Assembly: GCA_016860845.1 (NCBI GenBank) | Contig: BOKF01000043.1 | Coordinates: 1-64,000 of the forward strand | From: Chloroflexota bacterium | GTDB lineage: Bacteria > Chloroflexota > Anaerolineae > 4572-78 > J111 | Reading direction: 5' to 3' | DNA: 64,000 nucleotides | Shown here: in pieces, positions 1-64,000 of the stretch | How positions within the stretch are numbered: position 1 is the first letter of the stretch | Layout: the number at the start of each line of letters is the position of its first letter | The notes under the pieces: model-generated | What the model was told of the DNA's origin: nothing | The model's input: only the letters and a program-made list of their open reading frames with translations | The model's database searches: none | Position numbers and translations under genes: made by a program

Positions 1-846
1 GCCACATGGATGGCTGGGTTGCCAACGCACAAGAGCCAGCGGAAAGAAGATGGCTTCTTTTGTTCTCGATCGTTTATCAGAAAAATCACTGGCCGCGATC
101 CAGTCAATTCCTGCCTGAGCGCAAGCAACGTCCGGGGTGCCGCCGAGCGCCCCGCGACGAGGAAGTGCTGCACCTGTTAGCTAGAAAAGCAACGGCGGCT
201 GAGCCAGCACAACGGGGGAGAAGCTGAGGCAGAAACCCGCGACATGGTCAAAGCGCAGGTGATCAGCTATTGTGCCGTGATCGGGTCGGTCGATGAGCTT
301 GGGTCAATCCAATGGGCTAAGGCGGTGCGACGCTGCTTACCTCTGTACTGGAACAGCGTGGTCGTGGGCGACGGGGCAGAGTGGATCAACCGGATTTATC
401 AGCAATGTTACAATGACTCAGTCCGGATGATAGACTGGTATCACGCATGTGAACACTTAGCTGTTCTGGTTCAGCAGGCTTTTGGCCAAGGTAGTGAAAA
501 AGGTCAGTATTGGCTGAAAAATCGCGAAGCTAACTTATGGCGAGGCGAAGTGCATAAGGTTGTATGTAACTGCCATCGCCTAACTCCCTTTGAGCCCCGA
601 GACTAAAGACTGAGAAGCGAAACTACTTCCGCAAACACACCCAGCCTATGAACTATCTGGAGTTTTGTGAGATGGGCTTGCCAGTGGGCAGTGACGTGGT
701 CGTGCAAAGTCGGTTCAAGCGGATGGGCATGCGGTGGAGCTGCACGGGGGCTGAAAAGATGCTGGCTTTGTGTTGCAGTCCAGCAGCCGCCGCTGGGAGC
801 AGATTTGGGTGGCGTAATGGTCCTTCTCCTGTGGCAAACTCATCAT
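1..846 (+). pseudogene. Decayed ISKra4-like transposase
   Basis: The middle part (about 244-606) reads as a DDE transposase core with GDGAEWI and DWYHACEHL motifs typical of ISKra4-family transposases. After a stop at 604-606 the C-terminal part continues in another frame from about 630, with the family-like segment ending in GMRWSCTGAEKMLAL. The usual Gly-Ser-Gly...Val-Glu stretch before it is partly deleted (GSDVVVQSRF remains). The 5' part before 240 is in a different frame and poorly recognisable. Frameshifts, a stop and an internal deletion mean it cannot make an active transposase. The left edge of the element lies at or beyond the window start. Confidence 0.7.
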
Positions 847-878
847 AAATTTGATACACACCTGTTGGTAAGCCTACT

Positions 879-930
879 TTGACAAGGCAAGTTCAATATG
901 TTATGATATATATATATCAATATATTATAG
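879..930 (+). promoter_or_regulatory. Sigma70-type promoter with AT-rich operator-like palindrome before the first GntR gene
   Basis: TTGACA (879-884), a 17-nt spacer and TATGAT (902-907) form a near-consensus promoter. A perfect 14-bp palindrome of alternating AT, GATATATATATATC (905-918), overlaps the -10. It is followed by AATATATT and then TATAG. The string TATCAATATATTATAG (915-930) recurs almost exactly at 12190-12205, upstream of the THI5-like/ABC operon. I infer that these are binding sites for one or both GntR paralogs; the sequence alone does not prove it. Confidence 0.6.
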
Positions 931-1069
931 ATCTATCTCAGATTGGAGCAAGGTAGTTGGGCTTCTTGCTGTTACAACACAGATGCCTCCAGTCTAATTA
1001 AACCACTGGATGCCCTCATCGTGTGGTGGGCAAAGCAACCAGGATGGGCAGACAATTTTAAGGAGACTT

Positions 1070-1747
1070 ATGTCTCTACCACTACTGCCGGAAAACGGAG
1101 AATATACCCTTACGGAAAAAGTCTTTGAAGCTCTAAAAAAGGGTATCTTATCCCTAGAGATCAAACCTAGAGAGTATTTGGTGATTGGCGATGTGGCCAA
1201 AGAATATCATATTAGCCGTACACCAGTTCGCGAAGCCATGATTATGCTTGAAAAAGAGGGCTGGGTAGAGAATGATGGGCGAAGGGGGGCCAAAGTAACG
1301 GTTCCTTCAGCAAAGACTATTCTGGAGCTTATTGAAATCCAGGGGGTACTGGAAGGGTATATTGCCCGGCGAGCCGCAGAGCTTTTCTCCGAAGCTGACA
1401 TTCAAAGCGCAGAAGCTATTCTAAATGAAGCTGAGGAAGCAATACAAGTTGGTGATCATCAGTATGGCCGGCTGCTTGGAGAAAAATTCCATGCTTTCTT
1501 GGCTGAGAAAGTAGACAACCAACGCCTGCAGACCACCATTGAGCAGCTTGAAGAACATGTAAGGCGAGTCCGTCCTTTAATTTGGCATCAAGGCGAGGCG
1601 CCAATCGAACAATCAGCGGAACATCATCGTAAGATTCTGAATGCGATTAAAGAAGGGAACGCGGTCCAAGCGGAGAAGCTGATGTTTCATCATACGGTTT
1701 GGTTTGAAGAGGAACTGGCAGTCACTTTACGATACATGCTGGGCTAA
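1070..1747 (+). CDS. GntR-family transcriptional regulator (FadR/FCD type), copy 1
   Basis: This 225-residue protein has an N-terminal winged helix-turn-helix (about residues 12-75, with ISRTPVREAMIMLEKEGW as the recognition-helix region) and a C-terminal all-helical FCD-type ligand domain (about 85-215). The FCD domain contains LIEIQGVLEGYIARRAAEL and the metal-ligand-like HH pairs EHHRKIL and FHHTVW. FCD regulators usually bind small carboxylates or sugar acids and repress nearby catabolic operons. The ATG at 1070 is chosen because AAGGAG lies 7 nt upstream and because the paralog at 19393 starts with the same MSLP-LPEN sequence; an ATG 60 nt upstream is in frame but has no ribosome site. 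A strong promoter with a palindromic element lies at 879-930, so autoregulation is likely. Confidence 0.9.
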   Translation: MSLPLLPENGEYTLTEKVFEALKKGILSLEIKPREYLVIGDVAKEYHISRTPVREAMIMLEKEGWVENDGRRGAKVTVPSAKTILELIEIQGVLEGYIARRAAELFSEADIQSAEAILNEAEEAIQVGDHQYGRLLGEKFHAFLAEKVDNQRLQTTIEQLEEHVRRVRPLIWHQGEAPIEQSAEHHRKILNAIKEGNAVQAEKLMFHHTVWFEEELAVTLRYMLG

Positions 1748-1784
1748 GAGAGGTACAAATTACCCATAGGAAGGTTGGAAGATC

Positions 1785-2894
1785 ATGATCGAATATCAAG
1801 GTTCTATAAGAACAACTCATTCAAGGTTGGCCTCGACCCCAGTAGAAGCCCGTACGACCCTGGAAGAAGAAACTACACCTGAACGGTCCTTCCTTGCTCT
1901 GCTAGAAAGGATCATGGGTAGTTCCGCGACTGCTCCCCAAAAGTGGACCCCAGCCCCACCACCTTCCTTCGGCTCCAATGGGGAGGCTCTATTAGCCCAG
2001 TTCGACAGCTTAGAGATAACACCCCCACACCTGACCCTACTAAGGGAAGCGTTGCTTGTCTACGCCGCACTTGAGAATGCAGCTACAGCGGTAGAAGCGG
2101 AACGCCGTCGCCTCGCTGCACTGTTGCAAAGCAATGTGGCCGAGTCCCTCAACCTTCTTCTGTCCCAACCCAAAACTTATGAGCAAACTTTGGGCGCAAA
2201 CTCAACCATGCACAATATAGCCCTCTCTATGCTGACCAGCTTGGCCCGCCAAGTACTGCAACAGGTACACAACCTGGAAACCAATTTTTACCGTACCGTT
2301 CTGGAGACCTTGGGTCTGGAATCAGCCCTGGAAGCCCTGACCAATCAAGAGATGCGTGATCATAGCGTGGAAATTGGCCTGGTGTTGGAACGAATGCACG
2401 AGCGACTGCCGGCCCAAATTGAGCTAGCACTCTTTCGGGTCACCCAAGATACGATATATTGTGCCATTCGCCAAGCCCATGCTTCTCAAGTGAGCATCTG
2501 CCTGAAACGCTGCGACGGACAATTGATCTTCAATCTGGCCGATAACGGTATTTTAGTAACGGGTGAAGAAATATTGCCTACTACCCGCCAACGTATCCAA
2601 CAACTGGACGGCGCCATCGAGACACGTATCGGCCGGCGTCAAGGCTTTGAACTGACCATCAGCTTTGCCATCGAAGCACCCATTCAACTGACTTCTCGCG
2701 AGGCAGAAGTGCTCCAACTGTTGACTGAGGGCTTCAGCAACAAGGAAATTGCCAGACTACTGACCGTCAGCCCACGTACTGTCAATTTTCACCTGGACAA
2801 TATTTACTCGAAGCTAGGAGCCAGCTCGCGTACTGAGGCGGTCATCTATGCCCTGCGCCGCGGGTGGACCCGCCATAAAGTGACTAAATCTTAG
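1785..2894 (+). CDS. LuxR-type regulator with a degenerate histidine-kinase-like domain
   Basis: The 369-residue protein ends in a clear LuxR/NarL helix-turn-helix (residues about 303-360: LTSREAEVLQLLTEGFSNKE, then IARLLTVSPRTVNFHLDNIY). The middle (about 140-295) resembles the dimerisation and ATPase regions of NarX/LiaS-type sensor kinases: LETNFYRTVLETLGLESALE, then a helix ending in LFRVTQDTIYCAIRQAHAS and LADNGILV, close to the usual N-box and DNG motif. The phospho-acceptor His and most glycine-rich lid motifs are not evident. The N-terminal 140 residues are low-homology and helical. I read it as a one-piece sensor-regulator derived from a fused kinase and response regulator that has lost phosphotransfer. 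It starts 38 bp after the GntR gene, on the same strand. Confidence 0.75.
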   Translation: MIEYQGSIRTTHSRLASTPVEARTTLEEETTPERSFLALLERIMGSSATAPQKWTPAPPPSFGSNGEALLAQFDSLEITPPHLTLLREALLVYAALENAATAVEAERRRLAALLQSNVAESLNLLLSQPKTYEQTLGANSTMHNIALSMLTSLARQVLQQVHNLETNFYRTVLETLGLESALEALTNQEMRDHSVEIGLVLERMHERLPAQIELALFRVTQDTIYCAIRQAHASQVSICLKRCDGQLIFNLADNGILVTGEEILPTTRQRIQQLDGAIETRIGRRQGFELTISFAIEAPIQLTSREAEVLQLLTEGFSNKEIARLLTVSPRTVNFHLDNIYSKLGASSRTEAVIYALRRGWTRHKVTKS

Positions 2895-3067
2895 ATTTTG
2901 GCTGCCTAACGAGTAATCCAAACCGGCTTCTTATCCTCCTGGCTGCACCTATTTATTCAAAATCCCCCTGTTTAAATTAACAGGTAGCAACTGGTAATTT
3001 TACCATTCTGCCTGGGCCATTCAAGTGCTACAATGAAATAATCTATAACTGTCCCTATTAATTTGAA

Positions 3068-4112
3068 TATGAGTTACGCAGTTGGCTTAAAAGACATAGG
3101 CTGGGTGAGCTAAATAGGCCCGAACAGCATCACGAATAATGGAGGTTTTGGCTTCAAACCAACTGATGCCCTTAACAAAAGAATGAAATTCAAGACGCAG
3201 AAAAGCCCGCAAAGCCAGTTCAATGTGATTGCGTTGAGCCGTCGCTGACCGAGCCTGACAGCGTTCAATCCCGCAAAATTGTTTGATGCCTCGGTGATAG
3301 GTTTCGATCATCCAACTGAACTGAGTAAACTTGAGCCGGGTCAGGTCAGTCATCTGTAAGTCGTTGGTCGCCCAGTATTCAATGTGATTTTCTGTAACCA
3401 CAATCTTGAATACCTTGATGAACCCATAGCCCTTCAGATGAACAACCGTGCCAGTCGCCGCCACATTCACTGAAGCCAGTGACCGATTGCCGGTGTTGTC
3501 GGGATTGACCAATCGGTCAGCTTCCAGCCGGGTCAACCAGCGGCCAAAAAGACGGTTGACCCGTTTCAGATTGGCCAAACTGGCATACCAACTATCGAAA
3601 CAGACACATTCGGGCCGGAAGCCCCGTTCATGGGCGATTTGTAACATATCTCGAAAATGGTCATTCTTGGTCAAACCGTCGTGGGCTTTGTTGTAAATGC
3701 GATAATCAATCGGAATGTAGCGTTCGCCGTCGGTCCATAACAAGGTCACCAGATTGATGCCCAACACCACCCGTTTATGTTTGCCTGACCAATGCCGCGT
3801 GACCAACTCGATTTTGCGGCTATACAATTTGTCCAGCGTGCTGTCGTCGCCAATGAGCACCCCTTTGGTCGGATCAACCTGTTCTTTGGCTTCTTGCCAC
3901 AAACGGTCTGTGGTTGGTAACAACCGTTGGGTCAATCGAGTCACCGCATCGTGGGCTGGTCCTGTTTCTGGGTCTGGTTGCACCCGAGCTGCTTCTGTGC
4001 AGCTATAGGCTTGCTGCGTCCCGATCAGAAAATCAATGTAATCATATTCGTTTACTTTTGGTCTATTCATCCTTTGATTTTACAGCTATTTCATTCAACT
4101 GCGTAACTCATA
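3068..4112 (-). mobile_element. Intact IS701/IS4-like insertion sequence (1,045 bp)
   Basis: The ends are perfect 17-bp inverted repeats: TATGAGTTACGCAGTTG at 3068-3084 and its complement at 4096-4112. A direct repeat TTGAA flanks the element (3063-3067 and 4113-4117), which fits a 5-bp target duplication. If the element is IS701-like, a 4-bp TTGA duplication is an alternative reading. The single gene inside is complete. The element lies between the LuxR regulator and the sugar-type ABC operon and is oriented against them, so it may have displaced the promoter of the transporter. Confidence 0.9.
3087..4070 (-). CDS. DDE transposase of the IS701/IS4-like element
   Basis: This is an uninterrupted 327-residue transposase. 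Candidate catalytic acidic residues are the Asp in VLIGDDSTLD (about residue 94), the Asp in CVCFDSWYAS (about 160) and the Glu in WMIETYHRGIKQFCGIERCQ (about 255), which has the Y-x2-R spacing of IS4-superfamily enzymes. It fills most of the element between the 17-bp inverted repeats, which is normal for this group. There is no sign of decay, so it may be active. The exact IS family (IS701 or another IS4-superfamily group) needs a comparison against a curated IS collection. Confidence 0.85.
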   Translation of the reverse strand: MNRPKVNEYDYIDFLIGTQQAYSCTEAARVQPDPETGPAHDAVTRLTQRLLPTTDRLWQEAKEQVDPTKGVLIGDDSTLDKLYSRKIELVTRHWSGKHKRVVLGINLVTLLWTDGERYIPIDYRIYNKAHDGLTKNDHFRDMLQIAHERGFRPECVCFDSWYASLANLKRVNRLFGRWLTRLEADRLVNPDNTGNRSLASVNVAATGTVVHLKGYGFIKVFKIVVTENHIEYWATNDLQMTDLTRLKFTQFSWMIETYHRGIKQFCGIERCQARSATAQRNHIELALRAFLRLEFHSFVKGISWFEAKTSIIRDAVRAYLAHPAYVF

Positions 4113-4217
4113 TTGAATTGAAAGGAGGTAAATAATTGGGCAAATAGGAAATGTTTAATAAGCCATTAATAACTTTTGGTGCTAGTTTGCGGAGGCCTAA
4201 AAAGAGAGGAAAAGGAA

Positions 4218-5726
4218 ATGCATAAGAAGCAATGGTTTATCATGAGTCTTATTTTGCTTTTGCTGGCGTTGGTTGCAGCACAATGTGGGGCGCAACCAAC
4301 GGTAGATGCCGCTCAACTTGAAGCAGCCAATAAGGCTGTTGCGGCGGCTCAAGCGGAAGCCGAAACCGCCAAAGCTGAAGCTGAAGCGGCTATGAAAGAA
4401 GCCGAAGCGGCTAAGGCTGAAGCCGAAGCGGCCATGAAAGAAGCCGAAGCCGCCCAGGAAGGCGAAGTTGCCACTGCCGCAGGCGAAGCCGGTGCCGATG
4501 GTCCCGCCGTGGTTCACGTCATGACCGATGAAATCTCGCCCGAAAGCCAGGAATTTTACCGCAAGGCGGCGGCTGATTTCGAGGCCGAGCATCCAAATGT
4601 GAGCATCTCACTCGATTTTCAGGGCAACATGGATCAAGCCCTAGCTATCCGGGTTGCCGCAGGCGAACCCCCTGAAATTGCCAGCATGCAGCTTGAGCGT
4701 CTGCTATACTATGCCGATCGAGGACTGCTTGAGCCGGCCGATTGGTGGTTCGAGAAGCACGGGGACGACGTGGTCGAATTGGCCTCGATTCCCTATAAAG
4801 AGAAACATTGGGATATTCCCTATGCCTTAACCTCCGAAATGTGGTGGTATCGTAAAGACCTCTTTGATGAAGCGGGCATCGCCCGCCCTGAGACGTGGCA
4901 AGATATGCTGGCCGCCGCCAAGCACTTTAACGATCCAGGCAAGGATTTCTACGGTATCGCTATTGCGGGCGGTCCCGGTGAGTGGACAGCCTGGCATTAT
5001 GAGGTATTTCTGTGGCAAAATGGTGGCTACGTTTTTGATACTGATCTAAAACCCTTGGTTGATTCCAAGGAGTCTATTGAAGCCCTCAACTTCCTGAAGG
5101 AACTCTATCAATATTCACCTCCCGATGCCTCTACCTGGGAATGGTGGGATTCGATTGATGCCTTCGTGGCCGAGCGGGTAGCCATGTCTATGTATGGCGG
5201 CCGCCTGCTGGTCCACACGGCCAGAGATAACCCGGACCTGGCCCCTGTCACCCGGGTGATGGACCAACCGGAGGGTAAATTGCGGGCCGGCCCCTTGAGC
5301 CGCAAGTCACACGCCATCCTCAGCAACGCGCCGAACAAGGAGTTGGGGAAGGAGTTTCTCGAATTCATGATGCAGCCGGAATACCTGATACCTTTCTTAC
5401 GGACGGTGCCTATTCACCTGACGCCCCCCCTCATTTCCTATCGCAACAGTCCGCTCTATCTGGAGGATCCGCTCATCCAGAGCCACCTGGAGGATATGGA
5501 TGTTGTCTATGGGGCGGTTAAGTATGGCTGGAGCCTGGGGTGGGAATCTCCTAACCATCCCCCGAATCCGTACTCCGGCGCTCTTAACGCCGCCAATATT
5601 CTGCCCCAGATGATCCAAAAAGTGCTCCTTGAGGACGTGCCCCCGGAAGAAGCTACGGCCTGGGCCAAAGGCGAGATTATCAAACTACAGGAGAAGGTTG
5701 ACGCCGAACGGGCTGCCCAGCAGTAG
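4218..5726 (+). CDS. Extracellular solute-binding lipoprotein of a sugar-type (family 1) ABC importer
   Basis: This 502-residue protein begins with a lipoprotein-like signal (MHKKQWFIMSLILLLLALVA followed by AQC). Gln at the -1 position of the lipobox is unusual. Residues about 30-80 form an Ala/Glu/Lys-rich coiled-coil linker containing a 14-residue tandem repeat. The rest is a family-1 substrate-binding fold with EISPESQEFYRKAAADFEAE, WDIPYALTSEMWWYRKDLFD and EFLEFMMQPEYL. It should bind a sugar or other polar solute outside the membrane and feed the two permeases downstream. ATG 4218 is preceded by AGAGGAAAAGG; an in-frame ATG at 4176 would add 14 residues before the signal. No ATPase is encoded in this operon, so a shared MsmK/UgpC-type ATPase elsewhere is expected. 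Confidence 0.9.
   Translation: MHKKQWFIMSLILLLLALVAAQCGAQPTVDAAQLEAANKAVAAAQAEAETAKAEAEAAMKEAEAAKAEAEAAMKEAEAAQEGEVATAAGEAGADGPAVVHVMTDEISPESQEFYRKAAADFEAEHPNVSISLDFQGNMDQALAIRVAAGEPPEIASMQLERLLYYADRGLLEPADWWFEKHGDDVVELASIPYKEKHWDIPYALTSEMWWYRKDLFDEAGIARPETWQDMLAAAKHFNDPGKDFYGIAIAGGPGEWTAWHYEVFLWQNGGYVFDTDLKPLVDSKESIEALNFLKELYQYSPPDASTWEWWDSIDAFVAERVAMSMYGGRLLVHTARDNPDLAPVTRVMDQPEGKLRAGPLSRKSHAILSNAPNKELGKEFLEFMMQPEYLIPFLRTVPIHLTPPLISYRNSPLYLEDPLIQSHLEDMDVVYGAVKYGWSLGWESPNHPPNPYSGALNAANILPQMIQKVLLEDVPPEEATAWAKGEIIKLQEKVDAERAAQQ
4374..4457 (+). repeat. Two 42-bp tandem repeats encoding a charged helical linker
   Basis: Two consecutive 42-nt units (4374-4415 and 4416-4457) encode AEAEAAMKEAEAAK and AEAEAAMKEAEAAQ. 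They differ mostly at third positions. The repeat sits just after the lipid-anchor region of the binding protein and probably forms an extended helical stalk. The repeat number could vary between strains by slippage. Confidence 0.85.
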
Positions 5727-5802
5727 GATTTATCCTGGTGGTATAGTAGGGCCCAACCCTCTGGCAATAACCAACTGTGCCCCAATTCTTGCCCAGTTAC
5801 AC

Positions 5803-5846
5803 CATCATAAGGGCTGTTTCTCAGTCGCAGAACAGCCCTTGTGATG
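5803..5846 (+). promoter_or_regulatory. 16-bp intergenic hairpin between binding-protein and permease genes
   Basis: Positions 5803-5818 pair with 5831-5846 (16 bp, one G-U pair) around a 12-nt loop; the core is AAGGGCTGTT/AACAGCCCTT. There is no T-run after it, and the permease start (5860) follows within 14 nt. It is therefore better explained as an mRNA-stability or partial-attenuation element favouring the upstream binding-protein transcript than as a full terminator. Confidence 0.7.
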
Positions 5847-5859
5847 AGGGGAAATCACC

Positions 5860-6819
5860 ATGATAGTCGAGCAAGAAAGGAAACCAACACGGGTGTTACC
5901 CAAAGACAGGGTGGTGCCTGGGGTAAAGGGCCGCCGGCTCCGTTTTGCCGATGACCGCCTCTTTTTCTGGGTTTCATTCCTACCCACGGCTGTCATTACC
6001 GGGACGATTGTGCTCTTGCCGATACTCTATACCCTGATTCTGAGTCTATTTTCGCAGAATCCTTTGGTAGGTTCATCCGCCTTTGTAGGCCTTGATAACT
6101 ATGGTGAGTTGCTGCAAGACCCCGTTTTCTGGTTGGCCTTCAGGAATGGGATTATCTACGCTTCAGGTTCGACCATTGTCTCTACGGTAGTTGGAATTGG
6201 GGCAGCCCTGCTGCTAAATGAAGCATTTTGGGGGCGGGGCTTTTTGCGCGGGGTGGTCATTTTTCCTTATATTGTGCCCTCAATTGTGGTTGTCTTCATC
6301 TGGAAGTTCATGTTTAACAGTCGCGGCGTTGTCAACGACATCTTAACCCAGGCCGGCATCCTGGGAGAATTTATCCCCTGGCTGGGCGATCAGCGCTTTG
6401 CCATGATCACCGTTATCCTGATCTCTGCCTGGGCCTGGTTTCCTTTTGCCACGGTTAGTTTTCTGGCTGCCTTGCAAAACATCCCCACCGTTATTTATGA
6501 GGCCGCGGCCATTGATGGGGCTGGGTCATGGCGGCGCTTTATCGCCTTAACCCTGCCGCTCCTCACCCCGGTGCTCATCGTCGTCATCCTGATCCGTTCG
6601 ATCTGGGCCTTCCGCAATTTCGATATGATCTGGCTGTTGACGGGGGGCGGTCCCCTCAACAGTACCTACATCTTGCCGATTATGGCCTATCAGGAAGCCT
6701 TTGGTAAGTTTCGGATGGGGTATGCCACAGCCATTGCTACTTCGCTGATGATTTTTCTGAGTCTGCTGGCGTTTGTATATTTTTGGGCCTACTCAGCCTC
6801 TAAAAGAAACTCTTATTAG
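5860..6819 (+). CDS. Sugar-type ABC transporter permease, UgpA/MalF-like
   Basis: The 319-residue inner-membrane protein has about six hydrophobic segments. A soluble, basic N-terminus (residues 1-35) is followed by the first helix (TAVITGTIVLLPILYTLILS). The cytoplasmic coupling loop that docks to the ATPase is visible as YEAAAIDGAGSWRRFIALTL followed by LPLLTP (about residues 208-232), the canonical EAA motif. It pairs with the permease just downstream to form the import channel for the lipoprotein at 4218. The start lies 134 nt after the binding-protein stop, immediately behind a strong hairpin. Confidence 0.93.
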   Translation: MIVEQERKPTRVLPKDRVVPGVKGRRLRFADDRLFFWVSFLPTAVITGTIVLLPILYTLILSLFSQNPLVGSSAFVGLDNYGELLQDPVFWLAFRNGIIYASGSTIVSTVVGIGAALLLNEAFWGRGFLRGVVIFPYIVPSIVVVFIWKFMFNSRGVVNDILTQAGILGEFIPWLGDQRFAMITVILISAWAWFPFATVSFLAALQNIPTVIYEAAAIDGAGSWRRFIALTLPLLTPVLIVVILIRSIWAFRNFDMIWLLTGGGPLNSTYILPIMAYQEAFGKFRMGYATAIATSLMIFLSLLAFVYFWAYSASKRNSY

Positions 6820-6821
6820 CA

Positions 6822-7661
6822 GTGAGGTACAACTTGCGCAGGAACAAACTCGGTAGGCTATGGGTTTATCTCGGAATCCTTGCCCTTCTAATTATCATTG
6901 TTTTTCCTTTCTACTGGATGGTCTCCGCTTCTGTGAAGACCTTTGCCGAGGTTTCTATTGAGAGAACTTTAATTCCCCATCAAATCGTGTGGAAAAACTA
7001 CACGGATCTGTTCACCCAGACAAATATCCTGACTCACCTGGTCAACACTTTCTGGATTTCTGCCCTGACTACCATCCTGACGCTGTTACTCTCAACGATG
7101 ACGGGCTACACCATCACCCGCTATGATAGTGTTGGCGGCGAATTTGTGGCCAGATTTACCCTGTTTACCTACATGGCCCCCTCCATCGTGCTACTCCTGC
7201 CTCTCTACTTGGTATTGAAGGCGATAGGCCTCATCAATACTCACGCGGGGTTGATTAGCAGCTATTTGACATTCACCCTCCCTTTCGCCATCTGGATGAT
7301 GCGAGCATATTTCCAAACAATTCCCCAGTCCATGGAAGAGGCGGCGGTTGTTGACGGGGCTAATCGCTTTCAGGCCTTTTTTTGGGTCGTTATTCCCCAA
7401 GCCATACCCGGACTGATTTCAACGGCCACCTTTATCTTCATTATGTGCTGGAGCGAATTTTTATATCCTCTGGTCCTGATTAGCACCGATGACCTAAAAA
7501 CCATTACCGTCACCCTGGCCGCGCTGACCGGCGGCGGGCAGAATATCAAATTCAGCCTCCTTATGGCTGCCAGCACTGTCGCCACCTTACCCATCATTTT
7601 GATTTTTCTCTTTCTACAGAAATACCTCGTCCGCGGCTTTGCGGCCGGTGGTTACGAATAG
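6822..7661 (+). CDS. Sugar-type ABC transporter permease, UgpE/MalG-like
   Basis: This 279-residue membrane protein has about six helices. The EAA coupling motif MEEAAVVDGANRFQAFFWVV followed by IPQAIPGL (about residues 168-195) places it as the MalG-type partner of the preceding permease. Translation appears to begin at GTG 6822, two bases after the upstream stop, with basic residues RYNLRRNK before the first helix. The tight spacing suggests translational coupling. The operon seems to end after this gene or to read through into the NIF3-like gene 48 bp on. Confidence 0.92.
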   Translation: MRYNLRRNKLGRLWVYLGILALLIIIVFPFYWMVSASVKTFAEVSIERTLIPHQIVWKNYTDLFTQTNILTHLVNTFWISALTTILTLLLSTMTGYTITRYDSVGGEFVARFTLFTYMAPSIVLLLPLYLVLKAIGLINTHAGLISSYLTFTLPFAIWMMRAYFQTIPQSMEEAAVVDGANRFQAFFWVVIPQAIPGLISTATFIFIMCWSEFLYPLVLISTDDLKTITVTLAALTGGGQNIKFSLLMAASTVATLPIILIFLFLQKYLVRGFAAGGYE

Positions 7662-7709
7662 AACTTCCTCTTGGTACAAGAGGCTAAAATTTGAGGAGAA
7701 TATTAATCT

Positions 7710-8543
7710 ATGCGAGCAGTTGACCTACATGGCTGGATTGCCCAAATGGCCCCACCCCCGACGCCAGCGGATGAGGTGGATGGGATTATGGCCGGAAACC
7801 CGGAGGCCATCGTCACCGGCGTGGCCGTCACCTGGCTGCCCAATCTCGATGTTTTACAAAGAGCCGCGGCGAAGGGGTTGAACTTTATCATCGCCCACGA
7901 GCCGGTTTTCTACCATCATCCCTTCTATTACCCCTACGGCGACGAGTATCACGTACCGGCGACGGATTTGGCCCAAAAGAAAGCCACCCCGCCGGGGCAA
8001 GCGAAGCTTCGCCTCATCCAGGAACACAACCTGGTAGTCTACCGGCTCCACGATGGCTGGGATCAGTTTCCCGTTCATGGCATGGGCTACGCCCTGGCAG
8101 AGGTACTCGGTTGGAGCGAGCGGCGGATTGGGACCAACTATATCTACCAGTTGGAGCCTCTCGCCCTCAAGGATTTGGCTGCGCAAGTAGCCGGGAAACT
8201 CGGCAAAAGCGGCGTCCGTTTCGTGGGCAGCCCGGAGCGGGTTATCCAACGAGTCTCACTGGATTGGGGTAGTCCAGGTCCGATTGACATTGTGCTCAAG
8301 GCGCTGGCCCATCAGTGCGATGCGGCGCTCACCGGTGAGGTGGTGGAGTGGCGTGATATAGAATTTGCTCGTGACGCCGGGGTAACGCTCATTACTGCCG
8401 GGCATTGCGCAACGGAAACGCCGGGCATGTGCGCCTTTTATCGTTGGTTCAAACCGCAATGGCCCAACCTGCCGGTGGAATATGTGGATACTATCGATCC
8501 TGATGTCTATATAACCGTCACTCCCAAGACAGTACAACTTTAG
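7710..8543 (+). CDS. NIF3-like dinuclear metal-centre protein (DUF34)
   Basis: The 277-residue protein has the NIF3/YbgI/DUF34 pattern. It has an N-terminal GVAVTWLPNLDVLQRAAAKG segment, a metal site FIIAHEPVFYHH (about residues 60-72) where many members have HHP, a central HDGWD motif, and a C-terminal AGHCATETPGM segment (about 230-240) supplying the second His/Glu pair. NIF3 proteins form toroidal hexamers with a two-metal centre. Their reaction is mostly unknown, although some are linked to GTP cyclohydrolase I type 2 or general metabolite hydrolysis. The start has GAGGAG about 12 nt upstream. Its position before THI5-like and LLM genes suggests a hydrolytic role on a heterocycle-derived intermediate, which is inference. 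Confidence 0.85.
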   Translation: MRAVDLHGWIAQMAPPPTPADEVDGIMAGNPEAIVTGVAVTWLPNLDVLQRAAAKGLNFIIAHEPVFYHHPFYYPYGDEYHVPATDLAQKKATPPGQAKLRLIQEHNLVVYRLHDGWDQFPVHGMGYALAEVLGWSERRIGTNYIYQLEPLALKDLAAQVAGKLGKSGVRFVGSPERVIQRVSLDWGSPGPIDIVLKALAHQCDAALTGEVVEWRDIEFARDAGVTLITAGHCATETPGMCAFYRWFKPQWPNLPVEYVDTIDPDVYITVTPKTVQL

Positions 8544-8558
8544 TAGCGAGATTTCATT

Positions 8559-9467
8559 ATGCAACCTTTTACCTTCTTCTTGGATTGGGTAATCTCCGCT
8601 CAATTTGCTGGGTTGTGCTGGGCGGTGGAGAAAGGACTCTATGCCCAGGCCGGCTTGGAAGTGGACCTCTGCCCCTGGACAGAAGATGGCAGGTCCATTG
8701 TGGACAAGGTGGTAGCCGGAGGACTCTGCGCCGGAAGTAGTGAAGATAACCTGATTGTCAGCGGGGTCATTACCGGTCGAGGCATTAAAGCGTTGGGTGT
8801 AATGTTGCAAGAGTCGCCCCTGGTTTTAATGACAAAGCCTAGCAGCGGCATTCAATCTCTCACGGATCTGCGAGGGAAACGAGTGGCCATGCATGTGGAT
8901 GGGATTCGCATCTTGGAGGCTGTGCTGGCACTCCATAGCATTAATCAGTCCGAAATTGAGCTTACCGAAGTGACTTTTGATCTTGATAATCTGGTGCAAG
9001 ATCGTTTCGATGCCGTCCAAGGCTATGCCATGACAGAGCCAATTATGTTGGCAGCAATGGGGGTTGAGGTGCATCTCATTCCCATTCGACATCGGCAATT
9101 GCATCCATATGCCCAAGTCTTTTTTGCGACTGAACCCTGTATTGCCCAAAACCCAGACATTATCCGTAGCTTTCTGGCAGCTTCATGGGCAGGCTGGCAA
9201 CAGGCCATGACGTATCGAGACGAAGCCGCTCGGATTGTGGTAAAGATGTCAGGGGACACAGCCGATCTAGCTACGGAACGGCGGATTCTGGAGCAAGTAT
9301 ACTCCTTCGCTACGGGCAATATGGGCCTCGAGTGGTTCGGAATGTTGGATGTGGAACGCTGGGAATATAATCTGGAATCTTATGCTCGCTTTGGAATTAC
9401 CTCCCGCAAGCTGACAACAGCCGAGGTAGTTGAAGACAGATTTCTAAAAGAAATCTATGCCCTCTGA
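8559..9467 (+). CDS. NMT1/THI5-like (SsuA-type) ligand-binding protein without signal peptide, copy A
   Basis: This 302-residue protein has the periplasmic-binding-protein type 2 fold of the NMT1/THI5 family. The opening is FFLDWVISAQFAGLCWAVEK with the family's L-D-W...G...G-L-x-V pattern, followed by SLTDLRGKRVAMHVDG in the first lobe and a second lobe around residues 100-190. No signal peptide or lipobox precedes the domain, which begins at residue 4. The catalytic His and the Cys-rich CCCFC motif of yeast Thi5 are absent, so HMP-phosphate synthase activity is unlikely. It may bind a pyrimidine-like or other small ligand in the cytoplasm. Copies B and C lie at 12322 and 13287. Confidence 0.85.
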   Translation: MQPFTFFLDWVISAQFAGLCWAVEKGLYAQAGLEVDLCPWTEDGRSIVDKVVAGGLCAGSSEDNLIVSGVITGRGIKALGVMLQESPLVLMTKPSSGIQSLTDLRGKRVAMHVDGIRILEAVLALHSINQSEIELTEVTFDLDNLVQDRFDAVQGYAMTEPIMLAAMGVEVHLIPIRHRQLHPYAQVFFATEPCIAQNPDIIRSFLAASWAGWQQAMTYRDEAARIVVKMSGDTADLATERRILEQVYSFATGNMGLEWFGMLDVERWEYNLESYARFGITSRKLTTAEVVEDRFLKEIYAL

Positions 9468-9516
9468 GCGAGCAAAATACCTTATATTGCTACCCACTTA
9501 ATCGAGGAGAACCCTT

Positions 9517-10539
9517 ATGGCTCAACGAATGGCTCTCTACATGCAGGATAAACACCTCATCCCCTACGAAATGGAGATGGCGAAGTACGCTGAAGCACGT
9601 GGCTTTTCTGAAATCTGGCAAGCCGATACCCGCCTGGCCCGTGATTGCGTGGTACTAATGAGTGCATTTCTAGCCGAAACCAAACAGTTGCGGATCGGCT
9701 CGGGCGTCCTGCCCATCTGGACCCGTAATCCGGCGGTTATCGCGGCCAGTTGGAGCACAATGTGGGAGCTGGCAGGCAAAGTAGATGGCCAGGGGCGGGT
9801 GATGCTCGGCCTGGGGGCTTGGTGGGAGCCGATTGCGGCGCGAGTGGGGGTGCAGCGCAAGCAACCGCTCAAAGCCTTGCGAGAACACGTCGAGGCGATT
9901 CGCCAACTCTTTACAATGGAGGAAGTGACTTACACCGGAGAGTTTGTTCACCTGGATCGGGTCAAGCTTGATGTGGCCTATGGCGATACCTCACCCCGCG
10001 ACATTCCCCTCTATATCGGCGCGACCGGTCCGCAGATGCTGGAACTGGCCGGTGAAATTTGTGACGGAGTGGTGCTGAATTACGTTGTCTCGGTTGACTA
10101 CATCCGCGAAGCGGTTGAACATGTCCGCAAAGGAGCCGAAAAGGCCGGTAAAACCTTGGACGACATAGACCGGCCCGAACTATTGGTCTGCTGTTTGTCT
10201 GATGATGATCCTCAAGCGGCCATGAGAGAGGGCAAGACCCTGGTAGCCTATTACCTGGGTACAGAACCGCACATTATGAAAGCCAGCAAAGTTGATGAAG
10301 AGTTGATCAAAAAAGTGCAGGAGTTTGTTGGCTGGCCGGCCACCGAAGAAGATTATCGTCGAGCCGCCCGGTTAATTCCTGATGAGGTGGCGCGAAACTT
10401 GATGGCTGTCGGCACCAGCGAAGAGTGTCGCGCCAAAGTGGCTGAGTACATCGAAGCAGGTGTGACCTGTCCCATTCTTTACCCATTGATGGCTGACATT
10501 AAGCCGGTCATTGATGCCTTTGCCGGTTGGGAACCATAG
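9517..10539 (+). CDS. Luciferase-like (LLM) flavin/F420-dependent oxidoreductase, copy 1
   Basis: The 340-residue protein has a TIM-barrel LLM pattern: [20 protein letters not shown] near the start, [26 protein letters not shown] (about residues 65-80), a [11 protein letters not shown] phosphate-loop-like strand (about 98) and a C-terminal LYPL. It resembles F420-dependent Mer-like reductases and FMN monooxygenases equally; the cofactor is not decidable by eye. A paralog lies at 41060 in the other arm. An NpdG-type F420 reductase at 29140 makes F420 plausible. Adjacent aldehyde dehydrogenase and THI5-like genes suggest oxidative opening or processing of a heterocycle. The ribosome site GAGGAG is about 8 nt before ATG. 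Confidence 0.85.
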
Positions 10540-10582
10540 TAGCAACCCGATAGTTTGCTCTACAAAAGTAAGGAGTTGAACG

Positions 10583-12076
10583 ATGCCCATCGAAGCCTTA
10601 ACCACCGCCACGACGGAATTTCTGGCAAAATCACCCCATAAGCTGTTCATTGGCGGTGAGTGGGTTGAAGCCGCTTCGGGCGAAACTTATACCAGTTATA
10701 GCCCCTCGGATGGGGCACACCTGGCCGAATTGGCCGCGGCTGGCCCGGAGGAAGTGGACCGGGCTGTTGCTGCGGCTCACCGCGCTTTTGAGGGGCCGTG
10801 GGGCAAACTGACCCCGGCCCAACGCAGCGCCCAATTGCGGCGCCTGGCTGATTTAATAGCTGCCCACGCCAATGAATTGGCCGAATTGGAATCGCTGGAT
10901 AACGGTAAACCTATTCGCTATACTCGAGCCATTGATGCGCCGGTGGCAGCTCAGCTTGCCTATGATTTTTCCGGCTGGCCGGATAAGATTGCCGGTCACA
11001 CCCCAGCCGTGTCGGCGCCTGACCATTTTGTTTATACCCGGCGCGAGCCGGTGGGGGTGGTGGGTATTATCATTCCCTGGAATTACCCCCTCATCCATAC
11101 CTTGCAGAAGATGTCCCCGGCGCTGGCCTGCGGCAACACGGTTGTGTTTAAGCCGGCCCAGTTGTCTTCGCTGGCAATTGTGCGTTTGGGCGAACTGATC
11201 CAGGAGGCCAATTTTCCACCTGGCGTGGTCAACATCCTCACCGGGCGCGGCTCGGTAATTGGTGCGGCGATGGCCGCCCATAAGGACATCAATAAAATTC
11301 AGGTCACGGGTTCAACCGCTGTAGGCCGCAGCGTAGTTCGCGCTTCCGCAGGTAATCTGAAGCGGTTGGCTCTGGAGTTAGGCAGCAAAGCCCCTAACAT
11401 CATTTTTGCCGATGCTGATTTGGTTGCGGCTATCCCTGGCGCATTCAGGGCAGCCTTTGGCAATACCGGCCAGAGTTGTGTGGCCGGGGCCAGGCTGTTT
11501 GTGCAAGCGCCTATTTTTGAGCAGGTCGTTGACCGGCTAGTCGAGCTGACCCGACAAGTCAAGATTGGCCACGCCCTTGACCTCAAAACGGATCTGGGGC
11601 CAATTGTGGATCAGGCCCAGACTGAGACCATTCTCAATTATATTAAAAGCGGCCTGGAACAAGGAGCCAAGATGGTTTGTGGCGGTCAGAGACTAACCGG
11701 GGGTGACTATGCCCAGGGCTTTTACATTGCACCAACCATCTTTACCAGGGCACGGGACGATATGGTCATTTCCTATGAGGAGATCTTTGGGCCTGTCTTG
11801 CCGATTTATTCATTTGAAACGGAAGAGGAAGTTATCATCCGGGCCAATCATACCGCCTACGGTTTGGCGGCCGGGGTGTGGACACGGGACGTGTCTCGCG
11901 CCCATCGGCTGGGCGCGGCGCTCAAGGCCGGCGTGGTCTGGGTCAATACTTACGACATGTTCGACTCGGCCGCTCCCTTTGGGGGCTTTAAAGGGAGTGG
12001 CTATGGCCGGGATAATGGACGGGAAGTTATTGAAGCCTATACTGAAGTGAAGACGGTATGGGTTTCGACGAAGTAG
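10583..12076 (+). CDS. NAD(P)-dependent aldehyde dehydrogenase
   Basis: This 497-residue enzyme is of full family length. It shows the N-terminal FIGGEWVEAASGETY, the cofactor-binding PWNYPL and VTGSTAVGR (about residue 240), the general-base Glu in LELGSKAPNI (about 262) and the nucleophile Cys in NTGQSCVAGAR (about 297). It oxidises an aldehyde to a carboxylate with NAD(P)+. It is most like betaine-aldehyde/indole-acetaldehyde-type enzymes of broad specificity. AAGGAG precedes the ATG. It probably acts on an aldehyde made by the LLM oxidoreductase 43 bp upstream, which is a context inference. Confidence 0.93.
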   Translation: MPIEALTTATTEFLAKSPHKLFIGGEWVEAASGETYTSYSPSDGAHLAELAAAGPEEVDRAVAAAHRAFEGPWGKLTPAQRSAQLRRLADLIAAHANELAELESLDNGKPIRYTRAIDAPVAAQLAYDFSGWPDKIAGHTPAVSAPDHFVYTRREPVGVVGIIIPWNYPLIHTLQKMSPALACGNTVVFKPAQLSSLAIVRLGELIQEANFPPGVVNILTGRGSVIGAAMAAHKDINKIQVTGSTAVGRSVVRASAGNLKRLALELGSKAPNIIFADADLVAAIPGAFRAAFGNTGQSCVAGARLFVQAPIFEQVVDRLVELTRQVKIGHALDLKTDLGPIVDQAQTETILNYIKSGLEQGAKMVCGGQRLTGGDYAQGFYIAPTIFTRARDDMVISYEEIFGPVLPIYSFETEEEVIIRANHTAYGLAAGVWTRDVSRAHRLGAALKAGVVWVNTYDMFDSAAPFGGFKGSGYGRDNGREVIEAYTEVKTVWVSTK

Positions 12077-12084
12077 CCGATTTG

Positions 12085-12103
12085 TAGGACAAACTATTAC
12101 CCT
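12085..12103 (+). repeat. 19-bp sequence shared by two gene ends
   Basis: TAGGACAAACTATTACCCT here, just after the aldehyde dehydrogenase stop, matches 26431-26449 (TAGGACAAACTGTTACTCT) just after the E2 gene at 17 of 19 positions. No hairpin is evident. It may be a processing site, a small regulatory site or coincidence. Confidence 0.4.
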
Positions 12104-12156
12104 CTTTCAGATGGGACAAGCTGTTATCTTATCCCCCATATGTCAGCAGGCTTCTT

Positions 12157-12209
12157 TTGACATATATTTTAATATATTATAATATATACTTATCAATATA
12201 TAATAATAG
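12157..12209 (+). promoter_or_regulatory. Promoter and AT-rich element before the THI5-like/ABC operon
   Basis: TTGACA (12157-12162) is followed by AT-only DNA with candidate -10 boxes TATAAT (12178-12183, 15-nt spacer) or TAATAT (12180-12185, 17-nt spacer). TATCAATATATAATAA (12190-12205) matches the element at 915-930 next to the first GntR gene. The leader to the next gene is about 115-140 nt. This is the only sizeable gap in this part of the plus strand, so it marks the start of a new transcription unit that is probably under GntR control. Confidence 0.55.
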
Positions 12210-12321
12210 TACTCTGACTATAAAAATGACAACTTTATACCCTCTCACCTTCTCCACCTCTGACTATCTTTCATGATTGACTGCCAATTTCTGAACTGCT
12301 TTGAGTAAGTAAAGAGGCCCT

Positions 12322-13245
12322 ATGACCTTTATCAAGCTCCAACTCGACTGGAAGCCAAATGCGCAATTTGCCGGCATTTTGCTGGCCCATCATTGGGGCT
12401 GGTATGAGCGAGCCGGGATTGATCTGGCCATTGTGCCCTGGCAGAGCCATACCAACCCCGTTGATGCCTTAGATACGGCTGAAAATATGATAGCCAGTAC
12501 TGAGGATAATCTCCTTATTCGAGCACGCGCCGCCGGTAAACCGGTCAAAGCGATTGGGGTGATGATGCAATATTCGGCCATTGGCTGGATGGCGCTCAAA
12601 AAGTCTGGCATCCAGCATATCACCGATCTCAAAGGCAAACGTTTGGGTATTCACGGTGATGGCGAAACCGTGGTTGACATCGTTTTGGCCCGTTTTGGGC
12701 TGAGCCGGCAAGATGTGAGCGTGGTTGAAGTGGGTTATGACTATGCTCAGCTCTTGGATAGCGGCGACCATGATGCTGTCCAATGCCTGGTCATGGTTGA
12801 ACCGCTTGAATTAGAGCACCTGGGCTTTGAGTTACAGGTTCTCCCTGCTTACGAATATGGTTATGAGGTTTACTCTCAGGTAATTGCCACCACCGAACGG
12901 TTACTGGCAGCGGAACCGGAAGTCTTGACCCGTTTCCTGAAAGTAACCTTTGAGGGGTGGCGGCAGGCTTTTCAGGAGCCAGAGCAAGCAGCACATATTA
13001 TTGTTACCCACTATCTGCTCGAAGCTCAGTCAGCGGTGGAAGCGCGCATGCTTCAGGCGATGCAGCCGATCTTTGAAGGTAAAGTGGGCTTAGCCAGGTT
13101 AGGCTGGATGGATCAGGGCCGCTGGGCGCAGAGTATCGGCTACCTCTTGGAGCATCGCTTGATTGACCAGCCGGTGTCTGCAGATGAGGTGATGACGAAC
13201 AGCTTAATGGAAGCTGTGTATCGTGGTGTGGAGAGCGTAGAATAA
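12322..13245 (+). CDS. NMT1/THI5-like ligand-binding protein without signal peptide, copy B
   Basis: The 307-residue protein opens directly with the binding fold (MTFIKLQLDWKPNAQFAGIL), as in ThiY/THI5-family pyrimidine-binding proteins, but with no export signal. Conserved lobes include ITDLKGKRLGIHGDG (about residues 97-112) and a hinge region around 150. It is very similar to copy C at 13287 and more distant from copy A at 8559. The THI5 catalytic His and CCCFC motif are not present. Being the first gene after the AT-rich promoter and upstream of an amino-acid-type ABC system, it might sense or buffer the imported compound in the cytoplasm. Ribosome site AGAGG precedes ATG 12322. Confidence 0.85.
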   Translation: MTFIKLQLDWKPNAQFAGILLAHHWGWYERAGIDLAIVPWQSHTNPVDALDTAENMIASTEDNLLIRARAAGKPVKAIGVMMQYSAIGWMALKKSGIQHITDLKGKRLGIHGDGETVVDIVLARFGLSRQDVSVVEVGYDYAQLLDSGDHDAVQCLVMVEPLELEHLGFELQVLPAYEYGYEVYSQVIATTERLLAAEPEVLTRFLKVTFEGWRQAFQEPEQAAHIIVTHYLLEAQSAVEARMLQAMQPIFEGKVGLARLGWMDQGRWAQSIGYLLEHRLIDQPVSADEVMTNSLMEAVYRGVESVE

Positions 13246-13286
13246 CGCACCCCGCCCTCCGCCCTACGATCTTAAAGGTATGGCCA

Positions 13287-14195
13287 ATGACGATCCTGAC
13301 CCTCCAACTCGATTGGAAACCAAACGCCCAATTTGCCGGGATTTTGCTGGCGCATCATTTAGATTGGTATACGGCAGCCGGAATCGATCTAAATATCGTG
13401 CCTGGACAAATGTCTATGAATCCCGTAGATGCATTGGCAAGCAGCGAAAATGTTATCGTCAGCGCCGACGATAACTTGATTATTCGAGCCAGGGCTGTCG
13501 GGCAGCCGGTCAAGGCAATTGGAGCCATGCTCCAATATTCGACTTTAGGCTGGCTGGCGCTGAAAAGTTCTGGGATTAAACGGATGAGCGACTTGCGCGG
13601 CAAGAAGCTGGGGGTTCACACGGATGGAGTGATAGCCCTGGATATCGCCCTGACTCATTTCGGCATGACCCGCCGTGACATCGAAATTGTCCCCTTAGCC
13701 TATGATTATGCCCAGGTTCTGTCCAGTGGCCAGTGTGATGCTATCCAGGGTTTTATCATTACCGAACCCATTGAACTCGAAGAGCTGGGCCTAAAGGTGG
13801 AGGCTATGCCCGCTTATGAATGGAGTTACCAGGCCTACGCCCAAACATTAGCCACCACCGAGCGTTTAATTGACACTCAGCCAGAGGCACTGGCCCAGTT
13901 TTTACAAATTACCTTTGATGGCTGGCGGCATGTGTTGGCCCAGCCTGCCGAGGCCGTTGACATTATTATCACCCATTATCTACCAGAGACCCAATCTAAG
14001 GCGGAGCAGCGCATCTTAGAAGCAATGCGTCCATTTCTGGTGGGCCAGGTAGGCTTGAATAAGTTAGGTTGGATGGAGCGGGGACGCTGGGAGCGAAGCA
14101 TTAGCTATCTGGTAGATTATCATATCATTGATAAACGCCTGTCGGCGGAGGAGGTAATGACCAATCATTTGATAGAGTCAATTTACAACCGCTAA
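13287..14195 (+). CDS. NMT1/THI5-like ligand-binding protein without signal peptide, copy C
   Basis: This 302-residue protein is the close tandem paralog of copy B. It shares LQLDWKPNAQFAGILLAHH at the N-terminus, DNLIIRARAVGQPVKAIG in the first lobe and GWMERGRWERSISYL near the C-terminus. It too lacks a signal peptide or lipobox. The start ATG 13287 is preceded by AAAGG and lies 41 nt after copy B. Retention of two similar but not identical copies suggests binding of related ligands. The ligand cannot be named from sequence; the family precedent is pyrimidines such as formylaminopyrimidine, or sulfonates and nitrate-like solutes in the broader SsuA group. Confidence 0.85.
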   Translation: MTILTLQLDWKPNAQFAGILLAHHLDWYTAAGIDLNIVPGQMSMNPVDALASSENVIVSADDNLIIRARAVGQPVKAIGAMLQYSTLGWLALKSSGIKRMSDLRGKKLGVHTDGVIALDIALTHFGMTRRDIEIVPLAYDYAQVLSSGQCDAIQGFIITEPIELEELGLKVEAMPAYEWSYQAYAQTLATTERLIDTQPEALAQFLQITFDGWRHVLAQPAEAVDIIITHYLPETQSKAEQRILEAMRPFLVGQVGLNKLGWMERGRWERSISYLVDYHIIDKRLSAEEVMTNHLIESIYNR

Positions 14196-14240
14196 TATTT
14201 TGTTTAATTTTGGGAGGCATTAACCAAAAAGGAGGAAACA

Positions 14241-16130
14241 ATGAAAACAAACAAATTATGGTCGGGAGTGGGCCTTTTGATAGCCCTGATGCTATCAATT
14301 TTAGTGACCAGTACTCAAGTTGCGGCTCAAGAGGGCGGCCAGGAGTACACAATTCAGGCTGATGATTGGTTGAGCAAGCTGGCTGAGAAATTTTATGGTG
14401 ATGTGACGGCCTGGCCCGCCATTTGGGAGGCTACCAACGTTAAAGCCAGCGAGGATAATAGCTTTGCCAAAATTGACGACCCCAACATTATTGAAGTGGG
14501 TCAAAAGCTGTGGGTTCCGGAGTCTCAGGAGGCGGTAGAAACCCTGGCCAAAGTAGGGGCTCAAAGTGCAGGAGCCAAGGGTGAAGTAATCGCTTCGCCT
14601 GGTACACTCCAGAAAATATTGCAGCAGGGCTATTTTACCTTTGGTTTGGAAGCCCAATATCGCCCCTTTGAGTTCCGTGATGAAAACGAGAATATCATCG
14701 GCTATGATATTGACATTGCCAATGAAATTGGTAAACGGTTGGGTGTGGAAGCCCGGGCGGTGGACACCAGTTGGCCGACCGTCATCCAAACCCTCTACGA
14801 TGGCGGCTTTGATTTTATCCTGGGCGGCATGACCGGCACCGAAGCTCGCTACGAACGGGTCAATTTCTCTGTGCCTTATATGGACGCCTCTTCCGGGTTG
14901 CTGGTCCGGGCCGGCGAGGGCATCACCGACCGCCAGGGTTTGAACGGCAAGATCGTCGGTGCGGGCGAAGGTACGCCCTCGGTGCAGCAGTTGGAAATCA
15001 CCGCCGAGGAGTTGGGCATTCAGTACGCCGAAGAGATAAAAACCTATGATGATGACGCCGCCGCCTACGAAGCCATGAAGGCCAAACGGGTTGACGCTTA
15101 TGCCAGTTCGGTCGTCAGCCTGGTAGAATTTGCCAAAGTTAATCCCGGTTATGAGGTTATCCCTTTCAAATCGGAGAAGTGGGCCGCCGAGTGGAGCGTA
15201 GCGGCCTTTCGCAAAGAAGATGTGCCGTTACGAGCTGTCTTCAATGATATCCTGGTGCAGATGAAAGCCGACGGTACCCTTGACCAGCTCCAACAAAAGT
15301 GGTTTAACCAAACCTTTGCCACCACCAACGTTCCCCCAACCTGGCCGATTGGTCTAGAGCCGGAAGTTAAGGCATCGCCGGGTACGCTGGAAAAAATTCT
15401 CCGGGAAAAGAAGTTCACCTTTGGTTTGGAAGCCCAATATCGCCCCTTTGAATTCCGTGATGAGAACGAAAACATCATCGGCTATGATATTGATATCGCT
15501 AATGAAATAGGGGCGCGGCTGGGCGGCGTTCAGGCCCAGGCGGTGGACACCAGTTGGCCGACCGTTATCCAAACCCTCTACGATGGCGGCTTTGATTTCA
15601 TCCTGGGTGGCATGACGGCGACAGAAGAGCGCTACAAGCGGGTCAACTTCTCTGTGCCTTATATGGACGCGGCTTCCGGGTTGTTGGTCCGGGCAGGTGA
15701 AGGTATTGCCGAGCGAAAGGATTTGAACGGCAAGATCGTCGGGGCGGGCGAAGGTACGCCCTCGGTGCAGCAATTGGAAATTACGGCTGAAGAGTTGGGT
15801 ATTCAGTATGGCGAGGATATCAAAACATACGATGATGACGCCGCCGCCTACGAAGCCATGAAGGCCAAACGGGTTGACGCTTATGCCAGTTCGGTGGTAA
15901 GTTTGGTAGAATTTGCCAAAGTCAATCCCGGTTATGAGGTTATCCCCTTCAAATCCAGCCGCTGGGCGGCTGAGTATAGCGCCGCGGCCTTCCGCAAAGA
16001 AGATGTGCCGTTACGAGCTGTCTTCAATGATATCCTGGTGCAGATGAAAGCCGATGGTACTCTGGCTAAGTTACAAGAAAAGTGGTTTGGTCAGGTATTT
16101 GATACGCCCAATGCGCCGCCGGCGTGGTGA
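14241..16130 (+). CDS. Secreted amino-acid-type binding protein with LysM-like domain and two tandem SBP_bac_3 domains
   Basis: This 629-residue protein has a signal peptide (MKTNKLWSGVGLLIALMLSI, cleavage near AAQEGG). A LysM-like module follows (about residues 36-95: YTIQADDWLSKLAEKFYGD and ending IIEVGQKLWVP). Two type-3 solute-binding domains come next (about 115-370 and 376-629). Each has FTFGLEAQYRPFEFRDENEN, a Asp-rich GYDIDIANEIG strand, and FILGGMT with an Arg that usually holds the amino-acid carboxylate. The repeats are nearly identical at DNA level, about 780 nt apart, so the duplication is recent or homogenised. The protein should capture a polar amino-acid-like ligand for the permeases and ATPase downstream; the LysM part may tether it to the cell wall or exopolymer. 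A very strong ribosome site (AAGGAGG) precedes the ATG. Confidence 0.9.
   Translation: MKTNKLWSGVGLLIALMLSILVTSTQVAAQEGGQEYTIQADDWLSKLAEKFYGDVTAWPAIWEATNVKASEDNSFAKIDDPNIIEVGQKLWVPESQEAVETLAKVGAQSAGAKGEVIASPGTLQKILQQGYFTFGLEAQYRPFEFRDENENIIGYDIDIANEIGKRLGVEARAVDTSWPTVIQTLYDGGFDFILGGMTGTEARYERVNFSVPYMDASSGLLVRAGEGITDRQGLNGKIVGAGEGTPSVQQLEITAEELGIQYAEEIKTYDDDAAAYEAMKAKRVDAYASSVVSLVEFAKVNPGYEVIPFKSEKWAAEWSVAAFRKEDVPLRAVFNDILVQMKADGTLDQLQQKWFNQTFATTNVPPTWPIGLEPEVKASPGTLEKILREKKFTFGLEAQYRPFEFRDENENIIGYDIDIANEIGARLGGVQAQAVDTSWPTVIQTLYDGGFDFILGGMTATEERYKRVNFSVPYMDAASGLLVRAGEGIAERKDLNGKIVGAGEGTPSVQQLEITAEELGIQYGEDIKTYDDDAAAYEAMKAKRVDAYASSVVSLVEFAKVNPGYEVIPFKSSRWAAEYSAAAFRKEDVPLRAVFNDILVQMKADGTLAKLQEKWFGQVFDTPNAPPAW
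14591..16095 (+). repeat. Tandem duplication of a ligand-binding domain at DNA level
   Basis: Copy 1 (about 14591-15312) and copy 2 (about 15371-16095) line up at an offset of 780 nt, rising to 783 nt after a one-codon insertion near 15525. Long blocks are identical, for example around 14641/15421 and 15060/15840, including synonymous sites. This implies recent duplication or gene conversion and makes the region prone to collapse in short-read assembly. Confidence 0.9.
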
Positions 16131-16164
16131 GCTAACAGGAAAGAATTTGGATTGAAATAACCGA

Positions 16165-16198
16165 GGGCGTGGTGCGTAAAATCTCACGCACCACGCCC
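16165..16198 (+). promoter_or_regulatory. 13-bp perfect intergenic hairpin between binding-protein and permease genes
   Basis: GGGCGTGGTGCGT (16165-16177) pairs perfectly with 16186-16198 around an 8-nt loop. There is no T-run, and the permease start follows 34 nt on. As at 5803, the position right after the binding-protein gene suggests 3'-end stabilisation of that part of the mRNA or partial termination. Confidence 0.7.
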
Positions 16199-16231
16199 CA
16201 CGAATCACAAATGGGAGAGGAAGGGTTGACC

Positions 16232-16927
16232 ATGGATTTTCCCTTCATGCTTGAAATACTTCCCCGGTTGTTGCGGGGATTAATGATGACTATCCAGGTG
16301 AGTGCCTTAGCTTTGGTTATTGGCACAGTGATTGGGATAGCCTTAGGGATTGTACGGATTATTGGCCCGCGCCCTGTTCAAAAAGTGATCATCGGGTATG
16401 TTACCCTGGTACGGGGTACCCCGGCCATATTTCATATTTATGCGGCCTCGTTATTACTCCCCCGAATTGGGATAGAATTGTCGATATTTTGGGTGGGCCT
16501 GATTGCCTTAACGTTTAATACGGTAGGCTACCAAATTGAAATTGTCCGTGCGGCCCTGGAGTCGATAGACTATGGTCAACGGGAAGCCGCTGCTTCTATT
16601 GGGATGACCAACTGGATGGCCATGCGTTCCATCATTTTGCCTCAAGCTGCTCGGCGTCTGATTCCCCCTTTAACCAATGAACTCGCCAACCTAATTAAAG
16701 CCTCTTCAGCCTTATCGGTGATTGCGGTGCTGGAGATGACCAAAATTGCTAATTCAATTCGCGCCTCTACATTTAAATCGCCGGAGATTTATATCCTGGT
16801 GGCAATTTTATACTTTGTCGTCATTCAACTGTTGATTTGGGGGGCAAATTATCTGGAACACAATGTATTTAACTATCAGCGAGTAGGTAAACAAACCATA
16901 ACTACTGGTTCAGTTCAAGCTGGCTGA
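16232..16927 (+). CDS. Polar amino-acid-type ABC transporter permease, HisM/GlnP-like, copy 1
   Basis: The 231-residue membrane protein has about five helices and the coupling motif IDYGQREAAASIGMTNWMAM followed by RSIILPQAARRLIPP (about residues 112-145). It starts MDFPFMLEILPRLLRG, matching the second permease at 17757 (MLDFTFMLEIIPNLLRA). ATG 16232 is chosen for this reason and for the upstream GGAGAGGAAGGG. An in-frame GTG-type start at 16169 would lie inside the hairpin. It forms a heterodimeric channel with the permease at 17757. Confidence 0.92.
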   Translation: MDFPFMLEILPRLLRGLMMTIQVSALALVIGTVIGIALGIVRIIGPRPVQKVIIGYVTLVRGTPAIFHIYAASLLLPRIGIELSIFWVGLIALTFNTVGYQIEIVRAALESIDYGQREAAASIGMTNWMAMRSIILPQAARRLIPPLTNELANLIKASSALSVIAVLEMTKIANSIRASTFKSPEIYILVAILYFVVIQLLIWGANYLEHNVFNYQRVGKQTITTGSVQAG

Positions 16928-16965
16928 GGTTGTTAGAAACTCCCCTGACTGAGGTAAGCCAAAGT

Positions 16966-17754
16966 ATGCCTAAAATTAGTAGTCAACCTATTCTTAAGAT
17001 TGAACATCTCCATAAAAACTTCGTTACTACTCAAGCCCTCATTGATGCTAACCTGGAAGTGCAAACCGGTGAAGTGGTGGTTTTGATTGGACCATCTGGC
17101 TCAGGCAAAAGCACCCTGCTACGCTGTATTAATTACCTGGAAGTGCCTACCCAGGGACGGATTTGGTTGGACGGCGAATACATCGGGGGGCGGTTGGAGA
17201 GTGATCAGCGCTGGCTAGAAGATAGTCCCATCGAGTTAGCCCGTAAGCGACAGAAAATAGGCATGGTCTTTCAACTATTTAACCTTTTTGCTCATTTGAG
17301 CGCTCTGGATAACATTGCCATTGGTCCCCACAAAGTATTAGGTAAATCCAAGGCGGAATCACGGGAATTGGCTCGGCAACTCTTACGGAAAGTACACCTG
17401 GCCGAACACGGCCATAAACTACCTTTTCAAATGTCGGGAGGACAGCAGCAGCGAGTAGCCATTGCCCGCGCCCTGGCCATGAATCCCAAGCTGATGCTCT
17501 TTGACGAGCCAACCTCGGCCCTTGACCCCAAGCTCACTCACGAGGTATTAGAAGTTATTCAGGAGCTGGCCGAGGAAGGGATGACCATGTTGGTTGTTAC
17601 GCATGAACTTAATTTTGCCCGCAAGGTGGCTGATACGGTTGTTTACCTGGAGGAAGCCCGCATTGTGGAGAGTGGTTCGCCCGAAGAAATTTTTGCTAAT
17701 TCTCAAAATGAGCTGGTCCATAAGTTTCTTTCTTACTACATGTGGGAGAGTTAG
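16966..17754 (+). CDS. Polar amino-acid-type ABC transporter ATP-binding protein, GlnQ/HisP-like
   Basis: This 262-residue ATPase has Walker A GPSGSGKST (about residue 44), a Q-loop region GMVFQLFNLFAH, signature MSGGQQQRVAIARALAM, Walker B LMLFDEPTSALD and switch His VVTHE. The insertion after Walker A (VPTQGRIWLDGEYIGGRLES) is a little longer than in GlnQ. ATG 16966 has GAGG about 12 nt upstream; a TTG at 16930 would extend it by 12 residues that are not conserved. The ATPase is encoded between its two permeases, which is an uncommon order in this family. Confidence 0.94.
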   Translation: MPKISSQPILKIEHLHKNFVTTQALIDANLEVQTGEVVVLIGPSGSGKSTLLRCINYLEVPTQGRIWLDGEYIGGRLESDQRWLEDSPIELARKRQKIGMVFQLFNLFAHLSALDNIAIGPHKVLGKSKAESRELARQLLRKVHLAEHGHKLPFQMSGGQQQRVAIARALAMNPKLMLFDEPTSALDPKLTHEVLEVIQELAEEGMTMLVVTHELNFARKVADTVVYLEEARIVESGSPEEIFANSQNELVHKFLSYYMWES

Positions 17755-17756
17755 CC

Positions 17757-18440
17757 ATGCTTGATTTTACTTTCATGCTGGAAATTATTCCCAATTTATT
17801 ACGGGCGGTACGGGTCACCATAGAGATCAGTTTTTTGGCAGTAATTTTGGGTACAATTGCCGGGATTTTTTTGGGCAGCGTAAGGGTACTTGGCCCCCGT
17901 TTGATACAACTACTGATTCAAGGGATGGTCAATTTCATTCGCGGGGTGCCGCAATTGGTCATTATCCTAATTGTTTATTACGTTTTACCAAATTTTGGTT
18001 TGGTGTTTGATGAATTTTGGACAGGAGTCATTGCCCTGACCATTATCGCCGCCGGGTATGAAGTGGAAATTGTGCGGGCTGCGGTTGAATCCATTGATAA
18101 GGGGCAACGCGAAGCGGCTTTATCCATTGGGATGAGTCCGATTATGGCCTTTAGCCAAATCATTTTGCCTCAGGCAACGCGGCGCATGATTCCCGCCATT
18201 ACCAATGAGTTAGCTAATACGGTAAAAAGTTCAGCTTTATTATCGGTCATCGCGGTCAATGAGTTGTTAAAGATTGGCAATGGGATCATTACCCGCACCT
18301 TCTATGTGTATGAAGTGCTCTTGGAGATGGCAATTCTGTATCTCTTGGTTGTTGGCTTCCTGATTTGGATCTCCAATTACTTAGAAAATAGGGTCTTCTC
18401 CTTTGGTAGAGGCGTGGGTTTAAGCCAAGAGGCCAGATAA
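17757..18440 (+). CDS. Polar amino-acid-type ABC transporter permease, HisQ/GlnP-like, copy 2
   Basis: This 227-residue membrane protein is a paralog of the permease at 16232. The coupling motif is IDKGQREAALSIGMSPIMAF followed by SQIILPQATRRMIPAI. The ATG at 17757 begins two bases after the ATPase stop; a GTG at 17742 overlaps the ATPase end and is less likely. Together with 16232, 16966 and the double-domain binding protein it completes one importer. Confidence 0.92.
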   Translation: MLDFTFMLEIIPNLLRAVRVTIEISFLAVILGTIAGIFLGSVRVLGPRLIQLLIQGMVNFIRGVPQLVIILIVYYVLPNFGLVFDEFWTGVIALTIIAAGYEVEIVRAAVESIDKGQREAALSIGMSPIMAFSQIILPQATRRMIPAITNELANTVKSSALLSVIAVNELLKIGNGIITRTFYVYEVLLEMAILYLLVVGFLIWISNYLENRVFSFGRGVGLSQEAR

Positions 18441-18466
18441 TCTCAACTAGAAAAGAGAAATGGCAT

Positions 18467-19327
18467 ATGAGTGTTAATAAAAATGGCCTTCAGATTAAAC
18501 CGATTGATGATTTTATTTGGCCAAACGGAAAGAAGTGCGCCGTGGCTATTGGCTGGCACGTGGATGGGGAGTCTGGCCCAATAGCCAGTGATGCCCGTAA
18601 TGCCAAGCACATTGCGGCCTTATCCGAGGGAGCTTATGGCATTTCAACGGCCATTCCCCGTATTCTGGAAATGCACCGAGTGCTGGAGATTCCAGCCTCT
18701 TTCTTTGTGCCTGGTTATGTGGCTGACCTTCACCCAGACGCGGTGGAGAAAATGGTCCATGCCGGGCATGAAGTAGCTCATCACGGCTATATGCATGAAA
18801 ATGTTTTTCTCCTTAGTGATGAGGAAGAGCGCGAAGTTTTTAGACGCGGTACTGAAAGTTTGAAACGCATCACCGGCACAGAACCGGTGGGTTGGAGTGC
18901 GCCGGGGTGGGGTGTTAAACAGCATACTCTTGAACTGCTATGTGAATTAGACATGCTCTATGACGCCAGTTTGATGGAATACGACGTGCCGTATATTATA
19001 GCTACTCCAAGGGGCGAGCTGGTAGAACTACCTATTAGTCTGATTCTGGATGATTGGGAAATTTTTGGTGGATCCCTCTTTCCGAAGGGCGGTGGGGTTA
19101 ATGCCCCTGCCGAAACTGGTTTCCAAATTTGGAAAGAAGAGTTCGAGGGCATGCGCCGTTTTGGCGGCTTTTTCAACACCACCTTCCATCCCAATTTAAT
19201 GGGCCGCCCAGGGCGGATTAATATGCTCTATCGTCTCTTTAGTTATATGAAATCGTTTAACGATGTCTGGTGGGTGACGTGTGAGCAGATGGCGCGATAT
19301 GTCCGCTCCTTCGTAGAAGGTAAATGA
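18467..19327 (+). CDS. Polysaccharide-deacetylase-fold hydrolase, PuuE (allantoinase)-like
   Basis: The 286-residue protein has the NodB-type metal hydrolase pattern seen in PuuE and peptidoglycan deacetylases. It has a first Asp in IGWHVDGESG (about residue 33), the His pair in HEVAHHGYMHE (about 104-112), WSAPGWGV (about 145) and FFNTTFHPNLMGRPGR near the end (about 236). Members of this branch act on cyclic amides such as allantoin or on N-acetyl groups. No signal peptide is present, so a cytoplasmic ureide or imide substrate is more likely than a cell-wall polymer. It directly follows the amino-acid-type importer (27 bp). The allantoinase reading fits the purine theme but is not proven. 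Confidence 0.8.
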   Translation: MSVNKNGLQIKPIDDFIWPNGKKCAVAIGWHVDGESGPIASDARNAKHIAALSEGAYGISTAIPRILEMHRVLEIPASFFVPGYVADLHPDAVEKMVHAGHEVAHHGYMHENVFLLSDEEEREVFRRGTESLKRITGTEPVGWSAPGWGVKQHTLELLCELDMLYDASLMEYDVPYIIATPRGELVELPISLILDDWEIFGGSLFPKGGGVNAPAETGFQIWKEEFEGMRRFGGFFNTTFHPNLMGRPGRINMLYRLFSYMKSFNDVWWVTCEQMARYVRSFVEGK

Positions 19328-19392
19328 AGGGGCAAGGAAATGTAACAATTATTGAGGATAAAAATCTAAGGTAACTTGAACAAAGAGGACTT

Positions 19393-20064
19393 ATGTCTTT
19401 ACCATCACTGCCGGAAAATGAGGAATACAGCCTCACTGAAAAAGTCTTCGAAGCCTTAAAAAAGGGCATCTTATCGCTGGAGATCAAACCCAGAGAATAT
19501 CTTGTTATTGGGGACGTGGCCAAAGAATACGGCCTTAGCCGTACACCCGTGCGTGAAGCTATTATCATGCTTGAAAAAGAGGGGTGGGTCGAGAATGATG
19601 GCCGCCGGGGAGCCAGGGTCACGACCCCCTCAATCAAGACAATTTTGGAATTGATTGAAATTCAGGGTGTATTGGAAGGTCACGTCGCCCGCCGGGCAGC
19701 AGAGCTTTTCTCTGAGGCGGACATTCAATTTGCTGAAGCAATTCTCGCTGAGGCTGATGCGCCCATACGGGCGGGCGATCACGAGCTAAGCCGGGCGCTT
19801 GGGGTAAAATTTCATACTTTCCTGGCTGAGAAAGCGGGCAACCAACGCTTACGGGCCATGATCGAGCAGATTACGGTCCATGTGGACCGGGTCCGCCCCC
19901 TCATTTGGCGTCAGGACAAAGCGCCCATCGAACAGTCGGCCCAGCACCACCGCCAAATTTTGGAGGCCATCAAGGAGCGGAACCCGCTTAAAGCTGCCGA
20001 GCTAATGTTTCACCACACCGTTTGGTATGAAGAAGACCTAACAGCCGCCCTATATATTTACTAG
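19393..20064 (+). CDS. GntR-family transcriptional regulator (FadR/FCD type), copy 2
   Basis: The 223-residue protein is a close paralog of the regulator at 1070. The first 75 residues, including LTEKVFEALKKGILSLEIKP and LSRTPVREAIIMLEKEGWVE, are nearly the same, so both should recognise similar operators. The C-terminal FCD ligand domain differs more (for example VHVDRVRPLIWRQDKAPIEQ). It ends just before a terminator-like hairpin and the dehydrogenase operon. AGAGGA lies 7 nt before ATG. Two regulators with shared DNA-binding domains but diverged sensor domains could integrate two ligands at one site. Confidence 0.9.
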   Translation: MSLPSLPENEEYSLTEKVFEALKKGILSLEIKPREYLVIGDVAKEYGLSRTPVREAIIMLEKEGWVENDGRRGARVTTPSIKTILELIEIQGVLEGHVARRAAELFSEADIQFAEAILAEADAPIRAGDHELSRALGVKFHTFLAEKAGNQRLRAMIEQITVHVDRVRPLIWRQDKAPIEQSAQHHRQILEAIKERNPLKAAELMFHHTVWYEEDLTAALYIY

Positions 20065-20086
20065 GCTGACAATATACTGATGGAGA

Positions 20087-20125
20087 AAGCCCGATACCGA
20101 CATCCGCGCATCGGACTTTTATTTG
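20087..20125 (+). terminator. Probable Rho-independent terminator after GntR copy 2
   Basis: AAGCCCGAT (20087-20095) pairs with ATCGGACTT (20110-20118), with one mismatch, around a 14-nt loop. TTTTATTT follows. It would separate the regulator from the E1 alpha gene 30 bp on. The stem is short, hence moderate confidence. Confidence 0.5.
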
Positions 20126-20154
20126 GCTGGATATAGATAATGGAGAACAGAGCT

Positions 20155-21150
20155 GTGAACCACTTAACCCATTACCCCGAAAAGCAACTTCTCACCTTTT
20201 ACCAACGCATGCTCCTGATCCGGGAGTTTGAACTCCGAGCCATCAACGAGCGACGGGCGGGCTTGATCCCCGGTTTTATCCATCCGTGTGTGGGGCAGGA
20301 GGCAACCGCGACGGGAGCTTGCGCCGCCCTGCGGATCGATGATGTAATTGCTAGTACCCATCGTGGTCATGGACACCTTATCGCCAAAGGGGGCGCGCCC
20401 AGGTATATGATGGCCGAATTGGCTGCTCGCAGCACCGGGTATTGTGGGGGCAAGGGGGGCAGCCTGCACATGACCGATTTTGACCTGGGTATTCTAGGCG
20501 CCAATGGTATTGTGGCCGGTGGTATTCCGATGGCAACCGGCGCGGCCTTAGCTTTTCAGATGCGGGAGGAAGATCGGGTGGCGCTGGCCTTCTTTGGTGA
20601 TGGCGCGGTCAACGAAGGCGCCTTTCACGAAGCGGCCAATCTGGCCGGGTTGTGGAAACTGCCAATCATCTTCTTCTGTGAAAATAACCTCTATGGCGAG
20701 GGCACGCCCCAAAGCAAACAGGCTCCGGTCGCCGACCTGGCCGTCCGGGCCGAAAGTTACGCCTTCCCCGGCGTTATTGTGGACGGCAATGATGTGTTGG
20801 CCGTTTATGAAGCAACCCAGGCAGCCGTTGAGCGAGCCAGAGCGGGTGAAGGGCCAACCTTTATCGAGGGCAAGACGTATCGTTTTCACGGGCATTACGA
20901 AGGCGATCCCATGGTTTACCGTTCCAAAGAGGAAATCGAAGCTTGGCGCGAGCGTGACCCGATTGCCTCCTTTCGCCAAAGGCTACTCAGAGAAGGGATG
21001 GTTTCTGAGGAGATGCTGGAAGCGGTTAAGCTGGAGGTCCGGGCTGCGCTCGATGAGGCCGTTCAATTTGCGCTGGACAGCCCGCAACCGGAACCAGAGT
21101 CGGCCCTGGAAGGGGTGTATCACGACACGCACGAAGGGAGAGTCTTCTGA
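20155..21150 (+). CDS. Thiamine-diphosphate-dependent 2-oxoacid/acetoin dehydrogenase E1 component, alpha subunit
   Basis: The 331-residue protein has the E1-alpha pattern: FYQRMLLIREFELRAINERR, HRGHGHLIAKG, the ThDP motif GDGAVNEGAFHEAANLAG (about residue 150) ending at ENN, and a C-terminal YRFHGHYEGDP. With E1 beta it decarboxylates a 2-oxoacid or cleaves acetoin and passes the acyl group to the lipoyl-E2 at 25072. I prefer GTG 20155 because GGAG lies 7 nt upstream; that GGAG is part of the alternative ATG 20140 codon context, which has no good ribosome site. Lipoamide dehydrogenase (E3) is not in the window. Confidence 0.9.
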   Translation: MNHLTHYPEKQLLTFYQRMLLIREFELRAINERRAGLIPGFIHPCVGQEATATGACAALRIDDVIASTHRGHGHLIAKGGAPRYMMAELAARSTGYCGGKGGSLHMTDFDLGILGANGIVAGGIPMATGAALAFQMREEDRVALAFFGDGAVNEGAFHEAANLAGLWKLPIIFFCENNLYGEGTPQSKQAPVADLAVRAESYAFPGVIVDGNDVLAVYEATQAAVERARAGEGPTFIEGKTYRFHGHYEGDPMVYRSKEEIEAWRERDPIASFRQRLLREGMVSEEMLEAVKLEVRAALDEAVQFALDSPQPEPESALEGVYHDTHEGRVF

Positions 21151-21151
21151 G

Positions 21152-22138
21152 ATGGCGCGCCAGATCACCGTTAGTGAAGCCTTACGGGAAGCCATGGCTG
21201 AAGAGATGAGCCGCGATCCTTCGGTTTTTTTGCTGGGCGAGGATGTAGGTGTTTTCGGGGGGGTGTTTGGGGTTACGGCTGGGCTATACGAGGAATTTGG
21301 CGAGAAGCGAGTCAGAGATACGCCGATTTCTGAGCAGGCCATTGTTGGTGCTGCCTTGGGGGCGGCTCTCGTAGGGATGCGCCCCATTGCCGAAATCATG
21401 TTTAGTGATTTTGTGACGGTGGCCATGGACCAGGTGGTTAACCAGGCGGCCAAGGCCCGTTATATGAGTGGTGGCAAAGCCCGAGTGCCGCTCACCCTTC
21501 GCATCGTCAACGGCGCGCCCGGTTCGGCAGCGGCGCAGCACTCACAAAGCCCGGAAAGCTGGTTTATGAATGTGCCCGGCCTCAAAATTGCGATCCCGGC
21601 CACGCCCTACGACGCCAAAGGGTTGCTAAAAACCGCGATCCGGGGCGAAGACCCGGTTCTCTTTTTTGAACACAAAATGCTGTACGCGGTCAAAGGGGAG
21701 GTGCCAGAAGAGGATTACGAAGTTCCCTTCGGACAGGCCGCCATTCGCCGGGAAGGTTCCGAAGCGACCCTTATTGCCATTGGGGGTATGCTGCCCAGAG
21801 TAATGGAAGCCGCCACCCTCATGGCCAGCAAGGGTATCTCGGTTGAAGTGATTGATCCTCGCACCCTGGTGCCGTTAGATACGAGCACCATGGTTGAGTC
21901 GGTAAAGAAAACCAAGCGCGCGATTATTGTCCACGAGGCGCATCGCCGGGCCGGGCCAGGCGCTGAAATTGCGGCTATTTTGGCCGAAGAGGCCATTGGC
22001 TACCTGGATGCGCCGGTCATACGGGTAGCGACTAAAAATGTACCCTTCCCCTATCATCCCGGCTTAGAAAAGTTCATCTTGCCGGGTGTGGACGATATTG
22101 TTCAGGCCATTGAAGGCGTAGTGAACTATTTGCTTTAA
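21152..22138 (+). CDS. 2-oxoacid/acetoin dehydrogenase E1 component, beta subunit
   Basis: The 328-residue protein is of usual E1-beta length. It starts MARQITVSEALREAMAEEMS and contains LLGEDVGVFGGVFGVTAGL, the FSDFVTVAMDQVVNQAAKA helix, PGLKIAIPATPYDAKGLL and the C-terminal KNVPFPYHPGLEKFILP. It forms the alpha2-beta2 heterotetramer with the preceding protein. The ATG follows the alpha stop by one base, so translation is coupled. A much longer open frame upstream overlaps the alpha gene and is not real. E1 beta and E2 are separated by two SDRs and a UbiD gene, which is an unusual interruption. Confidence 0.92.
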   Translation: MARQITVSEALREAMAEEMSRDPSVFLLGEDVGVFGGVFGVTAGLYEEFGEKRVRDTPISEQAIVGAALGAALVGMRPIAEIMFSDFVTVAMDQVVNQAAKARYMSGGKARVPLTLRIVNGAPGSAAAQHSQSPESWFMNVPGLKIAIPATPYDAKGLLKTAIRGEDPVLFFEHKMLYAVKGEVPEEDYEVPFGQAAIRREGSEATLIAIGGMLPRVMEAATLMASKGISVEVIDPRTLVPLDTSTMVESVKKTKRAIIVHEAHRRAGPGAEIAAILAEEAIGYLDAPVIRVATKNVPFPYHPGLEKFILPGVDDIVQAIEGVVNYLL

Positions 22139-22147
22139 GAAGGAAAA

Positions 22148-22900
22148 ATGAATCCCAAAGGTAAAACTGCTCTTATTACCGGCGGCGCCCATCGAGTGGG
22201 GCAAGCCATCACTCTGGCTTTAGCCCAGGCTGGGGCAAATGTTGTCATTAACTACAGCACCTCAGCTAAAGCCGCCCTGGCTACGGAAGCTTTAGCGCAA
22301 GCTTTGGGTGTGGAGGCCCTGGTAATTCAGGCCGATATCACCGATCTGCCCCAGGTGGAAGCGATGGCTGCGGCGGCTAAAGAACGATTTGGCGGAGTTG
22401 ATATTTTGGTAAACAGCGCCTCGTTTTGGCTGGAAACCCCCTTCCCCACCAACGATGTAACAGCCTGGCATCGGGTCACCAACGTAGCTATTCACGGCTC
22501 CTTTTACTGTGCTAATGCTGTTGCTCCCTTGCTCTTAGAAAAGAGTGAAGGGGCAATTGTGAATATTGTAGACCTGTCGGCCTGGGAGCCGTGGCCCAAC
22601 TTCATGGCCCATAGTGTTGGCAAGGCGGCGCTATTAGCCTTAAGCCGGCAACTGGCTCTGGAATTAGCTCCCACTGTGCGAGTCAACGCGGTCGCACCGG
22701 GTCCGGTACTACCCCCGCCCGACTATGATCAGGATAAAATCGCCCGGACGGCTCACAAGACCCTGTTGGACTGCTGGGGTAGTCCCGAAGATGTGGCCGA
22801 GGCTGTGCTATTTTTTGTCAAAGCCAAGTACATTACCGGCGAGGTTCTGGCCGTTGATGGAGGTGAGCGGTTTGGACACCGTAAATTGGAGCATGGATAA
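22148..22900 (+). CDS. SDR-family protein with His in place of the catalytic Tyr
   Basis: The 250-residue protein has a Rossmann SDR fold: TALITGGAHRVGQAITLALA at the N-terminus (cofactor loop) and NSASFWLETP. The active-site segment reads IVDLSAWEPWPNFMAHSVGK, so the Tyr of the YxxxK motif is replaced by His (HSVGK, about residue 155) while Lys is kept. The C-terminal ITGEVLAVDGGERFG is normal. Without Tyr, standard hydride-transfer acid catalysis would be impaired; it may use His, act as a different catalyst, or be a binding subunit. AAGGAA precedes ATG, 9 bp after E1 beta. Confidence 0.88.
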   Translation: MNPKGKTALITGGAHRVGQAITLALAQAGANVVINYSTSAKAALATEALAQALGVEALVIQADITDLPQVEAMAAAAKERFGGVDILVNSASFWLETPFPTNDVTAWHRVTNVAIHGSFYCANAVAPLLLEKSEGAIVNIVDLSAWEPWPNFMAHSVGKAALLALSRQLALELAPTVRVNAVAPGPVLPPPDYDQDKIARTAHKTLLDCWGSPEDVAEAVLFFVKAKYITGEVLAVDGGERFGHRKLEHG

Positions 22901-22915
22901 CTCAGGTACGAAGCA

Positions 22916-23701
22916 ATGAATCTCAAACGCTTTATTGGCCAGGTGGCCGTGATTACAGGGGCGGCCAGTGGGATAGGCCAGGCTTGCGCCCTGCGTTTTG
23001 CCCAGGAAGGAGCCAATGTAACCTGTCTGGACTTAAATGAAGAGGCGAACCAGGCTGTCGCTGCGGCATGCCGTGAGTTTGGGGTGGAGACCCTTGCTCT
23101 ACCTTGCAACGTGACTGAGGCCAAAAGTATTAAAATGGCGGTGACAGAAACTGTGATCCAATGGGGCCGCCTGGATGTGTTGGTCGCAGCCGCGGGCATT
23201 TACTCTGGCTCACCCCTGCCCGAGGTGTCGCTAAAGCAGTGGCAGCGTCTCATTGACATCAATTTGACCGGTGTCTTTCTGACCAACCAGGCAGTCGCCC
23301 CGATGATGATGGCCCAGAAGTCGGGCAGCATTATCAATATATCCTCCATGGCCGGCAAAACCAGTTGGCCGGCCTCGGCTGAATATTCGGCTTCCAAGAG
23401 TGGGGTCATCGGCTTGACCCGGTCAGTGGCGATGGGACTGGCCGCCTATAGAGCTACGGCGAATGCCGTCTGTCCTGGCAATACCCTGACCGAAATGGTC
23501 AAAGATGTAGCCAGCCAGATAGCGCCTGGTGAGGGGATAACCGTTGAGGAGTGGCTGCAACGGCGAGCCAACGATTGTCCCATGAAACGGCTGGCCGAAC
23601 CGTGGGAGATCGCTGGGGTAGTGGCTTTCCTGGCCTCGGCAGACGCTCGTTATCTCACGGGGCAGGCTATCGAAGTTGATGGCGGCATGGTGATGAGTTG
23701 A
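22916..23701 (+). CDS. Short-chain dehydrogenase/reductase
   Basis: This 261-residue classical SDR has the nucleotide-binding VAVITGAASGIGQA (residues about 10-22), VAAAGIYSG, Ser in INISSMAGKT and the catalytic YSASK (about 159). The C-terminal YLTGQAIEVDGGMVMS is typical of FabG-like enzymes. It should oxidise a hydroxyl group or reduce a carbonyl with NAD(P)(H). Asp after the second strand (CLDLN) favours NAD. It lies 15 bp after the atypical SDR and 22 bp before the UbiD-like gene, so a shared pathway is likely. The substrate is unknown. Confidence 0.92.
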   Translation: MNLKRFIGQVAVITGAASGIGQACALRFAQEGANVTCLDLNEEANQAVAAACREFGVETLALPCNVTEAKSIKMAVTETVIQWGRLDVLVAAAGIYSGSPLPEVSLKQWQRLIDINLTGVFLTNQAVAPMMMAQKSGSIINISSMAGKTSWPASAEYSASKSGVIGLTRSVAMGLAAYRATANAVCPGNTLTEMVKDVASQIAPGEGITVEEWLQRRANDCPMKRLAEPWEIAGVVAFLASADARYLTGQAIEVDGGMVMS

Positions 23702-23723
23702 TGAAATAGAAAGGCTCAACTTG

Positions 23724-25067
23724 ATGACAAAAATCCACGATCTGCGCTCTTTTATCCACATATTGGAAGAGGCTGGGCAATTGGTGCGCCTCAAAAAGCC
23801 AGTCAGCCTGACTCACGAGTTAGCCGATGTGGCGGCAACCTTAGCCCGCAGTGGCGGCAGCGCTCCGCTCTTTGAAAATGTAGAGGGCAGTGAGTGGCCT
23901 ATCTTTGCCAACGGGGTTACCAACCAAAAGCAAGCCGCCCTGGCCTTGGGCTGCGGGGAGGCGGAAGTGACCGACGTTATGGGGCGAGTCTTAGAACCGA
24001 GTAACGGCTTGGCCCCGACGCCGGTTCAGACGGCCAAATGGCAGGCCCATGTGCAGATAGGGGTTGAGATTGACGTGCGGGACCTACCCATCCCCATCCA
24101 CTCCCGGGGCGATGGGGGCGCCTTCATCACCGGCGGAGTCATTGTCAGCAAAGACCCCGGCTCAGGCCGGGGAAATTTGTCCTACAATCGCATGCTGCGG
24201 ATGGGGCCACGTCATTTTGGTTTTAATGTGAACGAGTGGCGGCATGTCCGCGCCTTTATGGAGAGCCGGGCCGATCCGGGCGCTCCCTTCCCCATCGCTA
24301 TCGCCATCGGCCTGGACCCGGCCATTATGATCGCGGCCGGCGTGCGCACTGAAGCAGATGAACTGACCATCGCCGGGGCTATTCGCGGGGCAAGCGTGCC
24401 AGTGTGCCGGGGAGTGACGGTTGAGGTGGACATCCCTGCTGAAGCGGAAGTGGTGATTGAGGGACTGATCCATCCTTATGAAAAAAAAGGGGAAGGACCG
24501 CTGGCTGAATTTCATGGCTATCATGGCGAGATCTGGGACAGTCCCACTTTTGAAGTCACTGCCGTCTGTTGGCGAGATAAGCCTATCTTTCAAACGATTA
24601 TTCCCGGCTGGTATGAGCATATTTACATCGGTAATGTGCTGCCGCGTGAACCACTGTTATTGAAGTTCGTGCGCCACATCAATAAATCGGCGGTGGTGCA
24701 TATCCCGCCCTATGGCAATGGCTTCTCGGCTATTGTCCAAATCAAGCGAGACAATCCTGGCCAGTCTAAAAACATCGCCCTGGCGGCGATGACGGCCCAT
24801 ATCAATATTAAGCAGGTCATCGTTGTAGACCAGGATATTAACATTTACGACCCGGCTGATGTCCTATGGGCGCTGACCAATCGGGTTGACTGGAGCAAAG
24901 ATGTCTTCACCGTACCCTCTGCTCAGGGGCATGAGATGGACCCCACCGCCGATATTCGTGGGGTGCATACCAAAATTGGTATTGATGCCACCTACAAACG
25001 AGAACGGCGCGAGTATGGTGAACGAGTCAATTATTCGATGGTAGATTTGAGTAAATATGTAGGGTAA
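23724..25067 (+). CDS. UbiD-family (prenylated-FMN) decarboxylase
   Basis: The 447-residue protein matches UbiD-type (de)carboxylases. It has SFIHILEEAGQLVRLKKPVS at the start, GRGNLSYNRMLRMGPRHFGF (about residue 150; the Arg and nearby residues bind prFMN), and EGPLAEFHGYHGEIWDSPTF (about 255-275), which carries the active-site Glu residues. UbiD enzymes need prenylated FMN made by UbiX, which is not in this window. They reversibly decarboxylate aromatic, heteroaromatic or alpha,beta-unsaturated acids. Context with E1/E2 and SDRs suggests a catabolic role on a ring or enoate carboxylate rather than ubiquinone synthesis. ATG 23724 is used; a TTG three bases earlier is also open. Confidence 0.9.
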   Translation: MTKIHDLRSFIHILEEAGQLVRLKKPVSLTHELADVAATLARSGGSAPLFENVEGSEWPIFANGVTNQKQAALALGCGEAEVTDVMGRVLEPSNGLAPTPVQTAKWQAHVQIGVEIDVRDLPIPIHSRGDGGAFITGGVIVSKDPGSGRGNLSYNRMLRMGPRHFGFNVNEWRHVRAFMESRADPGAPFPIAIAIGLDPAIMIAAGVRTEADELTIAGAIRGASVPVCRGVTVEVDIPAEAEVVIEGLIHPYEKKGEGPLAEFHGYHGEIWDSPTFEVTAVCWRDKPIFQTIIPGWYEHIYIGNVLPREPLLLKFVRHINKSAVVHIPPYGNGFSAIVQIKRDNPGQSKNIALAAMTAHINIKQVIVVDQDINIYDPADVLWALTNRVDWSKDVFTVPSAQGHEMDPTADIRGVHTKIGIDATYKRERREYGERVNYSMVDLSKYVG

Positions 25068-25071
25068 TGTA

Positions 25072-26433
25072 ATGAAAATTATCATGCCTAAACTCGGCCT
25101 CACCATGACTGAAGGGACGCTAGCTCGCTGGTGTAAAGCTGAAGGAGATACGATCAAACAGGGGGAGATTCTCTTTGAATTTGAAAATGATAAATCGGTC
25201 ATGGAATTCGAGTCCCCTACCGATGGTATTCTCACCCAAATTACCGTGCGCGAAGGCGAAACTGTCCCCTGTGGGACCGCCGTTGCTCATCTAGAGACCG
25301 CTCCAACCCAGCCTCCAATCCCCACGCCGGGCGCTCCGCACTCGGCAGCCCAACCCCCAATCTCCAATACTCTCACGGACAGTGCGCAACTTCCCTATGG
25401 GACACGTCTCCAATCCCCTATCGCTATTTCCGCCACCCCAGCTGCCAAACGTGTCGCTCGTGAATTAGGCGTGGATCTGTTGACCATCATCGGGCGTGGC
25501 CCGCAAGGGCGGATTCATCTGGCCGATGTCGAAGCGATAGCCAAGGTTACCACTTCTCCAGCGGCTCCCGCCCTTTCTCGGGAGATCATCACCCCTATCG
25601 CCAAAAAATTGGCCTCTGAGTTGGAGCTAGACTGGACTCAAATCACTGGCAGTGGCATGGGTGGCCGGGTGGTTAAGGAGGATGTGTTACAAGCCGCTGC
25701 TCCCCCCTCATCTCCCAAACTTACCGGCCCGCCCACCAGATTCCAATCTTTGCTGGGAATTAGAGGAGTGATCGCCCGTCGCATGAGCGAGAGTGCCTTC
25801 ACCGCTCCGCACGTGACCCTTTTTGCCGAAGCCAACGCCTCAACCCTGGTTGAAGCCCGCGCTCAACTCAACGCTGAACTGGCCGGGGTTATAAAAGTCT
25901 CATACGATACTTTGTTAGTAGCAATTGTGGCTCGCCTGCTGCCTGAGTACCCTTATTTGAATGCCTATATTAGCGGTGAAGCGATTCATTTTTATGATGA
26001 AGTGAACATTGCTCTAGCCGTTGACACGGAACGGGGACTGCTGGCGCCGGTCATCTACCAGGCCAACCAACTGGATTTGGTGACCATCCAGAAAACGAGC
26101 GACACCCTGACTCAACGGGCGTTGAGTGGCAAAAGTTTGCCTGAGGAGCTGACCGGAGGCACATTTACCATTAGCAATTTGGGCATGTTTGATATTGACG
26201 GCTTTACGCCCATTATCAACCAACCTCAAGCAGCAATTTTGGGCCTGGGGCGTATTGTACCCAAACCGGTTGTGGCTGCAGGTAATGAGGTAGTAGTGCG
26301 CCAGATGATGACCCTCAGCCTTAGTTTCGACCATCGGCTGGTTGATGGCGGGCCGGCCGCTCGCTTTTTGCAACGAGTCAAGCAGTTGATCGAACGTCCC
26401 TTTGCCTTGATTATCCCATTGGGGAGAATCTAG
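25072..26433 (+). CDS. Dihydrolipoamide acyltransferase (E2) with two peripheral-subunit-binding domains
   Basis: This 453-residue protein has an N-terminal lipoyl domain (residues 1-77; lipoyl-Lys in FENDKSVMEFE) and a Pro-rich linker. Two consecutive E3/E1-binding domains follow (about 122-158, PAAKRVARELGVDLLTIIGR; and about 168-205, PIAKKLASELELDWTQITGS). The catalytic domain (about 225-453) has SFDHRLVDGGPAARF, whose HxxxD is the acyltransferase motif. Bacterial E2 proteins usually have one such binding domain, so two is uncommon. It completes the E1 alpha/beta complex encoded upstream. The acyl substrate could be acetyl or branched-chain. Confidence 0.93.
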   Translation: MKIIMPKLGLTMTEGTLARWCKAEGDTIKQGEILFEFENDKSVMEFESPTDGILTQITVREGETVPCGTAVAHLETAPTQPPIPTPGAPHSAAQPPISNTLTDSAQLPYGTRLQSPIAISATPAAKRVARELGVDLLTIIGRGPQGRIHLADVEAIAKVTTSPAAPALSREIITPIAKKLASELELDWTQITGSGMGGRVVKEDVLQAAAPPSSPKLTGPPTRFQSLLGIRGVIARRMSESAFTAPHVTLFAEANASTLVEARAQLNAELAGVIKVSYDTLLVAIVARLLPEYPYLNAYISGEAIHFYDEVNIALAVDTERGLLAPVIYQANQLDLVTIQKTSDTLTQRALSGKSLPEELTGGTFTISNLGMFDIDGFTPIINQPQAAILGLGRIVPKPVVAAGNEVVVRQMMTLSLSFDHRLVDGGPAARFLQRVKQLIERPFALIIPLGRI

Positions 26434-26490
26434 GACAAACTGTTACTCTACGGCGTACAAGGTAAGTCTTGTCACTCCAAAGATACTATC

Positions 26491-27358
26491 ATGGCCAACC
26501 TTTTGATTGAAAACGGCTACGTCCTGACTATGGATGAACAGGAGACGGTTCATGCCCCCGGCTGGGTGTGGATTGAGGATGACCAGATTCAGGGGGTTGG
26601 TCCCAACCGACCCCCGGCCGATTTGCCTGCTCATGCCGATCGGATAATTGACGCCGCCTATATGGCGGTTCTGCCGGGTCTGGTCAATGGGCATACTCAT
26701 CTGTCTCAAACCTTTATGCGCGGTTTGGCGGATGATAAGCCTCTACTCGACTGGTTGACGCAGGTCATGTAGCCCGTCCAGGCGGCAATGACCCCCGACG
26801 ACATGCGCCTGGCTAGCCTCTTAGGGCTAGTTGAGAATCTACGCTGCGGAGCGACCAGCGTGGTTCAACATCACAAAATCACCACCTCGCCGGAACATGT
26901 AGATGCTGCTGTCGAAGCCGCCCAGGTGGTTGGGGTGCGACTGCAACTGGCCCGGGGTTGGGTTGATTTGGGCAACGCCGCAGAAGCTCCAGAGATTATC
27001 ATCCATGAAATGACACGTTTACGCGAACGTTGGCAACTAGCTGCCGCTGGCCGTATCACCGTAGCCTTTGGTCCAATGGTTCCTTGGCGTTGCTCTGATG
27101 CCACCATGCGACAGACCGTCGCCCTGGCCCGGCAGTGGGGGTTAGCTATCCACATTCATGTCGCTGAGACCCATAATGAGATTGAGTTGATGCGCCAACG
27201 AAACGGGCTGCGCCCCATCGAGTGGCTGCACACCTTGGGTTTGCTTGGCCCCGACTTGCAATTGGTCCATTGCGTCCATGTAAATGAGGTTGAGTTGGAC
27301 TTGATGGCGGCCAGCAGGGCGACGGTGATTCATTGTCCGGTTAGCAATATGTACCTGA
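26491..27358 (+). pseudogene. TRZ/ATZ-family amidohydrolase, interrupted by an amber codon and an IS
   Basis: The N-terminal two-thirds of an SsnA/TrzN-like amidohydrolase is recognisable: LIENGYVLTMDEQETV, LPGLVNGHTHLSQTFMRGLA with the HxH metal site, HIHVAETHNEIELM and VHCVHVNEVELD. A TAG at 26770-26772 breaks the frame where homologs usually have Trp before Pro (VM-stop-PVQAAM); the same frame then stays open. The gene is cut after VIHCPVSNMYL by the IS5-like element at 27358, and the C-terminal third, with the metal-binding Asp, is absent on the other side. It is therefore dead. It once followed the E2 gene. Confidence 0.88.
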
Positions 27359-28450
27359 GAGTTAATTCACAATAAGATTGGTTATGGTAAAATAGATGTT
27401 CCACACTTATGGTCGAGGCGGAACACCTATGAAGCTAACGGAAGAAGTACTTCGAGAAGATCCAAGTTGGATCGTCTTGTTAATGGGACTACCGGCCGAG
27501 ACCTTCTGGCAGCTGGTCGAAGCGGTCGAAATCGCTTATCGAGCTATGAACAGCACCGTCACGAACGACCTGAGCGCAAACGAAGGGTGGGGGGTGGGCG
27601 GAAATGTGATTTACCCTTGGTTATCCGGGTGGCGCTGATACTGACCTATCTGCGCTTACACGTCATCCAAGCATTGGCGGCTAAATTCTTTGGAGCCACG
27701 CAAGCGGATGTATCGCGGGACTTGCGGCGCTTGTTGCCCTTGCTCAAACAGGTGTTACCCTGCCCAGAGGTATGGAATTTGGTGGCAGCCGAGCAGCCGT
27801 TGACCGAAGCAGAGCTACTGAAGCTGACGGCTTTGGCCGATGGGCAGGTCTTGATTGATGCCACCGAGCAACAAGTTTATCGGTCTGAAGACAGCCTCAC
27901 CCGCACCGCCCACTTTTCGGGTAAAAAAAGATGTTTACCCTCAAAATTCAATTTGTGACCGATGGGGAGCATGGCATCCAGGCCATTAGTGAGGCTATGC
28001 TCGGGGCCAAAGCCGACAAGAAACTGAGTGACCAGACCAAAACCGTGGTGCGTTTACCTGATGGCTGTCACGGTCGGGCGGATAAAGGCTATCAGGGCTT
28101 GGCTGACCAAGTCACCCTGGTCACTTTGGTCAATCCCGACACCGGAGAGGTCTATCAACTGCCGCGCTTGACCCTGGAGACGCCGTTTAAGAAGCCCAAA
28201 GGGAATGAGTTGACCGAAGCCCAGGTCGAATTTAACCGTCAGTTAAGTGCCATTCGGGTGCGGGTGGAGCACTGTATTGGTTGGGTCAAGAACTGGAAGA
28301 TTATCAGTACCCGTTTTCGCTGTGCCCACTCCATTTACACCCTGGTGATGCAAGTCGTATGCGGCTTAGTCAACTGGCAAACTCAGCGTTGGCAAAAGAC
28401 TAAAGCGCAGATGCTGTGTTAATATTCAGCTTTTATTGTGCATAGACTCT
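27358..28450 (+). mobile_element. Decayed IS5-like element (about 1.09 kb)
   Basis: Imperfect inverted ends are AGAGTTAATTCACAATAAG (27358-27376) and the complement of AGAGTCTATGCACAATAAA (28432-28450). The transposase is spread over three frames. No target duplication is visible (left flank ...TACCTG, right flank ACTATA...), and the right flank is not the missing half of the amidohydrolase. This suggests a deletion or recombination after insertion. Confidence 0.8.
27429..28422 (+). pseudogene. IS5-family transposase, two -1 frame breaks
   Basis: Frame 1 (27429-about 27545) has the N-terminal MGLPAETFWQLVEAVEIAYRA. Frame 2 (about 27545-27930) has RRVGGGRK, TQADVSRDLRRLLP and LIDATEQQVYRSEDSLTRTA with the first Asp. 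Frame 3 (27931-28422) has GRADKGYQGLADQV with the second Asp and RVRVEHCIGWVKNWKII with the Glu. The second break is at a run of seven A (27912-27920), where slippage by -1 would restore the frame. The first break has no slippery run, so mutation is more likely than programmed shifting overall. Confidence 0.82.
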
Positions 28451-28706
28451 ACTATATCATTCATCGTAGCAAAAAAACCATGGCCGTATTAGAAAAGTAT
28501 GCCGATCGCTTGTTTCTCATTCCTTACCCACCTACTCGCCCAAGTTAAACGTGATTGAGTGGCTCTGGAAGTACTTGCGGCGCAAAGTGACCCACAATCA
28601 TTTCTTTGAAACCATCGATAAGTTGGTCGAGGCCGTGGACGATTTCTTAACATCGTTGGATCAATACCGGGCTGAAGTTCTTTCAGTCATTGGCTATTCC
28701 GGATAA
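28451..28706 (+). pseudogene. C-terminal fragment of an IS630-family transposase
   Basis: The sequence reads KTMAVLEKYADRLFLIPYP, shifts frame near 28537, and continues SPKLNVIEWLWKYLRRKV to a stop at 28704-28706. SPKLNVIEWLWK is the hallmark of the IS630/Tc1 C-terminus with the catalytic Glu. Only about 85 codons remain. The right edge abuts the broken amidohydrolase fragment on the other strand. Confidence 0.82.
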
Positions 28707-28721
28707 CTTTTGTGGTTTTAT

Positions 28722-28945
28722 TTAGGCCGGGATGACCACGCCACCGCTGGTGTCAAGTATTTTGTCAAAGCCATCATGAGCCAGTTCGGGCCAGGTTTCA
28801 GCAATGAACTGTTCAACCTCCAAACTGGGGCCAAGCCAGCGAATCTGGTTATCTTCGACCAGAACCGCGCCATCTTTGATTTCCTCGCGGCTGCCATTCA
28901 TGGTTACGATGACATCGGCGTTTTGGTGATGGTTGCAAAGTAAGT
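28722..28945 (-). pseudogene. N-terminal fragment of an 8-oxoguanine-deaminase-like amidohydrolase
   Basis: On the minus strand the segment reads NADVIVTMNGSREEIKDGAV, then LVEDNQIRWLGPSLEV and ends ILDTSGGVVIPA-stop. This is the first about 70 residues of a TRZ/ATZ-type amidohydrolase, cut exactly before the expected GLVNTHHH metal site by the IS630 fragment. It resembles the intact amidohydrolases at 54763 and 58576. It sits 3' of the NpdG gene on the same strand, so it may once have been co-transcribed with that gene. Confidence 0.8.
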
Positions 28946-29065
28946 GATGGAATCCCGAAACTTCGCTCTGGACTCCTCAACCATCACTTACAATTTGACC
29001 ACTGCCGGTGTTTTTTATAGGAAGTGTTGACACTTGTCTCTCCATTAAGCAATCAGGCAAAACAG

Positions 29066-29114
29066 ACCAACGATGAAAGACGAAAGACGAACAATTAAAA
29101 CTTTCGTGGTTGGT
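29066..29114 (-). terminator. Possible terminator after the NpdG-type gene
   Basis: Outer arms ACCAAC/GTTGGT (29066-29071 with 29109-29114) and inner arms CGAAAG/CTTTCG (29081-29086 with 29101-29106) give a two-part hairpin. It is followed on the minus strand by CTGTTTT. The region contains GACGAAA-type low-complexity repeats, so pairing may be partly accidental. Confidence 0.35.
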
Positions 29115-29139
29115 CGTTAGTCTTTCGCCGGGGGGAGCT

Positions 29140-29796
29140 TCAAATTCCTGTGATCTTAATCCCCGCTCCTTTGACTTTATGCCGAATGTTAATACCGATG
29201 AGAACAGCGGTCAACCCTTCCATCACGACCGCGTTTTGCAATGGACCGACATCAATACCACGCATACCGGCCGCTTCGGCCAAAGCTCTAACCTCCGCTT
29301 TGGCTTCCTTGTCGTCACCGCAGATGAGTACATCACAATCCACGTGGTCGTGATCCTCGGCCAGGTGGGTGGCACTAACATTCTGAAAGGCCGACACCAC
29401 ACGTACGCCGTCGCCCAAAATGCTCTGGGCTTCTTGTCCGGCCGAACCACCTGGTGGAACGTAAACCCAACTCACCTTTGGTGGCTTGAGCGGTACAGTC
29501 ACGTCAACCAAGATTTTGCCCTGCAGTGCCTCGCGTAACCCGGCCAGGGTCGGTCCCTGGGCTTCGTAAGGCACAGTAATCACGCATAGATCAGCCGCCT
29601 TGACTGCCTCTTCATTGGCCGTGCCCCGGATCAAATCTTGGCGTAATTTTTCGTTCAGTTCGATAGCCACCCGCTGGGCTTTTTCAGCCTGGCGGGAGCC
29701 GATAATTACATGATATTGACCCGATTTGGCCCAGCGCCAGGCCAAGCCGGGGCCTTGATTGCCGGTACCGCCGATGATGGCGACAGTTTTAGTCAT
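29140..29796 (-). CDS. npdG: NADPH-dependent F420 reductase, NpdG-like
   Basis: The 218-residue protein has an N-terminal Rossmann motif VAIIGGTGNQGPGLAWRWAK and a second-strand IIGSRQAEKAQ favouring NADP. VITVPYEAQGPTL and the C-terminal RGIDVGPLQNAVVMEGLTAV are characteristic of the NpdG/F420-dependent NADP oxidoreductase group. It would transfer hydride between NADPH and coenzyme F420, supplying F420H2 to LLM-type enzymes such as those at 9517 and 41060. AGGAGG lies about 10 nt before ATG. It sits alone among broken genes, which suggests it is under selection while its neighbours decayed. Confidence 0.88.
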   Translation of the reverse strand: MTKTVAIIGGTGNQGPGLAWRWAKSGQYHVIIGSRQAEKAQRVAIELNEKLRQDLIRGTANEEAVKAADLCVITVPYEAQGPTLAGLREALQGKILVDVTVPLKPPKVSWVYVPPGGSAGQEAQSILGDGVRVVSAFQNVSATHLAEDHDHVDCDVLICGDDKEAKAEVRALAEAAGMRGIDVGPLQNAVVMEGLTAVLIGINIRHKVKGAGIKITGI

Positions 29797-29861
29797 TTTA
29801 AAGGTATCCTCCTAGATTTTAAACAGCTTGTCCAGTATCTCTGCTCCCCTGCCTAAACAGA

Positions 29862-30104
29862 TCACCAAAGTCGCTCCCCGGTAGTTTGCAGGTGTATCAT
29901 CGCTCCCAGGGTGAGACAGTTACCCGTGTAACTGACTTCGGTCAGCCCAACCGCCTGCAGGCCAACGACCTCATCGATTCCATTCAGACATGGGACAGCC
30001 GACGCGCCACCGGCAATGACCGCTGTATTGACACCGGGACGTGCCAGCAAATGCAGCGCCTCGCCAACACTAGTGGGGCGATGATAGGCTTTGAGTTGGG
30101 GCAT
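29862..30104 (-). pseudogene. N-terminal fragment of a CoxM/YgfM-type FAD-binding molybdenum hydroxylase subunit
   Basis: The fragment keeps a good ribosome site (GAGGAGG) and start: MPQLKAYHRPTSVGEALHLL, then the FAD-loop VIAGGASAVPCLNG (normally AGGTDLLP-like) and LTLGAMIHLQT. It stops after about 80 residues, whereas the family has about 290. The rest of the FAD domain is missing. It lies just 3' of the ammonia-lyase tail, an order (YgeX-like near YgfM-like) reminiscent of the enterobacterial purine-degradation cluster. Confidence 0.78.
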
Positions 30105-30119
30105 GTGAACCTCCTCAAT

Positions 30120-30156
30120 AAGGCTGAGAGCAGGCCTCCTTATTAGACTCAGCCTT
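30120..30156 (-). other. Hairpin between ammonia-lyase tail and CoxM fragment
   Basis: AAGGCTGAG (30120-30128) and CTCAGCCTT (30148-30156) form a perfect 9-bp stem, extendable to 10 bp, with a 19-nt loop. The loop contains AAGGAGGCC on the minus strand. It lies in the short gap between two gene remnants and has no T-run in the minus direction. Confidence 0.45.
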
Positions 30157-30166
30157 AGTCTTTGTT

Positions 30167-30340
30167 TTAAGGACGAGACCACCGATACGCTTCTGGTACC
30201 GGCTCAACACCTTCCCAGACTATGCGGCGGAAATACTCAGGATCGGTGTTGCCCTCAGAATTTATTAAGAGCACCTGAGAGTCACGCTCGAGCTTGAGTA
30301 GTTCCTTCAACGGCGCGTATTGAGCGCATATCGGATAGCT
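30167..30340 (-). pseudogene. C-terminal remnant of a diaminopropionate ammonia-lyase-like PLP enzyme
   Basis: Minus-strand translation gives YAPLKELLKLERDSQVLLIN, then SEGNTDPEYFRRIVWEG and a stop at 30167-30169. The S/T-E-G-x-TDP-x-x-(Y/F)RRIVW ending is typical of the YgeX/DpaL family. Only about 55 residues survive; the region from 30340 to 30466 shows no further homology in any frame. It indicates that a YgeX-like gene once preceded the CoxM-like gene here. Confidence 0.7.
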
Positions 30341-30466
30341 GCGCTAACGAAGCCTAAGTTGATTGCGACTATTGGCAGGTAACCACCAGCCGGTGGCGAT
30401 GTCTATCGTAAGCATGTAGAAAAAAAGGTGGTGTTTGTAGAACCGAGCACTTTACTCGCCTGGTTG

Positions 30467-32227
30467 CTAGAACAAACCTACAACTTTACCCGTCTCAAAA
30501 TCAATATCTACCTTCGTGAAAGCGGGCACGGAATTCAGACCCGGCATGGTCCGCATCGCGCCGACCAGCGGATAGATGAAGCCGGCCCCGGCGCTGGCCC
30601 GGACCTCGCGGATAGGCAGGGTAAAACCTTTTGGCCGGCCTTTCAAAGTAGCGTCGTGGGATAAGCTGAGGTGGGTTTTGGCCATGCAGATGGGCAGATT
30701 GCCCAGGCCGGCGTTTTCAAAGTTTTTGATCTGCTGATTGGCCGCTGCATCGTAGCTGACCCCGTCCGCGCCGTAGATGTCCCTGGCAATCTTTTCGATT
30801 TTCTGCTTGATGCTCCACTCCAGTGGATAGAGGAACTGGAAGTTGCCGGGCTTCTCGCAAGCAGCGACGACCGCTTCGGCCAGCTCTACGGCCCCTGGGC
30901 CGCCTCTGGCCCAGTGCTCGGACAGGACGGCTTGCTCGGCCCCGGCCTGAACGGCCAGCTTCTTGAGCAGAGTCACTTCATTGTCGGTGTCGGTGGGGAA
31001 GCGATTGATGGCGACGACCGCCGGAATGCCGAATTTTTGCACATTCTCGACATGGGCGGCCAGGTTCTCAATGCCCTTTTCCAACAGGTCCAGGTTTTCT
31101 TCGGTGTAAGCTTTATCCAGGGCGCGACCCGCCACCACCGTGGGGCCGCCGCCGTGCATTTTCAAGGCGCGGATGGTTGCCACCAAAACGACCGTGTTCG
31201 GAATCAGGCCGGAGTAGCGGCACTTGATGTCGAAGAACTTTTCCATGCCGATATCAGCCCCAAAGCCGGACTCGGTTATCACGTAGTCGGCCAACTTTAG
31301 CGCAATCTGATCGGCGACGATGGAGCTGTTGCCGTGAGCGATGTTGGCAAACGGCCCGGCGTGGACAAAGGCCGGCTGGCCTTCCAGGGTTTGCATCAGG
31401 TTGGGCATGATCGCGTCCTTCATTAAGACCGTCACGGCTCCGGCTACACCCAAATCCTCCGCCGTGACCGGCTTGCCGCTCTTGTCCAGGGCCACAATCA
31501 TCCGGCCAAAGCGCTCGCGCATATCCTTAAGACTGGTGGTCAGGGCCAGGATGGCCATAATCTCCGAAGCGACGGTGATGTCGAAACCGCCTGGGCGGGG
31601 AACACCGTCCAGCGCGCCGCCCAGGCCCAGCACAATGTTGCGCAGGGCACGGTCGTTAACATCCAGCACCCGGTTCCACTGAATGTTGTAAGGGTCAATA
31701 TTGAGCCGCTTCATGCCCAGCTTGGCCAGCTCCTCGTCACTCTGACGGCTTTCATGATACAGGCGGGCGTCGAGCGCCGCAGCGACCAGGTTGTGGGCGG
31801 CGGTAATGGCGTGGAAGTCACCGGTGAGATGCAGGTTGAAATCTTCCATCGGGATGATCTGGCTGTAGCCGCCGCCGGCAGCGCCGCCCTTGATGCCAAA
31901 AGTCGGGCCTTGACTCGGCTGTCGGATGCAGATCATGGCCTTTTTGCCGATGCAGCCCAGTCCCTGGGTCAGACCGACGCTGGTGGTGCTTTTGCCTTCA
32001 CCTAGAGGAGTTGGGGTAATGGCGGTCACATCCACATATTTGCCCTGGGGTCGATCTTTGAACTTCTCCAAAACATCCAGGTGGACCTTGGCCTTGTATG
32101 TGCCATACAAATCCAAATCTTCCTCGGTCAGGCTAAGGCTGGCGGCAATGGCTATGATCGGTTTGACTGTTGCTACTTGGGCAATTTCCAGATCACTGGG
32201 GACCGATTTTTTGTGTTCAATGGTCAT
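30467..32227 (-). CDS. fhs: Formate--tetrahydrofolate ligase
   Basis: The 586-residue enzyme shows the family P-loop [18 protein letters not shown] (about residue 68), [20 protein letters not shown] (about 97) and a C-terminal [19 protein letters not shown]. It ATP-dependently joins formate to tetrahydrofolate, giving 10-formyl-THF. ATG 32227 ([20 protein letters not shown]) is chosen: AAGGAG lies 11 nt upstream and SDLEIAQ is the usual family start. An in-frame ATG at 32323, with GGAG nearby, would add a 32-residue Lys/Thr-rich extension. It is the last gene of the BMP-type transporter operon (134 bp after the second permease), which suggests that formate arises from the imported compound. 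Confidence 0.95.
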
Positions 32228-32360
32228 TAAGTTGAACTCCTTTGTCACGTTTGTTGAATGATTTGCCATGTCTTTGGCGGTGTCTTTGGTGGCTGTTTTG
32301 GCCTGCTGGATTTTCTTGTCCATATTTACTGACTCCACGTCACTATGCGGGGCTACCCAA

Positions 32361-33338
32361 TTAACGCGCACCGCGAATATATGGTTTTCCCAATGTTTCC
32401 GGTTGCTCTGTTTTCCTGGTGCCGCGGAATAATATAAAAATTGTCAATAAGTAGGGCAACATCAACAATACTTCATAGGGAATATTCTCGCTCCCTAAGG
32501 TTTGAATGCGAAATTGGATTGCATCAGCAATGCCAAAAAGTAAGGCGCCAACCACCGCCAAAGAAGGCTTCCACTGGCCAAAGATGACCAGAGCGATAGC
32601 TATCCAGCCTCGGCCGGCAGTAATCCCTTCTCGAAAGACGTGCAATTGAGCAACGGTTAGTACGGCGCCGCCCAATCCGGCTAATGAAGCACCAATGAGC
32701 GTCGCGCTGTATCGAACTTTACTAACGCTGAGGCCTGAAGTTTCTCCTGCGCTTGGATTCTCGCCCATAGCCCGGATGTTAAGCCCCAGTGTCATTCGGT
32801 TGAGTAAAAACCAACTACCAAAAACAATCAGGATGGTGAGATAGAACGTAACATTTTGTGTAGACAGGATTGGGCCTAAGATTGGAATATCAGACAGGAC
32901 AGGAATATGGATAGGTTCAAAGCCAGTCACCCGGGGTGCTAAGGCTTCAAATTGCTGTCGAAATATGTAAGAACTCAGGCCATATCCCAGCAGAACCAGC
33001 ATAATGCTACTAATGACCTGATCCGCTTTGAGGGTTATGGATAGAATGGCCATAACCAGGCCCATCAGCAGTCCTACCCCGGCTCCCGCTAACAACCCCA
33101 ACCAGGCCGCTCCGGTTGGACCAATAGAGAAGATAAGGTTGTTTTCCAGATACCAGGTTACTGCAAAGCCGGTCATAGCGCCCATCAGCATCATGCCTTC
33201 TAGACCCAGGTTCAATATCCCCCCTTTTTCAGTTATGATTTCACCAATAACAGCCAAGAGGATGGGGATAGCCAAACGAATTCCCGCGGCCAGGATGGCT
33301 ACCAAAAAAGAAATTGACAGAATTTGTTCAGGCACCAT
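32361..33338 (-). CDS. BMP-type (nucleoside/purine) ABC transporter permease, YufQ/NupQ-like, system 1
   Basis: The 325-residue membrane protein has about eight hydrophobic segments. The family signature is [20 protein letters not shown] (about residues 31-50) and the C-terminal half has [20 protein letters not shown]. It is the second permease of the nucleoside-type ABC system whose genes run 37301 to 32361. It probably pairs with the protein at 33340 to form the channel. The ATG lies one base after the upstream permease stop, so they are translationally coupled. Confidence 0.92.
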
Positions 33339-33339
33339 A

Positions 33340-34428
33340 TTAAGACCTCCTCAGTCGGAAGTAGGCATCAAACCCCAGCACAAATAGAACCACCAGCGAT
33401 TGAATCGCGTCGGCCAGAGAGCGTGGTAAACCCGTGAGCGTGTGCATTGAGTTGGCTCCGATGCTCAATGCGGAAAAGAAGATAGCCGCAAAAAGTACGC
33501 CAGCCGGATGCATGCGCCCTAGTAGGGCCACCAGAATTGCGGTAAAGCCATATCCACCGGAAATTGCGCCTTTAAGACGGGTATGCAAATAGCTAACTTC
33601 CATAATCCCGGCCAACCCGGCTAAGGCGCCACTAAGAAGTAGGACATAGATGATCGTCCACTCAACCTTAACTCCGGCAAAGCGAGCAACACTTTCTTTG
33701 GAGCCAATAGCCCGCAATCGAAAGCCCATGGGCGTATGCCAAATAAGAACGTAAATTAGGGGAACCAGAGCCAGAGCGATCAAGACCCCCAGGTGTAGTC
33801 TCGTGCCAAATAAGTAGCTCAGACGAGCCGCTTTGACAAATTGGGCCGACTCAGGCAGGAAACCGTTGGGGTCTTTTAGAGGAGCTCGGCCCATATATTC
33901 AACAATGAAAATAGCAACATAGTTGAGCATCAGGGTTGTAATAATTTCGCTCATCCCGCGCCGAGTGCGAAGCAGGGCCGGAATTAAGCCCCACAACGCG
34001 CCGCCAATCATTCCGGCCACCAGAATAGCTGGAATTAATACGGTAGCAGGGAGGGTTGAAAATTGCAGGGCTATAACACTTCCAAATAACGCCCCGATGA
34101 AGTATTGCCCTTCAGCGCCAATGTTCCAAACCCGCCCTCTAAAGGCAACGGCCAAACCAAGCCCAATGATGAGCAAAGGAACTGTTTTCAAGATGGTTTC
34201 GGTTAATTGGCGCTTACCGCCAAATGCACCATTAAACATAGCCCGGTAGGCCGTAATAGGGTCGGCTCCCGCCATCATTATCAATACGGCGCCGATAAGC
34301 AACCCAATTACAATACCCAACAGTAGGGGGCCGAGCAGTTGTAGCAATTGATGCAGTTTTGTTTTTACCCTATCTAATTTGTCGGTTGTTAAACTAAGAT
34401 AAGATGATTGCTCCAGTGATTCTGTCAA
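33340..34428 (-). CDS. BMP-type ABC transporter permease, YufP/NupP-like, system 1
   Basis: This 362-residue membrane protein has a cytoplasmic N-terminus followed by LLGPLLLGIVIGLLIGAVLI. It shows VWNIGAEGQYFIGALFGSVI (about residue 100), a permease signature of the BMP/ribose-type systems, and GAISGGYGFTAILVALLGRM near residue 300. It is the first permease of system 1. The gene starts 16 bp after the ATPase stop. Homologous systems carry guanosine, other nucleosides or purine-like compounds; the ligand here is unknown. Confidence 0.92.
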   Translation of the reverse strand: MTESLEQSSYLSLTTDKLDRVKTKLHQLLQLLGPLLLGIVIGLLIGAVLIMMAGADPITAYRAMFNGAFGGKRQLTETILKTVPLLIIGLGLAVAFRGRVWNIGAEGQYFIGALFGSVIALQFSTLPATVLIPAILVAGMIGGALWGLIPALLRTRRGMSEIITTLMLNYVAIFIVEYMGRAPLKDPNGFLPESAQFVKAARLSYLFGTRLHLGVLIALALVPLIYVLIWHTPMGFRLRAIGSKESVARFAGVKVEWTIIYVLLLSGALAGLAGIMEVSYLHTRLKGAISGGYGFTAILVALLGRMHPAGVLFAAIFFSALSIGANSMHTLTGLPRSLADAIQSLVVLFVLGFDAYFRLRRS

Positions 34429-34444
34429 GGCCGTTACTCCTTTC

Positions 34445-35992
34445 TCAACTATGGTCAGGTTTCGCGCCGGCCATCATCATTCCTACCTGATGCATATTTT
34501 GCCTACTACTAGATACAATGCCCGTAACTTCGCCTCCATAGATCACGGCAATACGATCACTGAGGGCAAATATTTCTTCTAGTTCAGTGGAGATCAGGAG
34601 TACAGCGACCCCTTGATTTCGTTGTTCAATCAACGAACGATGCATATACTCAATCGCGCTGATATCTAAACCGCGTGTAGGTTGAGCCGCCACCAAGAAG
34701 CGCGGATTTAACGATAATTCTCGAGCCAGTATCATCTTCTGGGCATTGCCGCCCGAGAGTTTCCCCGCCAAAGTCCTGACTGAAGGCGTACGTACGTCAT
34801 ATTGTTTGATCAATTGTTCTGCGGCCCGATAGATAGCTTTATAATTGAGCAAAGAGCGTTGGGTATAAGGTTCCCGCCAGAATATCTCCAAAACCAGGTT
34901 TTCGGCAATGCTGACATCCTGAAGCATCCCCCGATTATACCGATCCGATGGAATATGCCCTACCTTCAACGCAATGATATCAGAAGGTGAATAATGAGTG
35001 ATTTCTCGACCATCAATCAGGATACGCCCCTTCTCAATCGGACGTAGAGCACGAAGGGCGTCTTCTAATTCTTGTTGCCCATTACCAGCAACCCCAGCAA
35101 GCCCCAAAATTTCGCCAGCCCGAATTTCAAGATTGATCCCCTTGACCGCTGGCAGGTTTCGTTCATCGCGCACCCACAAATCTTCAATAACCAGGCGCAC
35201 GTCGCCCGGAGTTGCTGGCTGTTTGGGTATATCCAGAAAAACCTCACGTCCAACCATCATCCTTGCCAAATCACTTTTGGTTATATTTTCTTTCTTGGAT
35301 TGCACTGTGCCAACGAGATGCCCATCCCTCAATACAGTTATGCGATCACTGATTGTCAATACTTCATTAAGTTTATGGCTGATAAAGACAATGCCGCGTC
35401 CTTGAGCCGCAAGGTCCTTGATGATTTTGAGCAATTCATCTGCTTCCTTGGGAGTCAATACTGCCGTCGGCTCATCGAGAATCAACACCTCAGCGCCCCG
35501 ATAAAGCGCTTTTAATATTTCAACCCTTTGCTGCTCGCCAACGGACAATTGCCATATTTCGGCGTCCGGATCCACCTGCAGGCCAAACTGCTCTGAGATC
35601 TCCCGAATTCGCTGATGTACTTTTTTCTTATCTTCTATAAGGGGGCCACGTGAGGAAGATTGTCCCAGAACGATATTTTCGGCCACGGTGAAAGGCTTGA
35701 CCAGTTGGAAATGTTGGTGAACCATCTCCAGGCCATTCTGAATAGCATCTTGGGCCGAGGCAAAATGAACCGGTTTGCCTTTGACAAAAATTTCGCCTTC
35801 ATCGGCATGGTATAGACCATATAAGATATTCATCAAGGTGGTCTTACCGGCTCCATTCTCGCCTAGCAGGGCGTGTACTTCGCCGGGATAAAGATCAAAA
35901 TCAATGTGATCGTTAGCCAAAACGCCGGGAAACCGCTTAACAATCCCTTTTAGGGTTATGATGGGGGTATTAGAAGATTGTGGAACTTGCAT
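34445..35992 (-). CDS. BMP-type ABC transporter ATPase with two nucleotide-binding domains, YufO/NupO-like, system 1
   Basis: The 515-residue protein carries two ABC domains. The first (about residues 10-235) has Walker A LLGENGAGKTTLMNILYG, signature LSVGEQQRVEILKAL and Walker B LILDEPTAVLTP. The second (about 255-500) has a degenerate Walker A region GVAGNGQQELEDAL, LSGGNAQKMILARELSL and a modified Walker B with Gln-Pro (VAAQPTRGLD). Such asymmetric ATP sites are normal for sugar/nucleoside ABC ATPases. ATG 35992 has AGGTG just upstream; GTG 35998 is also in frame. A long hairpin separates the gene from that of the binding protein. Confidence 0.93.
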   Translation of the reverse strand: MQVPQSSNTPIITLKGIVKRFPGVLANDHIDFDLYPGEVHALLGENGAGKTTLMNILYGLYHADEGEIFVKGKPVHFASAQDAIQNGLEMVHQHFQLVKPFTVAENIVLGQSSSRGPLIEDKKKVHQRIREISEQFGLQVDPDAEIWQLSVGEQQRVEILKALYRGAEVLILDEPTAVLTPKEADELLKIIKDLAAQGRGIVFISHKLNEVLTISDRITVLRDGHLVGTVQSKKENITKSDLARMMVGREVFLDIPKQPATPGDVRLVIEDLWVRDERNLPAVKGINLEIRAGEILGLAGVAGNGQQELEDALRALRPIEKGRILIDGREITHYSPSDIIALKVGHIPSDRYNRGMLQDVSIAENLVLEIFWREPYTQRSLLNYKAIYRAAEQLIKQYDVRTPSVRTLAGKLSGGNAQKMILARELSLNPRFLVAAQPTRGLDISAIEYMHRSLIEQRNQGVAVLLISTELEEIFALSDRIAVIYGGEVTGIVSSSRQNMHQVGMMMAGAKPDHS

Positions 35993-36073
35993 AGGCACCT
36001 GAAATCTCTATAACTAAACATCTGCCCCAAGTTGAAACCACAGACGGAAGGGGGCTGAACGGTTATTTGGATA

Positions 36074-36138
36074 GAGATGGAGTCCAAAGTGAGCCTTAGC
36101 AGAATTTTGGAGCAATGCTATACTTTGGACTCCATTTT
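36074..36138 (-). promoter_or_regulatory. 14-17-bp intergenic hairpin between binding-protein and ATPase genes, system 1
   Basis: ATGGAGTCCAAAGT (36077-36090) pairs perfectly with 36122-36135, and three further outer pairs are possible with wobbles. The loop is 31 nt. On the minus strand it lies about 69 nt after the binding-protein stop and about 80 nt before the ATPase start, without a T-run. This is the same position relative to the binding-protein gene as the hairpins at 5803, 16165 and 53438. Confidence 0.7.
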
Positions 36139-36206
36139 CTTGTATCAAAAAATTGACTTACAGACTACTGCCTTTTTGATTGCCAATTGCCATTTACCTA
36201 ATAGTT

Positions 36207-37301
36207 TTACTCTGAGGGCACAAAGGGGACTTCAAGCTCGCCGCCGACGATTTTAGCTTTGGCTGCTTCAACCTGCTCTAAGGCTTCAGCAGGTATCTTG
36301 TCAGCCAGAGCCGGGTTGACGACCACATCCAGCGAACCTTCGGCCACGCCAAACTGGTAGAAAGTTCCCTCAAAGTCAGTCATCATAGCTTCAAACAAGG
36401 GGTCCAAAATCCACACCAGATTGACCAGCACCTCATTGGAGCCGTTCTCCGACATATCGCCCACATAGCCGGTTACATAACCCCCGGCTTCTCTGGCGGC
36501 TTCAATTGCCCCAAAGGTTGGTCCCTGGCCACACTGAACCCAGAAATCAACCCCGGCTTCGCTCTGAGCCAGACCAGCCTCTTTGGCCTTGGACACATCG
36601 TTCCAATCACCGGTGGCCGTGACCAGTAACTCAGCCTTCGGGTTGACCGTTTTGGCTCCAGCTAAAGCCGCTTGCCCCATAGCATGGCAGACTGGAATGT
36701 CAAACCCATAAATAGCGCCCAGTTTGCCACTCTCAGAAACGTGTCCGGCGATGATACCCACCAGATAGGCGGCTTCATAGAAGGGCTGGTCATAGTCGGC
36801 TACGTTGGCCGCTGTACCGCCAATGCCGCCCGGCCAGGCAAAGTTAACCTCCGAGTACTCTTCGGCCACTTCAAACACGCTATCCTGATAACTGAAACTA
36901 TGGGCCACAATCGTTTCAAAGCCTTCATCGGCAAACTCACGCAGCACACGTGCTCCATCCGCGGCCGGAATGTCTTCGGCAAAGGCGGTCTCGTAACCCT
37001 TTGTTTTCAGAACCTCCAGGGCATTTAAGACGGCTTCATTCCACGAATTGTCGTCTGCTGGCCCACTCAACAACACTGCAATCTTGCCGGCTGATGAACT
37101 TTCTGTCTCCGCTGACGACTCCTCTCCCGCCGGAGTGACTTCTGATGATGCTTCCTCCTCCTGTGTCGGAACCGGCGTGACTTCCTCTTTTGCCGGGGTC
37201 GGTTGTTCGGCTGCCGGTTTCGCCGGTTGCTGACTACAAGCAACCAATAGCAGTGGACCGACCAATAACAAACCTATGATTTTGAAGTAGATTCTTTTCA
37301 C
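36207..37301 (-). CDS. BMP-family (PnrA-like) nucleoside/purine-binding lipoprotein, system 1
   Basis: The 364-residue protein has a lipoprotein signal (MKRIYFKIIGLLLVGPLLLV then AC, lipobox LVAC, Cys 22), a Pro/Thr/Glu-rich linker to about residue 70, and a BMP/Med domain. In the domain are KIAVLLSGPADDNSWNEAVL, ILREFADEGFETIVAH-like text (here VLREFADEGFETIVAHSFSY) and a GGIGGTAANVADY segment. Family members bind purine nucleosides or related compounds outside the membrane. It precedes the ATPase and permeases of the same system. A promoter with an inverted repeat lies just upstream (37338-37371). Confidence 0.92.
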   Translation of the reverse strand: MKRIYFKIIGLLLVGPLLLVACSQQPAKPAAEQPTPAKEEVTPVPTQEEEASSEVTPAGEESSAETESSSAGKIAVLLSGPADDNSWNEAVLNALEVLKTKGYETAFAEDIPAADGARVLREFADEGFETIVAHSFSYQDSVFEVAEEYSEVNFAWPGGIGGTAANVADYDQPFYEAAYLVGIIAGHVSESGKLGAIYGFDIPVCHAMGQAALAGAKTVNPKAELLVTATGDWNDVSKAKEAGLAQSEAGVDFWVQCGQGPTFGAIEAAREAGGYVTGYVGDMSENGSNEVLVNLVWILDPLFEAMMTDFEGTFYQFGVAEGSLDVVVNPALADKIPAEALEQVEAAKAKIVGGELEVPFVPSE

Positions 37302-37337
37302 TTTGGGTCCTCCATGAAATTTAATTTAGTAAACAAT

Positions 37338-37371
37338 CCTATATACGCCAATGCCTATTGTTTCAAAACAA
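37338..37371 (-). promoter_or_regulatory. Promoter with TTGTTT-N2-AAACAA inverted repeat before transporter system 1
   Basis: On the minus strand TTGAAA (complement of 37361-37366), a 17-nt spacer and TATAGG (complement of 37338-37343) form a likely promoter 37 nt upstream of the binding-protein start. The -35 box overlaps the inverted repeat TTGTTTCAAAACAA (37358-37371), the kind of short palindrome used by GntR or LacI-type regulators. The gap between the dehydrogenase stop (37401) and the next gene contains no terminator that I can see. Confidence 0.5.
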
Positions 37372-37400
37372 GCATTCATACCTCTTGCGAGGAATTTTTT

Positions 37401-38378
37401 CTAACCAGCATACAGTTCAGGGTTTACACAGTTGGGCAACCTTTGGCCGTTAAGCCCGGTCAGCAGGTTCTCTACCGCCATCAGCGACATCTTATCACGG
37501 GTGGGCTTGCTGGCGCTGGCGATGTGGGGGGCGATGATCAGGTTGTCGAGCTCGAGGAGGGGGCTGTCCATGGGCAGCGGTTCAGGGTCGGTCACATCCA
37601 GGGCGGCGGCGAAGATCTTGCCCTCTTTCAGGGCTTCGTACAGGGCCTGCCCGTCAACCACCGGGCCGCGCGAGGTGTTAACTAAGACCGCGCCGGGTTT
37701 CATCAGGGCCAGGGTGTCGCGGTTGATCAGGTGGCGGGTCTGCTCATTGAGGAGGGTGTGCAGGGAAATGAAGTCGGATTCGCGCAGCAGAGTCTCTAAA
37801 TCCACCGCCGTGCCCGGCAGATTTGAACCGGCTGCGACCATAGGATCGTAATAGAGAATGCGCATGTCAAAACCGCTGGCGCGTTTGGCCATTGCCTGGC
37901 CAATGCGCCCGTAGCCGATAATCCCCAGGGTAGCCCCGGTAATATCCGGGCCGAGCAAAATAGACGGTCCCCAGGTTTTCCACTTGCCGGCCCGGACATA
38001 GCGGTCGCCTTCAACCACCCGCCGGGCGGCCGCAACGAGCAGGGCAAAGGCAAAGTCGGCGGTGGCGTCGGTCAGGATGCCGGGGGTGTTGCCGACCGGG
38101 ATTTTGCGAGCGGTCGCCGCCGGGATGTCAATGTTATCAAAACCAACGGCGTGATTACTGATGACCTTGAGTTGAGGACCGGCAGCATCCATCAAGGGGC
38201 CATCAATCCGGTCGGTCAGCAGGCAGAGCAGGCCGTCCACCCCGCGCACCCGTTCCAGTAAAACCTCATAGGGCGGCGGTAATTCTTCGGTCCACAAATC
38301 AACCTCGCAGGTCGCCTTTACCAGGTCAAAGCCTTTATCCGGGATAATCCGGGTGACAAATACTTTGGGTTTAGCCAT
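37401..38378 (-). CDS. D-2-hydroxyacid dehydrogenase, glyoxylate/hydroxypyruvate reductase-like
   Basis: The 325-residue enzyme has the family layout: substrate domain start [22 protein letters not shown]-binding [20 protein letters not shown] (about residue 148) and the catalytic triad Arg in [11 protein letters not shown] (about 233), Glu in VTDPEPLP and His in APHIASAS. It probably reduces glyoxylate or hydroxypyruvate, or oxidises the corresponding hydroxyacid. Being the last gene of the long operon and next to an aminotransferase, it may handle the glyoxylate, glycine or serine carbon left after ureide or purine breakdown (inference). GAGGAG precedes ATG. Confidence 0.92.
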
Positions 38379-38416
38379 AAGAATCTCCTCAATTTAGAAA
38401 TAAACAAAAGACATTA

Positions 38417-39613
38417 TCAACTTTCGGCCCAGGCTTTAAATTTGGCGAGTCCTTCCTGAATATCTGCCACGTTTATCCCTGAGTAAGCCAGGCGAATGTA
38501 GAAATTCTTTTCGCCAGGAAAAGGACGGCCAAAGTGTAAACGGGTACAGACTGACACACCGGTTTCGGTCAGCATAGCTTTACGAAAAGAATCGTAATCG
38601 GTCAGGTCTTTATTCGCCATCAGCCCGGTCACATTGGGGAACAGGTAAAAGGTGGCGTTGGGTCGGAAGCAGCGAATACCTTCAATAGAGTTGAGTATTT
38701 CTACGGCCACATCGCGCCGTTCTTTAAGAACCTGCAAATTTCTCTTGACCTCAGTCTGGTTGCCAGTGAGACTTTCGATGGCGCCATATTGGATGAAGTG
38801 GTTGGGGCAGGATTCATCGTTGACGTTGAGCTTGGCAATTACATTGATAATCTCCTTGGGGCCAACGCTTGCGCCCAGCCGCCAGCCGGTCATGGCGAAC
38901 TTTTTAGAGAAGGTGTAGAGAATAACGCATCGCTCGGCCATCCCCGGCAGCGACACCAACGAGCAGCCCCGGCCCTCATACCGGATGTCGAAATAAGCCT
39001 CGTCACACAAAACATAGAGGTCATTTTTGAGCACTAACTCGGCCAGCTTTTCCAATTCTGCCGGCGAACATTCTGCGCCCATTGGATTTTGCAGGTCATT
39101 CAGCACCAGTAAGCGGGTCCGAGGGGTCATATTTTTTTCGAGTCCCGCTAAGTATAATTCAAACTTTTCTTTTCCTTCCACGTAAGTATAAGGTATGGCC
39201 TTACCCCCGTGGAACTCGATCTGAGACTCGTAAATGGGATAACCGGGATTGGGATAAAGCACTTCGTCCCCCGGATTCATCAGAGCCATGATAAATTTGC
39301 CGATGGTGGGTTTACCGCCCGGTTGGATGGCAATATTCTCCATAGTATAATGGGTACCGTGAGACGCATTGACATCCTGGGCCAGCACATCTCGCAGTTG
39401 AGGAATACCTGCGTTGGGGCAATAACCGTTTTTACCCTCTTTTAAGGCTTTGAAGGAAGCCTCAACTACATTTGATGGGGTCGGCAGGTTCAGGTCACCC
39501 AGATGAAAGGGATAGACTTTATGTCCCTGGGCAGCAAAGGCAGCTGCCTCAGCCGACACAGCAAAAGCAGTTTCTGTACCCAGTCGAGAAATACGATCAG
39601 CAATTTTTATCAT
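38417..39613 (-). CDS. PLP-dependent class I/II aminotransferase
   Basis: This 398-residue enzyme has HLGDLNLPTPSNVVEASFKA at the start, NPGYPIYESQI (about residue 120), the NDLQNPMGAECSPAELEKLA segment, CDEAYFDI (PLP-binding Asp, about 200) and the Schiff-base Lys in YTFSKKFAMTGWRLG (about 235-250). An Arg near the C-terminus (FYIRLAYSG) should bind the substrate carboxylate. It transfers an amino group between an amino acid and a 2-oxoacid. Its pairing with the hydroxyacid dehydrogenase 38 bp downstream suggests the glyoxylate/hydroxypyruvate branch. GAGGTG precedes ATG. Confidence 0.92.
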   Translation of the reverse strand: MIKIADRISRLGTETAFAVSAEAAAFAAQGHKVYPFHLGDLNLPTPSNVVEASFKALKEGKNGYCPNAGIPQLRDVLAQDVNASHGTHYTMENIAIQPGGKPTIGKFIMALMNPGDEVLYPNPGYPIYESQIEFHGGKAIPYTYVEGKEKFELYLAGLEKNMTPRTRLLVLNDLQNPMGAECSPAELEKLAELVLKNDLYVLCDEAYFDIRYEGRGCSLVSLPGMAERCVILYTFSKKFAMTGWRLGASVGPKEIINVIAKLNVNDESCPNHFIQYGAIESLTGNQTEVKRNLQVLKERRDVAVEILNSIEGIRCFRPNATFYLFPNVTGLMANKDLTDYDSFRKAMLTETGVSVCTRLHFGRPFPGEKNFYIRLAYSGINVADIQEGLAKFKAWAES

Positions 39614-39704
39614 CTTTCACCTCATTAATTGACGGTATTGACTGCTTCGTCGAAATCCAAACTCAGGATGCTTGCGTCTTTAACTTAATGACATTGATGC
39701 TAAT

Positions 39705-41042
39705 TTACATGGCTAACACTCGCCGCCAGATAGCTGGGGCCAGCTCCATTGCATGAGCGGCAACAGCGGCTTCATTCAAGGTGAGCAGTTCCCGATCCTT
39801 CATCAACATCTGCCCCCCGCAGATAGTATGGGTCACGTGACTGCCGTCCATTCCAAACACGAGTTGCCAGGGATAGTTGCCGGCGGTTAACGGCGTGTAA
39901 GGGATGTAATCGAGCAAAATGATGTCGGCAAATGCGCCGGACGTCAGTGTACCGACTGGCTTGGAGAAAAACAGCCCGGCAATAGCCGCGTTATTGTTAA
40001 AAGCCATTTCCACCAGCCGGTCACCGGGCATCACCCGCGGGTCGCCCTTGCTAACTCTGTGAAGTAGATAAGCGGTGTGAATTTCGGTGAACATATTGTT
40101 GGTAAAGCCATCGTTACCCAGGCCAACTGTAATACCTTTATTGAGCAGCATCTCAACTTCAGCTACACCCACGGCATTGTTCATGTTGCTGCGGGGCTGG
40201 TGGCTGATTTTGGTTCGAGTCGTCTGAAAAATATCCATCTCCCTGTTATCAACGTGAATAGCGTGGGCTACCAACGTGTTTGGTCCCAGAATTCCTTCTT
40301 TCTCCAGTCGTTCAGCCACGCGTACATTGTATTTTTCCAGGCTGTAAGCTTCATCGGCCCTATCTTCAGCTACGTGTATGTGAAAGCCGGTGTCCAGCCC
40401 TTTGGCCGCGTCGACACAAGCTCCCAGGGTATCATTGCCCACTGTAAAAGCTGCATGCAGTCCAAATGACGCACCTAATTTTGGGTTGGGATTAGCCTGT
40501 AACTGCTTTAAAAAGCGGACATTCTCAGCAATACCGGCCTGCGCTCCCTCCGGACCGTTACGGTCGGTGACTTCGTAACACAATCCCACCCGCAACCCTG
40601 ACTCCGCGGCGGCTTCGGCCAGGGCATCCAGTGACCCGTCAATATGAGTTGGGCTGGCATGATGGTCAACTAACGTAGTCGTGCCGTGGCGAATGGCGTC
40701 CACCAGGGCCACCAGGGCGCTGTATTTGCTGTCTTCCAGAGTCAAAGCCCGGTCAATTTTCCACCAGAGTCGCTCTAAAATGTGCATAAAGTTTTCGGGC
40801 GGCTCACCGGGAAATGCCATTCCCCGGGCAAAGGCGCCGTAAAAGTGAGTATGGGCGCAGGTCATACCGGGCATCACGATTTTGTCGCCGGCATCCAGTT
40901 TTCCGGCAGCGGGGTACTTCCTTTCCAAATCAGCAGCAGAACCTACCTCAACAATGGTATCCCCCTCGTAGTAGACCGCCCCACAGGAAATAACTTGCTT
41001 ATCCTCTCCAAAGGTCAGGACCGTCCCGTTTGTGATCAGCAT
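39705..41042 (-). CDS. ssnA: SsnA-type putative aminohydrolase
   Basis: The 445-residue amidohydrolase starts MLITNGTVLTFGEDKQVISC. Metal ligands are in MTCAHTHFYGAFARG (HxH), FHIHVAED (His), VAHAIHVDNREMD (His) and VGLGNDGFTNNM (Asp). NFMHILERLWWKIDRALTLE and the FTNNMFTEIHTAYLLHRVSK stretch are characteristic of SsnA. In enterobacteria ssnA lies in the ygeX/ygfM/xdhD purine-degradation cluster. Its exact reaction, hydrolysis of an imine or amide on a purine-derived ring, is inferred from genetics in that group. It lies upstream of the aminotransferase and just after the LLM gene. Confidence 0.88.
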   Translation of the reverse strand: MLITNGTVLTFGEDKQVISCGAVYYEGDTIVEVGSAADLERKYPAAGKLDAGDKIVMPGMTCAHTHFYGAFARGMAFPGEPPENFMHILERLWWKIDRALTLEDSKYSALVALVDAIRHGTTTLVDHHASPTHIDGSLDALAEAAAESGLRVGLCYEVTDRNGPEGAQAGIAENVRFLKQLQANPNPKLGASFGLHAAFTVGNDTLGACVDAAKGLDTGFHIHVAEDRADEAYSLEKYNVRVAERLEKEGILGPNTLVAHAIHVDNREMDIFQTTRTKISHQPRSNMNNAVGVAEVEMLLNKGITVGLGNDGFTNNMFTEIHTAYLLHRVSKGDPRVMPGDRLVEMAFNNNAAIAGLFFSKPVGTLTSGAFADIILLDYIPYTPLTAGNYPWQLVFGMDGSHVTHTICGGQMLMKDRELLTLNEAAVAAHAMELAPAIWRRVLAM

Positions 41043-41059
41043 AATCTTCTAAGCTCCAA

Positions 41060-42067
41060 TCACTCGCTATATCCATCCGAGAAAACCTCAATCATCAGGT
41101 AAGGATCACCCAGCGGGTAAAGAATGGGGCATGTGCAGCCCCGGTCTACATACTCTCGTACCTTCGCCTTCACTTCTTCTGGGGTTCCACTGGCTGTAAT
41201 GTGCTGAACCAATTCATCGGGAACCAGTTTCATTGCTTCTTTGATCTGTTCCTTTGTTGCCGGCCAGCCTAAAATTGATTGGATTTTTTCGACGGTTTCC
41301 TGGGGCGTATTGCTGGCTTTGGTAATGTGCGGCTGTTGGGCAATGTATTGGGTTAGCAGCCACCGCGCTCCGTCCAGGGCTTTGGCCTTATCTGTGTCAA
41401 CCGAACAAACCACCAACTGTGGCCGATCAATGTCTTCCAAGGTCCGCCCGGCTCGCTCGGCCCCGATTTTTAGCCTGTTCAGGGCCTCATCATTGTATTC
41501 CGGCGGTACGCAGTAGTTCAGAACCACTCCATCCGCAATCTCGCCGGTCATCTCCATCATCTTTGATCCGGTCGCTCCGATCATAACCGGTACATTGCGC
41601 GGCTCGCGACGACCATGCACTACATCTAACTCAATGCCTTTTACCTGATGGAACTCACCTTCAAAAGTCACATTTTCCATATTGAGCAGCCGACGCATCA
41701 CCTCGATGGTTTCACGCATTGCCAGCAGCGGTTTACGCCGCTCTATGCCAACATCGGCCGCCAGCGGGTCCCACCAAGCCCCAATGCCGCAGATGATCCG
41801 GTCGGGCGCCAGGTCATCTAGGGTCAGGAAGGTGGCGGCCAGCAGACCAATGTTGCGGGTCCAGTTATTGATGACTCCGGAACCGACCTTGATCCGGTCA
41901 GTGACGGTGGCGAAGGCAGCCATTGGCACAATAGCATCTCGTACCAAACGGCTTTCGGCTTGCCAGACGGCTTCAAAACCGTGCTGTTCGGCATATTGGG
42001 CCAATTTCATGCCTTCGCGTAAATCATGGGCGTCTTGCAGATACAGCGCTACTCTATCTTGACTCAT
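41060..42067 (-). CDS. Luciferase-like (LLM) flavin/F420-dependent oxidoreductase, copy 2
   Basis: This 335-residue protein is a paralog of the gene at 9517. It shares [46 protein letters not shown] and the C-terminal [13 protein letters not shown]. Identity looks moderate, so specificity may differ. The fold can bind FMN or F420; the NpdG-type gene at 29140 favours F420. It lies between the Rieske oxygenase and SsnA genes and has a strong AAGGAG site. A role as reductase of a methylene or imine intermediate in the same pathway is possible but unproven. Confidence 0.87.
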
Positions 42068-42091
42068 TGTTTTACTCCTTTGTTTAATTCG

Positions 42092-43141
42092 TTAATGGCC
42101 ATTACTATGGTCCAGGTCCAACAAGTTGGCGATTTCAATGAGCCACCGCCGGTATTCCAGCGAAAGCCGGTCGGCGCCCCTGATGTGCAGCTCAGCGCTC
42201 AAATCTATCGGCAATTCTTCTGGTCGTTGTGAGGTCACAATGGGTTCGTCTTGCCCCAGAACCACGCCTTCAAAATCAAGATACTTTTGGTCGCTGGTAT
42301 CAAGGTCAGAGTCACGGGCTAAAAAGGTAAATGAGCGAGTCTTTTTCGGGCCTACCGGGCTGGTAACCATAAACAGGGTGTAATGATCTTTTTCGGTCAT
42401 ACAATGTTGAACCCAGACCCCGCCGGGAATAAAGATGCGGTAGTTTTTTTCAGTGTACAGGTGTGTTTCTCCACTAGCCAGGTCTTGATTCCTTAAATTA
42501 TCTACCGCTTCCGGCAATACTACCTTCGTCCGCAATTCGGCCCCCTCACGCCACACGTCATGTTCCGGTACTTCCGGTTTATTACGGTCACCTAAAACTC
42601 CATCGTGAACCCAAGAAAAGTGGGCAAAATCAACAAAGTTCTCCAACCGGCGATGCATACTACAATGCCACTCGTAGGGGGGTATCGGCACAATCTGATA
42701 ATCTGGGTCAGACGCTTCGGGGAACTCCGGGATGGGATGCTGAGGCTCATCCTCCAGACAGACCCAGATCAGGCCGAACTTCTCTTCAACCAAATACGGT
42801 TGTAAGCGAGCTTTAGTGGGGATACTGGCGCCGAATCTGGCCGGGATCTTGGTGCAGACCCCATCTGCTCCGTAGGCCCAACCGTGGTAGGGACAGCGCA
42901 GTTCGTCATCCTCTACCCAGCCTAATGACATAGCCGTTCCACGGTGAATACACAAATCTTTGAAGGAGCGCACCTGCCCGCCCATACGAACAATAACCAG
43001 CTGTTCATCCAGCAAAATTACTCGCTCTGGCTTATTGCCCAGTTCTGACGCATACATTACCGGATGCCAAAAATGGCGCATAGCTCGATACAAAGCAGCT
43101 TCACCGGACTTGTCAAGTTCATTGATGAGATTCTTTTTCAC
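42092..43141 (-). CDS. Rieske-type aromatic-ring/N-demethylating oxygenase, catalytic subunit
   Basis: The 349-residue protein has the Rieske [2Fe-2S] motif: CIHRGTAMSLG and CPYHGWAYGADG (C-x-H...C-x2-H, about residues 66-90). The mononuclear-iron region is ENFVDFAHFSWVHDG (about 170-185). This is the VanA/phthalate-oxygenase-like short form, in which many members perform O- or N-demethylation of ring substrates. No reductase partner is visible nearby. GTG 43141 is chosen because GGGAGGAG lies upstream and because MKKNLINELDKSG fits a normal start; the longer ORF overlaps non-coding DNA. An oxygenase implies at least facultative aerobic use. Confidence 0.9.
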   Translation of the reverse strand: MKKNLINELDKSGEAALYRAMRHFWHPVMYASELGNKPERVILLDEQLVIVRMGGQVRSFKDLCIHRGTAMSLGWVEDDELRCPYHGWAYGADGVCTKIPARFGASIPTKARLQPYLVEEKFGLIWVCLEDEPQHPIPEFPEASDPDYQIVPIPPYEWHCSMHRRLENFVDFAHFSWVHDGVLGDRNKPEVPEHDVWREGAELRTKVVLPEAVDNLRNQDLASGETHLYTEKNYRIFIPGGVWVQHCMTEKDHYTLFMVTSPVGPKKTRSFTFLARDSDLDTSDQKYLDFEGVVLGQDEPIVTSQRPEELPIDLSAELHIRGADRLSLEYRRWLIEIANLLDLDHSNGH

Positions 43142-43185
43142 TATGCTCCTCCCTCGAAAATAAATCGCAAGCAGCGGTTGGGAAT

Positions 43186-43262
43186 GGGTCAAGGGTGACC
43201 CTATACCCTAACTTGGTCAACTGCTTGGTTAAATATGATACTTTCATACTCCGATACCGGGT
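43186..43262 (-). promoter_or_regulatory. TTGACC-rich regulatory gap before the Rieske gene
   Basis: The 160-bp gap 43142-43301 contains a perfect inverted repeat GGGTCA-AGGG-TGACCC (43186-43201) and two further GGTCAAC sites (about 43215-43221 and 43259-43265). On the minus strand each reads TTGACC. One may serve as a -35 box (TTGACC...TATCAT with a 19-nt spacer). The rest look like operator half-sites. An internal promoter for the last five genes of the operon is plausible. Confidence 0.35.
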
Positions 43263-43301
43263 CAACTCCCGCAACACCTGCAGCTTTGAATAGATGATTT
43301 A

Positions 43302-44177
43302 TTAGCTAAGGTTGGCCGCTTTTTCCCGCTGCCGGTAACCCTTTATCCACCGCATCCCATGGTCATCTCGGCCCATCACCAGATCGGCCGCCAGTACTGC
43401 GGTAATAATCTCAGTCACCAACGGATTGGTAATAGGACAGGTCAAACCGGCATGAATAGCCATTGCGATTGAAGCCGAATTGATATATTTACGGTCAGGC
43501 AGACCAAAAGAGATGTTGCTGGCTCCCATGGTGATATTGACCCCAAACTCTTTCACCACCAACTCGACGGTCTTTAGCGTAATCCGGCCGGCGTTACTAT
43601 CGGCGCCCATAGTCAGTGTCAGGGGGTCAATCACCACATCTTCCAAAGGAATGTCCAGTTTGCCCGCTCGCTCGATGATTTTCGCGGCTACGGCCAATCG
43701 TTTTTCGGGCGTTTCAGGAATCCCGTCATCATCCATACATAGCCCGATAACTGCCGCGCCATGCTCTTTGACCACCGGCAATATCGCCTTTAGTGACCGT
43801 TCCTCGCCGTTAACCGAGTTGACCAGGGCTTTGCCTTCGTAGATAGAGAGCGCCGCGGCCAGTGCGTCGGGGTTGGTGGAATCGATACACAACGGCACGT
43901 CGGTTTCCTCCATCACAATACGCATCACCTGCTCAAGAAGCGCCGGTTCATCGGCTCCGGGAACGCCGGCATTGATGTCGAGCAGTCTCGCCCCTGCTTC
44001 TACCTGTTTGATGGCGTCCTCCCGTACTATGTCGAAATTGCCCTCCTTCAGCGCAGCCAGCATCAGCTTACGCCCGGTGGGGTTAATCCGTTCGCCAATG
44101 ATAACCGTGGGATTGTTCCGATTGATTTCAACAGTTTTAGTTTTAGATGAAATGATTGTAGTAAGATTTTCTGCCAT
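43302..44177 (-). CDS. Pterin-dependent methyltransferase (methyl-THF:corrinoid, AcsE/MtgA-like)
   Basis: The 291-residue protein has a pterin-binding TIM-barrel: VIIGERINPTGRKLMLAALK (about residue 26), ARLLDINAGVPGADEP (about 63), LCIDSTNPDALAAAL (about 96), VNSVNGEE and ITMGASNISFGLPDRKYIN (about 218). These are standard for methyltetrahydrofolate:corrinoid methyltransferases. It would move a methyl group between tetrahydrofolate and a corrinoid protein. No corrinoid protein or MttB/MtgB gene is in the window. Context with a Rieske oxygenase and a formate-THF ligase suggests that C1 groups removed from the substrate enter the folate pool. Confidence 0.9.
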   Translation of the reverse strand: MAENLTTIISSKTKTVEINRNNPTVIIGERINPTGRKLMLAALKEGNFDIVREDAIKQVEAGARLLDINAGVPGADEPALLEQVMRIVMEETDVPLCIDSTNPDALAAALSIYEGKALVNSVNGEERSLKAILPVVKEHGAAVIGLCMDDDGIPETPEKRLAVAAKIIERAGKLDIPLEDVVIDPLTLTMGADSNAGRITLKTVELVVKEFGVNITMGASNISFGLPDRKYINSASIAMAIHAGLTCPITNPLVTEIITAVLAADLVMGRDDHGMRWIKGYRQREKAANLS

Positions 44178-44231
44178 TTTTCACTCCGAATAATTAAGAT
44201 TTTGGGTTAGATTTAATTTTTTGATACATGG

Positions 44232-44978
44232 TTATTGCATAACAATGCCCCCATTCACCAGTAACGTTTGCCCGGTGATAAAGTCAGCGTCGGACGAGAG
44301 CAGGAAGAGAACTGTTCCCAGAACATCTTCCGGAAGTTGGCGACGCTGAATAATACGTTGCGATTGAATCATCAGATCATGTTCAGGGCGTTCCTGATCA
44401 TCTCGTTCATGGGGTATGTAATCCGGGGCCACCGCATTTACATTGATACCGTGAGGCCCGCACTCTCTGGCCAGGGCGCGGGTAAAGCCCAGAACGCCGC
44501 TTTTTGACGTTACATAATGAAGAAAGCCCTCGGTTCCTTTGTAAACGGTATTGGAGGCAATGTTGATAATGCGTCCATACCCCTGATTTTTCATAACGGG
44601 AAAAACGGCTTTACTGCAATTAAACGGCCCTTTCAGATTAACTGCCATCAGCCGGTCCCATTCATTGCCGGAAATTTTGTAAAAGGGATTAAGGGTAATG
44701 TCGTGAAAAATAGCTGCATTGTTCACCAGGCCATCAATCCGGCCAAAGCGATCAACGGTGGCTTGGACCATCTGGCCGGTTGCCGCCTCGTCAGTAACAT
44801 CAACTCGTACATTCAGGGCTTTTCCTCCGGCGGCCTCAACCTCGGCCACCGTTTCAGAGCAGTCCAGAATATCCGCAGCAACCACTTCGGCCCCTGCCCG
44901 GGCCAGGCCCAGCGCATACACTCTGCCAATATTTCTGGCTGCGCCGGTTACAATCACAACCTTTCCTTTAAGTCTCAT
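44232..44978 (-). CDS. Short-chain dehydrogenase/reductase
   Basis: This classical 248-residue SDR has VVIVTGAARNIGRVYALGLA (residues about 6-25), a NAD-favouring ADILD after the second strand, NNAAI, the catalytic Ser in INIASNTVYKG and YVTSK (about 154). The C-terminus is FITGQTLLVNGGIVMQ. It should interconvert an alcohol and a ketone in the same operon as the alpha/beta hydrolase and methyltransferase. AAAGGAA precedes the ATG. Confidence 0.92.
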   Translation of the reverse strand: MRLKGKVVIVTGAARNIGRVYALGLARAGAEVVAADILDCSETVAEVEAAGGKALNVRVDVTDEAATGQMVQATVDRFGRIDGLVNNAAIFHDITLNPFYKISGNEWDRLMAVNLKGPFNCSKAVFPVMKNQGYGRIINIASNTVYKGTEGFLHYVTSKSGVLGFTRALARECGPHGINVNAVAPDYIPHERDDQERPEHDLMIQSQRIIQRRQLPEDVLGTVLFLLSSDADFITGQTLLVNGGIVMQ

Positions 44979-45010
44979 TTAATGTCGTTCCTTTCGCTCA
45001 ATCTGTAGTT

Positions 45011-45832
45011 TTATTGAGCCAAAAACTTTCGCACTGCGGCTTCAAACGCTGGTGGATTATCCAGTGGAATCAGATGAGCCGAATTAGGAATTTCCTCAAA
45101 ATGGCAGCCCGGAATACTTTCCGCGGTTCGGGCAGCAATCTCCGCTGACAGGACAAAACTATGCGCCCCGCGCAGTAACAGGGTGGGGCAGGCAACCCGT
45201 TTGGCGTACTCCCAATAGCTCATATTTCTAAAGGGCCAGCGTTTGGCAAAAACGGGATCGTGTTTACGAACCAGCTTGCCGTTTTCTTCCCGAACGCTGG
45301 CTCGTATACCGGGCCGCATGGTCCACATCGCCGGAAACGGATTAGCCGACCGTTCGTATGTCTCAAGAGACTGCTCGTCTTCAAACGCTTGCGGGCGATT
45401 TGGAACAGCGGTTTCAGGTTCATCAAATTCACAACCGATATCCACTAAAACCAGTTTATGAACGGTGTCCGGGTATTCAGCGGTATGAATCAACCCAACC
45501 AGCCCCCCCCAAGACAGCCCTATGATGATGGCTTTGCGCAGCCCTAACCCGATAAAAAAGGCTGCCAGGTCAGAGGCTAGGTCGGTACTCTCGTAGGCTT
45601 CTTTGGATGACCAGCCGCTGTCGCCGTGCCCTCGCATGTCAAGCGCCAACACCCGGTACTCGTGTTGAAAGGCGTGGGCAATATGATCCCACAATCGGGC
45701 ATTGCCCGTCACGCCATGTAGAAGTAGCATTACCGGTTTCTGGGAGATTCCGTTTTTGCCGGCATTCCACTCAACATAATGAAGTTTCAGCCCATTAACT
45801 GTTACAAATTTATCTTGAAACTCTGCTTTCAT
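45011..45832 (-). CDS. Alpha/beta-fold hydrolase
   Basis: This 273-residue protein has an oxyanion HGVTGNARLWDHIAHAF segment and the nucleophile elbow IGLSWGGLVGLI (Ser, about residue 104). An acid lies near CPTLLLRGAHS (about 220), and the catalytic His is in NSAHLIPLDNPPAF (about 250). It would hydrolyse an ester, lactone or amide. I use ATG 45832 (MKAEFQDKFVTVNGLKLHYV), which falls 20 bp after the fused Mo-hydroxylase stop; the ORF is open further upstream but that part overlaps the previous gene. The ribosome site is weak, so coupling to the upstream gene is likely. Confidence 0.87.
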   Translation of the reverse strand: MKAEFQDKFVTVNGLKLHYVEWNAGKNGISQKPVMLLLHGVTGNARLWDHIAHAFQHEYRVLALDMRGHGDSGWSSKEAYESTDLASDLAAFFIGLGLRKAIIIGLSWGGLVGLIHTAEYPDTVHKLVLVDIGCEFDEPETAVPNRPQAFEDEQSLETYERSANPFPAMWTMRPGIRASVREENGKLVRKHDPVFAKRWPFRNMSYWEYAKRVACPTLLLRGAHSFVLSAEIAARTAESIPGCHFEEIPNSAHLIPLDNPPAFEAAVRKFLAQ

Positions 45833-45852
45833 ATTGAGGCCAAATACTCTTC

Positions 45853-48573
45853 CTAATCTTGTTCCGCCAGCGCCATTTTTAGCCATTTCTTGTCGGCAGG
45901 GAGATTGTAGCAGCGAACACCGGTAGCATGGTAGATGCCGTTTATAATAGCCGGTACCGTTGGGATAAGGGGTAATTCGCCTACGCCTTTGGCCCCGTAA
46001 GGCCCGTCTTTGGTTTCTTCCTCTATAAAGAAGGAGATGACCTCTGGGGTCTGGTCAATTTTAGGCAGGTTGCATTTGTAGAGAGAGTCGGTTTTTACCT
46101 GGCCCTCTTCCATCACAAAATTCTCTTGCAAGGCCATGCCCAAACCCATTGATATACTACCCTCGACCTGTCCTTGCAAGGCCAACGGATTGATGACCCG
46201 ACCAACATCATTGGCGGAGATAACCTTCAGAACTTTCGTTTCCCCGGTTTCAATATCCACTTCAACCAGAGCAGCCTGCGCGCCAAAGCCAAAGGCAAAA
46301 TGTTGGTACTGTTTGGTATCGGGAGCCACATATTGATAGCCAATCTTTGGGATGCGGCCTTCTCGACGGGCTGTTTTGACTACTTCTGAGAGCAACGCAC
46401 TTTTGCCGTTGCTGCTAACCTGACTGTTGGCAAAAACCAGTGTCTCCGGTGCGGCATCAAGCATTTCAGCCGCCGTCAGACCCAGTAAAGTCCGTACTTC
46501 CCGGCTGGCGTGACGGACGGCGTTGCCCGTAACGTAGGTCTGGCGGGAGGCGGTAGTTGCGGAGCCATCAAGGGTCAGGTCAGTATCAGCCACCAGCACA
46601 TCTACCTGCTCGTAGGGTATTCCTAACTCTTCGCTGACTGTCTGGGCAAGCGCCCCGACCAAGCCCTGGCCAATTTCAGCCCCTCCGGCACGGACTACAG
46701 CTCGCCCGTTGGTATACAGTTCCACCTCTGCGCCAGCGGCGTCATATGCCCCGCTGCCAAAGCCAACATTTTTGTACGCACAGCCCAATCCCCAGGCGCG
46801 TCGTTTACTGCCTTCTACGGCTACAAACGGGTGCTTTTCCATTTCCGCAGCCACGGCTGCCAGAGCTTGGGGCAAGCCACAGCTTTCGGTGAGAAGTTGG
46901 CCAGCAATAGTCTTTTTACCGGGCGCCAGAATATTACGTTGCCGAATCTCCAGTGGGGTTATCCCCAATTTTTCAGCTAAAATATCCATCTGGCTTTCCA
47001 TTGCAAAAGTGCTTTGCACTACTCCAAAGCCACGGAAGGCCCCCGAGGGCACGTTGTTGGTGTACATAGCGTAGGTGTCGGCTACGATGTTGGGCATTTC
47101 ATAAGGTCCGGCCGCGTGGGTGGTAGTTCGCAGCATCACATGCCCGCTGAGGCTGGCGTAAGCGCCGGCATCTCCGTAAACTTCGGCATGGTGAGCCACC
47201 AGCGTACCGTCCTTTTTAGCCCCGGTTCTTATCTTGATGATAGTGGCGTGGCGTTTGGGATGGAACAGTAACGATTCTTTCCGGCTGAAGGTCATTTTGA
47301 CCGGGCGTTTGGTAGCCTGGGCCAGTAAAGCAATGTGAATTTGCACCGAAACGTCTTCTTTGCCCCCAAAGGCGCCTCCAATAAGGCAGTTGACCACCCT
47401 GATCTTCTCCTCCGGTACATTCAAAGTGGCCGCAATCTGGCTGCGGTCGCCAAAGGGAATCTGGCCGCCGCAGTAAACTGTAATGCGGCCGTTTGCTTCG
47501 GGCACGGCCAAACCGGCCTCCGGTTCAATAAAAGCGTGTTCAACGGTCTGCGTGGTGTACTCCTGTTCCACGATTATGTCGGCCTCGGCAAAACCGGCTT
47601 CGATAGCCCCCTGTTCAATGTGATAATGCTCCATCAGGTTGCCATCTTCGTGAATTCGCGGCGCGCCCTTGGCGGCAGCTTCTTTGGGTCCGGTCACGAC
47701 CGGCAGCGGCTCGTAATCAACCTCAATCAGCTTTAAGGCCTGGGCCGCAATCTCTTCCGACTCGGCCGCGACCAGGGCAACGGCATCGCCCATGTAGCGC
47801 ACTTTGTCGTAACATAACACGGGCCAATCAACCTCATGCACACCACTGTCTTTCCGACCCGGAATATCGTCGGCGGTGAGTACGGCCACAACTCCCGGCA
47901 AGGCTTTGGCTTTGCTCACATCCACTTTAACCAAACGGGCATGGGGATAGGCGCTGCGTAACGCTCTGGCATACAACATCCCTTCTATGTAAAGGTCATC
48001 GGCGTAGATACCTTTGCCCGTAACCTTGTCTACAGCATCGGGCCGGGGCAGGGGACGACTGACCGCGTTCAATGGTTGCTTGACCGACGGTAACGAAGGC
48101 ACTTCCTGCCCGGCGACCCGTTGAATAGCCCGGACAATGGCATTGTGGCCGGTGCAGCGGCAGATGTTCCAGCGATGGCTGTCGTAAATCTCTTCCAGAG
48201 TGGGGTTAGGATTTTCATCCAGTAGGGCTTTGGTAGCCATAATGAAGCCGGGGGTGCAGAAGCCGCATTGGGTGGCGCCCTGGTCGATGTAGGCTTGCTG
48301 GATGGGATGCAGTTGTCCATCCGGGCCATTCAACCCTTCAATGGTTGTAATATTAGCGCCGTCAGCCCGACTCACCGGCACCAGGCAAGAACGGACGGCC
48401 TCACCGTCTTTGATAACAGTACAGCTTCCACAGTGACCGGTGGCGCAACCGTCTTTGGTGCCAGTCAGCCGCAGTTCATCCCTGATAATGTTCATCAAAG
48501 AAGTTTTGGGTATAGCCGTAACCCGGCATGTCTTGCCATTAATAATTAGGGTGAAGGTTTGTTTTTCTGGCAT
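45853..48573 (-). CDS. Fused 2Fe-2S/molybdopterin hydroxylase, XdhD/Mop-like
   Basis: This 906-residue protein fuses two [2Fe-2S] domains (residues about 6-160) to a molybdenum domain (about 175-906). The cluster Cys motifs are GCATGHCGSCTVI and QCGFCTPGFI plus NICRCTGH. The Mo domain has GGAFGGKEDVS, GAFRGFG and the catalytic Glu in GAKGVGELPL (about 868). Fusions of this length occur in D. gigas-type aldehyde oxidoreductase (Mop) and in the XdhD branch, where a selenium-dependent cofactor and purine substrates are proposed. SsnA in the same operon favours the XdhD reading. No FAD domain is fused, and the window's FAD subunit lies at 62778. AAGGAG precedes ATG. Confidence 0.9.
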   Translation of the reverse strand: MPEKQTFTLIINGKTCRVTAIPKTSLMNIIRDELRLTGTKDGCATGHCGSCTVIKDGEAVRSCLVPVSRADGANITTIEGLNGPDGQLHPIQQAYIDQGATQCGFCTPGFIMATKALLDENPNPTLEEIYDSHRWNICRCTGHNAIVRAIQRVAGQEVPSLPSVKQPLNAVSRPLPRPDAVDKVTGKGIYADDLYIEGMLYARALRSAYPHARLVKVDVSKAKALPGVVAVLTADDIPGRKDSGVHEVDWPVLCYDKVRYMGDAVALVAAESEEIAAQALKLIEVDYEPLPVVTGPKEAAAKGAPRIHEDGNLMEHYHIEQGAIEAGFAEADIIVEQEYTTQTVEHAFIEPEAGLAVPEANGRITVYCGGQIPFGDRSQIAATLNVPEEKIRVVNCLIGGAFGGKEDVSVQIHIALLAQATKRPVKMTFSRKESLLFHPKRHATIIKIRTGAKKDGTLVAHHAEVYGDAGAYASLSGHVMLRTTTHAAGPYEMPNIVADTYAMYTNNVPSGAFRGFGVVQSTFAMESQMDILAEKLGITPLEIRQRNILAPGKKTIAGQLLTESCGLPQALAAVAAEMEKHPFVAVEGSKRRAWGLGCAYKNVGFGSGAYDAAGAEVELYTNGRAVVRAGGAEIGQGLVGALAQTVSEELGIPYEQVDVLVADTDLTLDGSATTASRQTYVTGNAVRHASREVRTLLGLTAAEMLDAAPETLVFANSQVSSNGKSALLSEVVKTARREGRIPKIGYQYVAPDTKQYQHFAFGFGAQAALVEVDIETGETKVLKVISANDVGRVINPLALQGQVEGSISMGLGMALQENFVMEEGQVKTDSLYKCNLPKIDQTPEVISFFIEEETKDGPYGAKGVGELPLIPTVPAIINGIYHATGVRCYNLPADKKWLKMALAEQD

Positions 48574-48620
48574 ATAACTGCATCTCCTTTTTTGTTACAA
48601 AAAAATTTGCTGTCGTAGGT

Positions 48621-49830
48621 TTCGCTACCCTACACCAGCAGGTGGAAGACGAAGGAAAGGATAGGGAGTAAAACCAACGGGTATAGGTTTATCAAGTTTA
48701 AGTAAATAGCTGAGCCATTGGCGGCCAATGGTAAAGATACTGCGGTCACGGCGGTCAGTCCGGTCAACCCATTTGGCCTGGCCCCACATCAGGGCAAGCG
48801 AACCCAAGAAACAGAGCCACAAATAAGCCAAAGCAACGGCCAGCATCAATCGGGAGAGCCGTTCAGGATGACGCAACCGACTGGTTTGAAAATCGAAACC
48901 GTGACCCTTCATATCGCCAAACAAAGGTTCAATCCAGGGACGTTTGCGATACCAATAGCGGGCCTCCTCGAACAGGTCAAAGTTGGTGACTAAAGGGACA
49001 CAGCGCTGATGACGTTCATCCCAGACTAACAAGATGTTGACTGGACCAAAAGGAGCGGTCTGGGCCAAGTAAACTTGTTCTAACCAAATGATCTCACCAG
49101 GCTGAAGCTCAAATGTATCCAGCCGCTGCCATTGGTCCTCATACCAGATGGTGGTGTCAGCGGCAATCCGCAAGACATAGGGCCAGTTTTGGTGGGTCAA
49201 ATAAGTCAGCAAGGTCGTATGGCCAAATTCGCCATCACCAACCACGACCACCTTCGCTGGTTCAGGCAACCATTGGGCCACATATTCCAACAACTCCACT
49301 TGGCTTTGACCGGTCGTGTGACCTCGTTTGCCTTCACCGGCTTGCCAAGCCAGCGGTAAGGCCCGGCGCTGATAAGTTAGAGCCACGGTCAGTAGATGCG
49401 CATTCACTCCCGCCGCCGTGGTATCCAGGATCAGCAACATCGTGGCGCGGCTGACCGCTTGCACAAAAGGCTGGATCACTGGTTCATAAATCTCTCGTTC
49501 CTGAACTTGCTCATCTTTACTCCAACGACGTTGCCGTTGGGCCAGACTGGTGTTTTGGGCTTTGACCGGCATCTCCGCCGCCAAAGCGTGTTGGGTTAAA
49601 TCTTTGGCGCCGGGAATGGCACTGACCAGTAAACTTAAATTGACCATTTGACTGTGATGCTTGGCCCACGGTTCGGGCAGAATTTGACGCAAACATTGAC
49701 TTACGCCATCATACCGGCGGCGACTGTCGCTCATTTTAGCTCTCCTTGGTAGATTTGGTCGTCTTTCCTTGGAAGCTATTTTAGCGCAGTCGCCTTCTCT
49801 ATTGGAATCCCTACCCTGTAGGGTAACGAA
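48621..49830 (-). mobile_element. Intact IS4-like insertion sequence (1,210 bp)
   Basis: The terminal inverted repeats are TTCGYTACCCTACA (48621-48634 and the complement of 49817-49830; one mismatch). The 9-bp GTCGTAGGT is repeated directly outside both ends (48612-48620 and 49831-49839), a clear target duplication. The element is inserted in the short gap between the second BMP-type permease gene and the fused Mo-hydroxylase gene, with its transposase in the same direction. Removing it restores a gap of about 60 bp. Confidence 0.92.
48625..49734 (-). CDS. IS4-family transposase
   Basis: This intact 369-residue transposase has Asp in LLILDTTAAGVNAHL (about residue 105), Asp in VVVVGDGEFGHTTLL (about 165) and Glu in WYRKRPWIEPLFGDMKGHGF (about 290; the Y-x2-R...E signature of IS4). 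MSDSRRRYDGVSQCLRQILP is taken as the start because the open frame further upstream crosses the inverted repeat. AAGGAG lies close upstream. The stop codon lies inside the other inverted repeat, a common arrangement. No decay is evident. Confidence 0.88.
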   Translation of the reverse strand: MSDSRRRYDGVSQCLRQILPEPWAKHHSQMVNLSLLVSAIPGAKDLTQHALAAEMPVKAQNTSLAQRQRRWSKDEQVQEREIYEPVIQPFVQAVSRATMLLILDTTAAGVNAHLLTVALTYQRRALPLAWQAGEGKRGHTTGQSQVELLEYVAQWLPEPAKVVVVGDGEFGHTTLLTYLTHQNWPYVLRIAADTTIWYEDQWQRLDTFELQPGEIIWLEQVYLAQTAPFGPVNILLVWDERHQRCVPLVTNFDLFEEARYWYRKRPWIEPLFGDMKGHGFDFQTSRLRHPERLSRLMLAVALAYLWLCFLGSLALMWGQAKWVDRTDRRDRSIFTIGRQWLSYLLKLDKPIPVGFTPYPFLRLPPAGVG

Positions 49831-49852
49831 GTCGTAGGTGACATTAAGGATC

Positions 49853-50797
49853 TCATTCACGTATATATGGGACTCCCAGAGCCAGCGGCATGCCGGAGCG
49901 ATGACGACTGACCACAAGGGCTAGGATCGTTAGTATGTAAGGCGTAGCTAGCAGGAGTTGATAGGGGAGTTGAACGCCGATCCCTTGAATTTGGAGTTGA
50001 AAAGAATCGAGAAAACCAAAGAATAGCGCCGCCAGCAAGATATTTATCGGCTTCCAATTTCCAAAAATCACTATGGCAATGGCAATCCAACCACGCCCGG
50101 CCGCAATTGCCGGCACAAACAAGCCCGCCGAAGCCAAGGTCAGGAAGCCACCTCCCAGACCAGCCATTATGCCTCCAAAAATGGTGGCCAGGTATTGGTA
50201 CAGACTGACATTAACACCCTTCATATCAACCGCCCGTGGGTTTTCTCCAAGACATCTAAGAGTCAGACCATATTTGGTTCGGTATAAAAATAGAGAAATA
50301 GCAGGCGCAAGCAGCACGGCGACATAGGTAAGCATATGATGGGCAAAAAAAGCTTCTCCGATAACCGGTATATTAGACAAAAAAGGAAGACGAAATACTT
50401 CAAAGATTCTGATATTTGGCAGGTTTTCGGTAGCGACATTGCTAAATACGACTCTGAAGATGTAAAAACTGAATCCGGCCGCAAAAATGTTCAGGCTTAA
50501 GCCTGATACAATTTGGTCTACTTTTAAGGTAATCACCAAAAAAGCCATCAGCAGGCTAAGCAATCCTCCGGCAATCATAGCCGCTAAAACGCCCAGCCAT
50601 AACGACCCAGATTGATAGGCCACCAGAAAACCGGCCAACGCACCCGTTAACATCGTGCCTTCCACACTCAAGTTGAGCACACCACCGCGCTCTGCAACGA
50701 GTTCACCCAGGGCTGCAAAAAGAATGGGGGTTGTAATTCGGATCGTACCGGCAATTAAGCTGACAATAAGGGCAATCTCTAAAACATTATCAAGCAT
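49853..50797 (-). CDS. BMP-type ABC transporter permease, YufQ/NupQ-like, system 2
   Basis: This 314-residue membrane protein contains the family signature GELVAERGGVLNLSVEGTML (about residues 30-50) and [20 protein letters not shown] (about 240). It corresponds to the permease at 32361 in system 1. ATG 50797 with GGAGAG upstream overlaps the end of the previous permease gene; a start 15 codons earlier is in frame but lies deeper in that gene. It is the last gene before the IS4-like insertion. Confidence 0.9.
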   Translation of the reverse strand: MLDNVLEIALIVSLIAGTIRITTPILFAALGELVAERGGVLNLSVEGTMLTGALAGFLVAYQSGSLWLGVLAAMIAGGLLSLLMAFLVITLKVDQIVSGLSLNIFAAGFSFYIFRVVFSNVATENLPNIRIFEVFRLPFLSNIPVIGEAFFAHHMLTYVAVLLAPAISLFLYRTKYGLTLRCLGENPRAVDMKGVNVSLYQYLATIFGGIMAGLGGGFLTLASAGLFVPAIAAGRGWIAIAIVIFGNWKPINILLAALFFGFLDSFQLQIQGIGVQLPYQLLLATPYILTILALVVSRHRSGMPLALGVPYIRE

Positions 50798-51881
50798 GAC
50801 TAACTCTCCGAATTTGGTATTTTGTAAGCACTTCTGCCACAAGTAAAAAAATCAAGACAATCCCTTGCACGGAAAAAACAAGGGCAGCCGGAACTCCAGA
50901 AAAGATTTGCATAGCAGTTGACCCATTGACCAGGGCTCCGAAGAAGATAGCCGCCAAGATAACCCCGAATGGATTAAGCCGGCCCAGCAGAGCAATCATA
51001 ATACCAGTAAAACCATAACCAACAGAGATATCCAACCGCAAGCGATGGTGGAGCCCTGTAAGTTCGCTTCCCCCGGCCAAACCCGCAATGGCTCCACTCA
51101 AGACCATAACCAGGATAATGGTTTTGGCGATATTAATACCCCTATATTTTGCAGCCAAGGAGTTAACGCCAATTGCTCTGATTTCATAGCCCAGCGGCAT
51201 TTTCCACAACAAAATATAAACTATGCCCGCCAAAAGAATGGCTAAGACGAAACCCAGGTGCAGTCGGCTGTTGAAAAATGTAGGCATATGGGTTGTGACG
51301 GCAAAACTGGGTGTTTGCATAAAGTAATCCCCCGGCGCGCTCCAGATACCGTCCAGTAGATACGAGAGAATAAAAGTAATGATGTAATTCATCATCACCG
51401 TAGTAATGATTTCGTTGGTTCCCAACCGGGCTTTCAGTAACCCAGGGATAAAGCCCCAGACTGCTCCGGCAACCAGAGAGGCAAACACAATCACGGTTAG
51501 GAGAACTGGCCGGGGTAGATCTATCAGGTTCATGCTCACCCAGGCAGCCGCCATTGCTCCGGCAAAAAATTGGCCTTCTGCTCCGATATTCCAGACTTTT
51601 GCCCGAAAAGCGACTACAATTGCTAAACCCGTGAAAATTAATGGTGTTGCCTGCACCAGTGTTTCTAAAAAGGAATTTCCATTGCCAAATGCGCCCTTAA
51701 AGAGGGCCTTTAGGGCTTCACCCATATCTGCGCCTGAAGTCCATATCAGCAGCGCACTAACAATCAAGGCGCCCAACAAGGCTAAGACAATCGCCAGAAT
51801 CTCTCCCCAAACATTGGTATATTCTCGCTTAACCAGTTTCAATCCAAAGGTGCGGGTAGCCAGCATATTAACATTGGTCAT
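50790..51881 (-). CDS. BMP-type ABC transporter permease, YufP/NupP-like, system 2
   Basis: The 363-residue membrane protein has VWNIGAEGQFFAGAMAAAWV (about residue 92), TNEIITTVMMNYI (about 152) and DISVGYGFTGIMIALLGRLN (about 300), the same landmarks as the system 1 protein at 33340. It overlaps the ATPase stop by 4 bp and the next permease start by 8 bp, so the three genes are tightly coupled. It forms the channel with the protein at 49853. Confidence 0.92.
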   Translation of the reverse strand: MTNVNMLATRTFGLKLVKREYTNVWGEILAIVLALLGALIVSALLIWTSGADMGEALKALFKGAFGNGNSFLETLVQATPLIFTGLAIVVAFRAKVWNIGAEGQFFAGAMAAAWVSMNLIDLPRPVLLTVIVFASLVAGAVWGFIPGLLKARLGTNEIITTVMMNYIITFILSYLLDGIWSAPGDYFMQTPSFAVTTHMPTFFNSRLHLGFVLAILLAGIVYILLWKMPLGYEIRAIGVNSLAAKYRGINIAKTIILVMVLSGAIAGLAGGSELTGLHHRLRLDISVGYGFTGIMIALLGRLNPFGVILAAIFFGALVNGSTAMQIFSGVPAALVFSVQGIVLIFLLVAEVLTKYQIRRVSHA

Positions 51882-53410
51882 AATGCCCCATCCTGTATCC
51901 CGGCCATTAGGAGACCTACCTGCTCTTTGTTGGTTTCATTTACATCAAAAATCCCCATAATCTGACCCTTGAATATAACGGCGACGCGATCAGAAACATT
52001 AAATATTTCGTCCAGGTCTTCAGAAATGAGTAAGATACCAACGTTGTTTCTTCTTAGCTCGACCAGTCGCCGGTATACGAATTCCATCGCACCCACATCC
52101 AGTCCCCGTGTGGGTGAACTGGCAATAATACATTGGGGCTTCTGAGAAAGCTCGCGGGCCAGGATTATCTTTTGCAGATTACCGCCTGAAAGGGTTTTTG
52201 TTATCTGGCCTGGCGAGGAGGCGGCAATACTAAATTCACTAATCATTTGCCGGGCGAATTTATTTATTTTGCGGAAACTCAACAAAGATCCCGACCGAAA
52301 GGTATTGTTGCGATGAAGCCCCAAGATCATGTTTTCGCCAATATTAAAATCCATTAACAGGCCCTCATAGATTCTATCTGGCGGGATGCTGCCCAATCCT
52401 TCTCCAATTCTCTCTGCCGGGGTATGGGTAGTTACATTTTGCCCATTGAGCAGGATCTGGCCTTCAAGCGCCTCTCTTACGCCTATAATCACATCAAAAA
52501 GCTCTTTTTGACCATTACCGCCCACTCCCGCCAGGCCCAATATCTGGTTTCTTCTAACAGATAAATTAAATTTGTTCAGGGCTACTTGCCGGTTATCTTT
52601 TAGGGTCTTTACCCCTTCAAGTTGTAGAACGACCTCGCCAGGTTCTATCGCTTCTTTCTGAACGCGAAAATCAATATCCCTACCGACCATCAACCGGGCA
52701 AGTTCTGCTTTATTTGTGTCTGATGTGTTGAGGGTGGTGATCTTCTTCCCCTTGCGCAACACCGTGACCCGGTCTGAAATGCTCATTACCTCGTACAGCT
52801 TATGGGTAATGAGGATGATGGAGAGTCCATTAGTGGTCATTTCCTTGAGAATGGTAAACAACTTATCAGTTTCCTGGGGGGTTAGTACTGCCGTCGGTTC
52901 ATCCAATATTAGTAGATCCACCCCAACATACAAGGCTTTAAGTATTTCAACCCATTGTTGTTGACTGACCGAAAGTTCAGATATGCGAGCGTTCAAATTT
53001 AAGTCTACGTTGTACTTGTCGCAGATTGATTTGAGACGTTTGGTAGCCGTGAATAAGTCCAGTTTTATTCCTGAGGACTCGACGCCAACCACAATATTTT
53101 CAATAGCGGTCATAGGCGCAGCCAGCACAAAGTGTTGATGCACCATACCAACACCAATGTTGATAGCATCGTGAGGTGATGAGAGATGGACCAGCTCACC
53201 CTTAAAATACAAGTGGCCCGAATCCGGTTTGGAAGCACCGTAGATACATTTGGCCAAGGTTGACTTCCCTGCTCCGTTTTCACCTAAAAGACAATGAACC
53301 TCACCTTTTCTGACCTCAAAGGAGATATTGTCATTGGCCACCACATGGGGGAAAATTTTGGTTAAATTTTCCGTATTCAAAATCAAGGGGAATGTTTGCT
53401 GCTGAGCCAT
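51878..53410 (-). CDS. BMP-type ABC transporter ATPase with two nucleotide-binding domains, system 2
   Basis: The 510-residue protein has a first ABC domain with LLGENGAGKSTLAKCIYG, LSVSQQQWVEILKALY and LILDEPTAVLTPQ. The second has a degenerate P-loop (GVGGNGQKELFDVI), LSGGNLQKIILARELSQ and SSPTRGLDVG in place of a standard Walker B. The first signature has Ser-Gln instead of the usual Gly-Glu/Gln (LSVSQQQ), a small deviation. It powers the permeases at 50790 and 49853. AGGGAGG precedes ATG. A hairpin separates it from the binding-protein gene. Confidence 0.93.
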   Translation of the reverse strand: MAQQQTFPLILNTENLTKIFPHVVANDNISFEVRKGEVHCLLGENGAGKSTLAKCIYGASKPDSGHLYFKGELVHLSSPHDAINIGVGMVHQHFVLAAPMTAIENIVVGVESSGIKLDLFTATKRLKSICDKYNVDLNLNARISELSVSQQQWVEILKALYVGVDLLILDEPTAVLTPQETDKLFTILKEMTTNGLSIILITHKLYEVMSISDRVTVLRKGKKITTLNTSDTNKAELARLMVGRDIDFRVQKEAIEPGEVVLQLEGVKTLKDNRQVALNKFNLSVRRNQILGLAGVGGNGQKELFDVIIGVREALEGQILLNGQNVTTHTPAERIGEGLGSIPPDRIYEGLLMDFNIGENMILGLHRNNTFRSGSLLSFRKINKFARQMISEFSIAASSPGQITKTLSGGNLQKIILARELSQKPQCIIASSPTRGLDVGAMEFVYRRLVELRRNNVGILLISEDLDEIFNVSDRVAVIFKGQIMGIFDVNETNKEQVGLLMAGIQDGAL

Positions 53411-53437
53411 CCAAACCTCCCTCTATCACTCATGCTT

Positions 53438-53486
53438 AATTGGACGCCCGAAGTCGCTCAAGTTAGGGGAAGACGGGCGTCCAGTT
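53438..53486 (-). promoter_or_regulatory. 13-bp intergenic hairpin between binding-protein and ATPase genes, system 2
   Basis: AATTGGACGCCCG (53438-53450) pairs with 53474-53486 with a single wobble; the loop is 23 nt. On the minus strand it follows the binding-protein stop by 27 nt and precedes the ATPase start by 28 nt. No T-run follows. It is the fourth example of such a hairpin in this window. Confidence 0.7.
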
Positions 53487-53513
53487 ATCTGGCTTGCCGT
53501 ATTTTTTACGAAC

Positions 53514-54596
53514 TTAATCCGATTCCACCGGAGCTGGATTAAAAGGCACCTTAAGTTTGCCATTTATAATGTCCTGTCTGGCCTTACTTACCGCATCTTT
53601 CACTTCTTGGGGCAACTCGGAGTCAAAGTTGTGATAAGGTGCAATATCACATCCTCCTTCAGCCATACTATATACAATCTCTTTCATCGGGGCATCATAT
53701 GGTGTGCCGTTAACCTGATGTTCCCACCAGGCATCAATCAAATGGTGAATTACTGGGTCCCAACGAGCCAGGGTGCTGGAAACAACCACCTCTGGGGCAA
53801 GGGAGTTCTGATCCACATAGTGACCAAATGCCAGTGCGCCTTTTTCCTGAGCAGCCTCAAAGGGGCCAAATCGTTCGGCAAATATGATATCCGCACCTGC
53901 TGCGATTTGGGCCAAGGCAGATTCCTTGGCCTTGGGTGGGTCGAACCAACTCTCGATGTAGGTCATTTTTACCTTGACCTTGGGATTGACCGACTGGGCG
54001 CCGGCAATATACCCGTTTAGCGGCAGATTGACATTATCAAAAGGAAAGCCCGCCACAACGCCAATGGTATCAGCCTTGGTGGTCATCCCGGCAATCATGC
54101 CCAGCAAGTAAGCCGCCTCATGCACATACATTTGCACCCAGTACATATTGCCCCCGCGCGGTTCAAAGCCGGAACCCGAGGCGGCGATAAGCAGTTCAGG
54201 AAATCCCTGGCGCAGCGCGTCGGCGGAGTCCGGATAAACCCCGTGGTGCCACAAAATGCCGTATTCGCCAGTGTTAGCAAATTCGCGCATTACCCGCTCG
54301 CCATCTGGACTGGCAATGCTTTCGGCAAATTTATAGCTTATGTTGAGGCCATGGGGTTTTTCCGCAATTACCCGTTCCAGGGATTGGATCATGGCTGTGT
54401 TCCACGGTTCCTCCAGGGTAGACTGGTTCATCAGTGCAATTTTTAGTTCGGTGGGTGTATTTTGTGTTTTTTCCTGGACGACTGCTTCGCCGCCTTTATC
54501 TCCTGCTGGCTGCGGTGTTGTACCCCCACATGCGCCGGTCAAAACTGATACTATCAGTAATGGAACGATAATATGAAACCACTTTTTGTTAAACAT
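53514..54596 (-). CDS. BMP-family nucleoside/purine-binding lipoprotein, system 2
   Basis: The 360-residue protein has a lipoprotein signal (MFNKKWFHIIVPLLIVSVLT then GAC, Cys 23) and a short polar linker. The BMP domain contains LKIALMNQSTLEEPWNTAMI, MREFANTGEYGILWHHGVYP, MIAGMTTKADTIGVVAG and ADIIFAERFGPFEAAQEKG. It resembles the system 1 protein at 36207 only in fold, so it probably binds a different compound. The 166-bp gap upstream separates it from the amidohydrolase gene and may hold a promoter. AAAGGGG precedes ATG. Confidence 0.9.
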   Translation of the reverse strand: MFNKKWFHIIVPLLIVSVLTGACGGTTPQPAGDKGGEAVVQEKTQNTPTELKIALMNQSTLEEPWNTAMIQSLERVIAEKPHGLNISYKFAESIASPDGERVMREFANTGEYGILWHHGVYPDSADALRQGFPELLIAASGSGFEPRGGNMYWVQMYVHEAAYLLGMIAGMTTKADTIGVVAGFPFDNVNLPLNGYIAGAQSVNPKVKVKMTYIESWFDPPKAKESALAQIAAGADIIFAERFGPFEAAQEKGALAFGHYVDQNSLAPEVVVSSTLARWDPVIHHLIDAWWEHQVNGTPYDAPMKEIVYSMAEGGCDIAPYHNFDSELPQEVKDAVSKARQDIINGKLKVPFNPAPVESD

Positions 54597-54762
54597 GGTT
54601 GAGATTCCCCTTTCATTTACATGTTACAAAGATTGTAGAGTACACTTTTCTCAAAACTACCTTGTCTCAATTTATGTTATTATTTACCTCCCTCTCCCCT
54701 TCTTTTTTCCAAAGCTTCGTTCTTCAGCTCAGCTTGCTACCAGCTCCATTGTTACCGAAAAA

Positions 54763-56190
54763 CTATTTTGCTATTGGGTCGTATGGGAACGACCGACGCC
54801 AAATAGGTGTAGTGAGAGAAATACCATAGCGTTTTTCGGTGCGCTGTACCAGCGCGGCGGCCGATTCGTTCTGACGTTTGACAAGTTGCGGCAAATTGAC
54901 CCCAACCAGTTGACCATCACGTACCCGAATTTGGCCATTCACAATTGATAGATCGACCTGACCGGAAGCACACAACACTTGAGCGGCCACTGGGTCGTGC
55001 AAACCACCGGCAAAGGGAAGTTTGTGCATATTAATTGCAATCAGGTCGGCGGCCATACCGGGGGCCAGCATCCCGATGTCGTCCCTTCGGAGCAGCCGGG
55101 CCGAGCCCAAAGTAGCCAGTTCCAGCGCCTGCGTCGGCGACATGGCGTCTGCTCCAAAGTGAATACGTTGCAGAAGTAAAGCATTGCGGGCTTCATTCAA
55201 TAGGTTCGACGAATTATTGGCCGCACTGCCGTCTACTCCCAACCCTACGGCCACACCTTTCTTTAACAATGACGGTACCCGACAGCAGCCGGCAGCTGTA
55301 TACATATTGGAGTTTGGGCAGTGAGCTACCGCAGTGCCGGTGCGGGCCATTAACTCTATTTCATCATCTGAAAGAACCACTGCATGAGCATACCAGATAT
55401 CATCCCCAACCCAACCCCAATCTTCGGCCACGTATACGGAGCTTTTGCCGTAAGTTTCCAGCATATATTTGGCATCATCGGGACACTCGGCCAAATGGGT
55501 GTGGCTGCAAACGCCGTATTTGCGAGCCAATTCAACGCTGTCGTGCATCAGGCGAGGACTCACCGAAAATGGGGAACAGGGCGCATTGGCAATACGCACC
55601 ATCGCGCGTGGATTCGAGTCGTGGTAAGTCTTGATCAGATACTCGGTGTCGGCTAAAATATCATCTTCATCCTCAACGATGTGATCTGGAGGCAGGCCCC
55701 CTTTACTTTCACCCACCGACATACTGCCTCGTGCCAGGTGAAAGCGTATGCCAATATCCTGAGCTGCTTTGATACCAGTGTCAAAGCGCATATCATTGAC
55801 CTTAATGTAACTATGATCGACGGTAGTGGTGCAGCCAGATAATAGTAACTCAGCGTGGTTTATCATCGACGCGATATATTGGTCTTCGTCGGTCACTTCG
55901 CTCATCAATAAATATAAAACCCGCAGCCAGCTAAATAAGGAAACATCTTGTAGTGGGGGGATATTGCGTAACAAGCTCTGGAACATATGGTGATGAGTGT
56001 TTATGAGGCCAGGCATTACCATATGTCCGGACAGGTCAATCCTCCTGTCGGCCACCGGCAGTTCAGTATCGGCGGCGCCAATCTGTTCAATACCATTATC
56101 TCTGATAAGTATCCAGGTATTTTTCAGAACGCGGCGTTCTTCATCAAAAGTAGCCAGTGTATCGATTTTTTCCAATAATAATGTAGACAT
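54763..56190 (-). CDS. 8-oxoguanine-deaminase-like (TRZ/ATZ-family) amidohydrolase, copy 1
   Basis: This 475-residue enzyme starts MSTLLLEKIDTLATFDEERR. Metal and catalytic residues are in LINTHHHMFQSLLRNIP (HxH), CSHTHLAECPDD (His), YAHAVVLSDDEIELM (His) and VGLGVDGSAANNSSNL (Asp). FGADAMSPTQALELATLGSA is a family landmark. Such enzymes deaminate oxidised purines, triazines or related rings; 8-oxoguanine, guanine or isocytosine-like substrates are all possible. It is paired with the Mo large subunit at 56228, and the pair is repeated at 58576-62306. GGAG precedes ATG. Confidence 0.9.
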   Translation of the reverse strand: MSTLLLEKIDTLATFDEERRVLKNTWILIRDNGIEQIGAADTELPVADRRIDLSGHMVMPGLINTHHHMFQSLLRNIPPLQDVSLFSWLRVLYLLMSEVTDEDQYIASMINHAELLLSGCTTTVDHSYIKVNDMRFDTGIKAAQDIGIRFHLARGSMSVGESKGGLPPDHIVEDEDDILADTEYLIKTYHDSNPRAMVRIANAPCSPFSVSPRLMHDSVELARKYGVCSHTHLAECPDDAKYMLETYGKSSVYVAEDWGWVGDDIWYAHAVVLSDDEIELMARTGTAVAHCPNSNMYTAAGCCRVPSLLKKGVAVGLGVDGSAANNSSNLLNEARNALLLQRIHFGADAMSPTQALELATLGSARLLRRDDIGMLAPGMAADLIAINMHKLPFAGGLHDPVAAQVLCASGQVDLSIVNGQIRVRDGQLVGVNLPQLVKRQNESAAALVQRTEKRYGISLTTPIWRRSFPYDPIAK

Positions 56191-56227
56191 TCCACCCGCT
56201 CCATTTTTTTAGTTTTTCCCGGATTTC

Positions 56228-58543
56228 CTATTTGGTGGGTTCCGAAGAGGTTTCAGACAACGCATCCAGAGCCTTAAGCACCTTCTCCGGCGTGATCGGT
56301 AATTCCTGAATTCGCACACCCACCGCATTGTAAATGGCGTTGGCAATGGCCGCCGATGGGCCAATAATGGGCGGTTCTCCAATTCCTTTGGCTCCAAACG
56401 GCCCTTTGACTTCCGGGATTTCCAGCGGTATTGCTTCAATGGGCGGCATATCCAGAAAAGTCGGCAGCCGATAATCCAGAAAATTGGGGTTTTGTACCCG
56501 TCCTTCTTTAATTAACAGTTCTTCCCACAGGGCAAAACTAATTCCCTGCAAACCGCCTCCCTCAATTTGACCAATCACACCCTGCGGGTTGATCACCTGC
56601 CCAACATCGTGAACCGCAGTTAGACGCTCTACGGTTACCCGGCCGGTTTCCCGATCAACGTTTACCTCAGCAACGTGCGTGCCAAAAACAAAGCTTGCTT
56701 TGGGTGGTTCGGGATAGCCCTCGCCGACCGGCTCAGGATACGATGGTGCGGCCATATAAGAGCCGTGCCCTATAATAGGCCCGCCTTTAACAAGGCGGCT
56801 GATACCGCCCAAGGCCTCAAACGACAAACCCTCCTTTGGCCTGTTATGTGCAAAAACCCGGCCTTGCCCGGTAGTCAAGCCATCTACCGGAACTTGCAAC
56901 TGCTCGGCGGCCAGAACCAACAATTGCTGTTTAACCTCTTTGGCCGCCAGCCGCAGGGCATTTCCAGTATTGAATAGGGACCGGCTGGCAATTGACCCCA
57001 GGTCATAAGGGGAGGAATCGGTATCTACGGCGGCCACTGCGACGGCGTTCAGCGGCAGGCCCAGCTCTTCCGCCACAATCTGGGCCAGACCCGTATGATT
57101 GCCTGTACCCAGGTCAGTGATGCCGGTCAAAATTGTAACTGTACCATCCTCATTCAGTTTAACTACCGCCGACGAGGACAGCAACCCCATGTCGCCAATA
57201 GTATTGGCCAAACCAATACCCCGATAGCTACCTTTTTCTCCCTCACCAGCTTCCCAATTGGAGGCCGCCAGCGCTGCTTGCATCGTCTGCCCAACCGACA
57301 CTGACCGCAACGCCTGCGTATTCAAAATAACCTCTCCGTCGGCGGCCAGATTCCGTTGCCGAAATTCCACTGGATCCAGCCCTAGCCGATGGGCCACCAT
57401 ATCCATTTGCGATTCTGTGGCAAAAGTCATTTGGGTCAGTCCATAGCCCCGCATACAGCCAAAATTGGGGTTATTGGTATACACACCGTAGCCGGTCACT
57501 TCCGCGTTGGGAATCGCGTACGGCCCCTGAGCAAATGTTACGGCCAGGCCCACTGTACCCAAAGTGTGGTCAGAATAACCGCCGCAGTCAGCCACCATTT
57601 TTACCTGTTTGGCCGTTATTCGACCATCGGCCTTTACCCCCAGTTGAATAGTGATGATATACGGTGGGCAAGGCCGGCCGGCAATATGCTCCTCTTCCCG
57701 CGTCAGCATTAGCCGCACCGGTCGTCTCGCCTTGCGGGCCAGCAGAGCCACTATTGGCTCGACCGATGCCTTCAATTTACCGCCAAAGCCGCCACCCAAC
57801 GCCGTGCCCACCACCCGCACTTTGGTTAGCGGCCAATCCAACGCCGCTGCTACCTCTACCTGGCATGGAAATATCTGTTGGGTGGCGGTCCACACGGTTA
57901 GCTTGCCATTAAAATCAAAGCCGGCTGTCGCCGCTCGCGGCTCAATGTAAGCCTGGTGCATGGCCTGGGTGCGGAAGGTGTCTACAAAAACATGGTCGGC
58001 CTCGGCAAAGCCTGCTTCCAGATCACCCAGGTTCAAGCGAGTGTACAGGCAGACATTACCGTATTTTATAGCCGGGTAATGGGCGCTGTAATTATCCAAA
58101 TTGGGATGCACAATAGGTGCATCCGGCTCCATAGCTGCCAGGGGATCGAACACCGCCGGCAGGTCTTCAAACTCTACCTCAATCAGGTTGATTGCCTGTT
58201 GAGCAATCTTTTCACTGTCGGCAGCCACTGCCGCAATCGCTTCGCCCCGATGCCGCACCTTATCTTTGGCAAAGACTAATTGGTCTTGCAGATAAACACC
58301 GAAGGGTTTGGCCGAAGCATCTTCGGCGGTAACAACAGCGTGGACGCCGGGCAGTACTTCAGCGCGGCTGGCGTCTAGTCGGACGATACGAGCGTGGGGT
58401 CGGCCGCTCCACAGCACTTTGGCGTAGAGCATCCCCGGCAGTTGCAAATCGGCACCGTACACGGCCCGGCCGGTCACTTTATCGGTTGCGTCCAGGCGGG
58501 TATGGTGATGTCCCACTACGGAAAAGTTGTGTTGTTTGTCCAT
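56228..58543 (-). CDS. Xanthine-dehydrogenase-family molybdenum-binding large subunit, copy 1
   Basis: This 771-residue protein has the CoxL/XdhA-type layout: HHHTRLDATDKVTGRAVYGA at the start, QAYIEPRAATAGFDFNG, the Mo-binding GTALGGGFGGKLKASVEPI (about residue 230), NFGCMRGYGLTQ (about 350) and the catalytic Glu in GAKGIGEPPI (about 725). It hydroxylates a ring carbon using water and passes electrons to separate 2Fe-2S and FAD subunits (62323 and 62778). It has about the same length and motifs as the copy at 59985. ATG 58543 is used; an earlier ATG overlaps the previous gene. Confidence 0.92.
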   Translation of the reverse strand: MDKQHNFSVVGHHHTRLDATDKVTGRAVYGADLQLPGMLYAKVLWSGRPHARIVRLDASRAEVLPGVHAVVTAEDASAKPFGVYLQDQLVFAKDKVRHRGEAIAAVAADSEKIAQQAINLIEVEFEDLPAVFDPLAAMEPDAPIVHPNLDNYSAHYPAIKYGNVCLYTRLNLGDLEAGFAEADHVFVDTFRTQAMHQAYIEPRAATAGFDFNGKLTVWTATQQIFPCQVEVAAALDWPLTKVRVVGTALGGGFGGKLKASVEPIVALLARKARRPVRLMLTREEEHIAGRPCPPYIITIQLGVKADGRITAKQVKMVADCGGYSDHTLGTVGLAVTFAQGPYAIPNAEVTGYGVYTNNPNFGCMRGYGLTQMTFATESQMDMVAHRLGLDPVEFRQRNLAADGEVILNTQALRSVSVGQTMQAALAASNWEAGEGEKGSYRGIGLANTIGDMGLLSSSAVVKLNEDGTVTILTGITDLGTGNHTGLAQIVAEELGLPLNAVAVAAVDTDSSPYDLGSIASRSLFNTGNALRLAAKEVKQQLLVLAAEQLQVPVDGLTTGQGRVFAHNRPKEGLSFEALGGISRLVKGGPIIGHGSYMAAPSYPEPVGEGYPEPPKASFVFGTHVAEVNVDRETGRVTVERLTAVHDVGQVINPQGVIGQIEGGGLQGISFALWEELLIKEGRVQNPNFLDYRLPTFLDMPPIEAIPLEIPEVKGPFGAKGIGEPPIIGPSAAIANAIYNAVGVRIQELPITPEKVLKALDALSETSSEPTK

Positions 58544-58575
58544 AATACTGTCCTGAAACAAAATTATCCGGCTCG

Positions 58576-59982
58576 CTACCAGGAGCGTTCTACAAAACTG
58601 CGGCCAAACCGTTTTTCGGTACGCTTTACCAGTTCAGCCGCCAGCCGATTCTGCTCGTTGATTAATGTCTCTACATCTGCAGTAAGTAATTGGCCGCCCT
58701 CAACCACCACCTGCCCATTGATGGCCGAAAAGCTCACCTGGGCAGGGGTACAGAATATAAGTGCCGCTACCGGGTCGTGCAGCGCCCCGGCGTAGCCAAG
58801 CTGATGCAGAGTAACCCCAATGAAATCGGCGGCCATGCCGGGTTGTAGTACACCGATGTCATCCCGTCGCAATAACTTTGAGCCTTGTAGTGTAGCCACT
58901 TCTAGGGCCTGGGTTGCTGTCATAGCGTCGGCGCCGTATTTGACCCGCTGCAATAGCATAGCCTGGCGCACTTCGGCCAGCATATGGGAGGAGTCGTTGC
59001 TGGCGCTGCCATCCACACCCAGCCCCACGATCATCCCCGCCTGTAGCATATCCCGCACCCGCGCTATTCCAGAGCCGAGGCGCATATTGGAACAGGGGCA
59101 GTGGGCCACTGCTGTGCCGGTATTAGCCATACGCTTGATTTCGCTATCGTTCAGATGGACTCCGTGAGCATACCAAACATCACCTCCAAGCCAGCCCAGG
59201 TCGGCGGCGTAATCAACCGGTCGCTTGCCATATATTTCCAGACAGAATACTTCCTCATCTTTGGTTTCGGCCAGATGTGTGTGCAGGCCAACGCCATATT
59301 TGCGGGCCATTTCTGCACTCTCGCGCATCAGTCGCTCACTGACCGAGAACGGTGAACAAGGCGCCAGCTCAATGCGCACCATCGCTCCCGGGTTAGGGTC
59401 GTGATAGGTTTGCACCAGACGCTGGCAGTCGGCCAGAATATCATCCTCATCCTCAACTATATCGTCTGGGGGAAGCCCGCCCTGCGATTGCCCAACAGAG
59501 AAACTGCCTCGTCCCAAATGGAAGCGTATCCCCATCTCCTGAGCGGCCCTGATTTCAGTGTCAAACGCGGTGTCGTTGACGGCCAGATAGAAGTGGTCTT
59601 CGGTGGTAGTACAACCAGATAAAACTAACTCGGCCAAAGCCAGCCGAGAGCTCGCATAGACCATTTCATCCGTCAGGCTACCCATCAGCAGGTATAAATC
59701 CTTAAGCCAGGGAAACAGAGATACATTTTGGAGTACTGGAACACTACGCAGCATTGTTTGAAAAAAGTGGTGGTGCGTATTCACTAGCCCTGGCAGGACA
59801 ATATGTCCCACCGCATCCAGCACTTTATCGGCCTCCGGGGTTACTTCGCCAGCATCACCAATCGCGGCAATCATGTTGTTTTGCACCAGGAGCCAGCCGT
59901 TCTGAATGACGCGGCGCTGGTCGTCCATTGTCACCAACCAGTCTATATTCTTTACCAGCAACGATGGTATGGGTTCAGGCAT
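58576..59982 (-). CDS. 8-oxoguanine-deaminase-like (TRZ/ATZ-family) amidohydrolase, copy 2
   Basis: The 468-residue enzyme mirrors the one at 54763. HxH is in LVNTHHHFFQTMLRSVP; His in GLHTHLAETKDEE; His in YAHGVHLNDSEIKRM; Asp in VGLGVDGSASNDSSHM. MPEPIPSLLVKNIDWLVTMD is taken as the start; the ORF is open 32 codons upstream into the preceding gene. It begins 2 bp after the Mo large-subunit stop, so both are translated together. The two copies are clearly paralogs but differ throughout, so they were probably duplicated long ago and may act on different oxidised purines. Confidence 0.9.
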   Translation of the reverse strand: MPEPIPSLLVKNIDWLVTMDDQRRVIQNGWLLVQNNMIAAIGDAGEVTPEADKVLDAVGHIVLPGLVNTHHHFFQTMLRSVPVLQNVSLFPWLKDLYLLMGSLTDEMVYASSRLALAELVLSGCTTTEDHFYLAVNDTAFDTEIRAAQEMGIRFHLGRGSFSVGQSQGGLPPDDIVEDEDDILADCQRLVQTYHDPNPGAMVRIELAPCSPFSVSERLMRESAEMARKYGVGLHTHLAETKDEEVFCLEIYGKRPVDYAADLGWLGGDVWYAHGVHLNDSEIKRMANTGTAVAHCPCSNMRLGSGIARVRDMLQAGMIVGLGVDGSASNDSSHMLAEVRQAMLLQRVKYGADAMTATQALEVATLQGSKLLRRDDIGVLQPGMAADFIGVTLHQLGYAGALHDPVAALIFCTPAQVSFSAINGQVVVEGGQLLTADVETLINEQNRLAAELVKRTEKRFGRSFVERSW

Positions 59983-59984
59983 TA

Positions 59985-62306
59985 TTAAACCTCGTGGAAT
60001 TTCTTTTGATTTTCTTTGGCCTGCGCATCCAGCGCTTTCAATACCTTTTCCGGGGTGATAGGCAAGTCGTGAACCCACACACCCACTGCGTCGTAAATGG
60101 CGTTGGTAATTGCTGCCATCGGTCCCATAATTGGCGGTTCCCCAAGACCTTTTGCGCCAAACGGTCCCGTTTCATCCACCATTTCAACTACAACCGCTTC
60201 GATAGGGGGGGCATCCAGAAATGTTGGCAAGCGGTAATCCAAAAATGAGGGGTTACATACCTGACCTTTGTCTAGCAGCAGTTCTTCCCATAAGGTGCAG
60301 CTAATGCCCTGCAGCCCACCCCCTTCTATTTGACCCACCACCCCCTGCGGGTTGATAACCTGGCCCACATCGTGTGCGGCGGTCAACCGATCTACCGTTA
60401 TCTGACCGGTTTCCCTATCTACCGTTACCTCAGCTACGTGGGTACCAAACACAAAAGTTTTTGAAGGCGGCTGGGGATACCCCTCGCCTACCGGCTCGTT
60501 AAAGCCCGGCTCACCCAGATAGGCCCCCCGGCCTATAATCGGGCCGCCTTTGAAAAACAGGCTGATACCGGCTATAGCTGCAAAGGAGAGCCTTTCTGTG
60601 GGGTTATCTTTTATGTAAATACAACTTTCACCGAAAGATAGCCGGTCAACAGGAACCTTCAACTGGCCGGCAGCTACCTCCAACATCTGTTTCTTGGCGT
60701 CTTTGGCTGCCAGTAAAAAGGCGTTGCCTGTGTCAAAAACGGTACGGCTGGCAATCGGCCCCAGGTCATAAGGGGAACTATCAGAGTCAACCGCAGCAAC
60801 GGCCGTTTCCGACAGGGGAATTCCCATCTCCTCGGCTACAATCTGAGCCAGAGCAGTTTGATTACCTGTACCCAGGTCCATAGCGCCGGTCAGCAAATTA
60901 ATGGTGCCGTCCTCATTCAGCTTTATGATGGCCGATGAGGATAGCAGGCCCATATTCAAAATGATATTAGCCATACCAATGCCGCGCCCATCCTCTTTCC
61001 ATTCATTTCTTTCTTCCCAATTTGAGGCGGTCAGCGCAGCTTGCATCGTCTGGCTAACCGAAACCGAGCGTAGTTTCTGCGTCGATAATATCTGTGTTCC
61101 TTCAGAAGCAATGTTGATCTGCCGGAATTCTACCGGATCGATCTCTATCCGGGCTGCAACCTTATCCATCTGCGCTTCATTGGCGTAATTCATTTCCTTG
61201 GCCCCATAACCGCGCATACACCCAAAGTTAGGATTATTGGTGTAAACGGCGTAGGCAGTCACTTCCGCATTGGGTATATCGTAGGGGCCTTGAGCAAAGG
61301 TCATTGCCAGGCCCACTGTGCCCAGCGCATGGTCAGAATATCCGCCACAGTCGGCCACCACCTTTACTCGTTTGGCCGTTATCTGCCCATTGTTTTTGAC
61401 ACCCATCTTGATGGTAATGGAATAGGGTGGAACCGGACGCCCGGCCAGGTGTTCCTCCTCGCGAGTCAGGGTCAATCGCACCGATCGCCCCGACTTGCGG
61501 GCCAACAAGGCCACAATCGGCTCTACTGAGGCCTTTAACTTACCGCCAAAACCGCCTCCCAAACCGGCGCCGATAACTCGCACTTTTGTCAAGGGCCAAT
61601 CCAGGGCTGCGCTCACTTCAAGCTGGCAGGGGAAGATCTGCTGGTTAGAGGTGTAGACGGTCAGCTTGCCATTAAAATCAAAACCGGCCACCGCCGAACG
61701 CGGCTCAATGTAGGCCTGATGGATCGGCTGGGTTGTGAAGGTATCTTCAAAAACATGGTCAGCATCGGAAAATCCCGCTTCCAGGTCACCTTGACTCAAT
61801 TTTGAATACATGGCAACATTGCCGTATTTAATGGCCGGATAAATGGCCTCATAACTTTCAATATCGGGGTGGACGAGAGGTGCGTCCGGCTCCATCGCTT
61901 CATACGGGTCAAAGACGGCGGGTAGATTTTCATATTCAATTTCGATCAAACCAATCGCCTTTGTGGCAATTTTTTGGCTTTCGGCGGCTACCGCTGCAAT
62001 CGCTTCACCGCTGTGGCGCGTCTTTTCATTGGCGAAAACACACTGGTCTTTCAGATATACGCCAAAGGGCTTTTTCGAAGCATCTTTGGCGGTCACAACG
62101 GCATGAACACCGGGCAGCGCTTCAGCCTTGCTGGTATCCAGCCGGACGATGCGGGCGTGAGACCGGTCACTCCACAGTACTTTAGCGTAAAGCATCCCTT
62201 GAAATTGTAGGTCTGTGCCGTACACCGTCCTGCCGGTGACTTTATCGAGGGCGTCAAGGCGAATATGAGGGCGGCCTATTACAGAAAAGCCGCTTTTTTT
62301 GTTCAT
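59985..62306 (-). CDS. Xanthine-dehydrogenase-family molybdenum-binding large subunit, copy 2
   Basis: The 773-residue protein shows IGRPHIRLDALDKVTGRTVY at the start, QAYIEPRSAVAGFDFNG, GAGLGGGFGGKLKASVEPIV (about residue 232), NFGCMRGYGAKEMNYAN (about 355) and the catalytic Glu in GAKGLGEPPI (about 728). It is the partner of the 2Fe-2S subunit 17 bp upstream and of the FAD subunit before that, forming a three-subunit hydroxylase. The copy at 56228 probably shares these electron-transfer subunits. AGGAG precedes ATG. Which ring position or substrate is hydroxylated cannot be told. Confidence 0.92.
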   Translation of the reverse strand: MNKKSGFSVIGRPHIRLDALDKVTGRTVYGTDLQFQGMLYAKVLWSDRSHARIVRLDTSKAEALPGVHAVVTAKDASKKPFGVYLKDQCVFANEKTRHSGEAIAAVAAESQKIATKAIGLIEIEYENLPAVFDPYEAMEPDAPLVHPDIESYEAIYPAIKYGNVAMYSKLSQGDLEAGFSDADHVFEDTFTTQPIHQAYIEPRSAVAGFDFNGKLTVYTSNQQIFPCQLEVSAALDWPLTKVRVIGAGLGGGFGGKLKASVEPIVALLARKSGRSVRLTLTREEEHLAGRPVPPYSITIKMGVKNNGQITAKRVKVVADCGGYSDHALGTVGLAMTFAQGPYDIPNAEVTAYAVYTNNPNFGCMRGYGAKEMNYANEAQMDKVAARIEIDPVEFRQINIASEGTQILSTQKLRSVSVSQTMQAALTASNWEERNEWKEDGRGIGMANIILNMGLLSSSAIIKLNEDGTINLLTGAMDLGTGNQTALAQIVAEEMGIPLSETAVAAVDSDSSPYDLGPIASRTVFDTGNAFLLAAKDAKKQMLEVAAGQLKVPVDRLSFGESCIYIKDNPTERLSFAAIAGISLFFKGGPIIGRGAYLGEPGFNEPVGEGYPQPPSKTFVFGTHVAEVTVDRETGQITVDRLTAAHDVGQVINPQGVVGQIEGGGLQGISCTLWEELLLDKGQVCNPSFLDYRLPTFLDAPPIEAVVVEMVDETGPFGAKGLGEPPIMGPMAAITNAIYDAVGVWVHDLPITPEKVLKALDAQAKENQKKFHEV

Positions 62307-62322
62307 TTTGTTATCTCCTCTG

Positions 62323-62781
62323 TCATCCGGCGGCCGATTTGAGGGCGGCCATAATTCGACCATACCCGGTACAGCGGCAGATGTTGCCGGCCAGGTGGAA
62401 TCTTATCTCTTCTTCGGTTGGGCGCGGATTTTCATCAAGCAGGGCTTTGGCGGCTACAATAAAGCCGGGCGTACAGTAACCGCATTGAACGCCCCCTTGG
62501 TCAATAAATGCCTGCTGCACCCGATGCAGTTTTCCTTGGATAGCCACCCCTTCAATCGTAGTAACCTCCGAACCTTCCGCCGCCATTGTTAATACCAGGC
62601 ACGAAGTAACAGCCCGTCCATTTAGAAGGACGGTGCAGGCGCCACAGTCGCCGGTACCACAGCCCTCTTTGGTACCGGTTAAACTTAAACGGTCACGCAG
62701 GGTGTCTAACAACCGCTCGTCAGGGTCAACCGTGACCCGATAAACCTTACCGTTAATGTTTAGTTCGATGGAATGGGTCAT
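62323..62781 (-). CDS. Molybdenum hydroxylase 2Fe-2S subunit (CoxS/XdhC-type)
   Basis: The 152-residue protein has two [2Fe-2S] domains: plant-type GCGTGDCGACTVLLNG and Cys in AVTSCLVL (residues about 40-65), and a helical domain with QCGYCTPGFI (about 100) and NICRCTGYG (about 135). It shuttles electrons from the Mo subunit to FAD. It overlaps the FAD gene by 4 bp (ATGA), a sign of translational coupling, and GGAGGAAAGG precedes its start. Confidence 0.95.
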   Translation of the reverse strand: MTHSIELNINGKVYRVTVDPDERLLDTLRDRLSLTGTKEGCGTGDCGACTVLLNGRAVTSCLVLTMAAEGSEVTTIEGVAIQGKLHRVQQAFIDQGGVQCGYCTPGFIVAAKALLDENPRPTEEEIRFHLAGNICRCTGYGRIMAALKSAAG

Positions 62782-63647
62782 GACCTTTCCTCCATAATCT
62801 TGGCTGCCTCGGTTAAGGCTCGTTTGGTATCTACTTCAACCATTCGCCGGCGGTACCAGGCCGATGAGCGAACATCGTCAATCGGTTTGGCTTCGTCTGC
62901 CGCCATACGAGCCGCCTCGGCAATGGTTTCGGGGTTGAGATTGCCGCGCCCCAGCACCAGTTCTTCAGCTTGCCTGGCCCTGATGGGGGTTGGCGCAACC
63001 GCGCCCAAGGCAATGCGAATAGTATCCGGCGCGCCGTTAGTCGCCGAAACCAGATTGGCTACACCGATAAAGGCTAAATCCATAGCCCGGCGCAAGCTGT
63101 GTTTAATATAAACTGCCCCGCTTCGGACTGCCGGACATGGAACGTGCAACTTAACCAGCACCTCGGTGGGTTTGAGTACGCTCTGGCGCGGTCCCTGAAA
63201 GAAATCTACTAATGGGATTGTTCTACGGCCATAGGGGCCGGCAATTTCAGCCTGAGCGTCCAGGACCAATAGGGCTGGAACCAGGTCGGCAGATGGAGAA
63301 GCGTTGCATATATTTCCCCCAATGGTGGCCAGGTGGCGGATCTGAACGGAAGCCAGCGTACTGGCGGCTTCCACCAATATGCGGTAATCCTTAACCAAAA
63401 GGGAGGAAATCTCTATCTCACGGACTTTGGTCATCGCGCCAATGGTTATACCGGTATCAGTGGCCCAAATACCATGCAACTCGGCCAGGCGGCTAAGATC
63501 AATCAGGTAACGGGGGGTCGCCTTACCCATGCGGATGGCCAACAGCAGATCCGTGCCCCCGGCCAGTATTTTGGCCTTCGGACCGTATTCGGTCAGCAGC
63601 CGGAAGGCCTCCCCCAAACTATTGGGACGGACATATTCAAATGTCAT
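62778..63647 (-). CDS. Molybdenum hydroxylase FAD-binding subunit (CoxM/XdhB-type)
   Basis: This 289-residue protein has FEYVRPNSLGEAFRLLTEYG at the start, the FAD loops AKILAGGTDLLLAIRMG (about residue 28) and TIGGNICNASPSADLVPALL (about 112), and a C-terminal helical domain ending RALTEAAKIMEERS. It hands electrons to NAD+ or another acceptor. The truncated relative at 29862 shows that another copy was once present. ATG 63647 is chosen; a GTG 12 nt earlier is also in frame. Confidence 0.94.
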   Translation of the reverse strand: MTFEYVRPNSLGEAFRLLTEYGPKAKILAGGTDLLLAIRMGKATPRYLIDLSRLAELHGIWATDTGITIGAMTKVREIEISSLLVKDYRILVEAASTLASVQIRHLATIGGNICNASPSADLVPALLVLDAQAEIAGPYGRRTIPLVDFFQGPRQSVLKPTEVLVKLHVPCPAVRSGAVYIKHSLRRAMDLAFIGVANLVSATNGAPDTIRIALGAVAPTPIRARQAEELVLGRGNLNPETIAEAARMAADEAKPIDDVRSSAWYRRRMVEVDTKRALTEAAKIMEERS

Positions 63648-63695
63648 AAGCACTTCCACCTTTCAGTTTCAAAACTAACGTAATACTTGAAGGCT

Positions 63696-64000
63696 TTATC
63701 GAATAAAAGATGCCTGCGTGGTCGTGCCGCCGGGCGGCACGACCACGAACTCTTGGTCATCTACATTCAGAGTGTTTACTCGCCAAACCAGTCGTTCCAG
63801 CAGGGTTGGTTCACCTACCATTTCAGCATAAGTAACTCTCAATAACTTTGCTACCTCCTGTGCCTGATGGCGATACCGATCTAGCTCCTCTGGCGAAAAT
63901 GCAACAAGCACTACCCGTCGGTAGTGCTTGTACATGCGTGTAATAAGTTTTTTGGCTTTTTCCGGCCCGTAGCTCACCGACCAGTCTTCAAGTTGAGCTA
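63696..64000 (-). CDS. DUF1638-like protein, C-terminal part (runs off the window)
   Basis: The frame is open from the window edge to a stop at 63696. It reads LEDWSVSYGPEKAKKLITRM, then YKHYRRVVLVAFSPEELDRY, and near the end LLERLVWRVN and EFVVVPPGG. The W...YG-x2-KA pattern, YxRVV strand and final xDF/EFVVVPPG resemble DUF1638 proteins, which are often encoded near corrinoid methyltransferases. A GTG at 63977 could start a 93-residue protein, but the coding pattern continues upstream, so a longer gene is more likely. The function of DUF1638 is unknown. Confidence 0.6.
   Translation of the reverse strand, partial: AQLEDWSVSYGPEKAKKLITRMYKHYRRVVLVAFSPEELDRYRHQAQEVAKLLRVTYAEMVGEPTLLERLVWRVNTLNVDDQEFVVVPPGGTTTQASFIR

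Follow-up and report, generated by a model that had tools for sequence, protein, structure and literature searches.

A candidate reductive urate pathway dependent on F420 in a purine gene island from a probable Chloroflexota genome

Biochemical work resolved the reductive urate pathway only in 2025 (PMC12507026, PMC12990295). In E. coli and C. difficile, the set comprises XdhD-YgfM, YgfK/UacX, SsnA, HyuA, YgeW/UacY, YgeY and YgeX (PMC12507026). The 2025 work also holds a brief prediction of an F420-dependent yanthine reductase beside SsnA in Chloroflexota, a phylum that the passage in question describes as being without YgfK/UacX, and for which it mentions neither NpdG nor Cof genes. A review on F420 (PMC8498797) reports F420 production and Fno homologs in Chloroflexi, and in the text examined neither “purine” nor “urate” occurs. 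Among the free-licence papers in PMC, we found no characterized F420-dependent enzyme of purine breakdown, no report of a linkage of SsnA to genes of F420 biosynthesis or recycling, and no mention of the replacement pattern, of the hydroxylase identity as corrected here or of the extended island. Earlier work thus covers the reductive urate pathway and the bare notion that Chloroflexota have a variant dependent on F420; what we add is the NpdG/Cof linkage, the replacement pattern, the corrected identity of the hydroxylase and the larger island.

The whole stretch of DNA analyzed, a 64-kb window, had been described in an initial annotation as harboring a purine/N-heterocycle degradation island related to the SsnA set, which could represent a distinct route in a probable Chloroflexota genome, and our results support this description. 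Its minus arm (29140-63659) is a long co-directional run of genes (Table 1), where the intergenic gaps in the stretch from the fused hydroxylase to SsnA go from an overlap (alpha/beta hydrolase and hydroxylase) up to about 110 bp. Scans with NCBIfam and Pfam profiles upheld nearly every gene named before: SsnA passes both of its curated cut-offs, the formate-THF ligase, the pterin methyltransferase and the two 8-oxoguanine-deaminase-like enzymes pass theirs, and the Rieske oxygenase, the LLM-family protein beside the purine genes, the two BMP-type sets of binding protein, ATPase and permeases, and the two further Mo-hydroxylase large subunits (the first with FeS and FAD subunits adjoining it) are all present. 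Two labels did not hold, XdhD for the fused hydroxylase and PuuE for a gene in the plus arm. The latter reaches 81.6 bits with TIGR03212, against a cut-off of 424.6, and its product belongs to the polysaccharide-deacetylase family. One gene of the run, left unnamed in the earlier island description, encodes NpdG.

Table 1. Features of the minus arm, numbered by positions in the 64-kb window (scores in bits).
Feature	Position	Strand	Evidence
NpdG, NADPH:F420 oxidoreductase	29140..29796	-	TIGR01915 219.8, cut-off 149.8
Relic of YgfM-like FAD subunit	29862..30182	-	TIGR03312 24.9 (weak)
Relic of diaminopropionate ammonia-lyase (YgeX), C-terminus	30170..30343	-	PRK08206 36.6, E 1.8e-9, profile 359-399 of 402
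Formate-THF ligase	30467..32371	-	PRK13506 816.1, cut-off 800
BMP-type ABC importer A	32361..37301	-	Under NF047927-047930 cut-offs
D-2-hydroxyacid dehydrogenase (glyoxylate-reductase-like)	37401..38378	-	389.1, cut-off 455
PLP aminotransferase	38417..39613	-	Profile scan
SsnA amidohydrolase	39705..41042	-	PRK07203 536.1, cut-off 444; TIGR03314 503.4, cut-off 455.5
LLM-family protein, proposed F420H2-dependent oxopurine reductase	41060..42067	-	
Rieske non-heme iron oxygenase	42092..43192	-	Nearest solved structures NdmA/NdmB
Pterin-dependent (methyl-THF) methyltransferase	43302..44177	-	PRK07535 306.8, cut-off 259
SDR oxidoreductase	44232..44978	-	Profile scan
Alpha/beta hydrolase	45011..45886	-	Profile scan
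Fused FeS-Mo hydroxylase	45853..48573	-	TIGR03311 812.2, cut-off 830.45
IS4-type transposase, between importer B and fused hydroxylase	48625..49917	-	119.5, cut-off 152
BMP-type ABC importer B (binding protein, ATPase, two permeases)	49853..54596	-	Related to NF047927-047930, all under cut-off
8-oxoguanine-deaminase-like amidohydrolase 2	54763..56190	-	PRK08203 587.4, cut-off 532
Mo-hydroxylase large subunit 2	56228..58561	-	4-HBCR / xanthine dehydrogenase class, 607.1 and 528.6, no cut-off passed
8-oxoguanine-deaminase-like amidohydrolase 1	58576..60078	-	PRK08203 655.8, cut-off 532
Mo-hydroxylase large subunit 1	59985..62363	-	4-HBCR / xanthine dehydrogenase class, 608.6 and 527.6, no cut-off passed
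[2Fe-2S] subunit of Mo-hydroxylase	62323..62781	-	GlyceraldDH gamma 201, cut-off 290; XdhC 191.6, cut-off 217
FAD subunit of Mo-hydroxylase	62778..63659	-	XdhB-type 237, cut-off 310

The island resembles the reductive urate pathway in its SsnA, in a fused FeS-Mo hydroxylase within the same gene run, and in the relics of an FAD subunit and of YgeX. Unlike the described pathway, however, the window carries an LLM protein and NpdG in place of YgfK/UacX, a hydroxylase that is not XdhD, and YgeX in relic form only, and it adds deaminases, Mo subunits, a Rieske protein, a methyltransferase and BMP importers. The distinct element of the island is mainly its F420 module, formed by the LLM protein and NpdG.

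Separated from SsnA by 17 bp, the LLM gene encodes a Mer-like protein of the F420 type, by sequence as well as by structure model, whose closest relatives in both respects are the F420 enzymes of the Mer/FGD/Adf group rather than the FMN monooxygenases. In contrast to Mer itself, the F420-dependent methylene-tetrahydromethanopterin reductase, it scores under the Mer equivalog cut-offs (179.1/276 and 170/348.7) and is linked to purine genes. We propose F420 as its predicted cofactor on the basis of sequence and model. An SsnA that adjoins an F420-type PF00296 protein agrees with the brief 2025 prediction for the same phylum. Our data depart from that prediction in that YgfK or a UacX-like gene is present in certain members of the phylum, and in that many others have F420 genes linked to their SsnA.

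The two genes co-occur in other members of the phylum. In a set of 151 Chloroflexota genomes (three separate draws with the same settings, taken as the same 151 genomes from their matching numbering), the LLM gene occurs in 20 of the 21 with a close SsnA, defined by E<=1e-100 to the SsnA of the window, and in 4 of the 130 without it. Outside these 21, a distant SsnA (34-41%) adjoins YgfK in three genomes (G066, G091 and G171; loci L179-L181). From 353 SsnA relatives we kept the best 80, whose hosts are Anaerolineae, Caldilineaceae, Chloroploca and others, a range for which an initially considered SAR202 origin was set aside, and 40 of these 80 were taken to whole-genome searches. Fisher tests on the counts take the genomes as independent of one another. 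An LLM relative of at least 70% identity was found in 29 of the 40, two of them as fragments (G015, G033), and one genome has a relative of only 48% (G006). The SsnA loci nearest to that of the window lie outside gene clusters, as seen by tblastn in accord with earlier ORF-based labels, and in G001, G002 and G004 the LLM gene sits on other contigs than the SsnA locus.

A second line of evidence comes from the F420 genes. Of 73 related loci, 31 have an NpdG homolog downstream of SsnA, in many cases together with F420-biosynthesis genes, where F420-type genes are tblastn matches at E<=1e-12; the reference CofC, CofD and CofE proteins pass their curated cut-offs, and the FbiB C-terminal-like reference is under its own (143.5 versus 249.55). 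None of these genes stands beside SsnA in L001, L003, L005 and L007 (81-82%), which are the closest loci that keep the 10 kb downstream of SsnA. Several results speak against the F420 reading. Queries of the CofC, CofD, CofE and FbiB types gave no match in the window. CofD was not found in six LLM-bearing genomes of one SsnA clade, nor in G003, and it is present in all three Chloroploca genomes, which are without LLM. CofH (FO synthase, for the deazaflavin core) was detected in 1 of the 40 genomes at E<=1e-90, a threshold that may miss divergent FO synthases. In G009 the LLM gene neighbors CofD and CofC, on a contig other than that of its SsnA locus L011, and in G001 the genes are scattered over three contigs, C5 (LLM), C4 (YgeY and CofH) and C2 (CofD). 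The genes absent from the window may thus sit elsewhere in its genome.

Some genomes carry another candidate reductase. YgfK scores over its cut-off in four Chloroflexota genomes (G017, G020, G022, G035) and is a fragment in a fifth (G032), and in Chloroploca (G010-G012) a PreA/dihydroorotate-dehydrogenase-type gene, which we call UacX-like, lies between YgeW and the hydroxylase-SsnA pair. At E<=1e-60, LLM gave no match in any of these eight genomes, and CofD was not found in the five with YgfK. Likewise, no F420-type gene lies near the eight SsnA loci where YgfK or a UacX-like gene was matched, a count that leaves out L060 (G035), with no YgfK match within the stretch covered, and that falls to zero of seven without L011. 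L011 is one of five loci with a UacX-like match; its match is of 33% and in the opposite orientation, and could represent a common dihydroorotate dehydrogenase. At E<=1e-3, the window itself gave no match to YgfK queries from E. coli and Chloroflexota, or to the UacX-like protein of Chloroploca used as the query for UacX. The exception is G171, which has LLM (65%) and YgfK in one cluster (1 of 151 genomes). The mutual exclusion rests on few events, since the LLM/YgfK/UacX states change only three times on the SsnA tree; there, 23 of the 82 rows are unlabelled, loci outside the 40 genomes were labelled LLM if NPDG, CofE or LLM was near SsnA, and L064 bears this label on NPDG alone, no LLM having been found in its genome (G036). 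LLM and NpdG occupy the place held elsewhere by YgfK or a UacX-like enzyme, and this is what the non-orthologous replacement of a dearomatizing reductase would look like.

The fused hydroxylase had been taken for an XdhD-like enzyme, a name that its score does not sustain (TIGR03313, 349.5 bits; cut-off 1101.9). Its best model is that of the selenium-dependent xanthine dehydrogenase (TIGR03311), with a score just under the cut-off. Third of 20, with 595.8 (cut-off 1100), comes NF045668, a model for aldehyde oxidoreductases that share its layout, the CO-dehydrogenase (318) and PaoC (293) models are far under the best ones, and the best PDB match by phmmer is an aldehyde oxidoreductase with its domains arranged in the same way. 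Residues E406, R514 and E866 align with E802, R880 and E1261 of bovine xanthine oxidase, the first two positions being the xanthine-binding pair; at these two the enzyme has Glu and Arg, as opposed to Gln in both cases in E. coli XdhD. The insertion that bears Glu606 in XdhD is also absent, a second reason to drop that name. This residue was proposed to orient the substrate, a role that is itself a model in the study concerned (PMC12507026), and its absence leaves a urate-to-yanthine step without support from Glu606. Orthologs of the fused hydroxylase (71-79%) adjoin SsnA, YgeY, YgeW or BMP importers: in Chloroploca the neighbors are SsnA, YgeY and YgeW, in G025 YgeY, YgeW and YqeA, and in G001, G002 and G018 BMP-type importers. 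In the two additional large subunits, Leu takes the position of bovine E802, with Arg at that of R880 in subunit 1, and both score about 310-359 with CO-dehydrogenase and bacterial aldehyde oxidoreductase models, compared to 607-609 with their best ones.

As to substrates, methylated or oxidized purines had been suggested for the island. Oxidized purines are plausible, because both deaminase-like enzymes exceed their cut-off and relatives of deaminase 1 occur next to LLM or in its vicinity in three further genomes; the nearest PDB entries of both are 3hpa, named only amidohydrolase, and 7ww2, an 8-oxoguanine deaminase. Methylated purines are possible though unproven, a suggestion that comes from the nearest solved relatives of the Rieske protein, the methylxanthine N-demethylases NdmA/NdmB (about 33% identity to NdmA in the model alignment), with dicamba and SxtT/GxtA-type enzymes within about 2 Z units of them. 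Unlike the NdmA/NdmB systems, no NdmD-type reductase was seen among the window ORFs scanned. Rieske genes adjoin LLM in G001 and G002, the one compared being closer to SxtT/GxtA, and next to these pairs lie importers with a binding protein 59-70% identical to that of importer A. Other neighbors recur near LLM, such as the D-2-hydroxyacid dehydrogenase (65% in G043, 55% in G041) and the PLP aminotransferase (39-42% in G041, G163 and G171).

We favor, with a probability of roughly 0.6, the reading of the minus arm as a variant of the reductive urate route that depends on F420 and has an entry module for oxidized purines. The data show gene identities at family level, the pairing of SsnA with LLM, the F420 linkage in relatives and, G171 excepted, the absence of LLM with YgfK or a UacX-like gene, whereas each reaction and substrate is our inference. 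The importers, of a family linked to nucleosides, would take up purine bases or nucleosides. The two deaminase-like enzymes would turn 8-oxo-aminopurines into urate-level compounds, and the fused hydroxylase would adjust the oxo pattern, either from urate to yanthine or between xanthine and urate. NpdG would use NADPH to form F420H2, from which the LLM protein would pass a hydride to the oxopurine and break its aromaticity, taking over, from the usual iron-sulfur flavoenzyme, the role of YgfK in E. coli or UacX in C. difficile. SsnA would hydrolyze the reduced ring, drawing the reaction forward, and the genes for later steps (the YgeY class and others) are not in the window. A wider version, where an O2-dependent Rieske N-demethylase and the 8-oxopurine deaminases would both feed the F420H2-driven dearomatization, and where methylated and oxidized purines from damaged nucleic acids or alkaloids would be demethylated, deaminated and reductively opened, is a tentative and rather doubtful extension.

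It is unlikely that LLM and SsnA act instead on another N-heterocycle, such as a pterin, a pyrimidine or a breakdown product of deazaflavins, in an island for general N-heterocycle scavenging. The F420-biosynthesis genes found after SsnA in many relatives would fit an F420-related substrate, the two extra Mo subunits do not have the E802-type Glu of xanthine dehydrogenases, and YgeX was not found at E<=1e-60 in any of the 29 LLM-bearing genomes, so the last step must differ in them or use a distant enzyme. However, the same SsnA family adjoins XDH, YgeW and YgeY in Chloroploca loci free of F420 genes (L013, L015, L016), it occurs with YgeW, YqeA and YgeY in the LLM-type locus L042, and YgeY exceeds its cut-off in 33 of the 40 related genomes. 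YgeW does so in none of the 40, and relatives of 34-41% are near SsnA in a number of loci.

A decaying island whose pathway no longer works is a still less probable reading. It would account for the IS4-, IS5- and IS701-type genes of the window, for a disrupted and shortened amidohydrolase (26491-27372), and for the two relics lying between NpdG and the formate-THF ligase. Both remnants had been noticed initially, and they are genuine though short: the YgeX-like one is a C-terminus of 58 aa, and the YgfM-like one, of some 80 residues, shares 43% identity with the FAD gene of L011 over 81 aa. It would also fit the lack of HyuA, YgeW and YgeY, which, along with that of YgfK, had been reported for the window and is borne out, as the E. 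coli proteins, together with YqeB, YqeC and MocA, gave no match there at E<=1e-3. Against decay, the minus arm has its catalytic genes as long open frames, the majority spanning nearly the whole family profile, the LLM protein is 87-92% identical to the best 120 of its database relatives, and scattering is normal, since the best YgeY is on a contig other than that of LLM in G001, G005 and G009. That LLM would be a RutA-like FMN/O2 monooxygenase, opening the ring oxidatively with the Rieske protein in aerobic Chloroflexota, is equally improbable, given that its sequence and model are closer to the F420 enzymes.

The Chloroflexota branch of the reductive urate pathway has so far been a short prediction. 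The co-occurrence of SsnA and LLM, the F420 linkage and the absence of LLM with YgfK or UacX-like genes now make one enzyme reaction directly testable. If the F420-dependent variant is true, purine dearomatization would join the roles of F420 in bacteria, and environmental Chloroflexota would be pointed to as recyclers of purines.

Among the 40 SsnA-positive Chloroflexota genomes put to whole-genome searches, the FO synthase CofH was found in only one (E<=1e-90), whereas CofD, of F420 biosynthesis, is found in 27, a disparity that may reflect either uptake of FO, the F420 core, or a divergent FO synthase. CofD itself gave no match (TIGR01819, E<=1e-20) in G018, G023, G025, G027, G028 and G029, which all carry a relative of the Mer-like LLM protein and all come from one SsnA clade; in several of these genomes, the NADPH:F420 oxidoreductase NpdG and CofE adjoin SsnA.

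Two further types of gene lie in related loci (see the table). The 457-residue protein encoded beside SsnA in locus L042 passes no family cut-off, and is a candidate substitute for YgeX. The TadA-like deaminases of the LLM-bearing loci of G001 and G002 score under the TadA cut-off, and are perhaps guanine deaminases of the cytidine-deaminase fold. In the window, the neighbours of the plus-arm LLM gene are an aldehyde dehydrogenase gene and three copies of a gene for a binding protein of the NMT1/THI5 type.

Coordinates of the features in the window and in related loci
Feature	Location	Strand	Remarks
Second Mer-like LLM protein	window 9517-10539	+	plus arm
2-oxoacid dehydrogenase E1 and E2, two SDRs, UbiD-family decarboxylase	window 20140-26433	+	single run
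Amidohydrolase, 5'-deoxyadenosine/8-oxoguanine deaminase class	window 26491-27372	+	truncated, in-frame stop inside
IS5-type transposase	window 27467-28422	+	coding shared by two frames; adjoins truncated amidohydrolase
457-aa protein, cysteine-synthase/ammonia-lyase fold	L042:8607-9980		immediately upstream of SsnA
TadA-like deaminase (G001)	L137:19066-19539		close to LLM
TadA-like deaminase (G002)	L135:18010-18531		close to LLM

In three loci of Candidatus Chloroploca (L013, L015 and L016), a gene of the PreA/dihydroorotate-dehydrogenase type sits between YgeW and the hydroxylase-SsnA pair, which runs counter to the published claim that the dearomatising reductases UacX and YgfK are missing from Chloroflexota.
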